From positions 2,308,501-2,372,500 of the forward strand of contig NZ_CP108455.1 of the NCBI RefSeq assembly GCF_036241575.1: 64,000 bases of DNA. Reading direction: 5' to 3'. The notes under the pieces are model-generated. The model had not been told where the DNA came from. It did no database searches and worked only from the letters and a program-made list of their open reading frames with translations. Both the position numbers and the translations under genes were made by a program. The DNA is from Streptomyces sp. NBC_01267. GTDB lineage: Bacteria; Actinomycetota; Actinomycetes; Streptomycetales; Streptomycetaceae. This document shows positions 1 to 64,000 of the stretch, in pieces (the stretch's first letter is position 1; each line of letters starts with the position of its first letter).

Positions 1-31
1 CCACGAATTGGCCGTTCTCTTCATCGAACAT
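1..31 (-). CDS. MbtH-like protein, N-terminal fragment cut by window edge
   Basis: Only the first ten codons are inside the window, reading MFDEENGQFV from an ATG at 29-31. That matches the usual beginning of MbtH-like proteins, small chaperones that bind and activate NRPS adenylation domains. A GGGA Shine-Dalgarno lies at 39-42, seven bases upstream of the start. The start overlaps the last 11 bases of the peptide synthetase gene, which fits translational coupling. The call rests on a very short stretch plus context; the rest of the gene lies beyond the left edge. Confidence 0.72.
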   Translation of the reverse strand, partial: MFDEENGQFV

Positions 32-3000
32 CGCGTGCTCCCAAGTTTTTCGAGGCTCCCGGTACGGGGCGTTTCTTCGCCTTTCTGGTCAGCCGACCAG
101 CGAGGGCTTCGACTGCGGGAAAGTCGAAGAGTTCCCGCACAGTAAGCTCGTATCCCATCTCCGACCGCACCCGAAGGACCAGCCTGGTGGCCAGGAGCGA
201 ATGCCCGCCAAGGTCGAAGAAGTCGTCGTCGACTCCCGCTTCGTCGATCCCGAGGACGTCGGCGAAGAGCCGGCAGAGCGCTTCTTCCTTGGTCCGCCGA
301 TCGGCCTGCCCGTCCGGCGCCGCGGGGACGTCCCGGGCCTCATCGCCGACGGCATCCCGGAGACTCGTCCCGGAGCCGACCCGCTCGAAGTGCCCGATGT
401 CGATGCTCCCGATCGGAAGCCGGGGGTCGCCCATCGCCCCCTCGACCATCCTGACCAGGCATTCGGCCAGGCATTCCACGGTTCGCCGGTCGAACAAGTC
501 CGTGGCGTACTCAATGCCGCAGTCCAGGCCGTACCGCGGACCCTCCGATACCGGCGGCTCGTCAACAGTGACCAGCAGATCGAACCGGGCGACGTCGAGG
601 CACCAGTCCAGAGCCGTGACGTCCAGGCCGGGCATCCGGATTTTCGCTACGGCGTTGTTCTGAAAGGCCAGTACGACCTGGCACAGCGGGTGACGAGCGA
701 GCGAGCGGGGCGGATTGAGCGCCTCGACCAGGTTCTCGAAGGGCAGATCCTCGTGCGCGAACGCGTTGAGATCGAATTCCCGGACCCGGGCGACCAGTTC
801 CAGGAACGTGGGGTCTCCCGACGTGTCGGTCCGCAGGACCAGCGTATTGACGAAGAACCCCACGAGGTCGTCCAACGAATCGTCGAACCGGCCGGCAACC
901 GGACTTCCGATCGGAATGTCGGTCCCGCTGCCCAACCTGCTGAGAAGAGCGGCGAGCGCGGCCTGCATCACCATGAACACGCTCACACCGGCGGACGCGG
1001 CGAATTCCGTCATCCGGCGGTGGAGTTCCGGGTCCAGCCGGAAGTCGACGACCTTCCCACGGAAGCTCGCGTGTGCCGGACGGGCGTAGTCGCACGGGAG
1101 ATCCAGTTGATCAGGGATTCCCGCCAACGCCGTTGTCCAGAAGTCCAGTTGCCGCGAGGACAGGCTGTCCGGGATGTCCGTCCCACCCAGCGCCTCCCGC
1201 TGCCACAGCGCGAAGTCCGCGTACTGGACGGGAAGGGGTTCCGGCGGAGCGACCGGGCCCCCGGTCCGTGCGGTGTACGCGCGGACAAGGTCCCGGGCGA
1301 GGGGAGCCATGGACCATCCGTCACAGGCGATGTGGTGCAGAACCAACAGCAGGACGTGTTCGTCCGGGGCTATTCGGAGGAGACATGCACGCAGCGGGGG
1401 CTCGGCCGAGACATCGAAGCGCCGATTCTCGAACTCGGCCTGGAGCCTCGGCACATCGGCCGGCACGCACTCGACGACATCGGCCTCGGGCGGCCAGGCC
1501 CCGTCCGTCGCGAGCACCCGCTGATACGGCTCCCCGCCGTTCTCCGGAAAGACCGTACGCAGGCTTTCGTGGCGGCTCACCACGTCACCGATGGCCGCCC
1601 ACAGAGCCGTGCGGTCGAGCGGCCCGCCGAGTCGCAGCGGGAACGGAATGTTGTACGTCGCGCCGGGGCCCTCGATCTGGTTGAGGAACCACATCCTGCG
1701 CTGGGCGAAAGACAGCGGTACGAGGTCCGGGCGGGCGACCGGAACCAGTTCACGACGTACGGCCGGCTCCTCACCGAGCTGGGCCACAAGGTCTTCGAGA
1801 ACCGGGTGGTCGAAGACGCTTCGCACGGTCAGTTCGCGGTGCAGCACCGTCCGCGCCCGGGACACCAGGCGCATGGCGAGCAAGGAGTTCCCGCCCAGCT
1901 CGAAGAAGTCGTTCCCCAGTGCCACGTCCGGCACTTCCAGGACCTCCGCGACCAGGCCGCACAGTGCCTTCTCGTCGGGGCTACGGGGAGCACGCCCCGT
2001 AGCGGTGGGCTGCAAGGCGGGGACGGGCAGCGCCTGCTTGTCCACCTTGCCGTTCGGCTTCATCGGCAGGGCGTCCAGCACCACGACGACGTGAGGCGTC
2101 ATGTAGTCCGGAAGCCAGTCGCCGGCGAACTCCCGCAGCTCGCGCTGCCAGTCGTCGGAGTCCGCCGCGCAGACCACATAGGCGACCAGGCGGTCCTGGT
2201 GAGCGAGCACGACCGCCTGGGCCACACCTGGGTGGGTGTGCAGGACCCCTTCGATCTCCCCCGGTTCGATCCTGCGCCCGCGGATCTTCAGCTGGTCGTC
2301 CTTGCGGCCAAGGATCACCAGCCGTCCGTCGGGCAACAGCCGGCCGAGATCACCGGTCCGGTACCGGACCCCCGCCGGGTGCTGGACGAAACGCCGCGCG
2401 GTCAGCGCGCGATCGCCCAGGTAGCCCTCGGCCAGCCCCGCGCCCCGGACGCAGACCTCCCCCGGCTCTCCCGCGGGTACCTCGTTGCCCTCGTCGTCCA
2501 GTACGAGGATCTCCGCGCCCGGGATCGCCCGCCCGACCGTGACATCGGCACCCGCAAGGAGTTCGGTGCCGGCGCACCATACGGCGGCTTCCGTCGGGCC
2601 GTAGGAGTTGTACAGGCGGGTGCCCGGTTGGAGCCGGTAGTGCTCGGCGACCAGCGGTGCCGGGCACTGTTCACCAGCGACCAGCATGACGACCGGGCCC
2701 GTCGAAGGTTCGGGCAGCCTACGCAGCGCGGTGAGGTAGTGCGACGGAGTCATCGAGGTGTGTGAGACCCGGGTCCGGCCGCCGAGCACGGCGTCGACTG
2801 CTCGCATCACACCGTCGAGGGACTCGGGTGCCAACTCCAGGGTGCCGCCCGACGCGAGGGTCCACCAGATGGTGCCGAGCGAGGCGTCGAAGGACAGGGG
2901 CCAGAGCATGAGGAAGCGGCGGACCGGGTCCTCGTAGTGTCGCAGCCTGGCCAGCGTGGTGCTGGTGATGGCCCGGTGGGAGACAACGACACCCTTCGGC

Positions 3001-3497
3001 TCGCCGGTGGACCCCGAGGTGAAGATGATGTACGCGACATCGGCGGGACAGGGGCGGGAGGCCGGGCGGACTCCGCTTCGCCGGGCAACGACCACCGGCA
3101 GGCGGAGTACGGTGACGCGTTCCAGCGGACGCAGCCCTTCCGGCGTACTCAGTACCGCGACGGCCGAGGTGCGCTCGGCGATCAGGCGTAGACGGTTCGG
3201 CGGGGACTGCGGGTCGACGGGAACGTACACGGCACCGGCCTTCAGCACCGCCAACTGGGCCACCAGGGCGGCGGCGCTGCGACCGAAGGAGCTAAGCACG
3301 GCCTGGCCGGGCTCGACGCCCCGCGCTATGAGGTCCGCGGCCAGCGCATTCGCCTCACCGTCCAGTTCCCCATACGTCAGCTCGGCGTCCTCGGCCGCGA
3401 CCGCGCAACGATCCGGGTGGAGATCCGCCCGGTACTCGAACATGGCGACCAGCGTTTGCTCGATATCGACTGACGGCGCTTCGGCACACAAGTACAC
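21..3497 (-). CDS. Non-ribosomal peptide synthetase, A-PCP-C-PCP
   Basis: The 1158-residue protein activates one amino acid and condenses it with a second carrier-bound unit. Adenylation domain: about residues 20-495, with core A3 SGSTGEPKG near 161-169 and lysine motif PNGKVDK near 481. First carrier: FFELGGNS with phosphopantetheine Ser538. Condensation domain: about 590-1010, with HHIACDG at 721-727. Second carrier: FFDLGGHS with Ser1100. There is no C domain before the A domain and no terminal thioesterase. The second carrier has no adenylation partner in cis, so it is probably loaded in trans, the free-standing Thr ligase being the obvious candidate. By eye the ten specificity residues read D-A-G-S-L-A-S-V-W-K, which I do not recognise. 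The GTG start has a weak Shine-Dalgarno, so a start a few codons later is possible. Confidence 0.95.
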   Translation of the reverse strand: MYLCAEAPSVDIEQTLVAMFEYRADLHPDRCAVAAEDAELTYGELDGEANALAADLIARGVEPGQAVLSSFGRSAAALVAQLAVLKAGAVYVPVDPQSPPNRLRLIAERTSAVAVLSTPEGLRPLERVTVLRLPVVVARRSGVRPASRPCPADVAYIIFTSGSTGEPKGVVVSHRAITSTTLARLRHYEDPVRRFLMLWPLSFDASLGTIWWTLASGGTLELAPESLDGVMRAVDAVLGGRTRVSHTSMTPSHYLTALRRLPEPSTGPVVMLVAGEQCPAPLVAEHYRLQPGTRLYNSYGPTEAAVWCAGTELLAGADVTVGRAIPGAEILVLDDEGNEVPAGEPGEVCVRGAGLAEGYLGDRALTARRFVQHPAGVRYRTGDLGRLLPDGRLVILGRKDDQLKIRGRRIEPGEIEGVLHTHPGVAQAVVLAHQDRLVAYVVCAADSDDWQRELREFAGDWLPDYMTPHVVVVLDALPMKPNGKVDKQALPVPALQPTATGRAPRSPDEKALCGLVAEVLEVPDVALGNDFFELGGNSLLAMRLVSRARTVLHRELTVRSVFDHPVLEDLVAQLGEEPAVRRELVPVARPDLVPLSFAQRRMWFLNQIEGPGATYNIPFPLRLGGPLDRTALWAAIGDVVSRHESLRTVFPENGGEPYQRVLATDGAWPPEADVVECVPADVPRLQAEFENRRFDVSAEPPLRACLLRIAPDEHVLLLVLHHIACDGWSMAPLARDLVRAYTARTGGPVAPPEPLPVQYADFALWQREALGGTDIPDSLSSRQLDFWTTALAGIPDQLDLPCDYARPAHASFRGKVVDFRLDPELHRRMTEFAASAGVSVFMVMQAALAALLSRLGSGTDIPIGSPVAGRFDDSLDDLVGFFVNTLVLRTDTSGDPTFLELVARVREFDLNAFAHEDLPFENLVEALNPPRSLARHPLCQVVLAFQNNAVAKIRMPGLDVTALDWCLDVARFDLLVTVDEPPVSEGPRYGLDCGIEYATDLFDRRTVECLAECLVRMVEGAMGDPRLPIGSIDIGHFERVGSGTSLRDAVGDEARDVPAAPDGQADRRTKEEALCRLFADVLGIDEAGVDDDFFDLGGHSLLATRLVLRVRSEMGYELTVRELFDFPAVEALAGRLTRKAKKRPVPGASKNLGARDVR

Positions 3498-3765
3498 AAT
3501 GGTTCACATCCATTTCTTCGCTGAGGCGCCGGACAGCAGATCGGGCGTGACTTAATTGCCGATGAAAGCCATTGATTGTTCTGGCTCCGGCTCAGTTAAG
3601 CGCTCGGTCGATCATGACTCCGAGAAGTGATTCGTGTCGAGCACATGGAGGGTTCATCATTCTGCAGACTCCGCTTCCGGTAACAGCCGGACCTCTCTCC
3701 TCGACGATCTCGCCCGGTAGATTCTGGGCGTATCGGGGAAGCCGATGCCGACGGGAGAATCACAT
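3498..3765. promoter_or_regulatory. Divergent promoter region between NRPS and Thr ligase
   Basis: This 268-base region separates the leftward synthetase gene from the rightward threonine ligase gene and should carry promoters for both. It is visibly less GC-rich than the flanking coding sequence. I see no convincing -35/-10 pair and no clear operator. The Shine-Dalgarno GGGAG at 3753-3757 belongs to the rightward gene. Confidence 0.4.
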
Positions 3766-5277
3766 ATGACAGAGCCGTCCACACTCCATGAGCGATTTCG
3801 TGAGGTCGCAACCAGATGGCCGGACCGGTGCGCCGTGTCCACGGGCACTGACGCAGTGACCTACGGCCGACTTCGCGAGCTCGCCGACGAACTGTCCGAC
3901 GCCCTGGCCGCGGAACTGAATGACGGTGAGGGCCTGGTCGCACTCAGGATCGGCCGGAGCGTGCGGGCTCCCGCAGCGGTCTTGGGCGTCCTGCAGTCCG
4001 GCCGCGGCTACGTTCCGGTCGACCCGGACTACCCGGCGGCCCGTCAGCAGCACATTCTTCGTGACTCGGGAAGCGCCCTGGTCGTCACCGACAACGGCGT
4101 CGACGACGACGAGGTCCCGGTCGCCTCGGTCGGCCCCTTCGTGATTGCCCGCAGGCCGGCAGACCCCGGGCGGTCCCAGGTGCCGTCCGGCACCGCCTAC
4201 GTCATCTACACGTCGGGATCCACCGGGACACCCAAGGGCTGCCTGGTCGGGCACGAGCACGTACTCGGGCTCTTCGACGCCGCCGGGAAGGTCTTCGACT
4301 TCGGCCCGGACGACGTCTGGACGGTCTTCCACAACTACAGCTTCGACTTCAGCGTCTGGGAACTGTGGGGCGCGCTGCTCCACGGCGGACGCGCCGTGAT
4401 GGTCGGCCCTGCGGTCGCGGGCGACCCCGCGGCGTTCAAGGAACTGCTCGCCGAGGAATCCGTCAGTGTCCTCAACCAGGTCCCGTCGGTCTTCGGGCTG
4501 CTGACCCAGGAACTCGAACTCGCGCCCGTGGAGCTGCCGCGGCTGCGTCATGTGATTTTCGGCGGTGAGGCGCTCCACGCGGACGACATCGGCCGCTGGA
4601 ACACGGTCGCGGCCGCCCCGCGGGCGAAGCTGACGAACATGTACGGGACCACGGAGACCACCGTGCATGTGACGTACTGCGAGCTGACCGAAGAACTGCT
4701 GGCCGAAGCGCCGGCGAGGACGACTCCCATCGGACACCCCCTGCCCCATCTCAAGGTAACGCTCGTCGACGACGGCGGTCTCCCCGTGCCCGACGGCGAA
4801 CCGGGCGAGATGTGGGTCAGCGGCGCCGGCGTGAGCCACGGGTATCTCAACCGTGACGCGTTGACCGCCGAGAAGTTCGTCGTCACCGAAGACGGCAGAA
4901 GGTGCTACCGCAGTGGCGATCAGGCGGTCCGAAGGCCCGACGGGAATCTCTATTACGTCGGCAGGAAGGACCAGCAGGTGAAACTACGCGGCTTCCGCAT
5001 CGAACTCGGCGAGGTCGAGGCAGCCCTGCGGGCTCTCCCCGGCATCGGCTCGGCCGCCTGCGGGGTGGAGGAGAACCGCCACGGGGACGGGGTTCTCATC
5101 GCCTACGTGGTGCCGACCGTGGGCGCACCCGCGAGCAGCAAGGACATACGTGACGCGCTGACAGCCTGCCTGCCGGCCCATATGCGGCCGCAGCGCATCA
5201 AGTACCTCACGGAACTCCCGATCACCCCGCACGGAAAGCTCGACCGCACGGCTCTGCGCACCGCCGTCACCGCCTGA
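3766..5277 (+). CDS. Free-standing NRPS adenylation protein, predicted L-threonine specific
   Basis: The 503-residue protein is a single adenylation domain with no fused carrier, so it should form threonyl-AMP and load a separate PCP. Core motifs are present: TSGSTGTPKG (A3), YGTTETT (A5), YRSGDQ (A7) and the lysine motif HGKLDR near the C-terminus. Aligning SFDFSVWE, LNQVPS, VIFGGEA and NMYGTTETTVH to the GrsA pocket positions gives D-F-W-N-I-G-M-V-H-K, the classical threonine code. The ATG at 3766 is preferred over 3745 because GGGAG sits eight bases upstream of it. It is the only cluster gene on this strand here. Likely targets are the second PCP of the synthetase or the separate small PCP. 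The specificity call is strong; the target is inference. Confidence 0.93.
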   Translation: MTEPSTLHERFREVATRWPDRCAVSTGTDAVTYGRLRELADELSDALAAELNDGEGLVALRIGRSVRAPAAVLGVLQSGRGYVPVDPDYPAARQQHILRDSGSALVVTDNGVDDDEVPVASVGPFVIARRPADPGRSQVPSGTAYVIYTSGSTGTPKGCLVGHEHVLGLFDAAGKVFDFGPDDVWTVFHNYSFDFSVWELWGALLHGGRAVMVGPAVAGDPAAFKELLAEESVSVLNQVPSVFGLLTQELELAPVELPRLRHVIFGGEALHADDIGRWNTVAAAPRAKLTNMYGTTETTVHVTYCELTEELLAEAPARTTPIGHPLPHLKVTLVDDGGLPVPDGEPGEMWVSGAGVSHGYLNRDALTAEKFVVTEDGRRCYRSGDQAVRRPDGNLYYVGRKDQQVKLRGFRIELGEVEAALRALPGIGSAACGVEENRHGDGVLIAYVVPTVGAPASSKDIRDALTACLPAHMRPQRIKYLTELPITPHGKLDRTALRTAVTA

Positions 5278-5285
5278 CGCGGTAC

Positions 5286-5313
5286 GCGGCCCCGGATCCT
5301 GGTCCGGGGCCGC
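5286..5313. terminator. Bidirectional hairpin terminator
   Basis: An 11-bp perfect stem (GCGGCCCCGGA at 5286-5296 paired with 5303-5313) with a six-base loop sits exactly between two convergent genes. There is no T-run, which is normal for high-GC actinomycete terminators. Confidence 0.7.
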
Positions 5314-5316
5314 GCA

Positions 5317-6159
5317 TCAGGCCTGATCCTCGCGATGAAGCCGCTCGGCGGCGAACGCGAGTGAGAAGGGCAGGGACCGGTCCAGGAATCGCAGGTCGTG
5401 CCCTCCTTCGCGTTCGTGGTACTCGAAGTCGATACCCGATCCCTCGATCTTCAGCGCCATGTTCCGGTTCATGCCGATGATCCGCGCATAGTCCTGCGAC
5501 CCGACGTCGAAATACAGGGACAGATCCGGGCCGCCCGTATACGAATCCATCATCCTGAAGGGGTTGTACCGAAGCCGTACCGGGCTTCCCGGTGGCCCCC
5601 AGACCCGCTCGTGGGCCGCTGTCGAGGGAATGGCGGAATCTCGGTTCTGACGCATCTCGGAGTAGGGGTCACCCACTCTGAGTGGCGCTTCGAAAGCTCC
5701 GGCGTGACTGATTACCGTGGAGAACAGGCCCGGGTGCCTCAGGGCTTGCATCAGGGCCGTGGCACCTCCCATGGAGAATCCGCCGATGGCCCTGCGCCCC
5801 TTTCTCACATCCGCCCCTATATTCTCATCGGCGAAGGGCACCACCTCGCCGATGAGATAGTCCTCGTATCTCATGCCTCTATGGTCGTTGATGAACCACC
5901 GGCGGCCACTCTCCGGAATAACGACCATGAGATCCAGGCCCGCGAGGTGTTCGATCAGACGAGTGCGCTGCAGCCAGGTCAGCCTGGTTCCACCGAATCC
6001 GTGCAGCAGAAACAGCACGGGAAGCGCAGAATCCAAGGAATTTCGCCGTACGGGTCTGAGCACGCTGACCCGTTTGTCGCAGTCGAGCGCGCGGCTCGGC
6101 CATTCCCAGGTTTCCACCTCTTGCGACAGGAGCTGATATTTCTCTATGAGCCGGTACAC
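5317..6159 (-). CDS. Alpha/beta-hydrolase of the putative esterase (Ag85/EstD-like) family
   Basis: The roughly 280-residue protein shows LFLLHGFGG (oxyanion region), nucleophile elbow GFSMGG, and a late GGHDLRF carrying the likely catalytic His. This matches the PF00756 esterase/acyltransferase group. No signal peptide is seen, so it acts in the cytoplasm. It is the last gene of the pyrrole cassette, 13 bases after the prolyl ligase stop when the GTG at 6157-6159 is used. A longer reading from 6228 would overlap that gene by 56 bases and looks less likely. Because the visible synthetase lacks a thioesterase, this protein may release the peptide or transfer the pyrrole acyl group to a hydroxyl, as the hydrolase-fold CloN7 is thought to do. 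That role is inference. Confidence 0.8.
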   Translation of the reverse strand: MYRLIEKYQLLSQEVETWEWPSRALDCDKRVSVLRPVRRNSLDSALPVLFLLHGFGGTRLTWLQRTRLIEHLAGLDLMVVIPESGRRWFINDHRGMRYEDYLIGEVVPFADENIGADVRKGRRAIGGFSMGGATALMQALRHPGLFSTVISHAGAFEAPLRVGDPYSEMRQNRDSAIPSTAAHERVWGPPGSPVRLRYNPFRMMDSYTGGPDLSLYFDVGSQDYARIIGMNRNMALKIEGSGIDFEYHEREGGHDLRFLDRSLPFSLAFAAERLHREDQA

Positions 6160-6172
6160 GCCGTCACCGCCA

Positions 6173-7834
6173 CTATTTCCGGGCCGCCCCGGGGCCTGCC
6201 CGGCGCATGGTGATCCGGCTCTCCGCAAGAGCGGTCAGCGCCAGACGGTCGACTTTTCCGGTGGAGGTGTACTCCAGGGCCGGCAGGATCTCGATCAGTT
6301 CCGGGACCATGTAGGAGGGCAGTGATTCACGGCACTGGCGGCGCATGTCCCGCTCGTCCGTCACGACGCCGGACAGCGGGGTGACGAACGCCGCGAGGCG
6401 CGTATCGCCGGACGCCGAATCGCCGACGGCCACGCATACGGCCTGGTCGACCGCGGGCGAGGACTCCAGTGCCGCCTCGATCTCCCCCAGCTCGACACGG
6501 TAGCCCTTGATCTTGACCAGGCTGTCGTTGCGGCCGATGAAGACATACCGCCCGTCGCGGTCGCGGCGCACGATGTCACCGGTGCGATAGAAGCGTCCGT
6601 CGGTCTGATCGACGATCCGGCTCGCTGTCTTCGCGGGATCGTTCCAGTATCCACGCATGACCGATTCACCGGAGATACACAGCTCGCCGACCATTTCGCC
6701 GTTGCCGGGCAACCTGGTCCGGTCCTCCGCGAGCAGGATCGCTCCGGCATAGGGGCACGGCTGCCCGATGGGCGGGGCCGCACCGGCAGCCGCACCGAAA
6801 TCCTCGTCCTCGACACGGTGGAAGGTGCAGACGTTCGTCTCGGTCGGGCCGTAGAGGTTGTAGAGAGCGGCCCCCGTGGGCACCTTGTCCCGCAACGCTC
6901 TCAGATGGTGCGTGGAATACGCCTCACCGGCAAAGGACACGACCCTCAGCCGGGAGGCCGCGAGGAGTTCGGAATTCTTCGCCTCGACCATTCTTCGCAG
7001 CGCGCTCGGTACGGAGTACCACATCGAGATCTTCTCGTCGGCGACGAACTGGTTCAAGGCCGCGCCGAGGCCTTGCCAGCTCTCCGGCACCAGCGACACA
7101 CAAGCACCCGCCGCCACGGCCACGAAGACATCGAGGACGGACAGGTCGAAGTGGAGCGGGGCATGACTGGCCAGTACGTCCACGGACGTCACACCGAACT
7201 CGCGCCCCGCCCAGTCGACGAAGGCGCGGGCGTTGCCGTGCGACAGGGTCACGCCCTTGGGCGTGCCGGTCGAGCCCGACGTGTACAGGATGTAGGCCAC
7301 ATCATCGGGATCCGGCCCCGCGGCAGTGCGCGTTGTCCGCGTACCACGGGCGAGTGCGTCGGCCCAGGACACCACGGAGAGATCGTCCGGTGCCTGCGCC
7401 GGATCCCCGCCGACGACGAGAACGGAGAGCGAGGACAGCACCTCGGGCCTGGTCGCACGTAGCGTCTCGACTCTGTCCGTAGTCGTGATCAGCCACGTCA
7501 TACCGCAATCGGCGATGATGGTGGCCGCTCGCCGGACGGGCGCGGTCGGATCGATCGGCACATAGGCCCCGCCGCTCCGGAGCACCGCATGGATGGCGGC
7601 CACCGCTTCGATCGACTTGTTCAGCCAGATCCCCACACGCATGGTTCCGTCCTGGCCGCGACCGGCCAGGGTTCCCGCCACCAGATCGCTGATCTCGTCC
7701 AGTTCGGCATAGCTGATCTGCCGGTTTCTCTCTTTGACGGCGATCTTGCCGGGGTTGTCCCGCGCGGACTTCTCCAGATGGTCCACCAGGGTCCCGGCAG
7801 TTGTCGAAGGTGACCGCTCCACGAACTGATTCAC
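6173..7834 (-). CDS. L-prolyl-[peptidyl carrier protein] ligase (PltF/RedM type)
   Basis: A stand-alone adenylation protein of 553 residues that should activate L-proline and load the small PCP encoded upstream. Core motifs are TSGSTGTPKG, YGPTETN, YRTGD and TGKVDR. Pocket residues read from HFDLSVLD, YSVPS, SFAGEA and NLYGPTETNVC give D-L-L-Y-S-A-L-V-C-K. This differs at one position from the DLLYLALVCK signature I recall for proline ligases of pyrrole pathways such as pyoluteorin and prodiginine. The start overlaps the dehydrogenase stop by four bases, so the two are translationally coupled. Together with the dehydrogenase and PCP it makes pyrrole-2-carboxyl-S-PCP. The family call is firm and the proline specificity is well supported by the neighbours. 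Confidence 0.93.
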   Translation of the reverse strand: MNQFVERSPSTTAGTLVDHLEKSARDNPGKIAVKERNRQISYAELDEISDLVAGTLAGRGQDGTMRVGIWLNKSIEAVAAIHAVLRSGGAYVPIDPTAPVRRAATIIADCGMTWLITTTDRVETLRATRPEVLSSLSVLVVGGDPAQAPDDLSVVSWADALARGTRTTRTAAGPDPDDVAYILYTSGSTGTPKGVTLSHGNARAFVDWAGREFGVTSVDVLASHAPLHFDLSVLDVFVAVAAGACVSLVPESWQGLGAALNQFVADEKISMWYSVPSALRRMVEAKNSELLAASRLRVVSFAGEAYSTHHLRALRDKVPTGAALYNLYGPTETNVCTFHRVEDEDFGAAAGAAPPIGQPCPYAGAILLAEDRTRLPGNGEMVGELCISGESVMRGYWNDPAKTASRIVDQTDGRFYRTGDIVRRDRDGRYVFIGRNDSLVKIKGYRVELGEIEAALESSPAVDQAVCVAVGDSASGDTRLAAFVTPLSGVVTDERDMRRQCRESLPSYMVPELIEILPALEYTSTGKVDRLALTALAESRITMRRAGPGAARK

Positions 7835-8955
7835 CTCATTCCGAGCTTCGCCGCTATGACAGATCGCTGCATGTCCGAGGTCCCCGAGGAAATTCTGGTG
7901 CCGAGTGCGTCCCGGAGCCGCTCCTCGATCCCGGCTTCTTCCGTGTATCCGTAGCCGCCGAAGATCTGCATGGCGCCCTCGAACGTGGCCACTGCGGCCT
8001 CGCTGATGGCGAGCTTGACCATCTCCGGGTAGAAGGACTCTTCGTTGTCCGCCAGTTCCCAGGCGGCCCGGTAGGTGAGGTTACGAGCCGATTCCAGCCT
8101 GACCCGCAGGTCGACGATCCGGTTCGACACCGACTGGAAGGAAGCGATCCGGCGCCGGAACTGCCGTCGGGACAGGGATCGTTGTACACACTCTTCGAGC
8201 TGCGCCTCGACGGCACCCAGCAACGGAGCGAGCAGCAGGGTCCGCTCCCATGCCATCACCGAGGCGAAGATCTTCGACCCCTGCTTCTCGGCACCCAACC
8301 GCCGGCTCTCGTCCACGACGCAGTCATCGAGGACCACCTGCCCCCACGGGCACGATCGGAGTCCGGCCTTCTGGTACTCGGCCTCGACCTTCAGCCCGGG
8401 ATGATCGCGCTCCACCAGGAACGCCGTCACACCCGTGAACCCGAACTGCTGCCCGAGCGTCGCGTAGACGAGGAACACATCGGCCAGCGGCGCGTTCGTC
8501 ACGAATCTCTTGCGTCCCGACAGCCGGTACTTCGTCCCGTCCTTGACGGCGACGGCCTCCATCGCGAGCGCGTCGGAACCGGTCTCTGTCTCGGTGATGG
8601 CGTGCGCGCCGGTCAGCGTCCCGCTCGCCAGGCCGGGCAGGTACGTCGCTTTCTGCTGCGGCGTGCCGAACTTCACGATCGGGTGCTGCACGGCCCACAT
8701 GTGAGCGCCGGCCGAGACGAGCAGCCCGATGTCCCGGCAGCCGTATCCGAGCCCTTCGAGGGCAAAGGCACAGGTGAGCGCGGAATGGCCCAGACCGCCG
8801 TACTCGACAGGCACGGGCAGCGCCATGACCTGGTCGGCGGCGAGCGCCTGCCAGCTGGCGCCGCCCCCGCCCGACTGCCCGGGTGCAGGAGAACCGCCGT
8901 GCTCGCGGAGGCGGTTGTGCAGCGCGAGTTGCTCCGCGGACCACTCAAGATTCAC
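7831..8955 (-). CDS. L-prolyl-PCP dehydrogenase, acyl-CoA dehydrogenase family (PltE/RedW type)
   Basis: The 374-residue flavoprotein should oxidise carrier-bound prolyl to pyrrole-2-carboxyl by removing four electrons. Acyl-CoA dehydrogenase features include TETETGSDA in the central region and GGYGYTEEAG and RISSGTSDMQR near the C-terminus. The EGTSE motif that carries the base in many acyl-CoA dehydrogenases reads SGTSD here, which suggests the base lies elsewhere. The GTG at 8953-8955, preceded by AGGG and overlapping the TrpB-like stop by 11 bases, is chosen because the in-frame extension to 9048 lies inside the upstream gene and looks like noise. It sits directly before the prolyl ligase gene, the standard pairing in pyrrole cassettes. 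Confidence 0.93.
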   Translation of the reverse strand: MNLEWSAEQLALHNRLREHGGSPAPGQSGGGGASWQALAADQVMALPVPVEYGGLGHSALTCAFALEGLGYGCRDIGLLVSAGAHMWAVQHPIVKFGTPQQKATYLPGLASGTLTGAHAITETETGSDALAMEAVAVKDGTKYRLSGRKRFVTNAPLADVFLVYATLGQQFGFTGVTAFLVERDHPGLKVEAEYQKAGLRSCPWGQVVLDDCVVDESRRLGAEKQGSKIFASVMAWERTLLLAPLLGAVEAQLEECVQRSLSRRQFRRRIASFQSVSNRIVDLRVRLESARNLTYRAAWELADNEESFYPEMVKLAISEAAVATFEGAMQIFGGYGYTEEAGIEERLRDALGTRISSGTSDMQRSVIAAKLGMR

Positions 8956-10321
8956 GGCCGTGCCCTTGCTCGTCCCGCGCCCTGGTGAGCTTCTCGACGG
9001 CCTGGTCGACTTCACGCTCCGTCGCCGAGTCATCGCCGAGGAGGCCATTCATGTACTTCTCGTAGGCGCCGAGATCCATGAGCCCATGGCCGCTCAGATT
9101 GAAGAGGATCGTTTCCACCGAACCGCTCTCGCGGGCACGGACGGCCCGATCGATGGCGTGCTTGATGGCGTGGGCGGACTCCGGTGCCGGGATGATCTGT
9201 TCGGCGCGGGCGAACGTCACACCCGCCTCGAAGATCTCGTTCTGCGAGTAGGCGACGGCCTCGACCAGTTTCTCGTGGTACATCCAGCTGATCACGGGAG
9301 CGGCGCCGTGGTATCGCAGCCCTCCGGCGTGGATGGGCGACGGCATGAAGTCGTTCCCCAGCGTGTACATCTTCGACATCGGGGTGTTGCCGAGGGCGTC
9401 GTGGTGATCCCAGGTGTACACGCCCCGCGTCAGCTTCGGGCAGGACATCGGCTCGACCGCGACCAGCCGCGTCTTCCGGCCCGCCTCGACCGATGCGCGG
9501 TAGAAGGGGAACGCGAGGCCGGCGAAGTTGCTTCCGGCACCGATCGCCCCGATCACGGTGTCCGGAAATTCGCCCCTCTCCGCCATCTGGACGAGCGCTT
9601 CCTCACCGATGACCGTCTGGTGCAGCAGTACGTGGTTGTCACCGCTTCCGGCGGAGTAGCGGACGCCGTCCCCCTCGTTGGCGTACTCGTGCGCCTCGGA
9701 ACTGGCCACCGACAGGCTCCCCGGGCAGTCCGGGTCCTTCAGGAGGATGGTCCGCCCGGCCTCGGTATGGATGCTGGGGCTTGGGATGACCTTCGCGCCG
9801 TTGAGTTCCATCATCAATCGGCGGTAGGGCTTCTGCTCGTAACTGCACTTCACCATGTAGACGGTGCAGTCCATGTCGTAGGACTTGCAGGCCATCGCCA
9901 GCGCCGTGCCCCACTGCCCGGCGCCGGTCCCGGTCACCAGCTCGCGGACCCCGGCCTTCTTGTAGTAATAGGCCTGTGCGACAGCCGAGTTCAGCTTGTG
10001 ACTACCGGAAGGGCTGACCCCCTCGTACTTGTAGTAGATCTTGGCGGGGGTACCGAGCGCCTTCTCCAGTTTCCGGGCGCGTACCAGAGGCGTCGGCCGC
10101 CAACGCTCGTACTCCGCCCGCACTTCATCCGGAATCGCTATGAACGGCTCTTTGCTCACGCTCTGCCGGTAGATGGAGAGCGGGAGCTGCGGCTGAACTC
10201 CGTGCCGCCCCACCCTCTGGGCCGGCCTCCGCTCCTGCGGGACGTATCCCGCAAGATCGGCGATCACGTTGTACCAGTGCGTCGGAACTCCGCTCCGCGC
10301 TGTGTCTTCACTCACTGCCAC
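8945..10321 (-). CDS. TrpB2-like PLP enzyme lacking the catalytic glutamate
   Basis: The 458-residue protein aligns along its length with the long TrpB2 form of tryptophan synthase beta subunit. PLP-lysine is K109 in GSHKLNSA, the phosphate-binding loop reads GAGSN at 261-265, and SGHG lies near the C-terminus. TrpB2 proteins normally read VTETGAGQWG; here the segment is VTGTGAGQWG, so the glutamate that governs the beta-replacement chemistry is Gly131. No trpA is nearby. The gene sits inside the pyrrole cassette between the PCP and the dehydrogenase. I infer an altered PLP reaction supplying an unusual amino acid, perhaps from Ser or Thr, not tryptophan synthesis. The substrate is unknown. 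The family call is firm. Confidence 0.9.
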   Translation of the reverse strand: MAVSEDTARSGVPTHWYNVIADLAGYVPQERRPAQRVGRHGVQPQLPLSIYRQSVSKEPFIAIPDEVRAEYERWRPTPLVRARKLEKALGTPAKIYYKYEGVSPSGSHKLNSAVAQAYYYKKAGVRELVTGTGAGQWGTALAMACKSYDMDCTVYMVKCSYEQKPYRRLMMELNGAKVIPSPSIHTEAGRTILLKDPDCPGSLSVASSEAHEYANEGDGVRYSAGSGDNHVLLHQTVIGEEALVQMAERGEFPDTVIGAIGAGSNFAGLAFPFYRASVEAGRKTRLVAVEPMSCPKLTRGVYTWDHHDALGNTPMSKMYTLGNDFMPSPIHAGGLRYHGAAPVISWMYHEKLVEAVAYSQNEIFEAGVTFARAEQIIPAPESAHAIKHAIDRAVRARESGSVETILFNLSGHGLMDLGAYEKYMNGLLGDDSATEREVDQAVEKLTRARDEQGHGRES

Positions 10322-10367
10322 TCCTCCTTGCCGGGCCGGCTCGCCATCGGAATCACTGTCGGTCGGG

Positions 10368-10625
10368 TCAGGCCGCCTGTGTGGTCACCAGCTGGACCAG
10401 ACTTCCCACGTCGACGAGGTCGACCTTCATGAGCGCTTCGTCGTTGATCTCACAGGAGAGATCGCTTTCGAGCCGGGTGATGAGTTCAAGGAGACTCAGC
10501 GAATCCAGGCCGATCGTGGCGGAGTACAAAGGGAGTTCATCCGCTATGTCCTCCGGAGACAGCTCAAGGTCGAGAATCTCGATGAGCCGGCGCCTGACCT
10601 GCATCGAAATTACGGAATCCGCCAC
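10368..10625 (-). CDS. Peptidyl carrier protein (PltL/RedO type)
   Basis: A stand-alone 85-residue acyl/peptidyl carrier with the phosphopantetheine site IGLDSLSLLEL, Ser in DSL. Its place beside a prolyl ligase and dehydrogenase identifies it as the likely carrier on which proline is oxidised to pyrrole-2-carboxylate. The GTG at 10623-10625 with GAGAGGG just upstream is preferred; an ATG at about 10601 is possible, while the open frame running further upstream is too long for a carrier. It is the first clear cassette gene, about 46 bases before the TrpB-like start. Confidence 0.88.
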   Translation of the reverse strand: MADSVISMQVRRRLIEILDLELSPEDIADELPLYSATIGLDSLSLLELITRLESDLSCEINDEALMKVDLVDVGSLVQLVTTQAA

Positions 10626-10677
10626 GGGGGCCCTCTCAGAGATAATGAGCACTGGAATCGAATCCGGTGCGAAACGA

Positions 10678-10914
10678 TCAAATTCGACGGGCGACGGGAC
10701 AGCACTCGGCTCCGCCCGTATCGAACGACTGCACCGGTGTTTCACCGGCCGCGACCGAATCAGTGACCACGAGGTACAGGGAATCGACATCGGACCCTTC
10801 CCGTCCGTCATCGCTCTTCGCCATCACACATGTGCCGCAGTCGACAGCCCTCGCGAACTTCCGCAAGAAACCGCCAGCTTCTTCCGATGTTGCACCCGGA
10901 CCGTTCGCTCGCAC
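10678..10914 (-). CDS. Possible small hypothetical protein, four Cys
   Basis: An open frame of 78 codons in an otherwise gene-free 426-base stretch between the exporter and the PCP gene. It contains CGTC and a terminal ECC, and no family I recognise. Codon bias is weaker than in neighbouring genes, and the GTG start lacks a good Shine-Dalgarno. It may be a genuine small protein of the operon or merely leader sequence for the PCP gene. I lean only slightly toward coding because it is co-oriented and fits the gap. Confidence 0.3.
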   Translation of the reverse strand: MRANGPGATSEEAGGFLRKFARAVDCGTCVMAKSDDGREGSDVDSLYLVVTDSVAAGETPVQSFDTGGAECCPVARRI

Positions 10915-11051
10915 CAGCGCACGAAGGGTTCCGGATCATGCAACTGCGCGAACCGGATCTGCCGAATTCTGGCGGGCACGGTTCACTCTCAGCGACACCC
11001 CGAGGCCACTTCGGTGAGAATTCGTGTTTTCTTGGGCATTCGCCACCGATC

Positions 11052-12278
11052 TCAGGAACTCGCCACTGATGAGCCCTCCTGGAGGATTGATTCACTCTTG
11101 ACCCGGACAAAAAGGAAGGCCGCCCCGGCAAGGAGAAGTGCGGGGGCTGCGGCCAGGGCGAAGCTGGTGTGGAGCGGCAGGTTGGAGATGGCGAAGCCGA
11201 TGGTCGCGGCTCCGGTGGTGTTGCCGGCGTTCACGGCCGTGTTCACCCAGGTCCCAGCCCGCACGCGGGCCTGTGGTGCCGCGGACTGGTTCGCCACGAG
11301 GTACGCGGCCGACAGTCCGGGGGATATGCAGACACCGGTGCAGAGCGCTATCAGCGCCAGCACCGTGAGGTTCGGCGACAGTCCGGCCACCCCGATGCCG
11401 ATGGCCGGGCCGGCCACCAGGATCGGCAGTTGCTTGCGGGAGGAGATCTTCCAGTTCACCGTGCCGTAAGCCAGACCGCCGAGCGCGCTGCCCGCTGACA
11501 GGGCCGCGCTGCACCAGGCCACCGCCGCCCCCTGGTGGTGGAACCTGGCGAACGCCACCATCAGCAGGCTGACGGTACCCAGACAGAACCCGATACCCAG
11601 GGCGGCCATGACCGGCTGGACGATCGCGCGTCCGAGCCGCCCCGCCTCACCGCGTTCCTCGGAGCGGTGCGCCGCGGGCCGCACTGCGGGCGAAATGACC
11701 AGTGCGGTCGTCCCGCAGGCCACCAGCGACGCCGAGAGGAGCAGCCCGGCCGACGGCGCGGCGAGCGTCGCGATCAGCCCGGCAAGGAGCGGGCCGGCCA
11801 GGAACAGGACCTCTTCGGCCACCGTGTCGAGGCTGAAGGCGCGGCGCAGCAGGTCCGGGGAGTCGGGGATGAGTTCGTTCCACAGTGCCCGCATCGTGGG
11901 GCCCAGGGGCGGTGCACAGGAACCCGCGGCGCCGGCGACACCGATGATGAGCGCGACAGGCGCACCGTGCCACCATGCGGTGGCACCGAGCGCGGCGAGC
12001 AGGAGGGCAAAGACGAGCGCCATCGGCAACAGCGCACGCCGCAGGCCGTGACGGTCGATCAACTTGGCTCGCAGCGGGGCGAGCAGGGTGGCTCCGGCGG
12101 CGAAGAGTGCCTCGGCGCCGCCCGCGACCGCGTACGACCGGCCGCTGCCGGTCAGCGCGAGCATGAGGGAGAGCGGAGTGATGCCGTAGCAGAGTCTGCC
12201 CAGTAGCGCCGCGCCGAACGTGCGGGTCGCGTGGGGGGTACGGAGGACGTCAACGTACGAAGGTGTACGCAATTGCAT
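11052..12278 (-). CDS. MFS transporter, probable exporter of the cluster product
   Basis: A 408-residue membrane protein with about 12 hydrophobic segments, short loops, and an RLIDRHGLRR-type basic loop (AKLIDRHGLRRAL near residue 75) typical of the major facilitator superfamily. It lies upstream of the pyrrole cassette in the same direction and is followed by a roughly 430-base gap to the PCP gene, so it may be first in the operon or a separate unit. Export of the product or self-resistance is the natural inference; substrate cannot be read from the sequence. Confidence 0.85.
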   Translation of the reverse strand: MQLRTPSYVDVLRTPHATRTFGAALLGRLCYGITPLSLMLALTGSGRSYAVAGGAEALFAAGATLLAPLRAKLIDRHGLRRALLPMALVFALLLAALGATAWWHGAPVALIIGVAGAAGSCAPPLGPTMRALWNELIPDSPDLLRRAFSLDTVAEEVLFLAGPLLAGLIATLAAPSAGLLLSASLVACGTTALVISPAVRPAAHRSEERGEAGRLGRAIVQPVMAALGIGFCLGTVSLLMVAFARFHHQGAAVAWCSAALSAGSALGGLAYGTVNWKISSRKQLPILVAGPAIGIGVAGLSPNLTVLALIALCTGVCISPGLSAAYLVANQSAAPQARVRAGTWVNTAVNAGNTTGAATIGFAISNLPLHTSFALAAAPALLLAGAAFLFVRVKSESILQEGSSVASS

Positions 12279-12376
12279 CGAAATGGTCCTTGTCCAGAGG
12301 CAGTGCGACGCCTGTGGCCAACGCTGCGAGACCTACAGGGGGCACCTGATGCCGTGTGCTTGAAGTGGTATACCGG

Positions 12377-13462
12377 TCAGGCCACTTGGGCCCTGTCGGG
12401 CGGGAGTCCTCCCGCCGGCCGGCAATGCCCGTGGTGGGCGCCCCAACCGTGGTCGACAGCGGGATCCGGATACATTTCCCTGCCGCGACGAGCCCCTTCC
12501 TCCCGCGCGATGAGATATCCCAGGTGCGTGCGGTTCCGTGCGCCGAGTCGCCGCATGATCTTGGAAATATGGCTGCGGCACGTACGCTCACTGATCGCCA
12601 GCCGCCGTGCGATCGCCCCGTCCTTCTCCTCGGTCATCATCAATTTCATGATTGAATTCTGGATTTCAGACACGACCGAACCCTCGACGCGCGTCCGATA
12701 GGACGAGGTCATCGGCTGGGAGAAATTCCAGATCCCCTCGAATACGTCGACCAGGAACGCAACGACCGCAGCGTGCTTGATCATGATCACCCCGGCGTCT
12801 TCGGAATCGCCGGAAATGAAGGCGGTATGCCGGTCGAAGATCATCAGGCGTCGAGAGAGACAGTCCAAGGTCCTGACCTCGGCGCCGATCGCGGTCAGCG
12901 ATTCCACATGATTCTGAGTGTTCCCGCAGAATCGTGCGCTGTGCTGGTAGATCGTGCGCATGCTGACACCACGTTTGAGCATGGCACTGTCGCGAGGGTA
13001 GGCCTTTTCAAGGATCGCCCGGGGCCGCGAACCTCCGGGCTGGACCACCAGAACCTCGAATTTGCATTCGCCGGCCGCTTCCGCGATCCGCGTATCCACG
13101 GCATCAGGATCGACGATGGCGACGATCTGCCCGCCCTGCCCGTCGACAGACAGGGCTTCGTTGAATACTCGCAGACTCCGCAGGCTGGACTGGGTCCTGG
13201 ATACGTCGCGCACCACACGATCAAGGGATTCCAGCAGCCGACCGAAGATCTTTTCCTCTGCGACGTCCGCACTCACTGCGGTAATGAATTCCGGATTGGT
13301 CTCGGCGCAGGCGAAAAGACCGACATCGCGCAGCTGGTCGAGCGTGGCGACGGCAGCTTTCCGATCCGAGCCGAGCAGCGCGAGAACGTTCGGATGCGGT
13401 AGATCGCCGTCGGTGATGAGATGGCGGTAGGCGCGAATTGTTTCCGAATCTGACGTGTTAAT
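12377..13462 (-). CDS. LuxR-type transcriptional regulator with apparent ATT start
   Basis: The C-terminal LuxR helix-turn-helix is clear (AIARRLAISERTCRSHISKIMRRLGARN). The first conventional start, GTG at 13274-13276, would drop the N-terminal winged-helix segment. In-frame coding continues upstream with no stop to a TGA at 13469-13471, and that extra part matches the paralogue at 16087-17247: TLDQLRDVGLFACAETNP here, TLDSLEAISLLVPSTENP there. No ATG, GTG or TTG exists in the extension. An ATT at 13460-13462 lies nine bases after a GAGGGG Shine-Dalgarno at 13472-13477, so I take ATT as the start, giving 361 residues. A sequencing error or a small frameshift is the alternative. It probably controls the cluster. 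Confidence 0.75.
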   Translation of the reverse strand: MNTSDSETIRAYRHLITDGDLPHPNVLALLGSDRKAAVATLDQLRDVGLFACAETNPEFITAVSADVAEEKIFGRLLESLDRVVRDVSRTQSSLRSLRVFNEALSVDGQGGQIVAIVDPDAVDTRIAEAAGECKFEVLVVQPGGSRPRAILEKAYPRDSAMLKRGVSMRTIYQHSARFCGNTQNHVESLTAIGAEVRTLDCLSRRLMIFDRHTAFISGDSEDAGVIMIKHAAVVAFLVDVFEGIWNFSQPMTSSYRTRVEGSVVSEIQNSIMKLMMTEEKDGAIARRLAISERTCRSHISKIMRRLGARNRTHLGYLIAREEGARRGREMYPDPAVDHGWGAHHGHCRPAGGLPPDRAQVA

Positions 13463-13566
13463 GCTTGATCACCCCTCAGGTGCAGGCATTTCCGTAATTC
13501 TGCATTTCGCATCACAGGACGGTGCCGGTCGGCGATGTCTCCGCAGAAGGAGATTTTTGCGAGTGC

Positions 13567-14502
13567 TCAGGTCCTTACGGCGTTCAATTCGTCGAAGACC
13601 GACCGTAGAATCACCGAGACGTGGCGGGCGCTCCGCAGACCAGAACGCGGCAGCGGCTCGCCGGTGGCCAGCGCCCACGCCATCTCCTGGTAGACGGCAC
13701 GGCGCAACTGGGTGGTGGACGGGGTCGGGTGGTCCTCGATCAGACCGACGGCCCCGGTCATGACGGCGCCGTCGGCCACCAGGACGCGCCGGTCCGTACC
13801 CAGGACCTCCAAACGCTCGGACCTGACGGTGGTCTCGGCGGTGACCACGAAGCTGAGTACAGCACCCTCCCTGAACTCGACCAGGCCCGCGACCCGTGAG
13901 TCGATACCAGGTACGGACTCACGGATACCGCCCAGTCGCAGTTCCATCGGCTCACCGAGCAACTGGCATGCCAGGTCGAGGTAGTCCACGGCCAGATGCG
14001 CGGTGACACCGCCGAGCGACACAGCCGGGTCACGGCGCCAGCCCGCTCGCCGGTACTGCGCGCTGGGCCGGTACCTGGACACCTGGAGCACCCCGACAGC
14101 CCCCTTTCCCCAATCCCAGGCGAGCACGGACTCGGGGAGCCTGAGCCGTTCCTGGAGCATCACGCCGATCGGGCGGCCCAGTCGGCGGCCGAGCTCCACG
14201 ATCCGGTCGATCTCGGCAGGCGAGGAGGCCGGGGGCTTCTCCAGGAGCACCGCCTTCCCCGCGCGCACGGCCTCCTCCGCGAGGGCGGCCCGGTTCCCCG
14301 GAGGCACGCACAGGGCGACGAGATCCACCGACGGGTCGCCGAGCAGGCCGGCCCAGTCCGCCGAGCGGGGCAAACCGTCGGTGTCCATGGACGCGTCCCG
14401 TTCCAGGACGGTCGCGACGCGCGCGAACGGGACACCGTCCAGGGCCGCGGCATGCTGCCGTCCCGCCACGCCGAAACCGACGATGGCCACACCGAATGTC
14501 AT
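13567..14502 (-). CDS. Gfo/Idh/MocA family NAD(P)-dependent oxidoreductase
   Basis: The 311-residue protein has an N-terminal Rossmann dinucleotide motif, VGFGVAGRQH, and the family's EKPPA motif near residue 93, whose Lys takes part in catalysis. A central GGVTAHLAVDYLD segment resembles the catalytic His/Asp region. Members oxidise or reduce sugars, inositols, imines or biliverdin-type substrates. It is between the two regulators and co-oriented with the cluster, so a tailoring or precursor role is plausible but unproven. The ATG at 14500-14502 is taken; the longer in-frame extension upstream belongs to the cysN remnant. Confidence 0.85.
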   Translation of the reverse strand: MTFGVAIVGFGVAGRQHAAALDGVPFARVATVLERDASMDTDGLPRSADWAGLLGDPSVDLVALCVPPGNRAALAEEAVRAGKAVLLEKPPASSPAEIDRIVELGRRLGRPIGVMLQERLRLPESVLAWDWGKGAVGVLQVSRYRPSAQYRRAGWRRDPAVSLGGVTAHLAVDYLDLACQLLGEPMELRLGGIRESVPGIDSRVAGLVEFREGAVLSFVVTAETTVRSERLEVLGTDRRVLVADGAVMTGAVGLIEDHPTPSTTQLRRAVYQEMAWALATGEPLPRSGLRSARHVSVILRSVFDELNAVRT

Positions 14503-14545
14503 GCGTACCTACTTCACTTGTTTGCTTCACGGTGATACCCGCAGG

Positions 14546-14840
14546 CATGCCCGCGGCGACGGTGTCGCCCGAATACCCATCCATCAGCAGAAAGGCGCCG
14601 GTCGCCCGCATCTCGTCGTACGGGTCGACAGGCAGCGCGTCCACCGTCACCCGCGCGATGTCGCTGCCGACGAGCCGGGCGGGAGAAGGGTCCCACCGCG
14701 CCGTCGCCGGGTCGGAGCGTTCCCCACCTTCACGGACGGTTTCGGGACAGGCCCAGGGACGTCGAGAGGCACCAACAACCGCCGCACGGCGACGAAGTGA
14801 CGGTTCGCTACATCGATGGTGATGGCCTGATCGCGTCCGT
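14546..14840 (-). pseudogene. Decayed sulfate adenylyltransferase large subunit (cysN) remnant
   Basis: Two short pieces in different frames resemble opposite ends of CysN. The first, about 14749-14840, reads DQAITIDVANRHFVAVRR, close to the GTPase switch region EQGITIDVAYRYFxTxxR. The second, about 14546-14680, reads DIARVTVDALPVDPY then RATGAFLLMDGYSGDTVAAG, close to the CysN C-terminus (NRATGAFILID...TVAAG). Roughly 1 kb of the middle is missing and no continuous frame joins them, so this is a deletion remnant. It runs without a stop toward the oxidoreductase start. The remaining 14503-15259 sequence holds no gene I can support. Confidence 0.7.
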
Positions 14841-15259
14841 CCCGCGGGCCGTTCGTGAACAGTGACGTTTCCGGGGTGGCGTCGCACTCTTGCGCCACCG
14901 TGCCCAGCGCGGCGAGCCGGTCGCCGGAATTCGTCCGGCAGCGGCGCCCCTCACACCTGCGGCCCTCCATGCCGGCCTGACTTCATCCGGTCATCGTCGC
15001 GGGTGGCGCGACGTCCAGCCGTACGGCTCCTGACAACTTCCGCAACGATCAGAGCACAAGACACCGGTCTGCCACTTCCCGTAGGACATGGACGGCCCCA
15101 TCCTCAAGTGCCCCGGCGCGGCCGGTAGTTGATGCACGGCGGCGGGTGAACGGGTCTTGGGCAGTTCGGCGATCGCGGTGGCCGTCACGCCGGTCCCTTC
15201 CTCCGGAGGCGGCGTTCCGCCGCTCGGTGGGCGGCCGAGGCCGAGAGGGACGAGTGCGG

Positions 15260-15451
15260 TTACCACCAGCCGGTACTGTCGCCCTCGCCGCTCGTCGCGG
15301 ACACCGTGGCCACGGGAGCCTGTCCGCCGGCCATCGAGACCGTCCCGGTACCGGCGGCGATCACGGTGCCGGGAGCTGCGGTGGCGGTGATACCGACGAG
15401 CGCGGCCCCGGTGATACAGACGGAGAGCGCGAAATTCCCGAACTTGGACAT
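15260..15451 (-). CDS. Small secreted protein, unknown function
   Basis: A 63-residue protein with a signal peptide: basic start MSKFGNF, hydrophobic stretch LSVCITGAALVGITATAA, then a small-residue region and an acidic, Trp-ending tail DSTGWW. The ATG at 15449-15451 has a strong GGGGGA Shine-Dalgarno seven bases upstream, which separates it from random open frames in this stretch. After cleavage only about 35 residues would remain outside the cell. Similar short secreted peptides are common in streptomycetes; I recognise no function. Confidence 0.65.
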   Translation of the reverse strand: MSKFGNFALSVCITGAALVGITATAAPGTVIAAGTGTVSMAGGQAPVATVSATSGEGDSTGWW

Positions 15452-16086
15452 GACTGTTCCCCCGGCGAATTGATCGGATGTGAACTGGCGGGAAGTTGCT
15501 CCCGCCTCGTTGCTTCACCATCGTTTCTCCACCAGGGCCCCAGAACCAGGCTTTCGGGATGCGGCCATCAGCCATGACGGGTAGTGGCCAGAGCGGCCTC
15601 CATCTCACATCCTGAGATTGCGGGGAGGGTCCTGGATGGTGTTCGACCCGGAGGCATCCGACCTCACGGCTCACCGACTCGCCTGCCGCAGCCGGACCGG
15701 CCGAAAGCACTCGCCGCGGTCAGGTCGACGCGGACCGAAAGCACTCACCGCGGTCAGGTCGACGCGGGCCGAAGTACGGTCGCAGGTCCGGGAGCCGGCG
15801 GGGGTGAGAAGTCCGGCCGTCGTCACTGGCTCCGCTTCACCGCCCGTTGGCCCCGGACGCATGTGATCACCCGCGCGATCCAGCCACTCACAGCCCTGCG
15901 GAACCGTGGCTGACCAGCAACCCCGACCGTCCCGACAAGCCACAGCAACATCCCGGAGCCATGGAACCCCGGCGCCCACCCGACGCGACAGCCGGGCCGC
16001 CGCCGTGCCCAGGCCCACGAATTTCCGCACCTCGCAAGCACAGAGCCCCCGCCGGCGACCCGACGAGGGCTCATGAACGATCGGGG
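15452..16086. other. 635-base stretch without a supported gene
   Basis: The open frames here on both strands have poor codon character and no family match. The only distinct structure is the short tandem repeat at 15701-15775. The stretch may hold the promoter of the small secreted protein at its left end and the terminator of the LuxR gene at its right end; I see no clear hairpin for the latter. Confidence 0.5.
15701..15775. repeat. 34-bp tandem repeat, about 2.2 copies
   Basis: Units begin at 15701, 15735 and 15769 with CCGAAAGCACTC, CCGAAAGCACTC and a partial CCGAAG. The two full copies differ at very few positions. It lies in non-coding DNA at the edge of the cluster. Confidence 0.8.
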
Positions 16087-17247
16087 CTAACTCTCCGCAG
16101 TCCACGGTGTCGACGACGAAGGCGGGGCGGTCAGGGTGTCCTGGGTGTCCAGAAGGCCGAGGTCGGCAACCTTCAACGCGGCCTGGAAACGGGTCCCCAC
16201 GCCCAGCCGGTCGAGGAACGCGGAAATCGTACGGCTCAGCGTGCGTGCCGAGACGCCCAGTTGCCGTGCGATGCTCTCGTCCTTCATGCCCGCGGCAAGC
16301 ATGCGGATGATGAGTTGCTCCTGGACGGTGATCTCGATCTCCGAGTGCGGGTTCTGCGAGCGCGAGTTCTGCGAGCGCTGTTCCAACGGAGCGGCGTTGT
16401 GCCAGCAGAAGTCGAAGAGCGCCTGAAGTGAGCGGACCAGTTCGATGCCCCGGATGGCGAAAGCGCCCTGCGAACTGTCCTGCGGGTCGATGGGCAGGAG
16501 CGCAAGACTGACATCGAAGAGCAGCATGCGCAGCGGCAGATGGGCGGCCAGTCGGATTTCCATTCCGAGCTGAGAGGCCGATTCCAGATACTCCCCCATA
16601 TAAGGCACTTCAGCGATGTGCTGGGCATAGAGCGTGCGGACCTTAATTCCCCTGCTCATCACTTCCGAGTCGCGCAGCAGCATGTCATCCATGAGTTCCA
16701 CGGGAGGAATTCCGCCGGGATGCATGGTGCACTCACGGGATTTCACGAGGCTCACCGCATCATCCAGGAACGCATTGACTTGACTGACGCTGCGCAGCGT
16801 TTCGATCTCGACGACGTCGCGCCCGTCCGAGCGCAGATTCATAAAGTCACCCATGATGGCCCTGATGGAATCACGAGTGCGCGCCAGTTGCTCCTGATGC
16901 CGGGAGACCTGCCGTTCCTCAGCCGCGAAAAGCCGAGAAAGCGCCGCATCGGGATCAATCGCAACATATCCACCGGGATTCTCAGTCGACGGAACAAGCA
17001 GACTGATTGCCTCCAGACTGTCGAGCGTCGACTCCACTTCCGCCGCGGAAATCCCTGCGGCTTCCGCCAGATCCTCCGCCAGCCACGACGGATTCTCATG
17101 TACCAGCCGATAGAGGACCTGCGCCAGTGGGCGATCCGAAGACCCTCCCGTGCCCGCCCTACTGCGAAACGACACTTCCACCCCAGCCTTCAGCCCTGCA
17201 GTCGAACTCGCTTGCTGCGCGCAGGGAGCCAGATCACGTCTCTTCAC
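16087..17247 (-). CDS. LuxR-type transcriptional regulator with N-terminal winged helix
   Basis: The 386-residue protein has an N-terminal winged-helix-like segment (LAEDLAEAAGISAAEVESTL near residues 57-76), a central sensing region of the phospholipase-D/TrmB-like type, and a C-terminal LuxR helix-turn-helix, MKDESIARQLGVSARTLSRT near 325. It is a paralogue of the regulator at 12377-13462. Such regulators often sit at cluster borders in streptomycetes. Transcription is leftward, toward the cluster. The ligand or signal is unknown. Local GC content is a little lower than the rest of the window. Confidence 0.85.
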   Translation of the reverse strand: MKRRDLAPCAQQASSTAGLKAGVEVSFRSRAGTGGSSDRPLAQVLYRLVHENPSWLAEDLAEAAGISAAEVESTLDSLEAISLLVPSTENPGGYVAIDPDAALSRLFAAEERQVSRHQEQLARTRDSIRAIMGDFMNLRSDGRDVVEIETLRSVSQVNAFLDDAVSLVKSRECTMHPGGIPPVELMDDMLLRDSEVMSRGIKVRTLYAQHIAEVPYMGEYLESASQLGMEIRLAAHLPLRMLLFDVSLALLPIDPQDSSQGAFAIRGIELVRSLQALFDFCWHNAAPLEQRSQNSRSQNPHSEIEITVQEQLIIRMLAAGMKDESIARQLGVSARTLSRTISAFLDRLGVGTRFQAALKVADLGLLDTQDTLTAPPSSSTPWTAES

Positions 17248-18491
17248 GCCGAGACAGCGCCGCTTCCCCCGGACGCACCATACCCCCGTCTTCCTTACCG
17301 AGCCAGTGATTTGGATCTTGAAGGTAATGGGGCAGAAGGCTAATGAGTACGCGGGGTGCAGCCCACCCTTTCAGCGCACCGGGTGACGCGTTGAGCGGGT
17401 GTTTTCCCAGGATGCGGAGCACCTGGTCAGTTCGTCCCGAATCGCCTCGGCCTCCTTCGTGGTGCTCACAAAGGACCGCTCCAGCACATTGCCGTGCCAC
17501 ACCTACACGCCTATGGTCCGCTTATGAGCGAGAGTCGCGCCGATGACGCCGCGTCAGGGTGCCGGGCCGGCAGGGGCAGACAATGTGGAATGCCGCGGAC
17601 CGTCACTCCAAGGGTGAACCGGAGCCCGAACCGGCATCTGAGACCAGAACCGAGACCGACGACCGCAGAGCGGCCCGCTCACGACGACGCCGCCGCATCC
17701 TGTAATAGCAAAAGCCCCGGGTCACGGCGAGTGAGTTCTAATGGCTCGCCGATCTTTAAAATGTCGTCTTGATCTTGCTTTCTGACTCGCTGGTCTGGGC
17801 ACGGACCCGGGCCCGTAGGGCCGAGAGGGCGACGGGTGGAGTTGTTGCAGGCGGGATGGCAATGCCGTGTGTCTTGAGGAGTCTCCGGTTCTTCAGGAGG
17901 GTGCGGTGCATGGCAGTGCGGCTGCTGGCGAACAGTACGGCGAGAGGTTCCGCGGCCAGGGCGACCCGCAGACGAAGCACGGTGGCCAGGACCTGTTCGG
18001 GGAAGGCGAGCCACGTGGTCGGCCGCACGACGGCCCGTACCCCGCCATGGCCCAGCCCACGAGCCTCCGCAGCCATCAATAGTCGCCGCTGCCGCTCGTC
18101 CAGATGCGGGGAACAACACCGCGAACTTCACAGTGAGTTGGGTACGAATCTCGCCGGGGATACGCATACCGCACCAACGAGTCACCGGCCGGGAAGCAAT
18201 ACCTTGATGATCGGCAAGCCCTGAGGGTTCCCGCAATTCCTGGCGGGCGCACGAGACCTACGAGGAACAGGCGGGACGACGCCGGAAGGAAGCCGCCCCA
18301 GGTGTCGATGACGCACCGTGACACGGGCCCCGGGCTCTGCCGGTCCCGCCCCGCCCCGGCGTTCACCTGGTCGACACCCGCCCGACGGCCGGGATCCACC
18401 AGCCGGGCGGGTACGGATGCGTGGATGTGCCCAATCCTCGGCGCACCCACGCAGCGCCGCGCCCCGCCCCGCAGAGACACGTGGAGACCGA
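17248..18491. other. 1.24-kb gene-poor stretch with mobile-element debris
   Basis: Apart from the transposase remnant at 17759-18079, I find no frame with convincing codon use or family match. Several short open frames on both strands overlap one another, which is typical of decayed DNA. The right end, about 18300-18491, should hold the promoter of the secreted ParB-like gene. This stretch marks the right border of the biosynthetic cluster. Confidence 0.5.
17759..18079 (-). pseudogene. Transposase remnant (N-terminal helix-turn-helix part)
   Basis: A roughly 105-residue frame reads FPEQVLATVLRLRVALAAEP, then LAVLFASSRTAMHRTL and LKTHGIAIPP. This resembles the start of Streptomyces DDE transposases that have LATVLxLR, LAxLFGVSRxTI and LLxxHGxxIPP. 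No catalytic DDE part follows, so only a fragment is left. I see no paired terminal inverted repeats around it. Confidence 0.5.
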
Positions 18492-19871
18492 ATGACCGCC
18501 CCTGTCCGTACACAGTCCCAGCCCCGTCCCCCTCGCCTGCGCCGTCTGGGGGCGGGGCTCGCCGTGGGCGCGGTGGTGCTGGGCGGGGTGCTCGCGAGTG
18601 GGGGTACGGCCACGGCGGCAGCCACCACGGCCGGGAACGCCAAGACCGGGAGCCCCAAGGCCGGGGAACTGCTCGATGTCACCCTGGACCAGCTGCGTCC
18701 CACCCAGCCCGCCGTGGGCTTCGACCAGATCTACTACAAGCTCGGCCGCTACACGAGCACCAAGGACGAGGCGAACGGCGACTTCAACAAGCGGTTCGAC
18801 GACTGGTGCGAGACCAACGGCCAGGAGAAGGCCGCGAGTGTGAAGCCCGGCGCCAGGCTCTCCGACGCGTCGAGCTTCACCTGCACTGTCCCCGTCGGCA
18901 AGGAGACGGCCGAGACCCGCGCCGCGATGAAGACGGTCGTCGTCGGGCCTGGCGGGGTCCTGTACCTCACCGACGGGCACCACTCCCTGACGTCGTTCAT
19001 GGAGGCGCCCGACGGCGGCCCGAAGACCCACATCAGACTGCGCGTCGTGGACAATCTGAGCGGGCTCTCCACCGCCGCGTTCTGGAAGACCATGCAGGAG
19101 AACAAGTGGGTCTGGCTGCGTGACGAGAACAACCGGCCCATCACGACGGACCAGCTTCCCCAGCACCTCGGACTGGCCTACTTCCACGACGACCGCTATC
19201 GCAGCCTCGTCTACTTCACCCGGGACATCGGCTACCAGGCACCCGACGACGCGGCGGAGTTCCTGGAGTTCCAGTGGGGCACCTGGCTGCGTGAACGCGT
19301 CGACCTCGGCGCGTACGACCTGACCGCCCCCGCCTCGTACCTCTCCGCGATCCGCGCCGCCTCGGAGGCGATGTCGGCGACGCCCGGCGACACCGTCATC
19401 GCCGACGGCCGCACCGCCGACGAACTCGGCCGGATGAAGGAGTGGAACAACGGAAAGAAGGCGACCGGCGGCGAGTTCGGGAAGCTGAGCGCCCCGATCA
19501 CCGAGGCGAAGCCCGGCAAGCTCGCGTACGCCCTCGACTACCGGGCCGGCATCCCCGCCGCCCCCGCCTGTACGAAGACGGTGACCGGCAAGCACACCGG
19601 ACCGCTGGTCGTCTCCTCCGGCGTCACCTGCCTGGACGGTACGGAGCTGACCGGCCCCGTCGTGGTCGGCGCGGGCGGGAGCCTGGTGGCGAAGGGCGCC
19701 GCGATCACCGGGCCCGTCCAGGCGGTCGGCGCCCGTACGGTACAGATCTGCGGTACGTCGCTGACGGGCCCGCTCTCCGTGGTCGGCACGAAGGAGCGGC
19801 TGACCCTGTCGGGTCCCGGCTGCACCCCGAACACCTTGAAGGGACCCGTCCAGCTGGTCGGCAACCCGTAA
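18492..19871 (+). CDS. Secreted ParB/Srx-like nuclease-fold protein
   Basis: The 459-residue protein starts with a signal peptide: an Arg-rich region (RPPRLRRLGAG) followed by a long hydrophobic stretch ending near TATAAA, residue about 40. The next part has VTLDQLRPTQPAVGFDQI and LTDGHHSLTSF, matching the ParB-like nuclease-fold family PF08857. The C-terminal 110 residues carry repeated TGPLVV, TGPVVV and TGPVQAV units with Cys pairs, like a surface beta-structure. The ATG at 18492 follows GGAG and opens directly on the signal peptide; the in-frame extension to 18318 is rejected. Function outside the cell is unknown; family members are often called ParB only because of the fold. Confidence 0.82.
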   Translation: MTAPVRTQSQPRPPRLRRLGAGLAVGAVVLGGVLASGGTATAAATTAGNAKTGSPKAGELLDVTLDQLRPTQPAVGFDQIYYKLGRYTSTKDEANGDFNKRFDDWCETNGQEKAASVKPGARLSDASSFTCTVPVGKETAETRAAMKTVVVGPGGVLYLTDGHHSLTSFMEAPDGGPKTHIRLRVVDNLSGLSTAAFWKTMQENKWVWLRDENNRPITTDQLPQHLGLAYFHDDRYRSLVYFTRDIGYQAPDDAAEFLEFQWGTWLRERVDLGAYDLTAPASYLSAIRAASEAMSATPGDTVIADGRTADELGRMKEWNNGKKATGGEFGKLSAPITEAKPGKLAYALDYRAGIPAAPACTKTVTGKHTGPLVVSSGVTCLDGTELTGPVVVGAGGSLVAKGAAITGPVQAVGARTVQICGTSLTGPLSVVGTKERLTLSGPGCTPNTLKGPVQLVGNP

Positions 19872-19927
19872 TCCGCCGGGCCGGGCGGAAATCCCGGACC
19901 CGGCGGAGAACGACCGGACAGGTCCTG

Positions 19928-19951
19928 GCCAGTGCCGGTCGCGGCACTGGC
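19928..19951. terminator. Hairpin terminator between convergent genes
   Basis: A perfect 10-bp stem, GCCAGTGCCG at 19928-19937 with its complement at 19942-19951, and a GTCG tetraloop. It lies between the convergent ParB-like and beta-propeller genes and touches the latter's stop codon. Confidence 0.7.
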
Positions 19952-20946
19952 TAGCGGTTCAGACGGGCGCGGACGAAGTTGGGGTCCGTGCCCGTGAGGT
20001 AGGCGGCGCTGCCGACGTAGACGGTGTCGCCGCGCAGTGTGACGGACGTGGGGTTCTGGAGGCCGTCGGCTCCGGTCAGGACGGTGGAGTGGGAGCCGTC
20101 GGTCTGGATGAGGGCGACCTCGCTGGGGCCGTTGAGGGCGGCCAGCATCTGGTCGCCGTGGCCGGTGAAGGCGAAGTCGTCGATCCCGGGCAGACCGGTG
20201 GCGCGGGTCCGGACCGGGCCACTGCGCCCGTCGCCGAGGATAGGGATGCGCAGGACGGTGCCCTTGTCGAGGTTGGTGGCCCACACCGCCCCGTCATGGA
20301 TCTTCAGGCCGTTGGCGCCGAGGAATCCGGTGGAGGCCAGTTCGGGGGCCGTGGACCACGCGGTGGGCACGCCGCCGGTGACGGGCACGCTCCAGATGGT
20401 GCCGAGGGCGGAGTCGGTGACGTAGAGGGTCCCGGTCCGCGGGTCCAGGGCCAGGCCGTTGGGAAGGCCGGTCGCGGGCAGCGCGGCGATGCGCTGCGGT
20501 TTGCCGCCGGGGCGCAGACGCCACACGCCGGTCAGGTCGGCGGTGCCGGTGGCGTACAGGAAGTACAGGGTGCCGTCGTGGGCGCGGACGATGCCGACGG
20601 TCAGGGGGAAGCCCAGGGCCGGGGTGTGGACGCCGTCGTCGGCGGGCCGGGGCAGGGTCGCCAGGATGCGGACAGCGCCCCCGGGAGAGATCCGGGCGAC
20701 CTGGCGGGCCTCCGCGAAGGTGACGTACGCACTGCCGTCGGGGGCCATGGCGATGTTCTCCGGCGTCTGTTTCTTGGCCAGGTCGAGGTGCAGGGCGATC
20801 CGTGCGTTGCTCAGCGGGGCGGAGACGGCCGACGCCGGAACCGGGCTGATCGTCGTGACCGCGATCGCGGTCGCGGACAGCACGGCAACCGCAGCGGCGG
20901 TCCTGACCAGCTTCTTGGACAGCTTCTTGGACAGTTCCTTGGACAT
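19951..20946 (-). CDS. Secreted ScyD/ScyE-like or SMP-30-like beta-propeller protein
   Basis: The 331-residue protein begins with Lys-rich MSKELSKKLSKKL, then a hydrophobic signal segment ending near SAVSA. The body has repeated six-bladed propeller strands: ENIAMAPDGSAYVTF, LPNGLALDPRTGTLYVTDS, GANGLKIHDGAVWATN. This resembles NHL/SMP-30 and ScyD/ScyE family proteins, which bind or hydrolyse small molecules or have structural roles. No catalytic metal site is obvious. The ATG at 20944-20946 with AGTGAAGG upstream is chosen; the frame continues to 21414 but that part is repeat-rich noise. Confidence 0.75.
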   Translation of the reverse strand: MSKELSKKLSKKLVRTAAAVAVLSATAIAVTTISPVPASAVSAPLSNARIALHLDLAKKQTPENIAMAPDGSAYVTFAEARQVARISPGGAVRILATLPRPADDGVHTPALGFPLTVGIVRAHDGTLYFLYATGTADLTGVWRLRPGGKPQRIAALPATGLPNGLALDPRTGTLYVTDSALGTIWSVPVTGGVPTAWSTAPELASTGFLGANGLKIHDGAVWATNLDKGTVLRIPILGDGRSGPVRTRATGLPGIDDFAFTGHGDQMLAALNGPSEVALIQTDGSHSTVLTGADGLQNPTSVTLRGDTVYVGSAAYLTGTDPNFVRARLNR

Positions 20947-21055
20947 GATGCCTTCACTGTTTTCGGGCATGCGGCAGCGGTACGCCGGCGCACAGGTCGG
21001 GTGGGTGGCTTTGCCCGGGGCGCCGTGCGCCAGGGGCTGCTCGGGGCCCGGCCGG

Positions 21056-21140
21056 ATGTCGGCCGTGCCCGGGTGGATGTCGGCCGGGCTCGGGGGATGT
21101 CGGCCGGGCCCGGGGGATGTCGGCCGGGCCCGGGTGGATG
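21056..21140. repeat. Tandem repeat of about 20-21 bp, four copies
   Basis: ATGTCGGCCG occurs at 21056, 21077, 21097 and 21117, each followed by a G/C-rich half unit close to GGCCCGGG. It lies between the XRE regulator gene and the propeller gene, upstream of the latter. It may be a slippage product or a cluster of protein-binding sites. Confidence 0.8.
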
Positions 21141-21182
21141 GGCGCTCGCGGATGCAGGCCCGTCGTCCGGTGGTGTGTGAGG

Positions 21183-22070
21183 TCAGCCGGCCTCGGCGCG
21201 GGCCGCCGGTCGCGCCGGATCGCCCTGAGTGAGAATCTGGGCGAGCAGGGCCAGCGTGGTCCGGGCGGGTGAGTCGGCCTCCGTGGTGGCGACCACGATG
21301 TTCTGGCCCGGCCCCTGACTCAGGGTCTGCTGGGTGACGGTCAGCGGGCCGACGAGCGGATGCCGCATCCCGTAGGCCGCAACGGTGCAGGCCTTGACGC
21401 GGTGGTCGGCCCACATCGAGGCGAAGTCCGTGCTCTTCGCGCTCAGTTCACCCACCAGTGCGTGCAGCGCGGCGTCGTCCGGGTACTGGCCCGCCACCAG
21501 GCGCAGATTCCCCACCACGGCCCTGGCCTTGCTCGGCCAGTCCGCGTACAGGTCACGGGTATGGGGGTCGAGGAACACCAGCCGGGCCATGTTGGGACGC
21601 TCGGCCGGCCGGTCCGCAGCACGGGGGTCCAGGTGCGAGGCGAACAGTGCGTGGCCCAGCCGGTTCCAGGCCAGGACGTCACTGCGGCGGCCGGTCACGA
21701 TCGCCGGGACGTCCGCCAGGACCTCCAGCAACTGGCCGGTCGCCTCCGTCACACGCTCCGGCGCGGGCCGTCGGCCTCGGCCGGCGCCCTTGGCCGACCG
21801 GGCCAGGTTGTGCAGGTGCAGGCGCTCGGACTCGTCCAGCCGCAGAGCACGGGCGATCGCGTCCAGCACCTCCGGCGAGGCGTTCAGCGACTGTCCCTGT
21901 TCCAGCCGGGTGTAGTAGGAGGTGCTCACACCTGCCAGCAGCGCCAACTCCTCACGTCGAAGACCCGGCACGCGCCGCCGTTCCCCGTAGGTGGGGACCC
22001 CGAGATCCTCAGGAAGCAGCTGGGAGCGCCGCGTCTGCAGGAAGTCCCCGAGCTGCCCTTTTCCGTTCAT
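21183..22070 (-). CDS. XRE-family regulator with MmyB-like ligand-binding domain
   Basis: The 295-residue protein has an N-terminal Cro/CI helix-turn-helix (PGLRREELALLAGVSTSYYT, then RLEQGQ) and a C-terminal part with DVPAIVTGRRSDVLAWN, typical of the MmyB-like PAS-type domain. Such proteins are common in streptomycetes and usually regulate a divergently transcribed neighbour, here the AhpD-fold gene. The ATG at 22068-22070 gives a normal length; the in-frame extension to 22835 overlaps that neighbour on the other strand and is rejected. The Shine-Dalgarno is poor, so a leaderless or slightly different start is possible. Confidence 0.88.
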   Translation of the reverse strand: MNGKGQLGDFLQTRRSQLLPEDLGVPTYGERRRVPGLRREELALLAGVSTSYYTRLEQGQSLNASPEVLDAIARALRLDESERLHLHNLARSAKGAGRGRRPAPERVTEATGQLLEVLADVPAIVTGRRSDVLAWNRLGHALFASHLDPRAADRPAERPNMARLVFLDPHTRDLYADWPSKARAVVGNLRLVAGQYPDDAALHALVGELSAKSTDFASMWADHRVKACTVAAYGMRHPLVGPLTVTQQTLSQGPGQNIVVATTEADSPARTTLALLAQILTQGDPARPAARAEAG

Positions 22071-22247
22071 GGATCCGAGTATGGGCCGAGCCGAAACACA
22101 CAGCCTGTCCCTGCTGGGGGTAGGCACCAGTGTGTCCGGTCGCGAGCAGCGGACGCCTGCGTGACGCGGGCCACATCCGCCCATGTCACATCCCGCCGAG
22201 CCGGTCCGTCCAAGGGGGTGTAAGCGCCAACAACCAAGGAGTGCACC

Positions 22248-22721
22248 ATGGACGCCCGCTTGAACCCGTTCAGCAGCCCGGTCGCGGCCAAGTCCCTCAA
22301 GCACATCATCGCGGCGGGCACCGTGCTCGCGGAGTCGACTCTGCCGCTCGCGACGCAGGAGCTGGTGAAGATCCGTGCCAGTCAGATCAACGGCTGCACG
22401 GGCTGCCTCGACATGCACACCAAGGAGGCCGCGCACGCCGGTGAGACCTCGGTACGCCTCAACCTGGTCGCGGCCTGGCGGGAGGCCACGGTCTTCACCG
22501 ACGCCGAGCGCGCCGCCCTGGAGATCGCGGAGCAGGGCACCCGCCTCGCCGACGCGGCCGGTGGGGTCACCGACGAGGCCTGGGCGAATGCCGCCAAGTA
22601 CTACGACGAGGACCAGCTCGCCGCCCTGGTGTTCGTCATCGCCGTCATCAACGCCTTCAACCGCCTGAACGTCATCGTCCAGCAGCCCGCCGGGGACTAC
22701 CAGGTCGGACAGCACGGATAA
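22248..22721 (+). CDS. Carboxymuconolactone decarboxylase/AhpD-fold protein
   Basis: The 157-residue protein has the AhpD-like core with redox motif INGCTGCLDMHTKEA: the two cysteines two residues apart and the following His form the peroxidase-linked disulfide site. YYDEDQLAALVFVIAVINAFNRL is the usual C-terminal helix. Members act as alkylhydroperoxidases or oxidative-stress proteins. AAGGAG at 22235-22240 precedes the ATG. It is divergent from the XRE regulator across 177 bases and probably controlled by it. Confidence 0.9.
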   Translation: MDARLNPFSSPVAAKSLKHIIAAGTVLAESTLPLATQELVKIRASQINGCTGCLDMHTKEAAHAGETSVRLNLVAAWREATVFTDAERAALEIAEQGTRLADAAGGVTDEAWANAAKYYDEDQLAALVFVIAVINAFNRLNVIVQQPAGDYQVGQHG

Positions 22722-22776
22722 CGACGGAACGACGGACCCGGGGCCGCGCGTCGGCGCAGGAACCGGTGTCCCACCC

Positions 22777-22824
22777 GCCCCGCCCGCCCACCTCACCGCA
22801 GTGTCAGCGCGGGGCGGGCGGGGC
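22777..22824. terminator. Bidirectional GC-rich terminator
   Basis: A 13-bp perfect inverted repeat: GCCCCGCCCGCCC at 22777-22789 and its complement at 22812-22824. It separates the rightward AhpD-fold gene from the leftward membrane-protein gene. Confidence 0.7.
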
Positions 22825-22848
22825 CTCACCGGCATGTACCGCGCCCTG

Positions 22849-23196
22849 TCAGCGGCGGACGACCGCTACCAAGCAGACCACCTGCACCACGGTCGTGTCC
22901 CCAGGGCCGAGGGTTGCCGTGTCCTCCGGGATGGCGAACGTGTGGGCCTCCGCCGTCCGGACCGGGTGGGGCGGGCAGTCGTCGGCGCCGGTGTAGCACT
23001 CTGCACGGTCCCGGTCCGCGCCGGTGCAGTCCAGGGCGGCCCGCGTCGCGTAGGGGCTGGGCGGCGGTCCGGGGTCGCTGCTGTTGTCGAGTATCTGCGT
23101 CGCCGCGTATCCGGCGGCGCTGACGGCCAGGGCCGCGACCAGGAAGATACGGGTGACGCGCGGGACCCGAGCCGGCTCGGGGTCGGTGTCAGTCAT
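22849..23196 (-). CDS. Small single-pass membrane or exported protein, unknown
   Basis: A 115-residue protein with an N-terminal cytoplasmic tail of about 15 residues, one hydrophobic segment (IFLVAALAVSAAGYAATQI), and an outer part with five Cys, including DCTGADRDRAECYTGADDCP, which may form disulfides. Its ATG at 23194-23196 overlaps the end of the upstream gene by eight bases, so both are in one operon. No family recognised. Confidence 0.65.
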   Translation of the reverse strand: MTDTDPEPARVPRVTRIFLVAALAVSAAGYAATQILDNSSDPGPPPSPYATRAALDCTGADRDRAECYTGADDCPPHPVRTAEAHTFAIPEDTATLGPGDTTVVQVVCLVAVVRR

Positions 23197-23575
23197 CGTG
23201 GGAACACCCGATGAACGAAAATGCCCGGACCTGCGGGCCGTTGGCGCCGGAGTCCTCCTGGCGCGCCTGCGCGAGAAGCTTCCTACAGGTCTCCCGCGCC
23301 GAGTCGCCGGGACATTCGTCCTCGATCCGCTCGCACACGGCTTGCGGGTCGGCCTGCTGGGGCGTCCGTGGAGAGCCGCCGGTCTCCCACGCGCCGATGC
23401 CGTACGAGACGCCGACCACGACCAGGACCATCGCGGCGAACACCATGAGCGGCCGGAGCCGTTCCGACCCCCGGCGTAACCGCCGCGTCCGGGCGCGGGC
23501 CGGGGCCTCCGCCCCGGGTATCGACCGGGTGAGTCTTCGCTTCCAGTACACAAGACGGTAGTAGTGCTTGAGCAC
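23189..23575 (-). CDS. Small single-pass membrane protein, unknown
   Basis: A 128-residue protein with a very basic N-terminus (RRLTRSIPG, RTRRLRRGSERLR), one transmembrane segment LMVFAAMVLVVVGVSYGIGA near 45-64, and an outer part with CERIEDECPGDSARETC and a late Cys. The GTG at 23573-23575 follows GAGGAGGGG. The pair with the next gene looks like a two-gene operon of cell-surface proteins that share Cys-rich outer parts. Function unknown. Confidence 0.65.
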   Translation of the reverse strand: MLKHYYRLVYWKRRLTRSIPGAEAPARARTRRLRRGSERLRPLMVFAAMVLVVVGVSYGIGAWETGGSPRTPQQADPQAVCERIEDECPGDSARETCRKLLAQARQEDSGANGPQVRAFSFIGCSHDD

Positions 23576-23743
23576 CGCCGCCCCCTCCTCTTGATCAGCC
23601 GCGCCGCTGCCACGGTACAAGGAGCCACTGACAACACCGGGCCCGCGCAGTTCCGCGCGGATCCCCAACGGCCCTTCAACAGGCCGGTGTTGACAAGGGG
23701 GAGGGAACGGTCAGCGCACCTCGCACCGCCCCGTCACGCCGAA

Positions 23744-23774
23744 GGCCCCGGCCCGCCGAAGCGGAGCCGGGGCC
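23744..23774. terminator. Terminator after glyS
   Basis: A 9-bp perfect stem, GGCCCCGGC at 23744-23752 with its complement at 23766-23774, lies 25 bases after the leftward glyS stop. Confidence 0.65.
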
Positions 23775-23798
23775 CTCGGGGTGTGCGTACGACCAGGG

Positions 23799-25181
23799 TC
23801 AGCAGCCGAGCAGCCGGCCGCCCAGGTACGACTGGATCTGGTCCAGCGAGACACGCTCCTGCTTCATCGTGTCGCGCTCGCGGACCGTCACCGCGTTGTC
23901 GTCGAGGGTGTCGAAGTCGACCGTGACGCAGAACGGCGTGCCGATCTCGTCCTGGCGGCGGTAGCGGCGGCCGATCGCGCCCGCGTCGTCGAACTCGATG
24001 TTCCAGTTGCGGCGCAGGTCCGTCGCCAGGCCCTTGGCCTTCGGCGAGAGCTGCGGGTTGCGGGAGAGCGGGAGGACCGCGACCTTGACCGGCGCCAGGC
24101 GCGGGTCGAGGCGCATCACGGTGCGCTTCTCCATGACGCCCTTGGCATTGGGCGCCTCGTCCTCGATGTACGCGTCGAGCATGAAGGCCAGCATCGCGCG
24201 GCCGACACCCGCCGCGGGCTCGATGACGTACGGGGTCCAGCGCTCGCCCTTCTCCTGGTCGAAGAAGGAGAGGTCGGTGCCGGAGGCCTTGGAGTGCGCG
24301 CCGAGGTCGTAGTCGGTGCGGTTGGCGACGCCTTCCAGCTCGCCCCACTCGCTGCCGCCGAAGCGGAAGCGGTACTCGATGTCAGCGGTGCGCTTGGAGT
24401 AGTGGGAGAGCTTCTCCTTGGGGTGCTCGTACCAGCGCATGTTCTCCTCGCGCATACCGAGGTCGCGGTACCAGTTCCAGCGCTGCTCCATCCAGTATTC
24501 CTGCCACTGCTCGTCCTCGCCCGGCTTGACGAAGAACTCCATCTCCATCTGCTCGAACTCGCGGGTGCGGAAGATGAAGTTGCCCGGAGTGATCTCGTTC
24601 CGGAAGGACTTACCCATCTGCGCGATGCCGAACGGCGGCTTCTTGCGCGAAGTCTGCTGCACCTGGCCGAAGTTGGTGAAGATGCCCTGGGCCGTCTCGG
24701 GGCGCAGGTAGGCGACGGAGCCGCTGTCCTGGGTCGGGCCGAGGTGGGTGGAGAGCAGACCGGAGAAGTTCTTGGGCTCGGTGAAGGTGCCCTTGTTGCC
24801 GCAGTTGGGGCAGTTGAGGTCGGCGAGGCCGTTCGCGGGGGCGTGGCCGTGCTTCTCCTCGTACGCCTCCTCCAAGTGGTCCGCGCGGAACCGCTTGTGG
24901 CAGGAGGTGCATTCGGTCAGCGGGTCCGAGAAGGTCGCCACATGGCCGGAGGCCTCCCAGGTCTCGGGGGCCAGGATGACCGACGAGTCGAGACCGACCA
25001 CGTCCTCGCGCGAGGTGACCATGTAGCGCCACCACTGACGCTTCAGGTTCTCCTTCAGCTCGACACCCAGGGGCCCGTAGTCCCAGGCGGCTCGCTGACC
25101 ACCGTAGATCTCACTGGAGGGGTAGACGAAGCCACGGCGCTTGCTCAGGCTGACGATGGTGTCGATCTTGTCGGCGGCCAC
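23799..25181 (-). CDS. glyS: Glycine--tRNA ligase
   Basis: The 460-residue protein is the homodimeric, class II bacterial/eukaryotic-type glycyl-tRNA synthetase, charging tRNA-Gly. Visible features are [15 protein letters not shown] near the start, two zinc-ribbon-like Cys pairs (CTSCHKRF and CPNCGNKG), motif 2 around FRNEITPG and [14 protein letters not shown], motif 3 [10 protein letters not shown], and the anticodon-binding end. The GTG at 25179-25181 with GAAGAGAG upstream gives the usual length; the frame extends to 25505 but that part would overlap the zinc promoter. It is monocistronic and divergent from the zinc uptake operon. Confidence 0.97.
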
Positions 25182-25355
25182 GGTGCTCTCTTCATTACGA
25201 CGATTGCGAACAGCGGAATGCCTCAGGTTACCGGCGGCTGCACCCCCTGGATCAAATCGGTTCCCTGTTCCCGGGCCGTTCTCGCGCAGTTCCCGCGTGA
25301 CCGCTGCCCGGTTCGCGTGAAGATCGACCGGATGCGAGGGCTCCAACCTTCCTTG

Positions 25356-25393
25356 TTGACAATCGTTTCCACTTTTGTTGAAAATGACTGTCA
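25356..25393 (+). promoter_or_regulatory. znuA promoter with two Zur boxes
   Basis: TGAAAATGACTGTCA at 25379-25393 matches the actinobacterial Zur consensus TGAAAATGATTTTCA at 13 of 15 positions. TGACAATCGTTTCCA at 25357-25371 matches at 11 of 15, 22 bases upstream. A -35 TTGACA is at 25356-25361 inside the upstream box; 17 bases later a weak -10, TGAAAA, starts the downstream box. Transcription would then begin at or next to the A of the ATG at 25393, implying a leaderless mRNA. Zinc-bound Zur on these boxes would block the promoter. Confidence 0.8.
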
Positions 25394-26355
25394 TGAACGT
25401 ACGACGCCTCATACCCGTCAGCGCGGCCTCCGCAGCGGTCGCACTCGGGCTGGTCGCCCTCTCCGCATGCTCCGCTTCCTCCGCCGCCGACAAGAACGAC
25501 GGCAAACTCCACGTCGTGGCGTCGTTCTACCCGCTCCAGTACCTGACGCAGGAGATAGGCGGAAGCCACGTCTCCGTCACCAACCTGACGAAGCCGGGCG
25601 TCGAGCCGCACGACCTGGAACTCAGCCCCAAGCAGACCGTCGGCCTCTCCGACGCCGACGCGATCGTCTACCTGAAGGGCCTCCAGCCCGCCGTGGACGA
25701 AGCGATCAAGCAGTCCGGCGTGAAGCACACCGCCGACGTGGCCACCATGACCTCGCTCGAAACGCACGGCACCGAGGTGGACGGCCACCACCACACCACC
25801 GGGGACAACGCCTCCCACTCGGAGAGCGAAGCAGGGCTCGACCCGCACATCTGGCTCGACCCGGTGAAGTACGCCGAGATCGCCAAGGGCGTCGACAAGA
25901 CCCTCGCCGCCGCCGATCCGGCCCACAGGGCGGACTACCGGAAGAACACCGACGCGCTGGTCAAGAAGCTGGACGCGCTCAATACGCAGTACGTGGACGG
26001 GCTGCGGAACCGCACGTCCGACACCTTCGTCACCACCCACGCCGCCTTCGGCTATCTCGCCGAGCGCTACGGCCTCACCGAGGAGGCCATCAGCGGCATC
26101 GACCCGGAGAGCGAGCCGAGCATCTCGCGCATGAAGGACCTGCACGCGCTCGCCGAGCAGCACCACGTCTCCACGGTCTTCTTCGAGACCATCACCAGCC
26201 CGGACACCGCGAAGACCCTCGCCAGTGATCTGCACGTGAAGACGGACGTCCTGGACCCGCTGGAAGGCATCACGGACAAGTCCAGGGGCCGTGACTACAT
26301 CCAGGTCATGCAGTCCAACCTCGTCGCGCTCCAGAAGGCGCTCGGCGCCAAGTGA
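25393..26355 (+). CDS. znuA: Zinc ABC transporter substrate-binding lipoprotein
   Basis: The 320-residue protein has a lipoprotein signal with lipobox LSAC, then a cluster A-I solute-binding domain: [21 protein letters not shown] (a metal His), a His-rich loop [12 protein letters not shown] near 130-145, LDPHIWLDP (second His), [14 protein letters not shown] (third His) and FFETITSP. It captures zinc outside the membrane and passes it to ZnuB. The ATG at 25393 is favoured because it gives the cleanest signal peptide and fits leaderless transcription; ATG at 25384 is an alternative. It is first in znuA-znuC-znuB-zur. Confidence 0.96.
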
Positions 26356-26447
26356 ACCCCCCGCGCGACGTGAACACCCCGGCCCCGGCGGACCGGCACA
26401 CCAGAACACCGGTACCAGCACCAGCACCGACATCGGAGGCGCGAGCC

Positions 26448-27263
26448 ATGGAACAGGGAACGGGACAGGGAAAGGGACAGGAACCCGTCATACCGGAATC
26501 CGTCCTGCGGCAACCCGTCATCTCCGTACGCGGGGCCACGGCCACGCTCGGCTCGCGCCCGGTGCTGCGGGGTATCGATCTCGCCGTGCACCGCGGCGAG
26601 GTGGTCGCCCTGCTGGGTGCCAACGGCTCGGGCAAGTCGACGGCCGTCCGCGCGGTGATCGGCCAGGTGCCGCTCACCAGCGGTGGGATCGAGCTGTTCG
26701 GCACCCCGCTGGGGCGCTTCCGCCAGTGGGCGCGCATCGGTTACGTACCGCAGCGCACCACCGCGGCCGGCGGGGTGCCCGCGACGGTCCGTGAGGTCGT
26801 CTCCTCCGGGCGGCTGGCCCGTACGAAGCTGCGGTGGCCGTCGAAGGCCGACCGGGCCGCCGTCACCCGCGCCATCGAGCTGGTGGGGCTCACCGACCGC
26901 GCCGGCGACTCGGTGGGCGCACTCTCCGGCGGGCAGCACCAGCGGGTACTGATCGCCCGTGCGCTGGCGTCCGAGCCGGAGCTGCTGATCATGGACGAGC
27001 CGATGGCGGGCGTCGACCTGGCCAGCCAGGAGATCCTGGCGTCGACCCTGCGCGAGCAGGTGGCCGCCCGGACGACCGTGCTGCTCGTCCTGCACGAGCT
27101 GGGCCCGCTGGAGCCGCTGATCGACCGTGCGGTCGTGCTGCGCGACGGCTGCGTGACGCACGACGGGCCGCCGCCCGAGGCGGTCGGACAGCATGCGCTG
27201 CCCCACGACCACGTCCACCCCCACTCCGGCGCCGAGCCGGCCCGCACAGGACTGCTGACCTGA
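26448..27263 (+). CDS. znuC: Zinc ABC transporter ATP-binding protein
   Basis: The 271-residue ATPase has Walker A GANGSGKST, Q-loop VPQR, signature LSGGQHQR, Walker B LLIMDEP and the switch His in LVLHELG. The His-rich tail HDHVHPHSG is typical for metal transporters. The ATG at 26448 follows GGAGG by nine bases; the in-frame extension back to 26352 is Pro/Thr-rich and unlikely. The stop is two bases before znuB. Confidence 0.96.
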   Translation: MEQGTGQGKGQEPVIPESVLRQPVISVRGATATLGSRPVLRGIDLAVHRGEVVALLGANGSGKSTAVRAVIGQVPLTSGGIELFGTPLGRFRQWARIGYVPQRTTAAGGVPATVREVVSSGRLARTKLRWPSKADRAAVTRAIELVGLTDRAGDSVGALSGGQHQRVLIARALASEPELLIMDEPMAGVDLASQEILASTLREQVAARTTVLLVLHELGPLEPLIDRAVVLRDGCVTHDGPPPEAVGQHALPHDHVHPHSGAEPARTGLLT

Positions 27264-27265
27264 TC

Positions 27266-28159
27266 ATGGAACTTCTCCAGAGCGTTCTCATGCAGCGCGC
27301 ACTGCTCGCCGCCGTCCTGGTGGGCATCACCGCCCCCTCCATCGGCATCTACCTCGTCCAGCGCCGTCAGGCCCTGATGGGCGACGGCATCGGCCATATC
27401 GCCATGACCGGCGTCGGCCTCGGCTTCCTGCTCAACAGCAGCCCGGTGTGGATGGCGACGCTCGTCTCGGTCGTCGGCGCCGTCGCGATGGAACTGATCC
27501 GCTCGTACGGCCGGATGCGCGGCGATGTCGCGCTGGCCATGCTCTTCTACGGCGGCATGGCGGGCGGGGTGCTGCTGATCAACCTCTCGCCGACCGGCTC
27601 GAACGCCAACCTCTCCTCGTACCTCTTCGGCTCGCTCTCCACCGTCTCGGACAGCGACGTCACCGCGATCTGCGTGCTCGCCGCGTTCGTGATCCTGGTG
27701 ACGCTCGGACTGCGGCGGCAGCTCTTCGCGGTCAGCCAGGACGAGGAGTTCGCGCGGGTCACCGGGCTGCCGGTGCGCGCGCTGAACCTGCTCGTCGCGG
27801 TGACCGCGGCGGTCACCGTCACCGTCGCCATGCGGGTGGTCGGGCTGCTGCTGGTGAGCGCCCTGATGGTGGTCCCGGTGGCTGCCGCCCAGCAGCTGTC
27901 GAAGTCGTTCGCGGTCACCTTCGCGCTGTCCGTGGCCATCGGTACGGCGGTCACCCTGTCCGGAACGATCACGTCCTACTACCAGGACGTGCCGCCGGGA
28001 GCGACAATTGTGCTGCTGGCCATCGGCGTCTTCATCGCCCTGACCGCGCTGGCCGCACCACTGGCGAGAAGGCGCGCACGGGCCGTGGAGGCGGCGCAGG
28101 CCGAGTGCGGCCTCGATCTCCCGGCCGCGCGGCAGCCGCTGGACTCGGCCAAGGCCTGA
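27266..28159 (+). CDS. znuB: Zinc ABC transporter permease
   Basis: The 297-residue membrane protein belongs to the ABC-3 permease family: about eight hydrophobic segments, the LVQRRQALMGDGIGHIAMTG loop near residue 30, and VGLLLVSALMVVPVA late in the protein. It forms the zinc channel with ZnuA and ZnuC. It starts two bases after the znuC stop, consistent with co-translation. Confidence 0.96.
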   Translation: MELLQSVLMQRALLAAVLVGITAPSIGIYLVQRRQALMGDGIGHIAMTGVGLGFLLNSSPVWMATLVSVVGAVAMELIRSYGRMRGDVALAMLFYGGMAGGVLLINLSPTGSNANLSSYLFGSLSTVSDSDVTAICVLAAFVILVTLGLRRQLFAVSQDEEFARVTGLPVRALNLLVAVTAAVTVTVAMRVVGLLLVSALMVVPVAAAQQLSKSFAVTFALSVAIGTAVTLSGTITSYYQDVPPGATIVLLAIGVFIALTALAAPLARRRARAVEAAQAECGLDLPAARQPLDSAKA

Positions 28160-28218
28160 CCGAGCTGGCACAATGGCCCGACACATTGGGGCGGGCGACA
28201 TACGGCGAGGAGGCACCT

Positions 28219-28638
28219 GTGACTGCGGGAGCACCAGTACGAGGCCGGTCGACCCGGCAGCGGGCCGCGGTGGCTGCGGCGCTCGACGAGATGGACGAGT
28301 TCCGCAGCGCGCAGGAGTTGCACGACGTGCTCAAGCACCGCGGCGACTCGGTCGGGCTGACCACGGTCTACCGGACGCTCCAGTCGCTGGCCGACGCGGG
28401 CGAGGTCGATGTCCTGCGCACCGGCGACGGCGAGTCGGTCTACCGCCGCTGCTCGACCGGCGAGCACCACCACCATCTGGTCTGCCGCACCTGCGGCAAG
28501 GCCGTCGAGGTGGAGGGGCCCGCGGTGGAGAAGTGGGCCGAGTCGATCGCCGCGCAGCACGGGTATGTGAACGTGGCGCACACGGTGGAGGTCTTCGGGA
28601 CCTGCGCGGCCTGTGCGGGCTCCTCGGCGGAGGGCTGA
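28219..28638 (+). CDS. zur: Zinc uptake regulator, Fur family
   Basis: The 139-residue repressor has an N-terminal winged helix (RSAQELHDVL, VGLTTVYRTLQSLADAGE) and C-terminal metal sites: EHHHHLVCRTCGK and a CAAC pair near the end, forming the structural zinc site. As last gene of the zinc operon it would autoregulate through the two Zur boxes upstream of znuA. GAGGAGG at 28207-28213 precedes the GTG start. Confidence 0.95.
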   Translation: MTAGAPVRGRSTRQRAAVAAALDEMDEFRSAQELHDVLKHRGDSVGLTTVYRTLQSLADAGEVDVLRTGDGESVYRRCSTGEHHHHLVCRTCGKAVEVEGPAVEKWAESIAAQHGYVNVAHTVEVFGTCAACAGSSAEG

Positions 28639-28667
28639 GCGGGTTCTGGCTCCCGGGCGCCCTTGCC

Positions 28668-28806
28668 CTCAGGCGCCGGGCAGGCTTTGTCGCCCTCAAG
28701 CGCCGGGCGGGCTGAAAGATGTCCTCAATCGCCGGACGGGCTTGAATTTCGGGCTCGTCCGGCGATCGGCGTGCGGGGTGGGCTTGAATTTCGAGCCTGC
28801 CCGGTG
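28668..28806. repeat. Degenerate intergenic repeats between zur and uppS
   Basis: Several imperfect copies of a motif like CTCAAGCGCCGGGCGGGCT occur in a row (for example near 28669, 28692, 28723 and in altered form to 28806). Repeats of this kind are scattered between genes in Streptomyces chromosomes. They sit between convergent genes and may help end transcription. Confidence 0.65.
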
Positions 28807-28837
28807 AACGACGTGCGGGGGCCGGGCCCCGCGCCGG

Positions 28838-29647
28838 TCAGGCGGTCGTCTCCTCGACCGCGCCGCCGAACCGGCGGTCCCGCTGGGCGAATTCGAGACA
28901 GGCGCGCCACAGGTCGCGGCGGTCGAAGTCCGGCCACAGCACGTCCTGGAAGACCATCTCGGCGTACGCGCTCTGCCAGATCAGGTAGTTGGACGTGCGC
29001 TGCTCGCCGCTCGGGCGCAGGAAGAGGTCCACGTCCGGCATGTCCGGGTAGTAGATGTACTTCGCGAAGGTCTTCTCGTTGACCTTCGACGGGTCGAGCT
29101 TCCCGGCCGCGACATCGCGGGCGATGGCCTGCGCCGCGTCGGCGATCTCCGCGCGCCCGCCGTAGTTGACGCAGAAGTACAGCGTCATCGCGTCGTTGTC
29201 CTTGGTCTGCTCCTGGGCGACCTGGAGCTCCTCGACGACCGACTTCCACAGCTTCGGCATCCGGCCCACCCAGCGGATCCTGATCCCCAGCTCGTCCATC
29301 TCGTCCCGGCGGCGGCGGATGACATCGCGGTTGAAGTTCATCAGGAAGCGCACCTCCTCGGGCGAGCGCTTCCAGTTCTCGGTGGAGAAGGCGTACAGCG
29401 AGAGGTTCTTGACGCCCATCTCGATGCAGCCGTTGAGTACTTCGAGGACGGTGGCCTCGCCGACCTTGTGGCCCTCGGTGCGCGGCAGCCCGCGGTCCTT
29501 GGCCCAGCGGCCGTTGCCGTCCATGACGATCGCCACGTGGTTCGGCACCAGTTCGCCGGGGATCTTCGGCGGGCGGGCGCCCGACGGGTGCAGTTCGGGG
29601 GTCTTGTACTCGCGTGTGCTGCGCCCCAGAATCCCGCGTCGTGCCAT
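28838..29647 (-). CDS. uppS: Isoprenyl transferase (undecaprenyl diphosphate synthase type)
   Basis: The 269-residue cis-prenyltransferase has the catalytic P-loop VMDGNGRWA near residue 41, the [10 protein letters not shown] motif, and the late [19 protein letters not shown] motif. It elongates farnesyl diphosphate to the lipid carrier used for cell-wall synthesis. It is 19 bases after the recO stop, in the same direction, as commonly seen in actinobacteria. Exact chain length cannot be told from sequence. Confidence 0.94.
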
Positions 29648-29665
29648 GTGCTCGTCTCCCTCTCG

Positions 29666-30412
29666 CTACTTCTCTACGTACCGCAACGAGCGCAGTCCGC
29701 GCTCCAGATGCCAGTGCAGGTAGGCCGATACGAGCCCGCTGCCCTCCCTGACGTGCCGCGGCTCGGCCGCGTCGGCCGTCGTCCAGTCCCCCGTCAGCAG
29801 TGCGCTGAGCAGCCCGACGGCCTCCGCAGAGGGTACGACGCTGCCGGGTACCCGGCAGTCGCCGCATACCGCCCCGCCACCCGCGACGGAGAAGAAACGG
29901 TTGGGTCCCTCCATGCCGCACTTGGCGCAGTCCTCGAAGCTGGGCGCGTAGCCGTTCACGGCGAGCGAGCGCAGCAGGAACGCGTCGAGGATCAGGTTCG
30001 GGGCGTGCTCGCCGCGCGCGAGGGTCCGCAGTCCGCCGACCAGCAGCAGGTACTGCTGGACGGACGGCTCGCCCTCGTGGTCGGTGAATCGTTCCGCCGT
30101 CTCCAGCATGGCCGTGCCCGCGGTGTAGCGGGCGTAGTCGGTGACGATCCCGCCACCGTACGGAGCGATGGTCTCGCTCTGTGTGCACAGCGGGAGCCCG
30201 CGCCCGATCAGTTCGCTGCCGCGGGCGAAGAACTGCACGTCGACGTGGGAGAACGGCTCCAGCCGCGCCCCGAACTTCGACTTCGTACGCCGCACGCCGC
30301 GCGCGACGGCCCGCACCCGGCCGTGGCCGCGGGTCAGGAGCGTGATGATGCGGTCGGCCTCGCCCAGCTTCTGGGTGCGCAGCACGACCCCGTCGTCACG
30401 GAAAAGACTCAT
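29666..30412 (-). CDS. recO: DNA repair protein RecO
   Basis: The 248-residue protein shows the OB-fold start VVLRTQKLGEADRIITLLTR and a zinc-binding pair CAKCG / CGDC near residues 155-180. It helps RecR load RecA on SSB-coated DNA. The ATG at 30410-30412 opens on the conserved N-terminus; the in-frame extension upstream is out of family. It forms an operon with uppS. Confidence 0.95.
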   Translation of the reverse strand: MSLFRDDGVVLRTQKLGEADRIITLLTRGHGRVRAVARGVRRTKSKFGARLEPFSHVDVQFFARGSELIGRGLPLCTQSETIAPYGGGIVTDYARYTAGTAMLETAERFTDHEGEPSVQQYLLLVGGLRTLARGEHAPNLILDAFLLRSLAVNGYAPSFEDCAKCGMEGPNRFFSVAGGGAVCGDCRVPGSVVPSAEAVGLLSALLTGDWTTADAAEPRHVREGSGLVSAYLHWHLERGLRSLRYVEK

Positions 30413-30515
30413 GGGACCCATTGTCCCGTACGCGCCGGGCGGACCGTTCCCCGGCGGCCCCAGCGGATCACTGCTGGGACCGCCGTTCCCTGCCGGACCT
30501 GCGGACGGGCCCCGC

Positions 30516-31316
30516 TCAGGCCACGGGACCGGTCGTCCGCCAGCTCTCCCAGACCGCTGACAGCTCCGCCTCCGTCGCCGGGGCCACCGTGTCCAGCAGC
30601 CGCACCTGGGCGCCGGGCCCGGCCAGATCCGTCCGGTACGGGTGCGGCGGGCCGCCCGGGGTGGCGCCCAGGGCGGTGACCGCGCCGATGACCCGGTTCG
30701 CGCCGAGGATGCCGGGCAGCTCCCGGACGTCCGGGTCCCGCAGGTCCAGGTCCTCGACCAGCAGGTCCAGCCCGTCGTAGGTGGCGCGGGTCGTCGCCCG
30801 TACGCTCCCGCCACGTTCGCCGGAGCGCCCCAGGACCAGGGTCTCGCGCCAGAGCATCCGGGCGCCGGCGGCCATCGTGATGTCCATGGAACGTGCGACG
30901 TCCGCCCCGGTGGAGATGACGAACGGCCGGGCGTCCCAGGTCAGTTCGCCGCCCTCGGCGATGTCGATCACCGCCCGCCAGGCCGACGTACCGCCCCGGT
31001 GGTCGTACGCGACGAGCCCGGCCGGTTCGACCAGGTGCAGCCGGGCGCCGGGGCCGACGGTCAGGTGCAGGGTCAGCGCGTCGCCCGCCAGCAGGCCCGC
31101 CCGGGTGCCGACCAGTGCGATGTGCAGCCCGTCGGCGGCGGGGCGCAGCGGGCGGGGCGCCAGGAAGGCGCCGGGGCGCAGCTCGCGGGCGACATGGCGG
31201 CCGGTCGCGTCGCGCTCGACGGTGACGACGGTGGGGTCGGCGCCGCCGTCGTCCGGCGGGGCCGCACGCGTCAGGTCCGGCAGTACGGGCGGCCGGGGTA
31301 CGGGCGGCGGGGTCAC
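30516..31316 (-). CDS. ureD: Urease accessory protein UreD
   Basis: The 266-residue protein has the UreD/UreH features [27 protein letters not shown] and [14 protein letters not shown]. It binds apo-urease and with UreF and UreG forms the nickel-delivery complex. It is the last gene of the urease operon and overlaps the ureG stop by four bases. Confidence 0.93.
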
Positions 31317-32059
31317 GAGTGGCTGTGCGGCGCCATCGGGCCCGGGTCGGCCGGAATGTGCTGGCCCGAGCGGTGGCGTACGAGCAACGCCCGCACCCAG
31401 TCGGCCAGTTCGGCGATGGACGCCGGGTCGTTCTTGGACAGGGCGAGGACCGGGAGGCCGTCGCGGGCCGCCTCGGCGTCGGCGACCATCTCCGCCACGT
31501 CGACCTCCACGTACGGGGCGAGGTCGGTCTTGTTGACGATCAGCAGGTCGGCGCCGGTGATGCCGGGGCCGCCCTTGCGGGCCACGTCGCCGCCGCCCGC
31601 GACGTCGATGCAGAAGAGCTGCGCGTCGGCCAGGGCCGGGCTGAAGGTGGCGGTGAGGTTGTCGCCACCGCTCTCGATCAGCACCAGGTCGAGCGGGCCG
31701 TACGCCTCCTCCAGGTCCTCGACGGCGTCGAGGTTGGCGCTGACGTCGTCGCGGATCGCGGTGTGCGGGCAGGCGCCGGTCTCGACGGCGCGGATGCGTT
31801 CGGTGGGCAGGACGCCCGCCGAGCGGAGGAAACGGGCGTCCTCGTCGGTGTAGATGTCGTTGGTGACGACGGCCATGGAGAGTTCACCGGCGAGTTCGCG
31901 GCAGAGGGTCGCCAGGATCGAGCTCTTGCCGGTGCCGACCGGTCCGGCGACGCCGAGGCGCAGCGCGCGCGGCTGGTTGAGGGGCTCGTGGAAGTGCTGG
32001 TTGGCCGGGGCGGGGGCGGGGTTCCCGGACGCCGGGGTGGGGGTGTCGTTGTCAGGCAA
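31313..32059 (-). CDS. ureG: Urease accessory GTPase UreG
   Basis: The 248-residue GTPase has the P-loop GPVGTGKSS near residue 39, the nickel-binding region [12 protein letters not shown] (the Cys-Pro-His motif), ESGGDN and NKTDL. It uses GTP to load nickel into urease. His-containing ends (NQHFHE and a terminal HSHS) may bind metal, which is of interest because no ureE is present. It overlaps ureF by eight bases. Confidence 0.96.
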
Positions 32060-32726
32060 GGAAGAGTCTCCGTTCTCGTCGGTCGTGTTCGAGCGCCCAC
32101 TCCTCGGTGAGCAGGGCGGTACGGGCGGGCAGCTCGCCCGGGGTCCGTACGGCGAGGGCGGCCGTCACCGCGTGGGCGGCGTCCGGCTCGGCGGCGAGCA
32201 CCCACGCCACCGAGTCCAGCGGGTCGCCGGGCAGCAGTTTGAGCGCGGCCGACGCGATGGTCTGGAGTTCGTCGTAGACGACGCCGTACGCCAGTTCCTC
32301 CTCGGACACGTCCAGGACCGCCCCGAGTGCGCCCAGGGTGACCGGACGCAGCGGGCGCAGCGACGGCGTGCGGGCCGTGTCCAGCGCGGTGACGGCGGGG
32401 TGGCCGGGGGCCAGCCTGCGGGCCAGCCGCTGCACGCCCCGGCCGAGGGTCGCCGATGCCGCCCGCATCGGCGCCACCGGGGTCCTGGCCGCGAGGGCCT
32501 GCTGTACGGGCGCGTAGTCCACCGGGTCCTGCCGCGCCGCCCGCAGGGCGAGGACGGCGGCGGCGGCTTCGGTGACGGCGGTGGTGCGGAGCCTGGCCCG
32601 CAGGAGGGCGGGGATCCGGTCGCGGGTGAGCCCGGCCGCGACGGCCGGTTCCAGGCCCGCGCTGTAGGTGTACGCGCCGACCGGGAGCCGTCCGTCGGCG
32701 AGCAGCAGAGGGGCGAGCCGACCCAT
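32052..32726 (-). CDS. ureF: Urease accessory protein UreF
   Basis: The 224-residue, helix-rich protein has the N-terminal [23 protein letters not shown] region of UreF and its usual length. It acts as the activator that couples UreG to the urease-UreD complex. Its ATG shares one base with the ureC stop (TGATG). Confidence 0.93.
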
Positions 32727-34429
32727 CAGAACATGCTGTACCGCTGGGCGAGCGGCAGTTCGGCGGCCGGGGCGGGCTCCACGAGCTCCCCGTCGATGCG
32801 GATGGCGAAGGTCTCCGGGTCGACGTCGATGGCCGGGAGCGCGGTGTTGTTCGGCAGGTCCGCCTTGGTGAGGTGGCGGGTGGGTCGTACGGCGACCAAC
32901 TCCCGTACCAGGCCCAGACGTTCGGCGAGCCCGTCCGCCAGTGCCGCCGGGGAGACGAAGCTGACCGACAGGTGCGGGGCGGCTTCGGCGGCGGCGGTGG
33001 CACGCAGCAGGACCGGCTGGGTGGTGGGGATCGCCGCGTTGGCGTCGCCGAGGGCCGCGTACACCACCATGCCGCCCTTGAGCACGGCTGCGGGCCTGAT
33101 GCCGAAGAAAGCGGGGTCCCAGAGCACCAGGTCGGCGAGTTTGCCCGGCTCGACGGAGCCGACGACGTGGTCGATGCCGTGGGCGACGGCGGGGCAGATC
33201 GTGTACTTGGCGACGTAGCGGCGGGCGCGTTCGTTGTCGGCGGGGAGCGTGGTGCCCCGGTCGCCGAAGCGCTGCTTCATCACGTGGGCGACCTGCCAGG
33301 TGCGGCAGACGACCTCGCCGATCCGGCCCATCGCCTGGGCGTCGGAGGAGGTGATGGAGAGGGCGCCGATGTCGTGCAGGACGTCTTCGGCGGCGATGGT
33401 GGTGGCGCGGATCCGGGACTCGGCGAAGGCCAGGTCCTCGGGGACGCGGGGGTTGAGGTGGTGGCAGACCATCAGCATGTCGAGGTGTTCGGCGACGGTG
33501 TTGACGGTGTGCGGGAGCGTCGGATTGGTGGACGCCGGGAGGATGTTGGGGTGGGAGGCGACGGTGATGATGTCGGGGGCGTGGCCGCCGCCCGCGCCTT
33601 CGGCGTGGAAGACGTGGATGCCGCGTCCGGCGATGGCGTCCAGGGTGCCTTCGACGTAACCGGCCTCGTTCAGGCTGTCGGCGTGCAGCGCGACCTGGAG
33701 TCCGTACGCGTCGGCCGCTTCCAGGGCGGCGTCGATGGCGGCCGGGGTGGCGCCCCAGTCCTCGTGGACCTTGTAGCCGCCGGCGCCGCCGAGCGCGGCC
33801 TCACGCAGGGCCTCCTCCCCGACGGTGGAGCCCTTGCCGAACAGCATGATGTTGAGCGGGACCCGGTCCAGGGACCGGTGCATCATCGCGAGGTTCCAGG
33901 CGCCGGGGGTGACGGTGGTGGCCTTGGACCCCTCGGTGGCACCGGTGCCGCCGCCGATCACGGTGGTGGTGCCGGTGGCGAGAGCCTCGTGGAGGGTCTC
34001 CGGCATCAGGAAGTGGACGTGGGTGTCGACGGCTCCGGCGGTCAGGATGCGACCCTCGCCGGAGACGACGTCCGTGCCGGGGCCGATCACCAGGTCCGGG
34101 TGGACCCCGTCGCTCATGTCGGGGTTGCCGGAACGGCCGAGCGCGACGATCCGACCCTCCCGTACTCCCACGTCGGTCTTGACGACGCCCCAGTGGTCGA
34201 GCACCACGACATTGGTGATGACGAGGTCGAGGGCTCCCTCCGCGTGCGGCGTGGTGGCCTGGGCCATCGATTCGCGGATGGACTTGCCGCCGCCGAACAC
34301 GGCCTCGTCGCCGCCGAAGCAGCGGTCCTCCTCGACCTCGATCCAGAGGTCGGTGTCGGCGAGGCGGACCCGGTCCCCGGTGGTGGGGCCGTACAGCGCG
34401 GCGTAGGCGGCGCGCGTCATCCGGGCCAT
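32726..34429 (-). CDS. ureC: Urease alpha subunit
   Basis: The 567-residue catalytic subunit hydrolyses urea to ammonia and carbamate at a di-nickel centre. Ligands and catalytic residues are visible: VDTHVHF near 137 (two His), [10 protein letters not shown] near 218 (carbamylated Lys and His), [18 protein letters not shown], the flap MVCHHLNPR near 322 with Cys and His, and [10 protein letters not shown] near 362 with the Asp ligand. Length and motifs are fully normal, so it should be active. It follows ureB by one base. Confidence 0.98.
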
Positions 34430-34430
34430 G

Positions 34431-34748
34431 TCAGTCCTCCGTTCGTACGGTGCGGGTGCCGGGCACCACGAGACCGGGGACCCGCCGACGGCCGCCGAGC
34501 TCGACCAGGGTGACGTCGGCGCCGACTCCGGGTTCGAAGCGCAGTGAAGTACCGGACGGGATATCGAGTCGAAATCCTTCGGCGGCCGACCGGTCGAAAG
34601 TAAGTGCGGGATTCACGTCGGGGAAATGAAAATGCGATCCGACCTGAATGGGCCGGTCACCGTCATTCACCACGGCGAGTTGCAATCGAGTACGATTTTC
34701 ATTGATTTCGAGTACGCCGGAACCGGTCCGGATCTCACCCGGGATCAC
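34431..34748 (-). CDS. ureB: Urease beta subunit
   Basis: The 105-residue subunit begins with MIPGEI and has [14 protein letters not shown], both typical of UreB. It is structural in the urease trimer. It overlaps ureA by four bases (ATGA). Confidence 0.97.
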
Positions 34749-35047
34749 GGGATGGGCGAGGTGATCGTGACGAGCTTCCGCCCGTCGGGGAAGGTCGCCT
34801 CGACCTGGACGTCGTGCAGCATCTCCGGTACACCTTCGAGCACTTCGGCGCGGGTCAGCACAGCTCTTCCGTCGCTCATCAGATCGGCGACGCGAGCACC
34901 CTCACGGGCCCGCTCCATGGCCCAGCAGGAAAGCAGCGCAACAGCCTCCGGATAGTTGAGACGCACACCCCGTTCACGTCGGTCACGGGCAACCATTCCG
35001 GCAACACTCAGCAGCAATTTCTCCGTGTCGGACGGAGTGAGAAACAT
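34745..35047 (-). CDS. ureA: Urease gamma subunit
   Basis: The 100-residue subunit shows [10 protein letters not shown] at the start, [13 protein letters not shown], and [20 protein letters not shown] at the end. It is the first gene of ureABCFGD. A clear GGAGG lies seven bases before the ATG. Confidence 0.97.
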
Positions 35048-35279
35048 GGGAAACCTCCGTGACGGCAGTCCCCGGAATTCCCGGAATCGCCACAGTCACT
35101 TCCCTCTTATAAACCTGCCGACGGGTTCATGGCAACTTTCACCACACCGCAAAAAGTCCCTTTCTGGGGTTATGACCCACTAAATACGGGCAAACCACCC
35201 CAAAATTTATACCCGCACGCCGCTCACCTGCGGACTTACCGAGAGACAGCACGCAGCGAAGCGACGGGGCCGGAAACGC
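35048..35279 (-). promoter_or_regulatory. Urease operon upstream region, AT-rich
   Basis: This 232-base region between ureA and the TerB gene is far richer in A and T than the rest of the window, notably 35100-35215 with runs such as AAAAAGTCCCTTT and CCAAAATTTATACCC. It should hold the urease promoter. Nitrogen control by GlnR would be usual for this operon, but I cannot align a convincing GlnR box by eye. Confidence 0.5.
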
Positions 35280-35975
35280 TCAGGATGGCGTACGGGCCGC
35301 AGCCGCGAGGAGCCTGGCCGTGTCCTCGGCACCGAGCTGGAGCGCCCCGCCGACCGTCGCGAGCACCTCACGCTCCGCCGGGCTGTACGGGCCGTCGGCG
35401 AGGGCGATGCGGGCGCCCTGGAGCAGGATCGACTCCCGGCCCACCGGGGCGAGATGCGGGGCCAGCGGCTGGAGCGCCTCGTGCAGCTCGATGGTGAGGG
35501 CGGCGCCGCACGGCTCGGCGTCGGTGACGAAACGGCCGGTGTCGGCGGCGAGCGCGTCCACCAGGGCGGTCAGCTGCTCCTCGGTGCACTCGTCGAACCC
35601 CGCGGCCCTGACGGTGGCGACCGCGGCCTCGGTGACCGCGTGGGAGGCGGCGCCGCCCGCGGTGAGCACGGCGAGCGTGACCGTGTGGACGGCGTCGCGC
35701 AGCATCGCCGAGAAGCGGGTGGTGGTGGGGTGGTCGAGGGAGTCGGTGGGGAACCTCGTCCGGCAGGCCGCGCATTCGATCACCGGGCCGGTGACCCCGC
35801 GCGGGAGAAGCGGGACCCCGAGCACGGTCAGGCGCCGACGGCCGGTGCGGCGGCGGTAGTTGCGGTCGCCGCCGCAGTCCGCACAGAAGAACTCGCCGTC
35901 GCCGACGGTGTCCCAGGAGGTGCGGACGGCCCAGACGATCGACTTCTTGCCGCTCCGTCCTCGGACTGGCAGCAC
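35280..35975 (-). CDS. TerB-family protein with N-terminal zinc ribbon
   Basis: The 231-residue protein has an N-terminal ribbon with FFCADCGG and IECAACRTRF (two Cys pairs), then a helical TerB-like domain in which acidic residues of FDECTEEQL and DGPYSPAEREVL may bind metal. Family members are linked to tellurite resistance or metal-sensing membrane complexes; the true role is unknown. The GTG at 35973-35975 is chosen because GGAGG sits seven bases upstream, and the longer reading to 36074 has no signal. Confidence 0.82.
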   Translation of the reverse strand: MLPVRGRSGKKSIVWAVRTSWDTVGDGEFFCADCGGDRNYRRRTGRRRLTVLGVPLLPRGVTGPVIECAACRTRFPTDSLDHPTTTRFSAMLRDAVHTVTLAVLTAGGAASHAVTEAAVATVRAAGFDECTEEQLTALVDALAADTGRFVTDAEPCGAALTIELHEALQPLAPHLAPVGRESILLQGARIALADGPYSPAEREVLATVGGALQLGAEDTARLLAAAARTPS

Positions 35976-36279
35976 GACCCACCTCCGTAACACCCCGGCA
36001 ACGCTCCGTTGCGCTGCGCTCCACTCCGCCGCCGTGCACCGTTGACCGGTGGGACACAGCGCCGTCATGTGCACGTGATGTTAGCCACATCGGTGATGCG
36101 ACGTCAGCACCCTGACCGGAGTTGGCTCGGTCCCGGCCACCGCTGCGGGCGACCGGGACCGGGAAAAGTGGAGGTCACACGGGATTCGTACGAACGGGAT
36201 CACCGAAATGTGCCATCGGTCCCCCACCTGGAAACAGCCGTGCTCGTGGCCCGATCCCGCACCGGGCCCACGAAGGGGG
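35976..36279. other. 304-base intergenic region, no gene seen
   Basis: It lies between the TerB gene start and the leuA stop, both leftward. It should hold the TerB promoter and the leuA terminator. I see no convincing hairpin or operator. Confidence 0.5.
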
Positions 36280-38171
<1,892 letters not shown>

Positions 38172-38330
38172 GATGTTCCGCAGCCTAGCCCAGCGGCGCC
38201 GAGAACGCCGCAGCCGTATCAGTATGCGGGATGTCCGATAGGTAAAGAGTGACGGGTTCCCGGTCACTCGTTCTCGTCAATCTCCGTCGCAACCGGTGAC
38301 AACTCACTTACCCACTGCCACATTACAGAG

Positions 38331-39407
38331 ATGAACGCACACCCGGTCTTCTGCACGATCATCCCGCCGCACATCCTCGACAAGCTTGCCCAGGCCGACG
38401 ACCCCGCGCTCTCCGAACCGGCCCGCCGCACCATGGAGGCGGACGCCGCCCACCGCGTCCGCCGTGCGGCCGTGGCCACCGCCCTCGCCGCCGAAGCCGT
38501 CACGGACACGGCAGCCGACGACGCCGCCGCCGAGAAGACTCCGAAGCGCACCATCTACGACGCGGAGCACGGCACGTCCCTGCCGGGCAAGAAGGTCCGC
38601 GGCGAGGGCGACCAGCCCGGCAGCGACGCCACCGTCAACCGCGCGTACGCGGGGCTCGGCGCCACCTTCGAGCTCTATCTGAAGGTGTACGGGCGGTACT
38701 CGATCGACGGCCGCGGGCTGCCGCTCGACGCGAGCGTCCACTACGACCAGAAGTACAACAACGCCTTCTGGGACGGCAAGCAGATGGTGTTCGGGGACGG
38801 GGACGGGAAGGTCTTCCTCGACTTCACCATCCCGGTGGACGTCATCGGCCACGAACTCACCCACGGCGTGACGCAGTACACGGCGAACCTTGAGTACTCC
38901 GGCCAGTCCGGCGCGCTCAACGAATCCGTCTCGGACGTCTTCGGCACGCTCATCAAGCAGTACGCCCTGGGCCAGACCGCCGACCGGGCCGACTGGCTGA
39001 TCGGCGCCGGGCTGCTGGCGCCGCACGTCCACGGGGTCGCGCTGCGCTCCATGAAGGCTCCCGGCACGGCGTACGACGACCCGTCGCTCGGCAAGGACCC
39101 GCAGCCCGCGACGATGGCGAACTACGTCAGCACCACCCAGGACAACGGCGGTGTCCACCTCAACTCCGGCATCCCCAACCACGCGTTCTACCTGCTGGCC
39201 ACCGCACTCGGCGGCAAGGCGTGGGAGCGGGCCGGGCAGGTCTGGTACGACACCCTGACGGGCGGCCACCTGCCGGCCGGTGCGACCTTCGCGGACTTCG
39301 CCCGGCTGACCGTCGCAGCGGCGCGCACCCGCTTCGGCGGCAGCAGCGACGAGCAGGAGGCGGTACTGAAGGCCTGGTCCACGGTCGGTGTCCCGACGGG
39401 CGCATAG
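38331..39407 (+). CDS. Protealysin-like M4 family metallopeptidase
   Basis: The 358-residue peptidase has zinc motif HELTHGVTQY with the third ligand in NESVSD, and a late GGVHLNSGIPNHAFY with the catalytic His. There is no signal peptide. The short N-terminal propeptide starts NAHPVFCTIIPPHILDKLA, with the Pro-Pro motif of protealysin-like precursors, unlike the long prepropeptides of thermolysin. Its neighbour downstream looks like emfourin, the inhibitor usually paired with this group. The stop codon is formed at the junction with the inverted-repeat element. Confidence 0.94.
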   Translation: MNAHPVFCTIIPPHILDKLAQADDPALSEPARRTMEADAAHRVRRAAVATALAAEAVTDTAADDAAAEKTPKRTIYDAEHGTSLPGKKVRGEGDQPGSDATVNRAYAGLGATFELYLKVYGRYSIDGRGLPLDASVHYDQKYNNAFWDGKQMVFGDGDGKVFLDFTIPVDVIGHELTHGVTQYTANLEYSGQSGALNESVSDVFGTLIKQYALGQTADRADWLIGAGLLAPHVHGVALRSMKAPGTAYDDPSLGKDPQPATMANYVSTTQDNGGVHLNSGIPNHAFYLLATALGGKAWERAGQVWYDTLTGGHLPAGATFADFARLTVAAARTRFGGSSDEQEAVLKAWSTVGVPTGA

Positions 39408-39620
39408 GCCGTGTTTTGAAAGTAGCGTCGTCCGCCCGAAGGGCGGGCGCCGCGGTGCCTGGTGCGTGCGATCGCAAGGCGCCGGAGAGTCCTCGTAGCG
39501 GAGCTACGAGGACTCTCCGGCAACGCCGCGAGCAATGGGGTCTCCCCTGTTCGAGCGAAGCCGAGAACTTGGGGAAGTGCCAGGCACCGCGGCGCAGGCG
39601 GGACTTTCAAAACACGGCCT
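39406..39620. mobile_element. MITE-like inverted-repeat element, 215 bp
   Basis: The ends are perfect 18-bp inverted repeats: AGGCCGTGTTTTGAAAGT at 39406-39423 and its complement at 39603-39620. A second inverted pair (CGCCGCGGTGCCTGG near 39449-39463 and CCAGGCACCGCGGCG near 39583) and a central 19-bp perfect hairpin (39481-39499 with 39503-39521) lie inside. It encodes nothing. If the true ends start at GG, the flanks are TA on both sides, consistent with a TA target duplication like IS5/IS630-type elements. It sits between peptidase and inhibitor genes and its central hairpin could act as a terminator. Confidence 0.85.
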
Positions 39621-39639
39621 ATGGAGTAGAACGGTTCCC

Positions 39640-39906
39640 ATGCGTATCCAAGTAAGGCGCACGGGAGGCTTCGCCGGTATCGAGCGCCGGGCCGAGGTGG
39701 ACACCTCGGCCCGGCCCGATGCGGACGAGTGGCACACCCTCGCCGAGAAGGCGGTGACCTCCGGCCACGCCGCCCCACCGGCCGGAGTGCCGGACGGCTT
39801 CCACTACCGGCTCACGGTGGACGACCGGACGGTGTACTGCACGGACCCCCAACTCACCGAGCCGCAGCGGACGCTGATCTCACGGCTGCTGAAAGAAGGT
39901 GCGTGA
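39640..39906 (+). CDS. Emfourin-like inhibitor of M4 peptidase
   Basis: The 88-residue protein starts MRIQVRRTGGFAGIERRAEV and has VPDGFHYRLTVDD, a pattern like emfourin proteins that inhibit protealysin-like peptidases and are usually encoded beside them. The ATG at 39640 is chosen since the in-frame sequence further upstream is element DNA. No clear Shine-Dalgarno remains: the element occupies the upstream region, so expression may now depend on a promoter in the element or on read-through. Confidence 0.82.
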   Translation: MRIQVRRTGGFAGIERRAEVDTSARPDADEWHTLAEKAVTSGHAAPPAGVPDGFHYRLTVDDRTVYCTDPQLTEPQRTLISRLLKEGA

Positions 39907-39933
39907 GACGGCGCGTTCGGTTTGGATGGCCGG

Positions 39934-40743
39934 ATGCCCTCCGACACCCGCTCCACTCTCGACGCCCTTGAGCAGTACTACGACACGGTCCCCCGATCCG
40001 GTGCGCGCACCGAGGACTTCGGCCCGCTGACTCTCTTCGTACGGGAAGGAGCGGGCTGGCCCTTCTATGCGCGCCCCACACGGCTCTGGTCCGGTGCCGC
40101 GACCACCGCGGCGGACGTCGACCGGGTGAGGGCGCGCCAGCGGGAGGTGGGCGCACCGGAGGCGTTCGAGTGGGTGGCCGAGACAACTCCCCTCCTGCGC
40201 AAGGCCGTTGAGGAGTCCGGCCTGGAGGTCCACGAGCACCCGCTGATGGTGCTGGACCCGTCTGCCCCGACACGCGCGCCGCACCCCTCGGTACGTGTGC
40301 TGGACGCGGCGGACCCGCTGCTGTCCGCCGCGCTGGCCGTCCCGCAGCTGGCCTTCGCGGCGCCCGGCACAGCGGTGGGGGACGCGGGGCCCGCCGAGCT
40401 GGCACGGGAGATCGCCGCCCGCCTCGGCGACGGCCGGGTGGAGAACACCGCCGCACGGATCCGGACCGGGCGGACGACGGTCGCCGCGGCCCTCGGGGAC
40501 GGCTCGGTCCTCTGCTCCGGCATGCACAACCCGGTGGACGAGGTCACCGAGATCGTCGCCGTGGGCACCCTGCCGTCCGCGCGACGGCAGGGCCTGGGGC
40601 TCGCGGTGACCGCGGCGCTGGCCGCGGACGCGCGGGCGCGCGGCGTGGGGACGGTGTTCCTGTCCGCCGGGGACGAGGACGTGGCACGGATGTACGGGCG
40701 GCTGGGGTTCTGCCGGGTGGCCACGGCGCTGATCGCCGAGTAG
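39934..40743 (+). CDS. GNAT family N-acetyltransferase
   Basis: The 269-residue protein has a C-terminal GNAT domain: EIVAVGTLPSARRQGLGLAV (acetyl-CoA loop, Q/RxxGxG-type, near residue 207-226) and GTVFLSAGDEDVARMYGRLG, ending with FCRVATALIAE. The N-terminal half is a degenerate or substrate-binding part. Acceptor unknown. It begins 27 bases after the inhibitor gene. Confidence 0.85.
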   Translation: MPSDTRSTLDALEQYYDTVPRSGARTEDFGPLTLFVREGAGWPFYARPTRLWSGAATTAADVDRVRARQREVGAPEAFEWVAETTPLLRKAVEESGLEVHEHPLMVLDPSAPTRAPHPSVRVLDAADPLLSAALAVPQLAFAAPGTAVGDAGPAELAREIAARLGDGRVENTAARIRTGRTTVAAALGDGSVLCSGMHNPVDEVTEIVAVGTLPSARRQGLGLAVTAALAADARARGVGTVFLSAGDEDVARMYGRLGFCRVATALIAE

Positions 40744-40778
40744 CCGAGAGCCCTCGCCACAGCTGGGCATACCGCAGT

Positions 40779-41033
40779 ATGGTGGCACCTGTGACCACTA
40801 AGAAGATCACCATCACCTTGCCGGAAGAACTGCTGGAGTCAGCCCGCGAGCTGACATCCAACATCTCCGGTTATGCGGCGGAGGCCCTCACGCGCAAGAT
40901 CAAGCGGGATCTGCTCGCTGAGGATCTGCGCCGCTACGAGGAAGAGCACGGGGCCTTCACCGAGGAGGAAATGGCTCAGGCACACGCCCGGCTGTACGCC
41001 GCAGACGCCGCCCGGGACAAGGACGCTGCGTGA
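40779..41033 (+). CDS. Ribbon-helix-helix antitoxin (VapB/CcdA-like)
   Basis: The 84-residue protein has an N-terminal DNA-binding beta strand, KKITITLPEELLESARE, and an acidic C-terminal part (YEEEHGAFTEEEMAQA) that would wrap the toxin. Its stop overlaps the toxin's GTG start by four bases (GTGA), the usual antitoxin-first arrangement. The start could be ATG 40779 or GTG 40794. Confidence 0.85.
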   Translation: MVAPVTTKKITITLPEELLESARELTSNISGYAAEALTRKIKRDLLAEDLRRYEEEHGAFTEEEMAQAHARLYAADAARDKDAA

Positions 41034-41428
41034 CACCGTTCGCCACGATCGTCCTCGACTCGGAAGGGCTCTCCGCCTGGATCGGGCAGGACCGCAGCAC
41101 TCTCGCCTTGCTGAAAGCAGCAGAGCAGACCGAGACCAACCTGGTGATCAGTGCCAACACCATCATCGAGGTCACCCACGCGGCAACGAACATGGCTCGC
41201 CTGAGCTGGGTCCTTTCCCGCACCACGGTGGAACCGGTCACGGAACAGAGCGCCAAAGCTGCGGCACGTCTCCTCGAAGACGCCGGACTGCACGGCCACA
41301 AGTACGCCATTGACGCCACGGTCGCCGAGGCTGCTCTACGGCAGCCCGGCCCCGTCGCACTCCTGACGTCGGACGTCGACGACATGTCGAAACTGTGCCG
41401 CGGCCGGATCCGACTCATCAGCATCTGA
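41030..41428 (+). CDS. PIN-domain toxin (VapC-like ribonuclease)
   Basis: The 132-residue protein has the PIN acidic residues: IVLDSEGLSAW (Asp), IIEVTHA (Glu), YAIDATVAEAA (Asp), and TSDVDDM (Asp). Such toxins cut RNA when freed from the partner antitoxin. All expected acids are present, so it looks intact. It is translationally coupled to the antitoxin gene. Confidence 0.88.
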   Translation: MTPFATIVLDSEGLSAWIGQDRSTLALLKAAEQTETNLVISANTIIEVTHAATNMARLSWVLSRTTVEPVTEQSAKAAARLLEDAGLHGHKYAIDATVAEAALRQPGPVALLTSDVDDMSKLCRGRIRLISI

Positions 41429-41532
41429 CGCCCCTGCGGCTGCATGGCTGATCCGGTGATCCGGTCACGAGGGGCCGACCTGAGTCGCCGCGGCACGCGT
41501 CAGGACATCCGCGGCAACGCATCAGGACAGGC

Positions 41533-42483
41533 TCAGAACCCCAGCTTCCGCAGCTGCTTCGGGTCCCGCTGCCAGTCCTTCGCCACCTTCACGTGCAGGT
41601 CCAGGAAGACCGGCGTGCCCAGCAGGGCCTCGATCTGTTTGCGGGACTTCATGCCCACGTCCTTCAGCCGTGCGCCCTTCGGGCCGATGATGATGCCCTT
41701 CTGGCTGGGCCGCTCGATGTAGACGTTCGCGTGGATGTCGAGGAGCGGCTTGTCCGCCGGGCGGTTCTCACGCGGCAGCATCTCCTCGACGACGACCGCG
41801 ATGGAGTGCGGCAGCTCGTCCCGTACGCCTTCCAGCGCCGCTTCCCGGATCAGCTCCGCCACCATCACCATCTCCGGCTCGTCCGTGAGGTCGCCCTCCG
41901 GGTAGAGCGGCGGGCTGAGCGGGAGCAGCGGGGCGATGAGGTCGGCCAGCAGGGAGACCTGCTGGTCGCCGACGGCCGAGACCGGGATGATCTCGGCCCA
42001 CTCGAAGCCCAGCTCCGTGGCGAGCTGGTCGATCGCGATGAGCTGTTCGGCCAGCTGCTTGCTGTCGACCAGGTCGGTCTTGGTGACGACGGCGATCTTC
42101 GGGGTCTTCTTGATCCCGGCGAGTTCCTTGGCGATGAACTTGTCGCCGGGGCCGAGCTTCTGGTCGGCGGGCACGCAGAAGCCGATGACGTCCACTTCGG
42201 CCCAGGTCGTCCGTACGACGTCGTTGAGACGCTCGCCCAGCAGCGTGCGCGGCTTGTGGAGGCCGGGGGTGTCCACCAGGATCAGCTGCGCGTCGGGGCG
42301 GTGCACGATGCCGCGCACCGTGTGGCGGGTGGTCTGCGGGCGGCTGGAGGTGATCGCCACCTTCTTGCCGACGAGAGCGTTCGTGAGAGTGGACTTGCCC
42401 GCGTTGGGACGGCCGACGAAGCAGGCGAAACCGGCCCGGTGGGCGGCTTCGGGTGACTGGGTGTGAACGCTCATGGCGCCCAT
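41533..42483 (-). CDS. era: GTPase Era
   Basis: The 316-residue GTPase has G1 GRPNAGKS, G3 DTPGL, G4 TKTD, and a C-terminal KH domain with GIIIGPKGARLKDVG. It takes part in 16S rRNA maturation and 30S assembly. Two close ATGs (42483 and 42474) are possible starts. It is apart from the ybeY-phoH group, yet in the same region, as in other streptomycetes. Confidence 0.96.
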   Translation of the reverse strand: MGAMSVHTQSPEAAHRAGFACFVGRPNAGKSTLTNALVGKKVAITSSRPQTTRHTVRGIVHRPDAQLILVDTPGLHKPRTLLGERLNDVVRTTWAEVDVIGFCVPADQKLGPGDKFIAKELAGIKKTPKIAVVTKTDLVDSKQLAEQLIAIDQLATELGFEWAEIIPVSAVGDQQVSLLADLIAPLLPLSPPLYPEGDLTDEPEMVMVAELIREAALEGVRDELPHSIAVVVEEMLPRENRPADKPLLDIHANVYIERPSQKGIIIGPKGARLKDVGMKSRKQIEALLGTPVFLDLHVKVAKDWQRDPKQLRKLGF

Positions 42484-42615
42484 TGTCCCCGATCGGCCGG
42501 TACGCGCCGACCAGGTGTCCGTGAGGTGAGTTCCCGGTGGCCCTCTGGCCTGCGGAACAAGCCGGGAACACGGGGTACGCCCTGCCCCCCGGGGCAGCGG
42601 CAGGGCGTACCCCGG

Positions 42616-43557
42616 TCAGGACGGGCGCACGCGACCCCGGCGCACTCTGACCGCCACCGCACCGGCCACCGCGCCGGCCAGCAGGATCCCGGCGGCCAGC
42701 CAGGGCAGCGCGAAGAACGACGCGCTCGCGGATTCCTTGAGGTCCTTGGTGTGCGCGGTCAGCGTCACCTCGCCCCAGTCGAACTGCGGAGCGTCCTGCC
42801 ACGGCTCGCTGAGCCTGACCTTCTGGCCGGGCAGCAGCTCGGACGGGGTCTTCTTGAGGCCGCGGGCCAGCAGCGTACGGCCGAAGAGTCCCTGTGCCTT
42901 CAGGCCGACCTCGGGGGAGAGGGTGACGTTGCCGGTGTTGTGCAGGGTGTACGAGATGACCGTGCGGCTCGCTCCCGTGCCGGGTACCAGCGGCTGCTGG
43001 TGGGCGAGCTTCACGCCTTCGACGGCGATGCCGGTCACGGTGGGGCCCGTCACCCGCAGATAGACCCGCGCGCCCACGGCCCACCGGACCCCGACGGCGA
43101 CCGGGCCGCCGGCCCGGTCCACCCGCTCGTCGAGCGCGACCAGCGCGCCGGGGTGGTCGCCGGGCTCCGCGTTCTGCGGGACGGTGAGTGTGAAGGGCAC
43201 GGTCACGGAGGCGTGCGGCGGGACGGTGAGCTTCGGCCGGTCGGTGCGGACCCAGGCGCCGATGCCGTGCTGCGGCTCCTTCGGACCGCGTACGGCGAAG
43301 CCGCCGTCGCGGTCGGTGTTGTAGGCGTCGGCTCCGTACAGCAGGAAGGTCAGCGGCTGCGCGGTCTTGTTGGCCACGGTGACCTTGTCCCTGATGACCT
43401 CGCCGGGATCGGCGGAGAGCGAGAAGTAGGGGCGCTGGGCCGCCTTCGACGCGGTGGGGTAGACGGACCAGCTGCCGTTGTCGGCGGCGTGGGCGGACGT
43501 GACCGGCAGGGCCAGTGCGGTGAGAAGAACCAGGAGGAGTGCAAAAAGCTTGCGCAC
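42616..43557 (-). CDS. WxL-interacting, DUF916-type surface protein
   Basis: The 313-residue protein has a signal peptide (MRKLFALLLVLLTALALPVTSAHA), a beta-rich outer part with YFSLSADPGEVIRDKVTVAN and PGDHPGALVAL, typical of the DUF916 peptidoglycan-binding and WxL-binding domains, and a C-terminal membrane segment followed by RVRRGRVR. It probably anchors the WxL-type protein encoded just upstream, 56 bases away in the same operon. Confidence 0.82.
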   Translation of the reverse strand: MRKLFALLLVLLTALALPVTSAHAADNGSWSVYPTASKAAQRPYFSLSADPGEVIRDKVTVANKTAQPLTFLLYGADAYNTDRDGGFAVRGPKEPQHGIGAWVRTDRPKLTVPPHASVTVPFTLTVPQNAEPGDHPGALVALDERVDRAGGPVAVGVRWAVGARVYLRVTGPTVTGIAVEGVKLAHQQPLVPGTGASRTVISYTLHNTGNVTLSPEVGLKAQGLFGRTLLARGLKKTPSELLPGQKVRLSEPWQDAPQFDWGEVTLTAHTKDLKESASASFFALPWLAAGILLAGAVAGAVAVRVRRGRVRPS

Positions 43558-43613
43558 GGTGCGGACCCCCAGGGGTGAGGGGTGGGCCGGGGCAGCCCCG
43601 GCCCACCGGCCGG

Positions 43614-44951
43614 TCAGGTGAGGGTGAGGGTCAGCACGCCCGAGTAGGAACCGGGGGCGGTGAAGGGCGGGACGTCCAGGGACAGGCCCGCGTCTGCGGT
43701 GAACTGGCCGCCGGTGAGCGCCCCGTCGGGGGTGGAGGCCAGCGTCGCGCCGGTGCTGCCGACGGTTCCGGCGGATCCGGCCGCGCAGGTGCTCGGGCTG
43801 CCCGCCTTGGTGGTGCAGGCGGGGGTCCAGCCGAGCTTGTCGGCGCTGATCTTCGCGCCACCCGGTCCGGTGAAGTCGGTGACCTTGCCGGTCAGTGACC
43901 AGCCCGCGGGGCCACCGCGGAAGTCCCTGACCGTCACCGACCGCAGGGCGCCGGTGGAGGCACCGCCCTGGCCGAAGTCGACGGGCGACATACCGACGGT
44001 GTCACCGGCCTGGCTCATCGACAGCGTGCCCGCCGTGACCGAGGTGGTGAGTTTCTGGCTGTCGGGCGGGGTCGGGGTGTCGTCGAGGACGGTGTAGGTC
44101 GCCGGCCCGGCGCCCGTGTCCGCGCTCCAGCTCGCCCCTTCGTAGGCGACGATGCCGGTGGTCGCCTTGTCCGTGACCGGCAGCGTGGCGGTGAAGCCGC
44201 CCTGCGCGTCCGCGGTGGCCGTCACCTGGTCGGCGGTCTGCGCCGAAGCCGTACGGCCCGCGACGGTGATGCTCGCGCCCGCGGTGAACTTCGTGCCGGT
44301 GACGGTGACCCCGGCGCCGGGCTTGCCCGATGCCGTACCGAGCTGGATGGCGCGCTCGTTCGTCTGGCCGCCACCGTCGGTCGCGTTGACCGTCTCGGAG
44401 ACGGGGGCGGGCGGGGTGATCACGGTGCAGGGGGTGTCCAGCTCCATGATGTAGCTGGTGTGGATGTTGTAGTCACCGGGCGAGAGCGTGATCGCGCCCG
44501 CCTTGGTGACGGTGAAACTTCCGGTCATGGAGAACGACGGGAAGACGCCCTTGCCCGGCACCGGATCGTTCTTCTTCGGCCCGGCCACCGTGATGTCACC
44601 GCTCTGGGCACCCCCGAGGGTGACCTTCCCGGTCGGCGTCATGATGTCGGCGGGCAGTGCGAGGTCGACCGGGTTGCTCGCGGCGGCCGTGACCACCGTG
44701 TAGGTCACGGCGACCGTGTCGCCCACCTTGGGAGTGGCGTTGTCGACGGTGATCTTCGCCGAGGTGGTGCCGTCGATCGGCGGGATTCCGGCGATCGCGG
44801 GCGGGATGCAGTGCGTGGGAAAGTCCACCGCGGCGGCAGCGGCCGTGGACAGGGCGTGCGCCGGAGCGGCGAGCACCCCTCCCCCGCCGGCTGCCAGCGC
44901 GATCGTGCCGAGTGCGGCGGCCCAAAACCGTCTTCGGGTACCTCGTGCCAT
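43614..44951 (-). CDS. Secreted WxL-like cell-surface protein
   Basis: The 445-residue exported protein begins MARGTRRRFWAAALG with a signal ending near APAHA. The middle has Ig-like, Ala/Thr-rich repeats. The C-terminus carries WSLTGKVTDF and a final YSGVLTLTLT strand, resembling the WxL surface domain. A strong AGGAGGGG precedes the ATG at 44949-44951. With the DUF916 protein it forms a surface-attached pair. The biological role, perhaps adhesion or matrix binding, is not known. Confidence 0.8.
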   Translation of the reverse strand: MARGTRRRFWAAALGTIALAAGGGGVLAAPAHALSTAAAAAVDFPTHCIPPAIAGIPPIDGTTSAKITVDNATPKVGDTVAVTYTVVTAAASNPVDLALPADIMTPTGKVTLGGAQSGDITVAGPKKNDPVPGKGVFPSFSMTGSFTVTKAGAITLSPGDYNIHTSYIMELDTPCTVITPPAPVSETVNATDGGGQTNERAIQLGTASGKPGAGVTVTGTKFTAGASITVAGRTASAQTADQVTATADAQGGFTATLPVTDKATTGIVAYEGASWSADTGAGPATYTVLDDTPTPPDSQKLTTSVTAGTLSMSQAGDTVGMSPVDFGQGGASTGALRSVTVRDFRGGPAGWSLTGKVTDFTGPGGAKISADKLGWTPACTTKAGSPSTCAAGSAGTVGSTGATLASTPDGALTGGQFTADAGLSLDVPPFTAPGSYSGVLTLTLT

Positions 44952-45161
44952 GGTTGCCCCCTCCTGAGGGATGTGGGCGCAGCGGCTCTTCTGCGCCGAC
45001 AGGGGGCTATTGACGAGCGATGTCCGAAAGAAGTCAATGGACGGAAAATGCAGTGACTGATGGCCCATCAGTCACTGTCAAGATCGTGGTTCCGGTCACT
45101 GCCGGGATCACGCTCCCCGGAGGCCGTCCGGCACTCCGCGTTCGGGTGACCGCGGACCTGA

Positions 45162-45533
45162 TCAGCCCGCGGTCACCGATGCCCGGAGGGTGCCGTCGGG
45201 ACCCGCCAGCAGGACCGGGGTTCCCGGGCCGCCCAGGTCCCGTACGGCCGCGCGGTCCTCGTCGGACACCGCGGCGCCGTCACCGACCACGGCTGCCGCC
45301 TCCAGCGACCGCGCACCGCTGGCCACCGCCATCGCGACCGCCGTCCGCAGCGCGGAGAGCTTCAGCGAGTCCAGGTCGACGGTGCCCGCGACATAGGTAC
45401 GCCCGGTCTCGTCCCGTACGGCAGCCCCCTCCGGCACTCCGTTACGGGCCCGCGCGCTGCGCGCCAGCGTGATGATCTTGCGGTCCTCGGCGTCGGGGAC
45501 CGGGAGGCCGGGGGTCTGCGTGTCGTCGCTCAT
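45162..45533 (-). CDS. Cytidine-deaminase-fold protein lacking the zinc site
   Basis: The 123-residue protein has the general cytidine deaminase layout, including IITLARSARARNGVPEGAAV near the start and the central helix LSALRTAVAMAVASGA. The HAE and PCxxC motifs that hold zinc and catalyse deamination are absent: the helix carries no His-Ala-Glu, and no Cys exists in the protein. It is therefore unlikely to deaminate. Similar proteins are annotated as cytidine deaminase in this genome neighbourhood of Streptomyces, so the label alone should not be trusted. Role unknown. Confidence 0.75.
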   Translation of the reverse strand: MSDDTQTPGLPVPDAEDRKIITLARSARARNGVPEGAAVRDETGRTYVAGTVDLDSLKLSALRTAVAMAVASGARSLEAAAVVGDGAAVSDEDRAAVRDLGGPGTPVLLAGPDGTLRASVTAG

Positions 45534-45560
45534 GGGCAGAGCATAAGGAGATGGGCGCGG

Positions 45561-46460
45561 TCAGTTGGCGACCGGGTACATCGATCCCCTGCGGCCCTCG
45601 GGCGTGGCCAGCCACTGCAGTTTGGCCTCCGTCCCGGTGTCGGGCAGCGGGGTGTGCAGCACGATCGCCAGATCCGGCCGGGCCGGGACCCTCAGCTGGG
45701 TGGACTCGACGTGCAGCGTGCCGACCACCGGGTGTTCCAGCTCCTTGCGGATCTGCCCGCCCGGCGCGATGTCACGGCGCGCCCACAGCTCGGCGAACTC
45801 GGGGCTCAGGTCGGCCGCTTCGGCGATGACCGCCCGGTACCCGTCGTCCTCGGGCCGCTCCGAGCAGGTGGCGCGGAACTGCGCGACCACCTGGTGCGCG
45901 ATGGCCTCCCAGCCCTTGGTACGGGCCCGGTACACGGGGTCGGTGAAGAACGCGATCAGACAGTTCTGCACGATGCCGGGGCGCATGGCCAGCGTCATCG
46001 CCGCCGCGTCGTTGTAGATGATCGTGTTCCAGTACTGGTCCATGATGTGCGCCGGGAAAGGCATCCAGGCATCGATCAGCCGCTTCAGCCCCTCGCACAT
46101 GTCGATGTTGGCCGGATCGACCTCCTGCGGCGGCGGGTTCAGCCCGGCCAGCACGTAGAGATGGCGGCGCTCGACGCTGCTCAGCCTCAGCACCCGGCCC
46201 ACCGAGTCCAGGACCTGCGGCGACACCGTGATGTCCCGGCCCTGCTCCAGCCACTGGTACCAGGAGACGCCCACACCCGCGAGGACGGCGACCTCCTCAC
46301 GGCGCAGCCCCGGCGTACGGCGCCGGGCACCGCCGTCCGGCAGTCCCGCCTCGGCCGGGGTGATCCTGGCCCGCCGGCTCATCAGGAATTCCCGCAGCTC
46401 GCTGAGGCGGTGCGCCCTGCTGCCGGCCCCGGCGGCCCCGGTCTCGATCGGGCTCGCCAT
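45561..46460 (-). CDS. XRE-family regulator with MmyB-like domain
   Basis: The 299-residue protein has the helix-turn-helix PGLRREEVAVLAGVGVSWYQ plus WLEQGRD and a ligand-binding part with YWNTIIYNDAAAMTLAM. The ATG at 46458-46460 follows a GGGGGACAGGG stretch. It is divergent from the MFS exporter gene across 91 bases and probably represses it until a ligand binds, the usual layout for such pairs. The frame extends to 47219 but that lies antisense to the exporter. Confidence 0.9.
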   Translation of the reverse strand: MASPIETGAAGAGSRAHRLSELREFLMSRRARITPAEAGLPDGGARRRTPGLRREEVAVLAGVGVSWYQWLEQGRDITVSPQVLDSVGRVLRLSSVERRHLYVLAGLNPPPQEVDPANIDMCEGLKRLIDAWMPFPAHIMDQYWNTIIYNDAAAMTLAMRPGIVQNCLIAFFTDPVYRARTKGWEAIAHQVVAQFRATCSERPEDDGYRAVIAEAADLSPEFAELWARRDIAPGGQIRKELEHPVVGTLHVESTQLRVPARPDLAIVLHTPLPDTGTEAKLQWLATPEGRRGSMYPVAN

Positions 46461-46551
46461 GCCCTGTCCCCCTGTCCGGCTGCCTGGTGGTGCGGCCACC
46501 AGCATAAGTTCCCGCTCCCCACGATTGTTCCCGGAGCCCGAAGCTCGGGAC

Positions 46552-47970
46552 ATGGCGATCGATACCTCAACCGCACCCGCTCCGACTTCCGCCCCACCCG
46601 CCGACGAACGGCTCTCCGGCCGGGCCAAGCTCGTCCTGCTCGTCCTGTGCGCGGCCCAGTTCATGGTGGCGCTCGACTTCTCCGTACTGAACGTGGCGCT
46701 CCCCGTACTCGGCAAGGACCTGGGCATGACCCGGGCCGGACTCCAGTGGGCCGTCACCGCGTTCGCACTGCCCTCCGGCGGCTTTCTGCTGCTCTTCGGC
46801 CGGATAGCCGACCTGTTCGGCAGGCGCAAGCTGTTCCTCACCGGCCTCGCCGTCTTCGGCTCCGCCTCACTGATCGCGACGTTCGCCTGGAACCAGGAGA
46901 TCTTCCTCACCGGGCGGGCCCTGCAGGGACTGGGCGCGGCCGTCGTCGTCCCGACCGGGATGTCCCTGCTGACCACCACCTTCCCCGAGGGCCCGCAGCG
47001 CGACCGGGCGCTGGGTATCAGCGGCACGCTGCTCTCGCTCGGGTTCACCGTCGGCATGGTGCTCGGCGGAGTGATGACGGACACCCTGGGCTGGCGCTCG
47101 ACCATGGGGCTGCTGGGCGGGGCAGCGGTGATCGTGCTCGCCCTGGCACCGGGCCTGCTCACCGAGTCGCGCCACCCGGAACGGCCGCGCCTCGACGTCC
47201 CCGGGGCGGTGACCGTCACCGGCGGACTGCTCGCGATGATCTACGCCCTGTCGACGGCGGCCCAGCGCGGCTTCGGCCACCCGGACGTCCTGGTGTCGCT
47301 GGTCCTGGGCATCGCACTGCTGGCCGCCTTCGTGACCGTCGAGTCCCGCGCCGAGGCCCCGCTGGTGTCGCTGCCGATGCTGAAGCGCCGCACGGTGGCC
47401 TGGGGCAACCTGGGCGGGCTCGTCACCTTCTCGATGATGTCGACCGTGGTCTTCGTCCTGACCCTGTACTTCCAGGAGGTCCTGCACCTGTCCAGCTTCC
47501 GGACGGGACTGGTCTTCGGTGTCCAGGGCGTGGCGTCCGTCTTCGCCGGAATGGCCGCCCCGAAGGTCATCGGCCGGTGGGGCGCCCGCCGGGTGCTGGT
47601 CGGCTCGCTGCTCGCCCAGGGGCTGCTCACCGCCACGATGCTCGAGCTCGGCGCCACCTCAGGAGTCTGGCTGGCCACGGTCGCCGTCTCGGTGGCCAGC
47701 ACGGCCCACCTCGGCGCGATCGTCTCGTACGGGCTGACCGTCACCTCGGGCGTCCCGGACGCCGAACAGGGCCTGGCCACCGGCCTGGTCACCACCACCC
47801 AGCAGGTCGGCATGACCGTCGGCATCCCGCTGCTGGGGGTGCTGGCCACCACCCGCACCGACCTCTTCGGCGGCGTGCGGACCGTACTGGGTATCGGCGC
47901 GGCGATCCTGGTCGGGACCGCGGTGCTGGTGGCGGTGGGTCTCGGCCGTGGCCGCGACCGCACCGCGTAG
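46552..47970 (+). CDS. MFS drug exporter, EmrB/QacA type (14 TM)
   Basis: The 472-residue transporter has the DHA2-family motif LDFSVLNVALPVLGKDLG near residue 40, motif A GRIADLFGRRK near 87, and motif C LGFTVGMVLGGVM near 165, with about 14 hydrophobic segments. It should expel drugs or metabolites by proton exchange. The start at 46552 opens on the N-terminal soluble segment; the longer frame upstream lies antisense to the regulator. Confidence 0.92.
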   Translation: MAIDTSTAPAPTSAPPADERLSGRAKLVLLVLCAAQFMVALDFSVLNVALPVLGKDLGMTRAGLQWAVTAFALPSGGFLLLFGRIADLFGRRKLFLTGLAVFGSASLIATFAWNQEIFLTGRALQGLGAAVVVPTGMSLLTTTFPEGPQRDRALGISGTLLSLGFTVGMVLGGVMTDTLGWRSTMGLLGGAAVIVLALAPGLLTESRHPERPRLDVPGAVTVTGGLLAMIYALSTAAQRGFGHPDVLVSLVLGIALLAAFVTVESRAEAPLVSLPMLKRRTVAWGNLGGLVTFSMMSTVVFVLTLYFQEVLHLSSFRTGLVFGVQGVASVFAGMAAPKVIGRWGARRVLVGSLLAQGLLTATMLELGATSGVWLATVAVSVASTAHLGAIVSYGLTVTSGVPDAEQGLATGLVTTTQQVGMTVGIPLLGVLATTRTDLFGGVRTVLGIGAAILVGTAVLVAVGLGRGRDRTA

Positions 47971-47992
47971 GCGGCGTCCCGGCCGGGCGCGG

Positions 47993-48346
47993 TCAGGCCC
48001 GGTCGAGCCGCAGGCGCTCCGCCTTCGGCAGACCGGCCACCACCAGGTCGTACGAATCCTCGATGAGCTCACGGATCTGACGGTCGGGCAGCGGCCCGAC
48101 CGTCACCGTGTTCCAGTGGCGCTTGTTGAGATGCCAGCCGGGGACGATCTCCTCGTACTCGGCGCGCAGCCGGACCGCCTCGTCCGGGTCGCACTTGAGG
48201 GAGATCTGCAGGGGCTCGCCGTCCAGCTGGCTGAGCCCGAAGACCTTCCCGCACACCTTGAACACCGAGGTCTCCGGACCGAACGGGAACTCCTCGGCCG
48301 ACGCGTTGAATTCCAGGCAGAACGCCCTGAGTTCCTGCGGTGTCAT
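47993..48346 (-). CDS. MmcQ/YjbR family protein
   Basis: The 117-residue protein has ETSVFKVCGKVFGL, LQISLKCDPDEA and WNTVTVG, typical of the MmcQ/YjbR fold (CyaY-like DNA-binding family). Its ATG overlaps the stop of the CorC-type gene by four bases, so it ends that operon. The molecular role is not known. Confidence 0.88.
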   Translation of the reverse strand: MTPQELRAFCLEFNASAEEFPFGPETSVFKVCGKVFGLSQLDGEPLQISLKCDPDEAVRLRAEYEEIVPGWHLNKRHWNTVTVGPLPDRQIRELIEDSYDLVVAGLPKAERLRLDRA

Positions 48347-49632
48347 TCCGCTGTCTCCTCCGCTTCGACCGGCTCGGCCAGCACGGTCACGATCTTGTTC
48401 CGGCGGCCCGCCGGGGATTCCGCCGTGAGGCGCAGCCGCCGGCCGTCCGGAAGGTCCACGACCGCCGAGGCGCCCGCGATCGGGACCCGGCCCAGAGCCT
48501 TGGCGAGCAGACCGCCGACGGTCTCCACGTCCTCGTCGTCGAACTCGTCGAGTCCGTAGAGCTCCCCCAGGTCGTCGATGTCGAGCCTGGCGGTGACCCG
48601 GAAACGGCCCTCGCCCAACGACTCCACCTGCGGCAGTTCACGGTCGTACTCGTCGGTGATCTCGCCGACGATCTCTTCGAGGATGTCCTCGATGGTGACG
48701 ATGCCGGCCGTGCCGCCGTACTCGTCGACGACCACAGCGACGTGGTTGCGGTCCTGCTGCATCTCGCGCAGCAGGTCCCCGGCGTTCTTGGTGTCCGGCA
48801 CGAAGACCGCGGAACGCATCGCCGTGGGGACCGGATCGGTCTCCGTGTCACGGCTGATGTGGGTCTTCCTGACCAGGTCCTTGAGGTACACGACGCCGAC
48901 GATGTCGTCCTCGTTCTCCCCGGTCACCGGGATCCGCGAGAAACCGGAGCGCAGCGCCAGCGTGGTGGCCTGGCGGATCGTCTTGGAACGCTCGATGCAG
49001 ACCAGGTCCGTGCGCGGGACCATCACCTCGCGTACGAGGGTGTCGCCCAGCTCGAAGACGGAGTGCACCATCCGGCGCTCCTCGTCCTCGATGAGCGACT
49101 CCTGCTCGGCGAGGTCGACCATGGCGCGCAGCTCCGCCTCGGACGCGAACGGGCCCTTGCGGAAGCCCTTTCCGGGGGTCAGCGCGTTACCGATGAGGAT
49201 CAGCAGCTGCGGGACGGGGCCCATCACCCGGGCCAGCGGCAGCAGGACGTACGCCGCCGCGGTGGCCGTGTTGAGCGGGTGCTGGCGGCCGATGGTGCGC
49301 GGCGAGACCCCGACCGCGACATAGCTGACCAGGACCATCACACCGATGGCCAGGGCCAGCGCCTGCCAGGTCTCGCTCAGCTCCCGCAGACAGACGTAGG
49401 TGACGAGGGAGCCGGCCGCCATCTCGCAGGCGACCCGCACGAGCAGCGCCACGTTCAGGTACCGGGTCGGGTCCTCGGCGATCTGTGCCAGCTTGTCACT
49501 GCCACGCCGCCCCGACCGTACGGCCTCGGCGGCCCGGAAACTCGATGTGCGGGCGATGCCCGTCTCGGCGCAGGCCGCCAGCCAGGCGACGACGACCAAC
49601 GCGACCGCGCCGACGATCAGTTGGACCGTCAT
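48343..49632 (-). CDS. CNNM/CorC-type membrane protein with CBS domains
   Basis: The 429-residue protein has an N-terminal DUF21/CNNM membrane domain with about four segments, a tandem CBS pair ([11 protein letters not shown] and [20 protein letters not shown]), and a C-terminal CorC/HlyC transporter-associated domain. Bacterial members are linked to magnesium or cobalt efflux; the hemolysin name is historical. It overlaps ybeY by four bases, as is common in actinobacteria. Confidence 0.93.
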
Positions 49633-50126
49633 GAGACGGTCGGCGCCGGGGAGGGACCTGTCTGCCCCTTCTCCGCCCGCCAGCCGTCGACGATCGCCGC
49701 CTGGAGGCCGAACATCTCGGCCTTCTCGTCGGGCTCCTCGTGGTCGTACCCCAGCAGATGCAGCACTCCGTGGACGGTGAGGAGCTGGAGCTCCTCGTCC
49801 ATGGAGTGCTGCGTCGGGGCGTCCTCGCCCTGCTGCTTGGCGACCTCGGGGCAGAGCACGATGTCACCGAGGAGGCCCTGCGGGGGCTCCTCGTCGTCCT
49901 TGGCCGGCGGACGGAGCTCGTCCATCGGGAAGGACATGACATCGGTGGGACCCGGCAGGTCCATCCACTGGATGTGCAGCTGCTCCATGGCGTCGGTGTC
50001 CACGACGATCACCGAGAGCTCGGAGAGCGGGTGGATCCGCATCCTGGTGAGGGCGTAGCGGGCGATGTCGAGGATCGCCTGCTCGTCGACCTCGGTTCCG
50101 GACTCGTTGTTGACGTCGATCGACAT
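49629..50126 (-). CDS. ybeY: Endoribonuclease YbeY
   Basis: The 165-residue protein has the metal motif [11 protein letters not shown], with three His, and the conserved [10 protein letters not shown]. It is involved in 16S rRNA 3'-end processing and ribosome quality control. It lies 12 bases after phoH and overlaps the CorC-type gene. Confidence 0.95.
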
Positions 50127-50138
50127 GGTGCTTGTGTG

Positions 50139-52235
50139 CTACTTCCCGTGAGGTGCGCTCTGGCCGTCGTACTTCTCGTATGCGTCGACGATACGGCCGA
50201 CGAGCTTGTGCCGGACGACATCCTCGGAGGTGAGCCGGGAGAAGTGCACGTCGTCGATGCCTTCCAGGATGTCCTGCACCTGCCGGAGCCCGCTCTTGGT
50301 ACCGGACGGCAGGTCGACCTGGGTGACGTCACCGGTGACGACGATCTTCGAGTCGAAGCCGAGCCGGGTCAGGAACATCTTCATCTGCTCGGCGCTGGTG
50401 TTCTGCGCCTCGTCGAGGATGATGAACGCGTCGTTGAGGGTGTTGTGGGTCAGCAGGTAGTCCTGGGTGACGTACAGCGAGTCCTCGGCCGCGACCTGGA
50501 TGCACACCGCCTCTTCGGTGCCCGCGGGTTCGATGCTGTCGATGAAGCGCATCGGGCGGCCTCCGCCTCCTGCGGCGAGGTACTTCTCGCGCTTGCGGGC
50601 GAGCCTGAAGGGCTCGATACCGTCCGGAAGCCTGATGTCGACGACATGCGCGTCATAGCGGTGCGGGACATCACGCCCCTGCGCCCTGCCGAGTGTACGG
50701 CCTTCCGCAGCCCTGCGCCGGGTGTAGGCCACGCCGCCCAGCGACCGGACCAGCGCGATGACGTCGTCACGCAGCGCGATCGATGTCGTCGTGTACTGGA
50801 TGCGGCATGTCCGGTCGGCCTGGGTCACCGGTCCCCCGTCGGAGTCCAGCAGCCCCTGGAGCAGGGCCAGTCGGACGTCCGCAGCGTTGTGGAGATAGCC
50901 GTCCGGAACGAACTTCGCATGGGACTTGGTGCCGAGCAGATCGAGGGCGCGGAGAGCTCCCGTGACGGGATTCTCCAGCGTGATGACATCGCCGGCTGCG
51001 CTCACCCGGTTCAGGACGTAGTCGCACCGGTCCTTGTGCCGCGCCTTGACGCCGGGCAGCGCCAGCTCCAGCGCGGAAGCGAGTTCCGGGTCGTTGGTGG
51101 AGAAGGAAGGCGTGGTGGCACCGGTCAGGCAGCCGTCGCCGAGCAGCAGCCCAAGGGCGTACGGGTCCATGGGGACCTCGCGGCGGGGATAACTGACGGG
51201 CGCCGTGAGCATCGGAAGTTCGTAGCGGCGGGCATGCGCGGCACGGAGGTTGCCGATCATGTCCTTGGTCTCCAGGACCCGCCACGGTTTGTCGCGACGC
51301 TTGTCCGAAGCCGTACGGACGGTCCACAGGTGCTCGCCGCAGCAGAGCGTCCAGGAGCCGTCCTGGGCGGTCACGCGGTAGATGTCCTTCTTGCCCTGCG
51401 GGTACACACCGAGGACCGGGGTCGGCTCGCCGTTGGAGCCGACGACGAGGTCGCCCACCTTCAGGTCACCGATCGGGCGCCAGCCGTCCGGCGTCAGGAC
51501 GGTGGTGAATGTTGGTTGCGCTCTGCCACGCATGTATGCCAGCGGCGCCACCTCGATCGTCCCCGCCGCCATCAGCCGCGGGATCGAGTCCGGGTCCAGC
51601 ATGTCGTGCAGCGCGTCGTAGAGCGGGCGCAGATACGGGTCGATCTTGTCGAAGAGTGTGCCCGGAAGGAAGCCGAGACGCTCGCCCGCCTCGACGGCGG
51701 GCCTGGTCAGGATGATGCGGCTGACCTGCTTGGACTGGAGGGCCTGCACCGCCTTGGCCATCGCGAGGTAGGTCTTGCCGGTGCCTGCCGGGCCGATGCC
51801 GAACACGATGGTGTTCTTGTCGATCGCGTCGACATACCGCTTCTGGTTGAGCGTCTTGGGGCGGATCGTGCGGCCCCGGCTGGAGAGGATGTTCTGCGTG
51901 AGCACCTCGGCCGGTGTCTCGCCGCCCGGCTCTCCGTCGCCGTTCCCGTTGGCCCGGAGCATGGCGATCGAGCGTTCCACAGCGTCCTCCGTCATCGGCT
52001 GCCCGGTGCGGAGCACCAGCATCATCTCGTCGAACAGGCGCTGGATCAGGGCGACATCGGCCACCGATCCCGTGGCGCTGATCTCATTGCCCCGGACATG
52101 GATGTCGGCCGCCGGGAACGCCGTTTCGATCACGCGCAGCAGCGAGTCGCCCGATCCCAGGAGCATCACCATCGGGTGTGCTGCCGGAACACTGATGTGG
52201 GCACGCGCCTGCGGCTGTGTGGGTGTCTGAGTCAT
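50139..52235 (-). CDS. phoH: PhoH-like ATPase interrupted by an intein
   Basis: The precursor has 698 residues; the spliced PhoH would have 338, a normal length. The N-extein carries a KH-like start (VIETAFPAADIHVRGNEI) and Walker A GIGPAGTGKT, the C-extein carries Walker B FIILDEAQN and the late VVTGDVTQVDLP. The intein sits between YMRGR and TLNDAFIILDEAQ, a very conserved spot just before Walker B, so splicing is needed for activity. PhoH proteins are RNA-linked ATPases; this one is in an operon with ybeY and the CorC-type gene. The ATG at 52233-52235 is preferred over 52307. Confidence 0.96.
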   Translation of the reverse strand: MTQTPTQPQARAHISVPAAHPMVMLLGSGDSLLRVIETAFPAADIHVRGNEISATGSVADVALIQRLFDEMMLVLRTGQPMTEDAVERSIAMLRANGNGDGEPGGETPAEVLTQNILSSRGRTIRPKTLNQKRYVDAIDKNTIVFGIGPAGTGKTYLAMAKAVQALQSKQVSRIILTRPAVEAGERLGFLPGTLFDKIDPYLRPLYDALHDMLDPDSIPRLMAAGTIEVAPLAYMRGRAQPTFTTVLTPDGWRPIGDLKVGDLVVGSNGEPTPVLGVYPQGKKDIYRVTAQDGSWTLCCGEHLWTVRTASDKRRDKPWRVLETKDMIGNLRAAHARRYELPMLTAPVSYPRREVPMDPYALGLLLGDGCLTGATTPSFSTNDPELASALELALPGVKARHKDRCDYVLNRVSAAGDVITLENPVTGALRALDLLGTKSHAKFVPDGYLHNAADVRLALLQGLLDSDGGPVTQADRTCRIQYTTTSIALRDDVIALVRSLGGVAYTRRRAAEGRTLGRAQGRDVPHRYDAHVVDIRLPDGIEPFRLARKREKYLAAGGGGRPMRFIDSIEPAGTEEAVCIQVAAEDSLYVTQDYLLTHNTLNDAFIILDEAQNTSAEQMKMFLTRLGFDSKIVVTGDVTQVDLPSGTKSGLRQVQDILEGIDDVHFSRLTSEDVVRHKLVGRIVDAYEKYDGQSAPHGK
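50442..51521 (-). other. Intein with class 3 features and LAGLIDADG endonuclease
   Basis: This 360-residue in-frame insertion starts with Ala (AQPTFTTVLTPDGW) where most inteins have Cys or Ser, and ends with His-Asn before Thr. The three residues that define class 3 inteins are present: Trp66 in CGEHLWTV (block B), Cys340 in AVCIQVAAEDSLYV (block F), and Thr at the +1 position. In this class the block F Cys makes the first attack. Two dodecapeptide motifs of a homing endonuclease are visible: LGLLLGDGCL near 123 and LLQGLLDSDGG near 220; their acidic residues are intact, so homing may be active. Confidence 0.92.
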
Positions 52236-52374
52236 GGGCCGGCCCTCGGGCCTGCGCATACCTCCCGTTGCAGGGTTCTCGCTGCTCGACAACCTCTGGA
52301 TCTCCAAGCCTACGACTCCGCACCGACAACACCGAGGGCTTTTACACCCGTGAGGGGTGCGGGACAGGCTGCGT

Positions 52375-53463
52375 TCACGGTGTGCGGAAGCCGATCGTCG
52401 GTACGGCCCTGCGCAGCGGCCAGGGGCGGGCCGCCGCGGGCAGCAGTTCCTCCAGGAACGCGTAGCGGCGCAGCGCCGCCGGGTCCTGGTCGTCGTAGGT
52501 CCGCACCTGCTGCCACCAGGCGGCGATCTCGGACCAGCCGGGCGCCGAGAGCGAACCGCCGAACTCCTGCACCGAGAGGGCGGCGGTCAGTCCGGCGAAG
52601 GCGAGGCGGTCGGCGAGGGGCCAGTTCGCCAGGGTGCCGGTGACGAAGCCCGCGACGAACACGTCGCCCGCGCCCGTCGGGTCGAGCGCCGCCACTTCGA
52701 TGGCGGGCACCGAGGCGGCCTCGCCGGTCGAGCCGTCGACGGCGTACGCACCCTCGGCGCCGAGGGTGACCACCGCCAGCGGGACCTTCTCGGCGAGGGC
52801 GTGCGCCGCCGCGCGCGGGCAGTCGGTGCGGGTGTAGCGCATCGCCTCCTCCGCGTTGGGCAGGAACGCCTCGCAGTGCTCCAGGTCGGCGAGACCCGCC
52901 AGGTCCCAGCGTCCGGTCTCGTCCCAGCCGACGTCGGCGAAGATCTTGGTGCCGCGGTTCGCCGCGTGCAGCACCCATTCCTCGCGGCTGCCGGGTCCCA
53001 GCGAGGCGACGGCGGCGCGGGCCAGCGGTGGGCAGTTGGGGTACGAGCTGGAGGGCGGCGGCGCCTCGTGGCCGTGCGAGACCATCGTGCGCTCGCCCTC
53101 GTACGCCATGGAGACGGTGACCGGCGAGTGCCAGCCGGGCACCGTGTGGGAGCGCGAGAGGTCGATCTGTTCGCCCTGTTCCAGGGCGTCCCAGCAGTAC
53201 TCCCCGTAGTGGTCGTCGCCGAAGGCGGCGGCGAGCGAGGTGCGCAGCCCCAGCCGGGCCAGCGCGGTGGCCATGTTGGCCACCCCGCCGGGGCTCGACC
53301 CCATCCCGCGCGCCCAGGACTCGGTGCCGCGCACCGGTGCGCTGTCCAGGCCGGTGAAGATGATGTCGAGGAAGACCGTGCCGGTGAGGAACACGTCGCA
53401 GTCGGGGTCCTGGGGGGCGCGCAGCCCGTCCAGCGGGTCGAGAGTCTTGTTGTCGTGGACCAC
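52375..53463 (-). CDS. PfkB-family carbohydrate kinase
   Basis: The 362-residue kinase has the PfkB signature 1 region GGVANMATALARLGL near residue 59 and signature 2 DPTGAGDVFVAGF near 264, with the catalytic Asp in GAGD. It phosphorylates a sugar or related substrate. The neighbours downstream of its promoter side are glucarate catabolism genes in the same direction, so a sugar-acid-related substrate is possible. The start is GTG at 53461-53463. Confidence 0.88.
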   Translation of the reverse strand: MVHDNKTLDPLDGLRAPQDPDCDVFLTGTVFLDIIFTGLDSAPVRGTESWARGMGSSPGGVANMATALARLGLRTSLAAAFGDDHYGEYCWDALEQGEQIDLSRSHTVPGWHSPVTVSMAYEGERTMVSHGHEAPPPSSSYPNCPPLARAAVASLGPGSREEWVLHAANRGTKIFADVGWDETGRWDLAGLADLEHCEAFLPNAEEAMRYTRTDCPRAAAHALAEKVPLAVVTLGAEGAYAVDGSTGEAASVPAIEVAALDPTGAGDVFVAGFVTGTLANWPLADRLAFAGLTAALSVQEFGGSLSAPGWSEIAAWWQQVRTYDDQDPAALRRYAFLEELLPAAARPWPLRRAVPTIGFRTP

Positions 53464-53524
53464 CGTGCGCTCCCCGGTTGCAGTGCGATCCGGCCAGTCT
53501 GCCCGATCATGCCGCGGGGTGCGG

Positions 53525-54913
53525 CTACCAGCGCGGCAGTGCCGGACTCGTCCAGTTCTCGTACCCCTCGGCCTTGCGCATCGCGGCGGCGTCGTCGCGG
53601 TCGCGCATCGTGCCGTCGTCGTCGAGCCAGCGCCGGTGGAGTTCCGCGAGCCGGTCCCGGTCGAGTTCCACGCCGAGGCCGGGGGCGTCGGAGACCGGGA
53701 GGTGGCCGTCGGTGAAGACGTGGCGGGTGGTGATCACGTCGTCGGTCTGCCAGGGGTAGTGGCTGTCGCAGGCGTAGTCCAGGTTGGGGACGGTGGCGGC
53801 GACGTGGGTCATCGCGGCGAGGCTGATGCCCAGGTGGGTGTTGGAGTGCATGGAGAGTCCGACGCCGAACGTGCGGCAGATCGCGGCCAGTTCGCGGGTG
53901 GCGCGCAGTCCGCCCCAGTAGTGGTGGTCGGAGAGGACGACCTGGACGGCGTCCGTGCGGAAGGCCTCGCGGATCTCCCCGACCGTCGTCACGCACATGT
54001 TGGTGGCGAGCGGCACGTCGGTCCCGGCGGAGACCGTGGCCATGTCCGGTGTTCCGGTGGCCGGGTCCTCCAGGTACTCCAGTACGCCGGCGAGCTCGGC
54101 GGCGACCTTCAGCGAGGTCTCCGGTGTCCAGCCGCCGTTGGGGTCGAGACGCAGCGGGTGGCCGGGGAACGCTTCGGCCAGGGCCTGTACGGCGGCGATC
54201 TCCTGGTCCGGCGGGAAGACGCCGCCCTTGAGCTTGAAGGAGGTGAAGCCGTGGTCGTCGACGAAGCGCCTGGCCTGCGCGACGATGCCCGCGGGGTCGA
54301 CCGCCTCGCCCCAGGTATCGGGCTCCCCGGCGCCGTCCGGGTGTGCGGCCCAGCGGTAGAAGAGGTAGGCGCTGTACTCGACGGTGTCCCGCACCTTGCC
54401 GCCGAGCAGCGCGTGCACGGGCAGGCCGCGGACCTTGCCCAGGGCGTCCAGGCAGGCCACTTCGAAGGCGGAGTAGACCGACAGCCGGAGTTTGTCGGCG
54501 GTCTGTACGCCGCGCAGCCCGCCGACGTCGACGGCGTTCTCCACCTGGGTGTCGTCGATGCCGACCTGCTGGGCGAGGGCGGCGATGCCGTTGAGGTCGT
54601 ACAGGGAGCGGCCGGGCAGCAGTTCGGCGTAGGGGCGGGCGATGTCCAGGTACTTGGTGTCGCCGTAGGTCTCGCCGATGCCGGTGACGCCGTCCGCGGT
54701 GACGATCTCGACGACGAGCCGGGGGGTGTACGGCTGGTGCACGCCGTGCACGTTGAGCAGCGGCGGGTCCGCGATGAGGACGGGGGTGAGCCGGACCTCG
54801 GCGATCGTGAGCTCCGGCGCGGGCAGTGGGGACTCCTGGTGCGTCTGTCGCGTCGTCTGCCGGGGCATCTGCCGGGCCGTGCCGGCCGCCGTACCGGGTT
54901 CCTGCCGGTTCAT
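53525..54913 (-). CDS. Glucarate dehydratase, enolase superfamily
   Basis: The 462-residue enzyme is of the glucarate/galactarate dehydratase group: FTSFKLKGGVFPPDQE holds the catalytic KxK-type Lys, RLDPNGGWTPE is a metal site, and MHSNTHLGISLAA holds the catalytic His. It would turn D-glucarate into 5-dehydro-4-deoxy-glucarate. It overlaps the following-step gene by four bases, which supports the assignment. Confidence 0.93.
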   Translation of the reverse strand: MNRQEPGTAAGTARQMPRQTTRQTHQESPLPAPELTIAEVRLTPVLIADPPLLNVHGVHQPYTPRLVVEIVTADGVTGIGETYGDTKYLDIARPYAELLPGRSLYDLNGIAALAQQVGIDDTQVENAVDVGGLRGVQTADKLRLSVYSAFEVACLDALGKVRGLPVHALLGGKVRDTVEYSAYLFYRWAAHPDGAGEPDTWGEAVDPAGIVAQARRFVDDHGFTSFKLKGGVFPPDQEIAAVQALAEAFPGHPLRLDPNGGWTPETSLKVAAELAGVLEYLEDPATGTPDMATVSAGTDVPLATNMCVTTVGEIREAFRTDAVQVVLSDHHYWGGLRATRELAAICRTFGVGLSMHSNTHLGISLAAMTHVAATVPNLDYACDSHYPWQTDDVITTRHVFTDGHLPVSDAPGLGVELDRDRLAELHRRWLDDDGTMRDRDDAAAMRKAEGYENWTSPALPRW

Positions 54914-55863
54914 CGGGTGGCTCCTACGAGGTCGAGTCCGGTGGTGAGCAGTGCGTCCAGGGCCGCGAGGTCGTCGGGTCCGGGGTCGGTGAGCGGTGCG
55001 CGCACCGGTCCCACCCGGTGGCCGCGCAGCCGGGCCGCGGCCTTGACCAGTGAGACGGGGTAGCCGGGGACCCGGTCGCGGAGTTCGACGAGGGGGACGT
55101 AGAAGCCCCGCAGGAGCGCTTCCAGGCGGGTGCGGTCGTCGGCGTGCAGGGCGGTGAAGAAGGCGCCCGCGATCTCGGGGGCGAAGGCGTGCACGGCGGA
55201 GGAGTACGCGGACACCCCGACGGCGGCGTAGGCGCGGGCCTGGACCTCGGCGGTGGACGCGCCGTTGAAGAACAGGAAGCCGTCCGGCGCGGCGAGCGTC
55301 AGCCGCTGGAGCCGGTCGAGGTCGCTGTGTCCGTCCTTGAGTCCGATGACGCCGGGGATCGCGGCGATGCGGCGCACCGATTCGGCGGTGAAGGAGACCT
55401 GGCCGCGCTGGTAGGCGATGAGCGGCAGCGAGGTGCGGGCGGCGATCTGTTCCAGCTGGGCGACGAGGCCGTCCTGCGGGGCGGCGACGAGGTAGTGCGG
55501 CAGGACGAGGGCGGCGTCGGCGCCCGCCTGCTCGGCGATGCGGGCGAAGCGGGTGGCCTGCGCCCAGCCGTATCCGATGCCCGCGACGACGGGTATGCGT
55601 CCGGCGGCCACCTCGACGGTGGTGGTGACGACCTGGCGGTACTCGTCCTCGTCGAGCGAGAAGAACTCGCCGGTGCCGCAGGCGGGGAAGACGGCGCCGG
55701 GGGCGGCGGCCAACTGGCTCTCCAGGTAGGCCCGGTATCCGTCGAGGTCCAGCTCGCCGTCGGCGGTGAAGCTCGTCAGGGGGAAGGAGAGGACCCCTCG
55801 GGCCATGCCCTCTCGGATCCGGTCCACGATCGTTGTCTCTGCATGTAGACGTTGTTCATACAT
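54910..55863 (-). CDS. 5-dehydro-4-deoxyglucarate dehydratase
   Basis: The DapA-fold protein shows GVLSFPLTSF at the start, GTGEFFSLDEDEY, and Schiff-base Lys in VIGLKDGHSDLDR, matching KdgD enzymes that dehydrate and decarboxylate the glucarate dehydratase product to 2-oxoglutarate semialdehyde. The 5' end is uncertain: ATG 55861-55863 would be nearly leaderless from the promoter seen upstream, while GTG at 55825-55827 gives the family's usual N-terminal length. Either way the gene is first in the operon. Confidence 0.9.
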   Translation of the reverse strand: MYEQRLHAETTIVDRIREGMARGVLSFPLTSFTADGELDLDGYRAYLESQLAAAPGAVFPACGTGEFFSLDEDEYRQVVTTTVEVAAGRIPVVAGIGYGWAQATRFARIAEQAGADAALVLPHYLVAAPQDGLVAQLEQIAARTSLPLIAYQRGQVSFTAESVRRIAAIPGVIGLKDGHSDLDRLQRLTLAAPDGFLFFNGASTAEVQARAYAAVGVSAYSSAVHAFAPEIAGAFFTALHADDRTRLEALLRGFYVPLVELRDRVPGYPVSLVKAAARLRGHRVGPVRAPLTDPGPDDLAALDALLTTGLDLVGATR

Positions 55864-55900
55864 GGAGATGGACACTAGATACATGAACCAGAGGCGTCAA
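55842..55900 (-). promoter_or_regulatory. Promoter and operator of the glucarate operon
   Basis: On the leftward strand a -35 TTGACG (55895-55900) and a -10 TAGTGT (55872-55877) are 17 bases apart. A palindrome CATGTA-11 bases-TACATG spans 55842-55864, and ATACATG recurs at 55879-55885, exactly 21 bases from the copy at 55858-55864. This looks like a repressor site, possibly GntR-type as in other glucarate systems, covering the start region. Confidence 0.65.
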
Positions 55901-56199
55901 GGCGCCTGCGGTCAGGACGGCGACACGCCCGGCCCACGTCCGGGCTATCCCGAAGTCGACCGGCACCGGTCGACACCGACCGGCGCTGACCTGCGAAGAC
56001 GTACGAAATAGCCGCCCTAATGCCCGGACTTCCGGATCATAAACTTAAAGTGTTATAGATCACGGAGTGGCGGCTTTCGCGCGCCCTGCCCACTTGATAC
56101 AAATTGGCCGCGCGCTCCTGTCATCGACTCATCGACAGGGCGCCCACTTCCCCCATCTCTCCTGCCTGGTCACAGGCATGTCTTCTCCCTGGAACGCCC
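55864..56199. other. 336-base divergent intergenic region
   Basis: It separates the leftward glucarate operon from the rightward MFS gene. The left part holds the glucarate promoter. The 55990-56060 part is AT-rich and has TATAGAT at 56054-56060, a possible -10 for the MFS gene, without a good -35. No gene is supported. Confidence 0.45.
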
Positions 56200-57552
56200 G
56201 TGTCTTCGCGCTCGCGCGCAACATGGCCTCTCATCGCCGTGTTCACCGCCGGATATCTCGCCTCATATCTCCTTCCCACCGTCGTGGGCCGTCTCGTCTC
56301 CGGCCTCGGTCTCTCCCCCGCCCAAGCCGGTCTCGTCGGCTCGGTCCTGCTGCTGTGCTCGGCCGGCGCGGGGTTCACACTCGGCTCACGTGTCGAACGC
56401 ATCGGCCCGCAGCGGCTGGCCCGCGCCGGGCTGCTGCTCGCGGTCGCCGGGTACGGCGCCGCCGCGGCCACCACGTACCTTCCGCTCGTCGTGACGGGCG
56501 TCGCGGTCGGCGGCTTCGGCTCCGGTACGGCGATGGCGGTGGCCTCGGTCGGGATCGCCGGGCTGCGCGACCCGCACCGGGCTTCGTCCACCGGGCTGCT
56601 CGCGGTGTCGGCGACGGCCGGGGCGCTCTATCTCGTACTGCCGCAGCTGGGCGGCGGGCACCGGATGCCGTTCGCCGCCGTCGCCCTGGTCGCGGCCCTC
56701 GTCTGGCCTGCGACGGGCCGACTCGGCGGGGCCTGTCAGGAGGCCCCTTCCCCGGAGGCCGGTCGTAGCCGGATCCCCCGCCTGCGCTCGGGCACCGTCC
56801 TGGCGGGCGCGATGGTCTGCTGGTCGATGGCCCAGAACTCGCTCTGGGGCGTCAGCAGCCGGATCGGCCAGGAACAGGCCGGGCTGTCCGAGGTGACGGT
56901 CGGAACGGTCCTCGCGGTGTCGCTGGCCGCCGGACTCGTCGGGATCTCCGCTGCGAGCGCGCTCGGCTCGAAGCTCGGCCGGGCCCTGCCGATCGGCGCG
57001 GGCACGGTGATCATCTCCGGCTGTATCGCGCTGAGTTCATCGGCGGGCGGGATCAACTCGTTCGCGTCGGGCGAGATCCTCTGGAACACCTTCTACCCGG
57101 TGGTCCTGTCGTATCTGATCGGCCTGGCCGCCTCCCTCGACCCGCGCGGACGCTGGGCCGTACTGGTCGGCTCGGCGTCCTCGCTGGGCGTGGCGTGCGG
57201 GCCCATCGCCGGGAGCCTGCTCTCCGCGCACACCGGGTTCCCGGTGATGGGTCTGGTCCTGGCCGCGCTGCTCCTGCTGCTCGCGGTCCCGCTGACCGCG
57301 GTGGCCCTGCACACCTCCGGACGGCCGCTGGTTCCCGGCTCGGTGCGCCGCAGGGGCGGTGCTCCCGCAGCGCTCGTCGCGGGCCGTACGGGTGGTCTGG
57401 CCGCCGCGGTTCCGGAGCTGGGCGCGCCCGAACTCACCGTCGCGGAGATCAGCGTGGAACCGCTGCCCCGCCGCAAGTACCGGTTCTCGACCGGCCATCA
57501 GCCCAAGTCGAAGTCGGCGTCGAAGTCGTACGCTTCGACCTCCGCCAAGTAG
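56200..57552 (+). CDS. MFS transporter, unknown substrate
   Basis: The about 450-residue protein has about 12 hydrophobic segments, beginning ATWPLIAVFTAGYLASYLLP, and a loop LGSRVERIGPQRLARAG resembling motif A. The long C-terminal tail is Lys/Ser-rich (KSKSASKSYASTSAK). The GTG at 56200 is chosen because it lies just before the first membrane segment; a TTG at 56104 would add a Pro-rich stretch without family support. It is divergent from glucarate genes, so sugar-acid uptake is possible. Its end overlaps the convergent deaminase gene by 55 bases. Confidence 0.78.
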   Translation: MSSRSRATWPLIAVFTAGYLASYLLPTVVGRLVSGLGLSPAQAGLVGSVLLLCSAGAGFTLGSRVERIGPQRLARAGLLLAVAGYGAAAATTYLPLVVTGVAVGGFGSGTAMAVASVGIAGLRDPHRASSTGLLAVSATAGALYLVLPQLGGGHRMPFAAVALVAALVWPATGRLGGACQEAPSPEAGRSRIPRLRSGTVLAGAMVCWSMAQNSLWGVSSRIGQEQAGLSEVTVGTVLAVSLAAGLVGISAASALGSKLGRALPIGAGTVIISGCIALSSSAGGINSFASGEILWNTFYPVVLSYLIGLAASLDPRGRWAVLVGSASSLGVACGPIAGSLLSAHTGFPVMGLVLAALLLLLAVPLTAVALHTSGRPLVPGSVRRRGGAPAALVAGRTGGLAAAVPELGAPELTVAEISVEPLPRRKYRFSTGHQPKSKSASKSYASTSAK

Positions 57553-58517
57553 CGCGCCCGCCGTTCCTCGTCGTGGTCCAGGAAGGCGGCGAGGAACGAG
57601 TTGCGGGCCAGTGTCCGCAGCTCCTCGTGCCCGAGGCCGAGCGCCTCGTGCACGGCGTGGAAGGTGTCGCCCGCGTAGCCGCCGAAGTACGCGGGGTCGT
57701 CGGAGTTGACGGTGCAGAGCAGCCCGGCGTCCATCATCTGCCGCAGCGGGTGCCCCTCCAGGACGTCCACGGCCCGCAGCCGTACGTTCGACAGCGGGCA
57801 GAGGGTCAGCGGCACCCGGTCCCTGACCAGCCGCTCGACCAGCTCCGGGTCCTCCATCGAGCGCAGCCCGTGGTCGATGCGCTCCACGCCCAGGACGTCC
57901 AGCGCCTCCCGTACGTAGGCGGGCGGGCCCTCCTCGCCCGCGTGCGCGACCTTGCGCAGGCCCAGCGCGCCCGCCGCCTCGTACACCTCGCGGAACTTCG
58001 ACGGCGGGTGCCCGACCTCGGCCGAGTCCAGGCCGACCGCCGCGATCAGGTGCAGGTACGGCTCGGCCGCCGCCAGGGTGCGGAGCGCCGAATCGGCGGA
58101 CTCGTCGCGCAGGAAACACATGATCAACTGGGTGGAGACGCCGTGCCGTTCCTCGCTCCGTGCCAGGGCCCGCGAGATGCCCTCGACGACCGTCCCCATC
58201 GGCACACCGCGCGCCGAGTGCGCCTGCGGGTCGAAGAAGATCTCCGCGTGCCGTACGCCCTGCGCGGCGGCGCGCGCCAGGTAGGCGTCCGTGAGCTCCT
58301 CGAAGTCCTGCTCCGTGCGGAGCACGGCCATCAGCCCGTAGTACAGGTCGAGGAAGGACTGCAGGTCGCTGAAGAGATACGCCCTGCGCAGCGTCTCGGT
58401 GTCCGGATACGGCAGTTCGATGCCGTTGCGCGCGGCGAGCGCGAAGGCCAGCTCGGGTTCGAGGGTGCCTTCGATGTGGAGGTGGAGTTCGGCCTTGGGG
58501 AGGTGCTGCAACTGCAT
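57498..58517 (-). CDS. Adenosine deaminase family enzyme, adenine deaminase type
   Basis: The 339-residue zinc amidohydrolase has LPKAELHLHIEGTLEPEL at the start (two His ligands), HAGEEGP, RIDHGLR and NSDDPAYFGG. The pattern LPYPDTETLRRAY, SFLDLYYGLMAVLRTEQDF and EIFFDPQAHSARG is closer to the adenine deaminase branch than to classic adenosine deaminase. It would deaminate adenine (or adenosine) in purine salvage. The specificity is inferred from overall pattern. Confidence 0.9.
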   Translation of the reverse strand: MQLQHLPKAELHLHIEGTLEPELAFALAARNGIELPYPDTETLRRAYLFSDLQSFLDLYYGLMAVLRTEQDFEELTDAYLARAAAQGVRHAEIFFDPQAHSARGVPMGTVVEGISRALARSEERHGVSTQLIMCFLRDESADSALRTLAAAEPYLHLIAAVGLDSAEVGHPPSKFREVYEAAGALGLRKVAHAGEEGPPAYVREALDVLGVERIDHGLRSMEDPELVERLVRDRVPLTLCPLSNVRLRAVDVLEGHPLRQMMDAGLLCTVNSDDPAYFGGYAGDTFHAVHEALGLGHEELRTLARNSFLAAFLDHDEERRARYLAEVEAYDFDADFDLG

Positions 58518-58578
58518 CGGACGGCCCTGCTCAGTTCGGTTCGGTGGTGCTTCGGTGTGCTTCCGGTCCGCTTCGGAT

Positions 58579-59499
58579 TCAGGGTGAGGCGGTGTGCCGG
58601 GAGGGGACGGGGATGCGCATGAGGTCGGCGGCGACGGTCAGTTCACCGTCGAACCCGGCGGCGCGCGCCTGTCGCGCGAATTCCTCCGGGTCGGTGTACC
58701 GCTGCGAGAAGTGCGTCAGTACGAGGTGCCGGACGCCCGCGTCCCGGGCCACCCGGCCCGCCTGTCCGGCGGTCAGATGGCCGTGGTCGGTGGCCAGCTG
58801 CTCGTCCTCGTCGAGGAAGGTCGACTCGATGACCAGCAGGTCGCAGCCCTCGGCGAGGCGGTGCACGCCGTCGCACAGCCGGGTGTCCATGACGAACGCG
58901 AACCGCTGCCCGCGCCGCACCTCGCTGACCTGGTCGAGCGTGACCCCGTTCAGCTCGCCCTCGCGCTGGAGCCGCCCGATGTCCGGCCCGGTGACGCCGT
59001 GCGCGGCGAGCCGCTCGGGCAGTATCCGGCGCCCGTCCGGTTCGGTCAGCCGGTAGCCGTACGACTCGACGGGATGGGAGAGCCGGTGTGCCTCCAGTAC
59101 GTACGCCGGGGTGCTCGCCAGCACTCCGCCGTCGCCCGTCGCCGGGACCTGGCCGAGTTCGACGGACTCGTGGTAGGCGGTGGAGTACCGCAGCCGGTCG
59201 AAGAAGTGCTGTCCGCTCGCCGGGTAGTGCGCGGTGACCGGGTGCGGGACCCGGTCCAGATTGATCCGCTGGATGACTCCGGCCAGGCCCAGCGAGTGGT
59301 CGCCGTGGAAGTGCGTGACGCAGATCCGGTCGATGTCGTGCGCCGCGACCCCGGCGTGCAGCATCTGCCGCTGGGTGCCCTCGCCGGGGTCGAGGAGGAT
59401 GCCCTCGCCGTCCCAGCGCAGCAGATAGCCGTTGTGGTTGCGGTGGCGGGTGGGGACCTGGCTGGCGGTGCCGAGCACCACCAGCTCCCGTACGGACAA
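58579..59499 (-). CDS. rnz: Ribonuclease Z
   Basis: The 306-residue metallo-beta-lactamase-fold enzyme has [10 protein letters not shown] (zinc site), the [10 protein letters not shown] segment holding the Asp ligand, and LTHFSQRY with a late His. It cuts the 3' trailer of pre-tRNAs. It follows the HIT gene by five bases and so is in one operon with it. Confidence 0.93.
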
Positions 59500-59504
59500 C
59501 GGGA

Positions 59505-59864
59505 CTACCCGGGCGGCCAGTTGAGCCCGCGACCGCCCAGCACGTGGGCGTGCGCGTGGAAGACGGTCTGGCCCGCGCCGGAGCCGGTGTTGAAGACGAT
59601 GCGGTAGCCGGTCGAGTCGACCTTGTCCTCGGCGGCGACCTCCGCGGCCTCGCGCAGCACGTCAGCGGCGATCTGCGGTTCGGCCGCGGCGAGGGTGGCG
59701 GCGTCCGGGTAGTGCACCTTGGGGATCACCAGGACGTGCGTGGGCGCCTGCGGGTTTATGTCGCGGAAGGCGACGGTGGTGTCGGTCTCACGGACGACCG
59801 TCGCCGGGATGTCTCCCGAGACGATCTTGCAGAACAGGCAGTCGGTCTGCGGTTCTCCCGCCAT
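59505..59864 (-). CDS. HIT family nucleotide-binding protein
   Basis: The 119-residue protein has CLFCKI near the start, [10 protein letters not shown], and the HIT motif HAHAHVLGG. It is of the HINT type, which hydrolyses nucleotide phosphoramidates. The ATG at 59862-59864 follows AGGAG; the frame to 59903 is not needed. Confidence 0.92.
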
Positions 59865-59926
59865 GCGGGGCTCCTCGGTCGGTGGTGATCGGTACGCGGC
59901 CATGGTAGACCGACCGCCGCACGGGG

Positions 59927-60004
59927 GCCGGGGCCCGGGGCCCGGGGTAACCCTTGGCCCGCCCCGGGCCCCGGTCCCAGCCCGCCCCGGGCCCCGGGCC
60001 CCGG
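59927..60004. terminator. GC-rich inverted repeats after the tricorn-type gene
   Basis: Runs of GGGGCC/CCGGGG type on one side (59927-59946) and CCCCGGGCCCCGG on the other (59962-59974 and 59985-60004) can form several strong hairpins. They lie just past the tricorn-type stop and likely end its transcription. Confidence 0.55.
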
Positions 60005-60006
60005 TC

Positions 60007-63000
60007 TCAGCCTGCGGCCCCCGGCCGTTCCGGCGCCGACTTCGCCGGATTCTCCTCCAGCGCGGCGAGCGCGATCCGGATCGCCTCGTCCAGTTGGGTG
60101 TCCCGTCCCGCCGCGTGGTCCTGCGGCGCCTGGACCACTTCGACGTCCGGGTCGACGCCGTAGTTCTCCACGCCCCAGCCGTAACCCTCCAGCCAGAAGG
60201 CGAACTTGGGCTGGGTCACCAGCGTGCCGTCGACGAGCCGGTAGCGGCTGTCGATCCCGACGACCCCGCCCCAGGTCCTGGTCCCGACCACGGGTCCGAT
60301 CCCCAGGGCCTTGATCGCGGCGTTGACGATGTCCCCGTCCGAGCCGGAGAACTCGTTGGCGACGGCCACCACCGGGCCGCGCGGTGCGTCCTGCGGGTAG
60401 CTCACCGGTGTCATCCCGCGCGGCAGGGCCCAGCCCACGATCCGGCGGGCCAGCTTCTCCACGACCAGCTGGGAGGTGTGGCCGCCGCGGTTCTCCCGCA
60501 CGTCCACCACCAGGCCCTCCCTGGCCACCTCCACCCGCAGGTCGCGGTGGAGCTGTGCCCAGCCGGGGCCCTGCATGTCGGGGACGTGGACATAACCGAG
60601 GCGCCCGCCGGATCGTTCATGGACGTACGCCCGCCGGCCGGTCACCCAGTCGTGGTACCGCAGGGCTTCCTCGTCACCGGTGGGGACGACCACGACATGG
60701 CGCGGGTCGCCGCCGCCGGCGGGCCCGACGGTGAGTTCGACGGGCCTGCCCGCCGCGCCGGTGAGCAGCGGGGCCGGTCCGGTGAGCGGGTCCACCCGGT
60801 GGCCGTCGACGGCCAGGACCGTGTCGCCCGCGCGCACCGCGACGCCGGGCGCGAAGAGCGGGGAACTCGCCGCCGGATCGGAGGTCTCCGAGGAGAGGAT
60901 CCGGTCGATGCGCCAACTTCCCTCGTCCGTCCGGGAGATGTCGGCGCCCAGCAGTCCCTGCCGGGTCGCGTCGTCGTGCCAGCCGCCGGGCGGTGTCACA
61001 TAGGCGTGCGAGGTGCCGAGTTCGCCCTGCACCTCCCACAGCAGGTCGACCAGGTCGTCGTGGGTGGCGACGCGGGCGAGCAGGGGGCGGTAGCGGTCCA
61101 GGACGCCGTCCCAGTCGACCCCCGACATGTCGGCCCGCCAGAAGTTGTCCCGCATGATGCGGCCGGCCTCGTCGTACATCTGCCGCCACTCGGCGGCCGG
61201 GTCGAGCATCCGGCGGATCCGGGACAGGTCGACGGAGATGTTGCTGTCGCTGTCCTCGTCGGCGTCGGGCTTGGCCACCCGGCTGTCGGACGGGACCACA
61301 CGCAGCTTGCCGTCCATGTGCAGGACGAGCCGCTTGCCGTCGCCGCTGACCTCGAAGTGGTCGACGTCCGGGGCGATTTCCTCGATGCGCAGCCGTTCCA
61401 GGTCGTACCGCTCCAGGACGTTGTGCGGCCAGGGGGCGTCGAGGGTCGCCCTGGAGGTGCCGAGCACGCCGCGCACCGGGTGGCGCAGCCAGAGCAGCCC
61501 GTCCCTGGCCGCGCGCAGCGTGGAGTAGCTCGCGGCCTCGACGGGCAGCGGCACGATGCGGTCGGCGAGTCCTTCGAGGTCGATCCGGGTGACGGGCAGC
61601 GCGGTCGCGGTGTCGTGCTCGTCGCCGTCCTTGTCCTTCTCGGTGGGGCGGCCGTGGCGCTGCGGCCCGAACGGAGAGGGGGTGGTGGCGGCGAGCGTGA
61701 GCAGGTGCGGACGACAGGCGCCGACGAACGCGAGGTCGAAGACGTGCTCGTCGTAGACCGGGTCGAAGGCCCGCTCGGAGAGGAAGGCGAGGTGCTTGCC
61801 GTCGGGGGTGAACGCCGGCTGGAAGTCCCGGAAGCGCAGGGGGGTCGCCTCGGCCACGGTGAGATCCGCGAGGTTCGCGAGCTTGAGCTGGCGCAGCTGC
61901 TCCGGGCCGGGGTGCGACCAGGCCAGCCAGGCCGAGTCGGGCGAGAAGACCAGGCCGGAGGCGTCGCCGTCCGTGCTGCGGTCCACTTCGCGCACCTCGC
62001 CGGTGTCGCGCTCGACGACCAGTACCCGCCCGTCGTGCGCGGCGACGGCGAACCGGCTGCCGTCGGGGGCCGCCGCGAGTCCGAGCACCCGGCCGATCCG
62101 GCCCTGGGCGAGGCGGCGCGGGGCGGCGCCCGGTACGGCGCCGGTGGCGGGGGCGCACTCCAGGGCGTCGTCGCCCTCGGCGTCGGTCACCCAGACGACG
62201 TGCTCGGCGCCCTCGGCGCGGAAGGTGCGGGGCAGCCTGGCCCGTACGCCGGGTTCGGTGGCGAGTGCGCGGGCCGGGCCCTCCCGGTGGGTGACCCAGT
62301 GCACGGCGCCGCGCGACTCGACGGCGCTGCCGCGGCCGGTGCGGTCCGGGGACGCGGTGTGCAGATGGTGTCCGGCGCGTACCGGATGGGGCTGGAGGTC
62401 GGCGCGCTGACCGCCGAGGCGGACCTCGACGCGGCGCGGTTCGGCGCCTTCGAGGTCGTCGACGATCCACAGTTCGCCCGCAGACGCGTAGACGACGCGG
62501 GCACCGTCGGTGGCTGCGTGGCGGGCGTAGAAGCCGTCGATGCCGGTGTGCCTGCGCAGGTCCGAGCCGTCCGGGAGCGAGGAGTAGAGCGCGCCGACGC
62601 CTTCGTGGTCGGAGAGGAAGGCGATGCGGTCGCCCACCCGGAGCGGGCACTCGATGTTCCCGTCGAGGTCCTCGTGGACGCGTACGAAGTCGCCCCCGGT
62701 CTCGCCGGTCCACAGCTTGCCCGCGGTGCCTCCCCGGTACCGCTTCCACCTGGCCGCCTCGCGCCCCATGGTCGCGGAGAGCAGCAGCACCTGCTCGCCG
62801 GGACCGTACGCGAGGGAGCCGACCGGACCGTACGGCAGGGTCCGCGCCGGTCCCCCGTCGACCGGAACGGCCCGTGCCCAGGTGCGGCGCAGCGAGGCCT
62901 GGCCGTGCGTGCTGATGGCCAGCACCTCGCCGTCCGGGGTCCAGCCGCGTACGGAGGTCCGGGCGTCGCCCCAGTAGGTGAGCCGCTTCGACGGGCCGCC

Positions 63001-63225
63001 GTCCACCGGCGCGAGGTGCACTTCCGGCGCCCCGTCCCGGGTGGACGTCCAGGCGACCCACGCCCCGTCGGGGGATATGCGGGGATGGTTGACGGGCCGG
63101 TTGTCGGCACTGACCCGCCAGGCACGGCCCCCGTCGAGCGGGGCCACCCAGACGTCGTCCTCTGCGGTGAATGCGATCAAGTCGCCCTGGACATGCGGAA
63201 ACCGAAGGTAGGAAGGGTGCGTCAC
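60007..63225 (-). CDS. Tricorn-type S41 protease
   Basis: The 1072-residue protein has N-terminal beta-propeller repeats (SPDGAWVAWTSTRDGAPEVH and further WD-like strands), a middle helical part, a PDZ-like segment (VRAGDTVLAVDGHRVD near 790), and a C-terminal S41 core with NEFSGSDGD around the nucleophile Ser near 1000. It degrades peptides, likely those made by the proteasome. No signal peptide is present, so it is cytoplasmic. Its start is five bases from the stop of the gene upstream, so they share an operon. Confidence 0.93.
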   Translation of the reverse strand: MTHPSYLRFPHVQGDLIAFTAEDDVWVAPLDGGRAWRVSADNRPVNHPRISPDGAWVAWTSTRDGAPEVHLAPVDGGPSKRLTYWGDARTSVRGWTPDGEVLAISTHGQASLRRTWARAVPVDGGPARTLPYGPVGSLAYGPGEQVLLLSATMGREAARWKRYRGGTAGKLWTGETGGDFVRVHEDLDGNIECPLRVGDRIAFLSDHEGVGALYSSLPDGSDLRRHTGIDGFYARHAATDGARVVYASAGELWIVDDLEGAEPRRVEVRLGGQRADLQPHPVRAGHHLHTASPDRTGRGSAVESRGAVHWVTHREGPARALATEPGVRARLPRTFRAEGAEHVVWVTDAEGDDALECAPATGAVPGAAPRRLAQGRIGRVLGLAAAPDGSRFAVAAHDGRVLVVERDTGEVREVDRSTDGDASGLVFSPDSAWLAWSHPGPEQLRQLKLANLADLTVAEATPLRFRDFQPAFTPDGKHLAFLSERAFDPVYDEHVFDLAFVGACRPHLLTLAATTPSPFGPQRHGRPTEKDKDGDEHDTATALPVTRIDLEGLADRIVPLPVEAASYSTLRAARDGLLWLRHPVRGVLGTSRATLDAPWPHNVLERYDLERLRIEEIAPDVDHFEVSGDGKRLVLHMDGKLRVVPSDSRVAKPDADEDSDSNISVDLSRIRRMLDPAAEWRQMYDEAGRIMRDNFWRADMSGVDWDGVLDRYRPLLARVATHDDLVDLLWEVQGELGTSHAYVTPPGGWHDDATRQGLLGADISRTDEGSWRIDRILSSETSDPAASSPLFAPGVAVRAGDTVLAVDGHRVDPLTGPAPLLTGAAGRPVELTVGPAGGGDPRHVVVVPTGDEEALRYHDWVTGRRAYVHERSGGRLGYVHVPDMQGPGWAQLHRDLRVEVAREGLVVDVRENRGGHTSQLVVEKLARRIVGWALPRGMTPVSYPQDAPRGPVVAVANEFSGSDGDIVNAAIKALGIGPVVGTRTWGGVVGIDSRYRLVDGTLVTQPKFAFWLEGYGWGVENYGVDPDVEVVQAPQDHAAGRDTQLDEAIRIALAALEENPAKSAPERPGAAG

Positions 63226-63230
63226 GTGTG

Positions 63231-64000
63231 TCAGCTTAGGCTGGAGATTCCCTGGGCGTCTCCTAAGCCTGCGAGCCTCAGTTGTCCGTACTCGCGGTGG
63301 GCGAGCGGCAGTCGGTACGTCCCGTTGCCCTGGGGAAGCACCACGGACGAGCGCACCAGTGCGCCGAGTGCGGCCCCGCCGGGAAAGACCGTACGGACCT
63401 GCTCCTCGGTGAACTCACCGGTGAACGCGGACAGTCCGGCCCACAGCAGCCGTTCCGCCCTGGAGCACAGGTCGTGGCTCCACTCGACGGCGCGCAGCAG
63501 GCTGCGGTGCCTGACGGGTTCCCTGGGGCCGTCGGTGAGGACGGTGAGGCGCCCGCCGGGGGCGGAGAGCGTGCCGTACAGCTGCTGTGCGGGGATCAGC
63601 CGCAGCGTGCGGGCGGCGAGCAGGGTGGACAGCGGGTCGCCGTCGAGCCGGCACGCCAGCAACCGGGACCAGTAGTCGGGCAGTTCCACGTCGTGCGCCG
63701 CGGCGCTCTCCTGGAGCAGTTCGGCGGTCCGCTCGGGGGGCAACGGGCTTACGGCCGTCAGCTGTTCGCCCGGTACGTCGAGCGGCTTGCGGCTGGTGGC
63801 CAGTATCTGGAGCTCGGGACAGGTGTCGTACAGCCTGCCCACCAGGTAGGCGCAGCCGGTGAGTACGTGTTCGCAGGTGTCCAGGACGAGCAACCCCTGG
63901 CTGCGGGTGAGCAGTTCGAGCACCGCGTGCACCGGGTCGGCGCCCGGTTCGGGCGAGGCGTGCAGGGCGTCGGCGACTGCGTACGGGACGAGCGCCGCGT
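63231..64000 (-). CDS. NB-ARC-type ATPase/regulator, C-terminal part (runs off window)
   Basis: The open frame continues to the window edge with no start. It has GLLVLDTCEHVLTG (Walker B type), LQILATSRKPLDVPGEQ, and LRAVEWSHDLCS followed by ERLLWAGLSAFTGEFT, the pattern of ATPase modules in AfsR/SARP-like or LuxR-like regulators. The C-terminus is short, ending 230 residues into the visible frame, so no TPR or LuxR domain follows the ATPase. Any N-terminal DNA-binding domain is outside the window. Confidence 0.8.
   Translation of the reverse strand, partial: AALVPYAVADALHASPEPGADPVHAVLELLTRSQGLLVLDTCEHVLTGCAYLVGRLYDTCPELQILATSRKPLDVPGEQLTAVSPLPPERTAELLQESAAAHDVELPDYWSRLLACRLDGDPLSTLLAARTLRLIPAQQLYGTLSAPGGRLTVLTDGPREPVRHRSLLRAVEWSHDLCSRAERLLWAGLSAFTGEFTEEQVRTVFPGGAALGALVRSSVVLPQGNGTYRLPLAHREYGQLRLAGLGDAQGISSLS

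What the first reader, a model, noticed from the sequence alone, without database searches (positions are those of the whole stretch)
1..17247. Pyrrole-threonine peptide cluster with unusual gene set
A complete pyrrole-2-carboxyl-PCP cassette (ligase pocket D-L-L-Y-S-A-L-V-C-K, dehydrogenase, PCP) sits with a free-standing Thr ligase (pocket D-F-W-N-I-G-M-V-H-K), an A-PCP-C-PCP synthetase whose last carrier needs loading in trans, and a TrpB2-like enzyme. I know no described cluster with exactly this set, though I cannot search. A plausible route loads Thr on the second synthetase carrier, condenses it with residue X, and attaches the pyrrole acyl group by another enzyme.
Basis: partly seen in the sequence, partly recalled or inferred. 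Interest (0 to 1): 0.8.

Follow-up and report, generated by a model that had tools for sequence, protein, structure and literature searches.

The report
Pyrrole-building peptide cluster with altered TrpB
A Streptomyces gene cluster for a small modified peptide carries a travelling five-gene set that seems to build a pyrrole ring on a carrier protein and then, with a tryptophan-synthase relative that has lost its key catalytic residue, turn it into an unusual amino acid.

Summary
About 13.5 kb more lies left: MbtH, a second synthetase (C-A-PCP-C-A-MT-PCP), thioesterase, methyltransferase, SDR, carbamoyltransferase, ArgB-like kinase. All 18 genes compared are conserved in a second species (77-96%). 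The assembly line has four A domains, four carriers and three C domains: a tetrapeptide, with no C domain for a pyrrole cap.

The striking part is the TrpB2-like enzyme. It has Gly where tryptophan synthases have a catalytic Glu; 118 of its 120 best listed relatives have Gly or Ala. In 23 of 23 Gly-type loci read, a stand-alone carrier gene lies directly upstream; in 0 of 42 Glu/Asp-type loci. PCP-TrpB-dehydrogenase-A(Pro)-esterase recurs as a unit in six further genomes.

I propose that the five genes make a pyrrole-bearing alanine-type amino acid: pyrrole is formed on the PCP, TrpB joins it to a Ser-derived aminoacrylate, and the esterase releases it for NRPS1's first A domain. Neither chemistry nor product has been shown. 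Library searches showed no described counterpart; MIBiG could not be searched.

The parts
1..31 (-). 5' end of MbtH-like gene (66 aa; G000:C1:2308331-2308531), running out of the window
   Evidence: Pfam MbtH 61.7 bits; overlaps the end of NRPS1
21..3497 (-). NRPS1, A-PCP-C-PCP, 1158 aa; A1 pocket D-A-G-S-L-A-S-V-W, unassigned; last PCP has no A domain
   Evidence: 88% identical in G243
3745..5277 (+). free-standing A domain, pocket D-F-W-N-I-G-M-V-H (Thr; assignment recalled)
   Evidence: TIGR01733 391.5 bits, cut-off 317.4
5317..6159 (-). alpha/beta hydrolase (PF00756 esterase), likely releases the carrier-bound product; start inferred, ORF extends to 6228
   Evidence: Pfam 78.9 bits; solved relatives include tributyrin and ferulic acid esterases; follows A(Pro) in six further genomes
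6173..7834 (-). free-standing A domain, pocket D-L-L-Y-S-A-L-V-C (L-Pro; assignment recalled)
7831..8955 (-). prolyl-PCP dehydrogenase (ACAD fold); start inferred, ORF extends to 9048
   Evidence: below the NCBIfam equivalog cut-offs of RedW and PigA
8945..10321 (-). TrpB2-like PLP enzyme with Gly131 in place of the catalytic Glu (VTGTGAGQWG); PLP-lysine motif GSHKLN kept
10368..10625 (-). stand-alone carrier protein (GLDSL), directly upstream of TrpB2-like gene; start inferred, ORF extends to 10811
   Evidence: PP-binding 30.8 bits
11052..12278 (-). MFS transporter, probable export
   Evidence: Pfam MFS_1 62.2 bits; 92% in G243
12377..13276 (-). LuxR-type regulator
   Evidence: GerE 39.1 bits; conserved
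13567..14502 (-). GFO/IDH/MocA-type oxidoreductase, role unknown
   Evidence: Pfam 62.3 bits; conserved
16087..17247 (-). LuxR/HTH-type regulator, right-hand end of the conserved block
   Evidence: GerE 31.8 bits; synteny ends near 17622

Best explanation
The window holds the right-hand part of an NRPS cluster for a four-residue, N-methylated and probably O-carbamoylated peptide. Five genes (PCP, TrpB2-like, dehydrogenase, A(Pro), esterase) form a movable module for one building block. Proposed route: A(Pro) loads L-Pro on the PCP; the dehydrogenase oxidises it to pyrrole-2-carbonyl-S-PCP; the Glu-less TrpB2-like enzyme makes an aminoacrylate from Ser (or Thr, or phosphoserine) and joins it to the carrier-bound (or just released) pyrrole, giving a pyrrolyl-alanine-type amino acid; the esterase frees it; NRPS1 A1 then activates it as residue 1. 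Thr, loaded in trans on NRPS1's second PCP, is residue 2. NRPS2 adds two more residues (the second in a module with a methyltransferase) and the separate thioesterase releases the peptide. Shown: gene content, operon order, loss of the Glu, carrier adjacency, recurrence of the module. Inferred: every reaction, the attachment position on the ring, whether the carboxyl is kept, and which A domain uses the product.
For: (1) Accounting: 4 A, 4 NRPS PCPs and 3 C domains leave no C domain for a cap. (2) All five module genes lie in the same order in G249, G270, G299, G363, G829 and G776. (3) 30 of 80 listed esterases on contigs of 5 kb or more share an exact contig length with a listed TrpB relative. 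(4) Gly replaces the Glu seen in solved TrpB2 enzymes; 107 Gly + 11 Ala of the 120 best listed relatives; one change on an 83-row tree, 100/96. (5) Carrier gene immediately upstream in 19/19 Gly-type against 0/41 Glu/Asp-type loci, then 4/4 and 0/1 in later loci; PF00550 passed in 10 of 10 carriers tested of those 19. (6) Another Gly-type locus lies beside pabB, aminotransferase IV, isochorismatase-family, AMP-ligase and carrier genes, suggesting a carrier-bound aryl acid. [quoted passage not shown] (8) Outside the focal species and G243, A1's closest relative found, 61% over 374 aa, is the A gene beside the same module in G776; pockets DAGSLASVW and DAGAVAEVW.
Against: No reaction or product is known. 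In the other module family (G270, G363) the NRPS begins with a C domain that could take pyrrolyl-PCP as a cap. The A1-like gene in G776 ends before the C-terminal segment, so it may be broken or special. Among the 120 listed of 1326 NRPS1 hits, only the focal species and S. camelliae exceed 46% identity. The dehydrogenase is below both equivalog cut-offs and may stop at a pyrroline, as recalled for AnaB. A1 and the NRPS2 A pockets have no secure assignment; one NRPS2 residue reads D by eye and W by MAFFT. Three Glu-type clusters also have a carrier-like gene further off, so carriers are not exclusive to the Gly type.
Confidence: 0.5

Rival explanations
1. Pyrrole-2-carbonyl is an acyl cap. The PF00756 protein (or a C domain acting twice) moves it from the PCP to an amine or hydroxyl of the peptide, and the TrpB-like enzyme makes some other residue.
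For: Pyrrolyl-PCP cassettes often serve acyl transfer (recalled). The esterase ORF lies directly after A(Pro). The other module family has an N-terminal C domain on its NRPS. Cmt1 (a mycolyltransferase, recalled) is a distant relative of the esterase.
Against: No free C domain in the focal line. TrpB lies inside the pyrrole operon, between PCP and dehydrogenase, and this order recurs in six further genomes.
Confidence: 0.22
2. The dehydrogenase stops at a pyrroline (dihydro) stage, and the TrpB-like enzyme joins this enamine-like ring to an aminoacrylate, giving a dehydroproline-derived bicyclic or branched amino acid.
For: The best solved relative is prolyl-ACP dehydrogenase 4irn; that AnaB stops at dihydro is recalled. 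The RedW and PigA equivalog cut-offs are not reached.
Against: RedW/PigA models still give 338-368 bits, and 5zw0-type prolyl-PCP dehydrogenases match at 261 bits against 283 for 4irn.
Confidence: 0.12
3. The TrpB-like enzyme does Ser/Thr beta-elimination or adds a nitrogen nucleophile to make a 2,3-diamino-type residue. Its place beside the PCP is due to coupled expression only.
For: A review says that removing this Glu takes away a side chain essential for native reactivity (PMC12135140 passage). PALP-fold enzymes do such reactions (family knowledge).
Against: A carrier gene directly upstream in 23 of 23 Gly-type loci from several pathway types suggests a carrier-bound partner.
Confidence: 0.1
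4. The TrpB-like gene only supplies tryptophan or protects the producer, and the cluster is otherwise an ordinary pyrrole-capped peptide cluster.
For: Duplicate Trp genes occur in some peptide clusters (recalled).
Against: The genome has a normal TrpB with ETGAGQHG elsewhere. The cluster copy lacks the Glu, as do 118 of its 120 best listed relatives.
Confidence: 0.05

Closest known systems
Pyrrole-2-carboxyl-PCP cassettes (prodigiosin RedW and PigA models; RedM/RedO, pyoluteorin PltF/L/E and clorobiocin CloN3-5 recalled)
   Same: Stand-alone Pro-type A domain, prolyl-PCP-type dehydrogenase and stand-alone PCP
   Different: Here the three are interleaved with a TrpB2-like gene and an esterase in one operon, and feed an NRPS with no free C domain for a cap
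TrpB2 (tryptophan synthase beta chain 2; solved 4qys, 6hte, 6hul)
   Same: Nearly whole-length homology, PLP-lysine motif; NF009057 and TIGR01415 cut-offs passed
   Different: Catalytic Glu is Gly; further shared changes (S54, A262, Y319); carrier gene upstream
Engineered TrpB E105G / TmTyrS tyrosine synthases
   Same: Absence of the same Glu in Tm9D8 E105G; use of arenes other than indole (PMC12909874 passages; 8egy listed)
   Different: Laboratory variants using free phenols/naphthols; the natural enzymes sit with carrier proteins
Streptomyces camelliae cluster (G243; name inferred from the equal contig length 9,319,598)
   Same: All 18 genes compared are in synteny, 77-96% amino-acid identity
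   Different: No product seen; the same cluster, not an independent precedent

Membership tests
Pyrrole-2-carboxyl-PCP cassette | free-standing L-Pro A domain | tested here: met
   DLLYSALVC; prolyl-carrier ligases 6o6e and 7thn among solved matches. Met by sequence; substrate not assayed.
Pyrrole-2-carboxyl-PCP cassette | prolyl-PCP dehydrogenase | tested here: met
   Best solved matches 4irn, 6cxt, 5zw0; but below equivalog cut-offs NF045652 (338 of 650) and NF053553 (368 of 500)
Pyrrole-2-carboxyl-PCP cassette | stand-alone PCP | tested here: met
   PF00550 30.8 bits, cut-off 20.8
Pyrrole-2-carboxyl-PCP cassette | four-electron oxidation to pyrrole | not testable with these tools
   needs an assay
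Tryptophan synthase beta chain (TrpB2) | sequence family and PLP lysine | tested here: met
   NF009057 635.5/366, TIGR01415 557.7/518.85; GSHKLN visible in the sequence
Tryptophan synthase beta chain (TrpB2) | catalytic Glu before the TGAGQ motif | tested here: not met
   G in VTGTGAGQWG against E in 6hul, 4qys, 6hte; so not filed as a tryptophan synthase
NRPS assembly line | C domains with HHxxxDG; carriers with PP-binding; A domains | tested here: met
NRPS assembly line | trans loading of NRPS1's second PCP by the Thr A domain | not testable with these tools
   inferred from the missing A domain
Carbamoyltransferase (TobZ/NodU type) | Carbam_trans N and C domains | tested here: met
   PF02543 242.8 and PF16861 157 bits; NodU equivalog cut-off not reached, 693.6 of 1000

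The most novel reading that the evidence does not exclude
A natural subfamily of TrpB-like enzymes has lost the tryptophan-synthase Glu and acts on arenes tethered to a dedicated carrier protein, appending a serine-derived alanine unit by C-C (or N-C) bond formation. The module here does this to PCP-bound pyrrole, and relatives do it to other carrier-bound aryl acids, so this would be a general carrier-dependent route to aryl-alanine building blocks.
Probability: 0.42. Interest if true: 0.85.

Novelty: new variant of a known kind. Interest (0 to 1): 0.64.

Why it matters
If right, nature has used the same active-site change that engineers use to widen TrpB, and has coupled it to carrier proteins. 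That would give new enzymes for non-canonical aromatic amino acids and a sequence handle (TGTGAGQWG beside a carrier gene) for finding new peptide families. Each step can be tested with soluble proteins and mass spectrometry.

Tried and rejected
Considered and dropped. (a) Pyrrole cap through a C domain: no C domain is free. (b) TrpB as precursor supply or self-protection: Glu lost, normal TrpB elsewhere. (c) The class II tRNA synthetase at 23799-25505 as a Thr- or Pro-tRNA synthetase resistance gene: it is a glycine--tRNA ligase (665.1 bits, cut-off 312) beside ZnuA/ABC genes, outside the conserved block. (d) The ArgB-like kinase (219.9 bits, cut-off 151.3) as proof of an ornithine- or hydroxynorvaline-type residue: left open. 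(e) A carrier HMM built from NRPS-embedded PCPs only was too narrow (among 19 Gly-type loci E under 0.001 in L064, L066 and L067 only), so I used stand-alone seeds with leave-one-family-out controls (7/7, 4/4 and 8/8 Gly-type loci recovered; of 41 Glu/Asp-type loci one weak hit, L056 at E=0.2). (f) Plasmid search with NRPS1: 2744 records, all under 60% identity. (g) Paper searches for TrpB with carriers and pyrrole, pyrrolylalanine and this gene set: judged from the listings, none of the few papers returned describes such a cluster. MIBiG is not available. Structure prediction was not used.

Weak points. Several Gly-type loci are near-copies (L029, L060, L061; L063, L065, L068, L103). The carrier HMM used seeds from some of the same loci. 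One further TrpB (L115, Ala-type) starts at a contig edge, so its upstream side cannot be tested. The tree used 58 loci and 25 of the 120 listed proteins, chosen by me; L030 and L060 were left out; the long branch P0158 is unsure; the root is a midpoint, so the direction of the change rests on the Glu in solved enzymes. In one search P0158 was left out. A small ORF at 14647-14970 (107 aa, no Pfam match) lies in the block and was not compared. My gene caller missed or misplaced several genes (AK and GFO in G243; dehydrogenase or esterase in L025-L028 and L106); tblastn corrected this. Nine other Gly-type contexts (L089-L096, L100) do not show the Pro ligase, dehydrogenase and esterase of the module. 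The carriers of L097-L099 were judged by eye, not by Pfam.
Full report
WHAT IS THERE. The window is G000:C1:2308501-2372500 of an 8.07 Mb genome.

THE CLUSTER CONTINUES TO THE LEFT. The fetched left flank (L014) holds, on the minus strand: MbtH (66 aa), NRPS2 (2539 aa), a thioesterase, a methyltransferase, an SDR, a NodU/TobZ-type carbamoyltransferase and an ArgB-like kinase. NRPS2 reads C-A-PCP-C-A-MT-PCP. The 18 genes compared, from the kinase to the LuxR-type gene ending at window 17247, all have a counterpart in the same order in genome G243 at 77-96% amino-acid identity, with TrpB2 highest at 96%. DNA synteny runs from about -13.55 kb to +17.6 kb in window coordinates, with gaps right of 14.7 kb. 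G243's contig length equals that given for Streptomyces camelliae proteins, so that name is an inference. In 392 genomes of the same genus the esterase passed 1e-20 in 7; 3 of these (own, same species, G243) have 87% identity or more.

DOMAIN ACCOUNTING. NRPS1 has one A, two PCPs and one C; NRPS2 has two A, two PCPs and two C; one Thr-type A stands free. That is four substrates, four carriers and three condensations: exactly a tetrapeptide. No C domain is left over for a pyrrole cap. The C domains carry HHxxxDG.

THE FIVE-GENE MODULE. PCP, TrpB2-like, dehydrogenase, A(Pro) and esterase are adjacent or overlapping on the minus strand. The same five genes lie in the same order in G249, G270, G299, G363 and G829 (TrpB 58-61%, dehydrogenase 55-58%, A(Pro) 47-50%, esterase 47-51%, PCP 35-44%). 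These belong to a different, longer type of NRPS cluster. In the two of these scanned with Pfam (G270, G363), TauD and enoyl-CoA-hydratase-like genes follow. A closer copy lies in G776, a genome of another family (TrpB 78%, dehydrogenase 64%, A(Pro) 59%, esterase 57%, PCP 54%), directly downstream of an A gene 61% identical to NRPS1's A1 over 374 residues. That A gene stops before its C-terminal segment, so it may be broken. Among 12 genomes searched with A1, only G243 (91%) and G776 (61%) passed 1e-110. Of 80 listed esterases on contigs of 5 kb or more, 30 share an exact contig length with a listed TrpB relative, including proteins named from Actinomadura, Amycolatopsis and Catenulispora. Nine other Gly-type TrpB contexts (L089-L096, L100) belong to other pathways and do not show the module's ligase, dehydrogenase and esterase.

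THE TRPB-LIKE ENZYME. Solved TrpB2 enzymes read VTETGAGQWG (6hul) or TTETGAGQWG (4qys, 6hte) at the catalytic Glu (Salmonella numbering E109, recalled); the cluster enzyme reads VTGTGAGQWG and keeps the PLP-lysine motif GSHKLN. Of the 120 best listed of 8000 scored relatives, 107 have Gly, 11 Ala, 1 Glu (P0158) and 1 did not match the motif pattern (P0139). In 60 loci from my own searches 19 are Gly-type and 41 Glu- or Asp-type, the latter including this genome's normal TrpB. On an 83-row tree the Gly/Ala state needs one change, at a branch with 100/96 support. Further positions separate the groups (S54, A262, Y319).

CARRIER ADJACENCY. In 19 of 19 Gly-type loci a stand-alone carrier gene lies immediately upstream on the same strand; in 41 Glu/Asp-type loci none is found within 1.5 kb. 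Leaving out whole families of seeds still recovers 7/7, 4/4 and 8/8; one Glu-type locus gives a weak E=0.2. Ten of the 19 carriers were sent to Pfam and all ten pass the PP-binding cut-off. Later loci agree: 4 of 4 Gly-type (L101-L104) have it, the one Glu-type (L114) does not, and one Ala-type (L115) starts at a contig edge and cannot be judged. Three Glu-type clusters (L097-L099) do have a carrier-like gene two to three genes away (by eye), with an ectoine-synthase-like cupin checked in one of them, so carriers are not exclusive to Gly-type clusters at longer range. The Gly-type loci belong to several pathway types. In one (Streptomyces angustmyceticus, H21; motif TTGTGAGQWG) carrier, TrpB, flavoprotein and AMP-ligase sit beside pabB, DAHP synthase, aminotransferase class IV and isochorismatase-family genes. 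My reading is that a shikimate-derived aryl acid rides on that carrier.

MECHANISM. Engineered TrpB lacking this Glu (Tm9D8 E105G, listed with TmTyrS6) is used for phenol/naphthol to give tyrosine derivatives (PMC12909874, passages), and a review says that E104G removes a side chain essential for native reactivity (PMC12135140, passages). I therefore propose that the cluster enzyme joins carrier-bound or newly released pyrrole to an aminoacrylate, making a pyrrolyl-alanine-type residue that A1 (pocket DAGSLASVW) selects. Attachment point, fate of the carboxyl and timing are open. The esterase as hydrolase is inferred from its family; acyl transfer is the main rival.

EVIDENCE THAT DOES NOT FIT NEATLY. 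In G270 and G363 the NRPS beside the module begins with a C domain, which could receive a pyrrole cap. Its first pocket, DAPILAGVC, resembles A1's only loosely. Apart from S. camelliae (91%), the 120 listed of 1326 NRPS1 hits do not exceed 46% identity. The dehydrogenase is below both equivalog cut-offs.

VERDICT. Observation confirmed; interpretation partly supported and improved. The cluster itself is a new NRPS cluster of a known kind. The interesting point is the carrier-linked, Glu-less TrpB subfamily. No paper on such a pairing turned up in the listings of eight library searches, but the library lacks most subscription journals, and MIBiG was not searchable.

Noticed in passing
L014:11761-19380 (left of window; NRPS2): A 0.77-kb stretch is shared by NRPS2's two A domains at 91% DNA identity within this genome and 90% within G243, but 83-85% between non-equivalent copies of the two species: a sign of gene conversion between the modules.
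   Followed up: partly
L107/L026 (G270), L108/L027 (G363): The module also sits beside long NRPS genes with pockets such as DLTKMGHVG and DILQLGMIW (Asp- and Gly-like codes, recalled) and a TauD gene, reminiscent of acidic calcium-dependent lipopeptides.
   Followed up: partly
L110 (NZ_CP104318.1 397398-422726): Streptomyces angustmyceticus plasmid cluster: LysE, carrier, Gly-type TrpB, flavoprotein and AMP-ligase next to pabB, DAHP synthase, aminotransferase IV, isochorismatase family and asnB: possibly an amino-acid product from an aryl acid.
   Followed up: partly
L097, L098, L099: A Glu-type TrpB2 lies in another small set with an A domain, a carrier-like gene (by eye) and a prolyl-DH-like ACAD (40-43%) in all three; an ectoine-synthase-like cupin was checked in L097 and an ATP-grasp protein in L098.
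   Followed up: no
L111 (NZ_CP109002.1 41050-74366): Distant Gly-type TrpB (45%) in a cluster with two ACADs, a type III PLP enzyme, three annotated carriers, a PPTase and a glutamate--tRNA-ligase-family protein.
   Followed up: no
L115 (G776:C96:73-1380): A second, Ala-type TrpB-like gene (52%) in the same genome that holds the closest module copy; it starts at a contig edge.
   Followed up: no
window 23799-27263: A glycine--tRNA ligase gene next to ZnuA and ABC transporter genes; looks like an ordinary zinc-related neighbourhood, outside the cluster.
   Followed up: partly
window 18318-19871: ParBc_2 putative ParB-like nuclease protein (152.9 bits) right of the cluster, role unknown.
   Followed up: no
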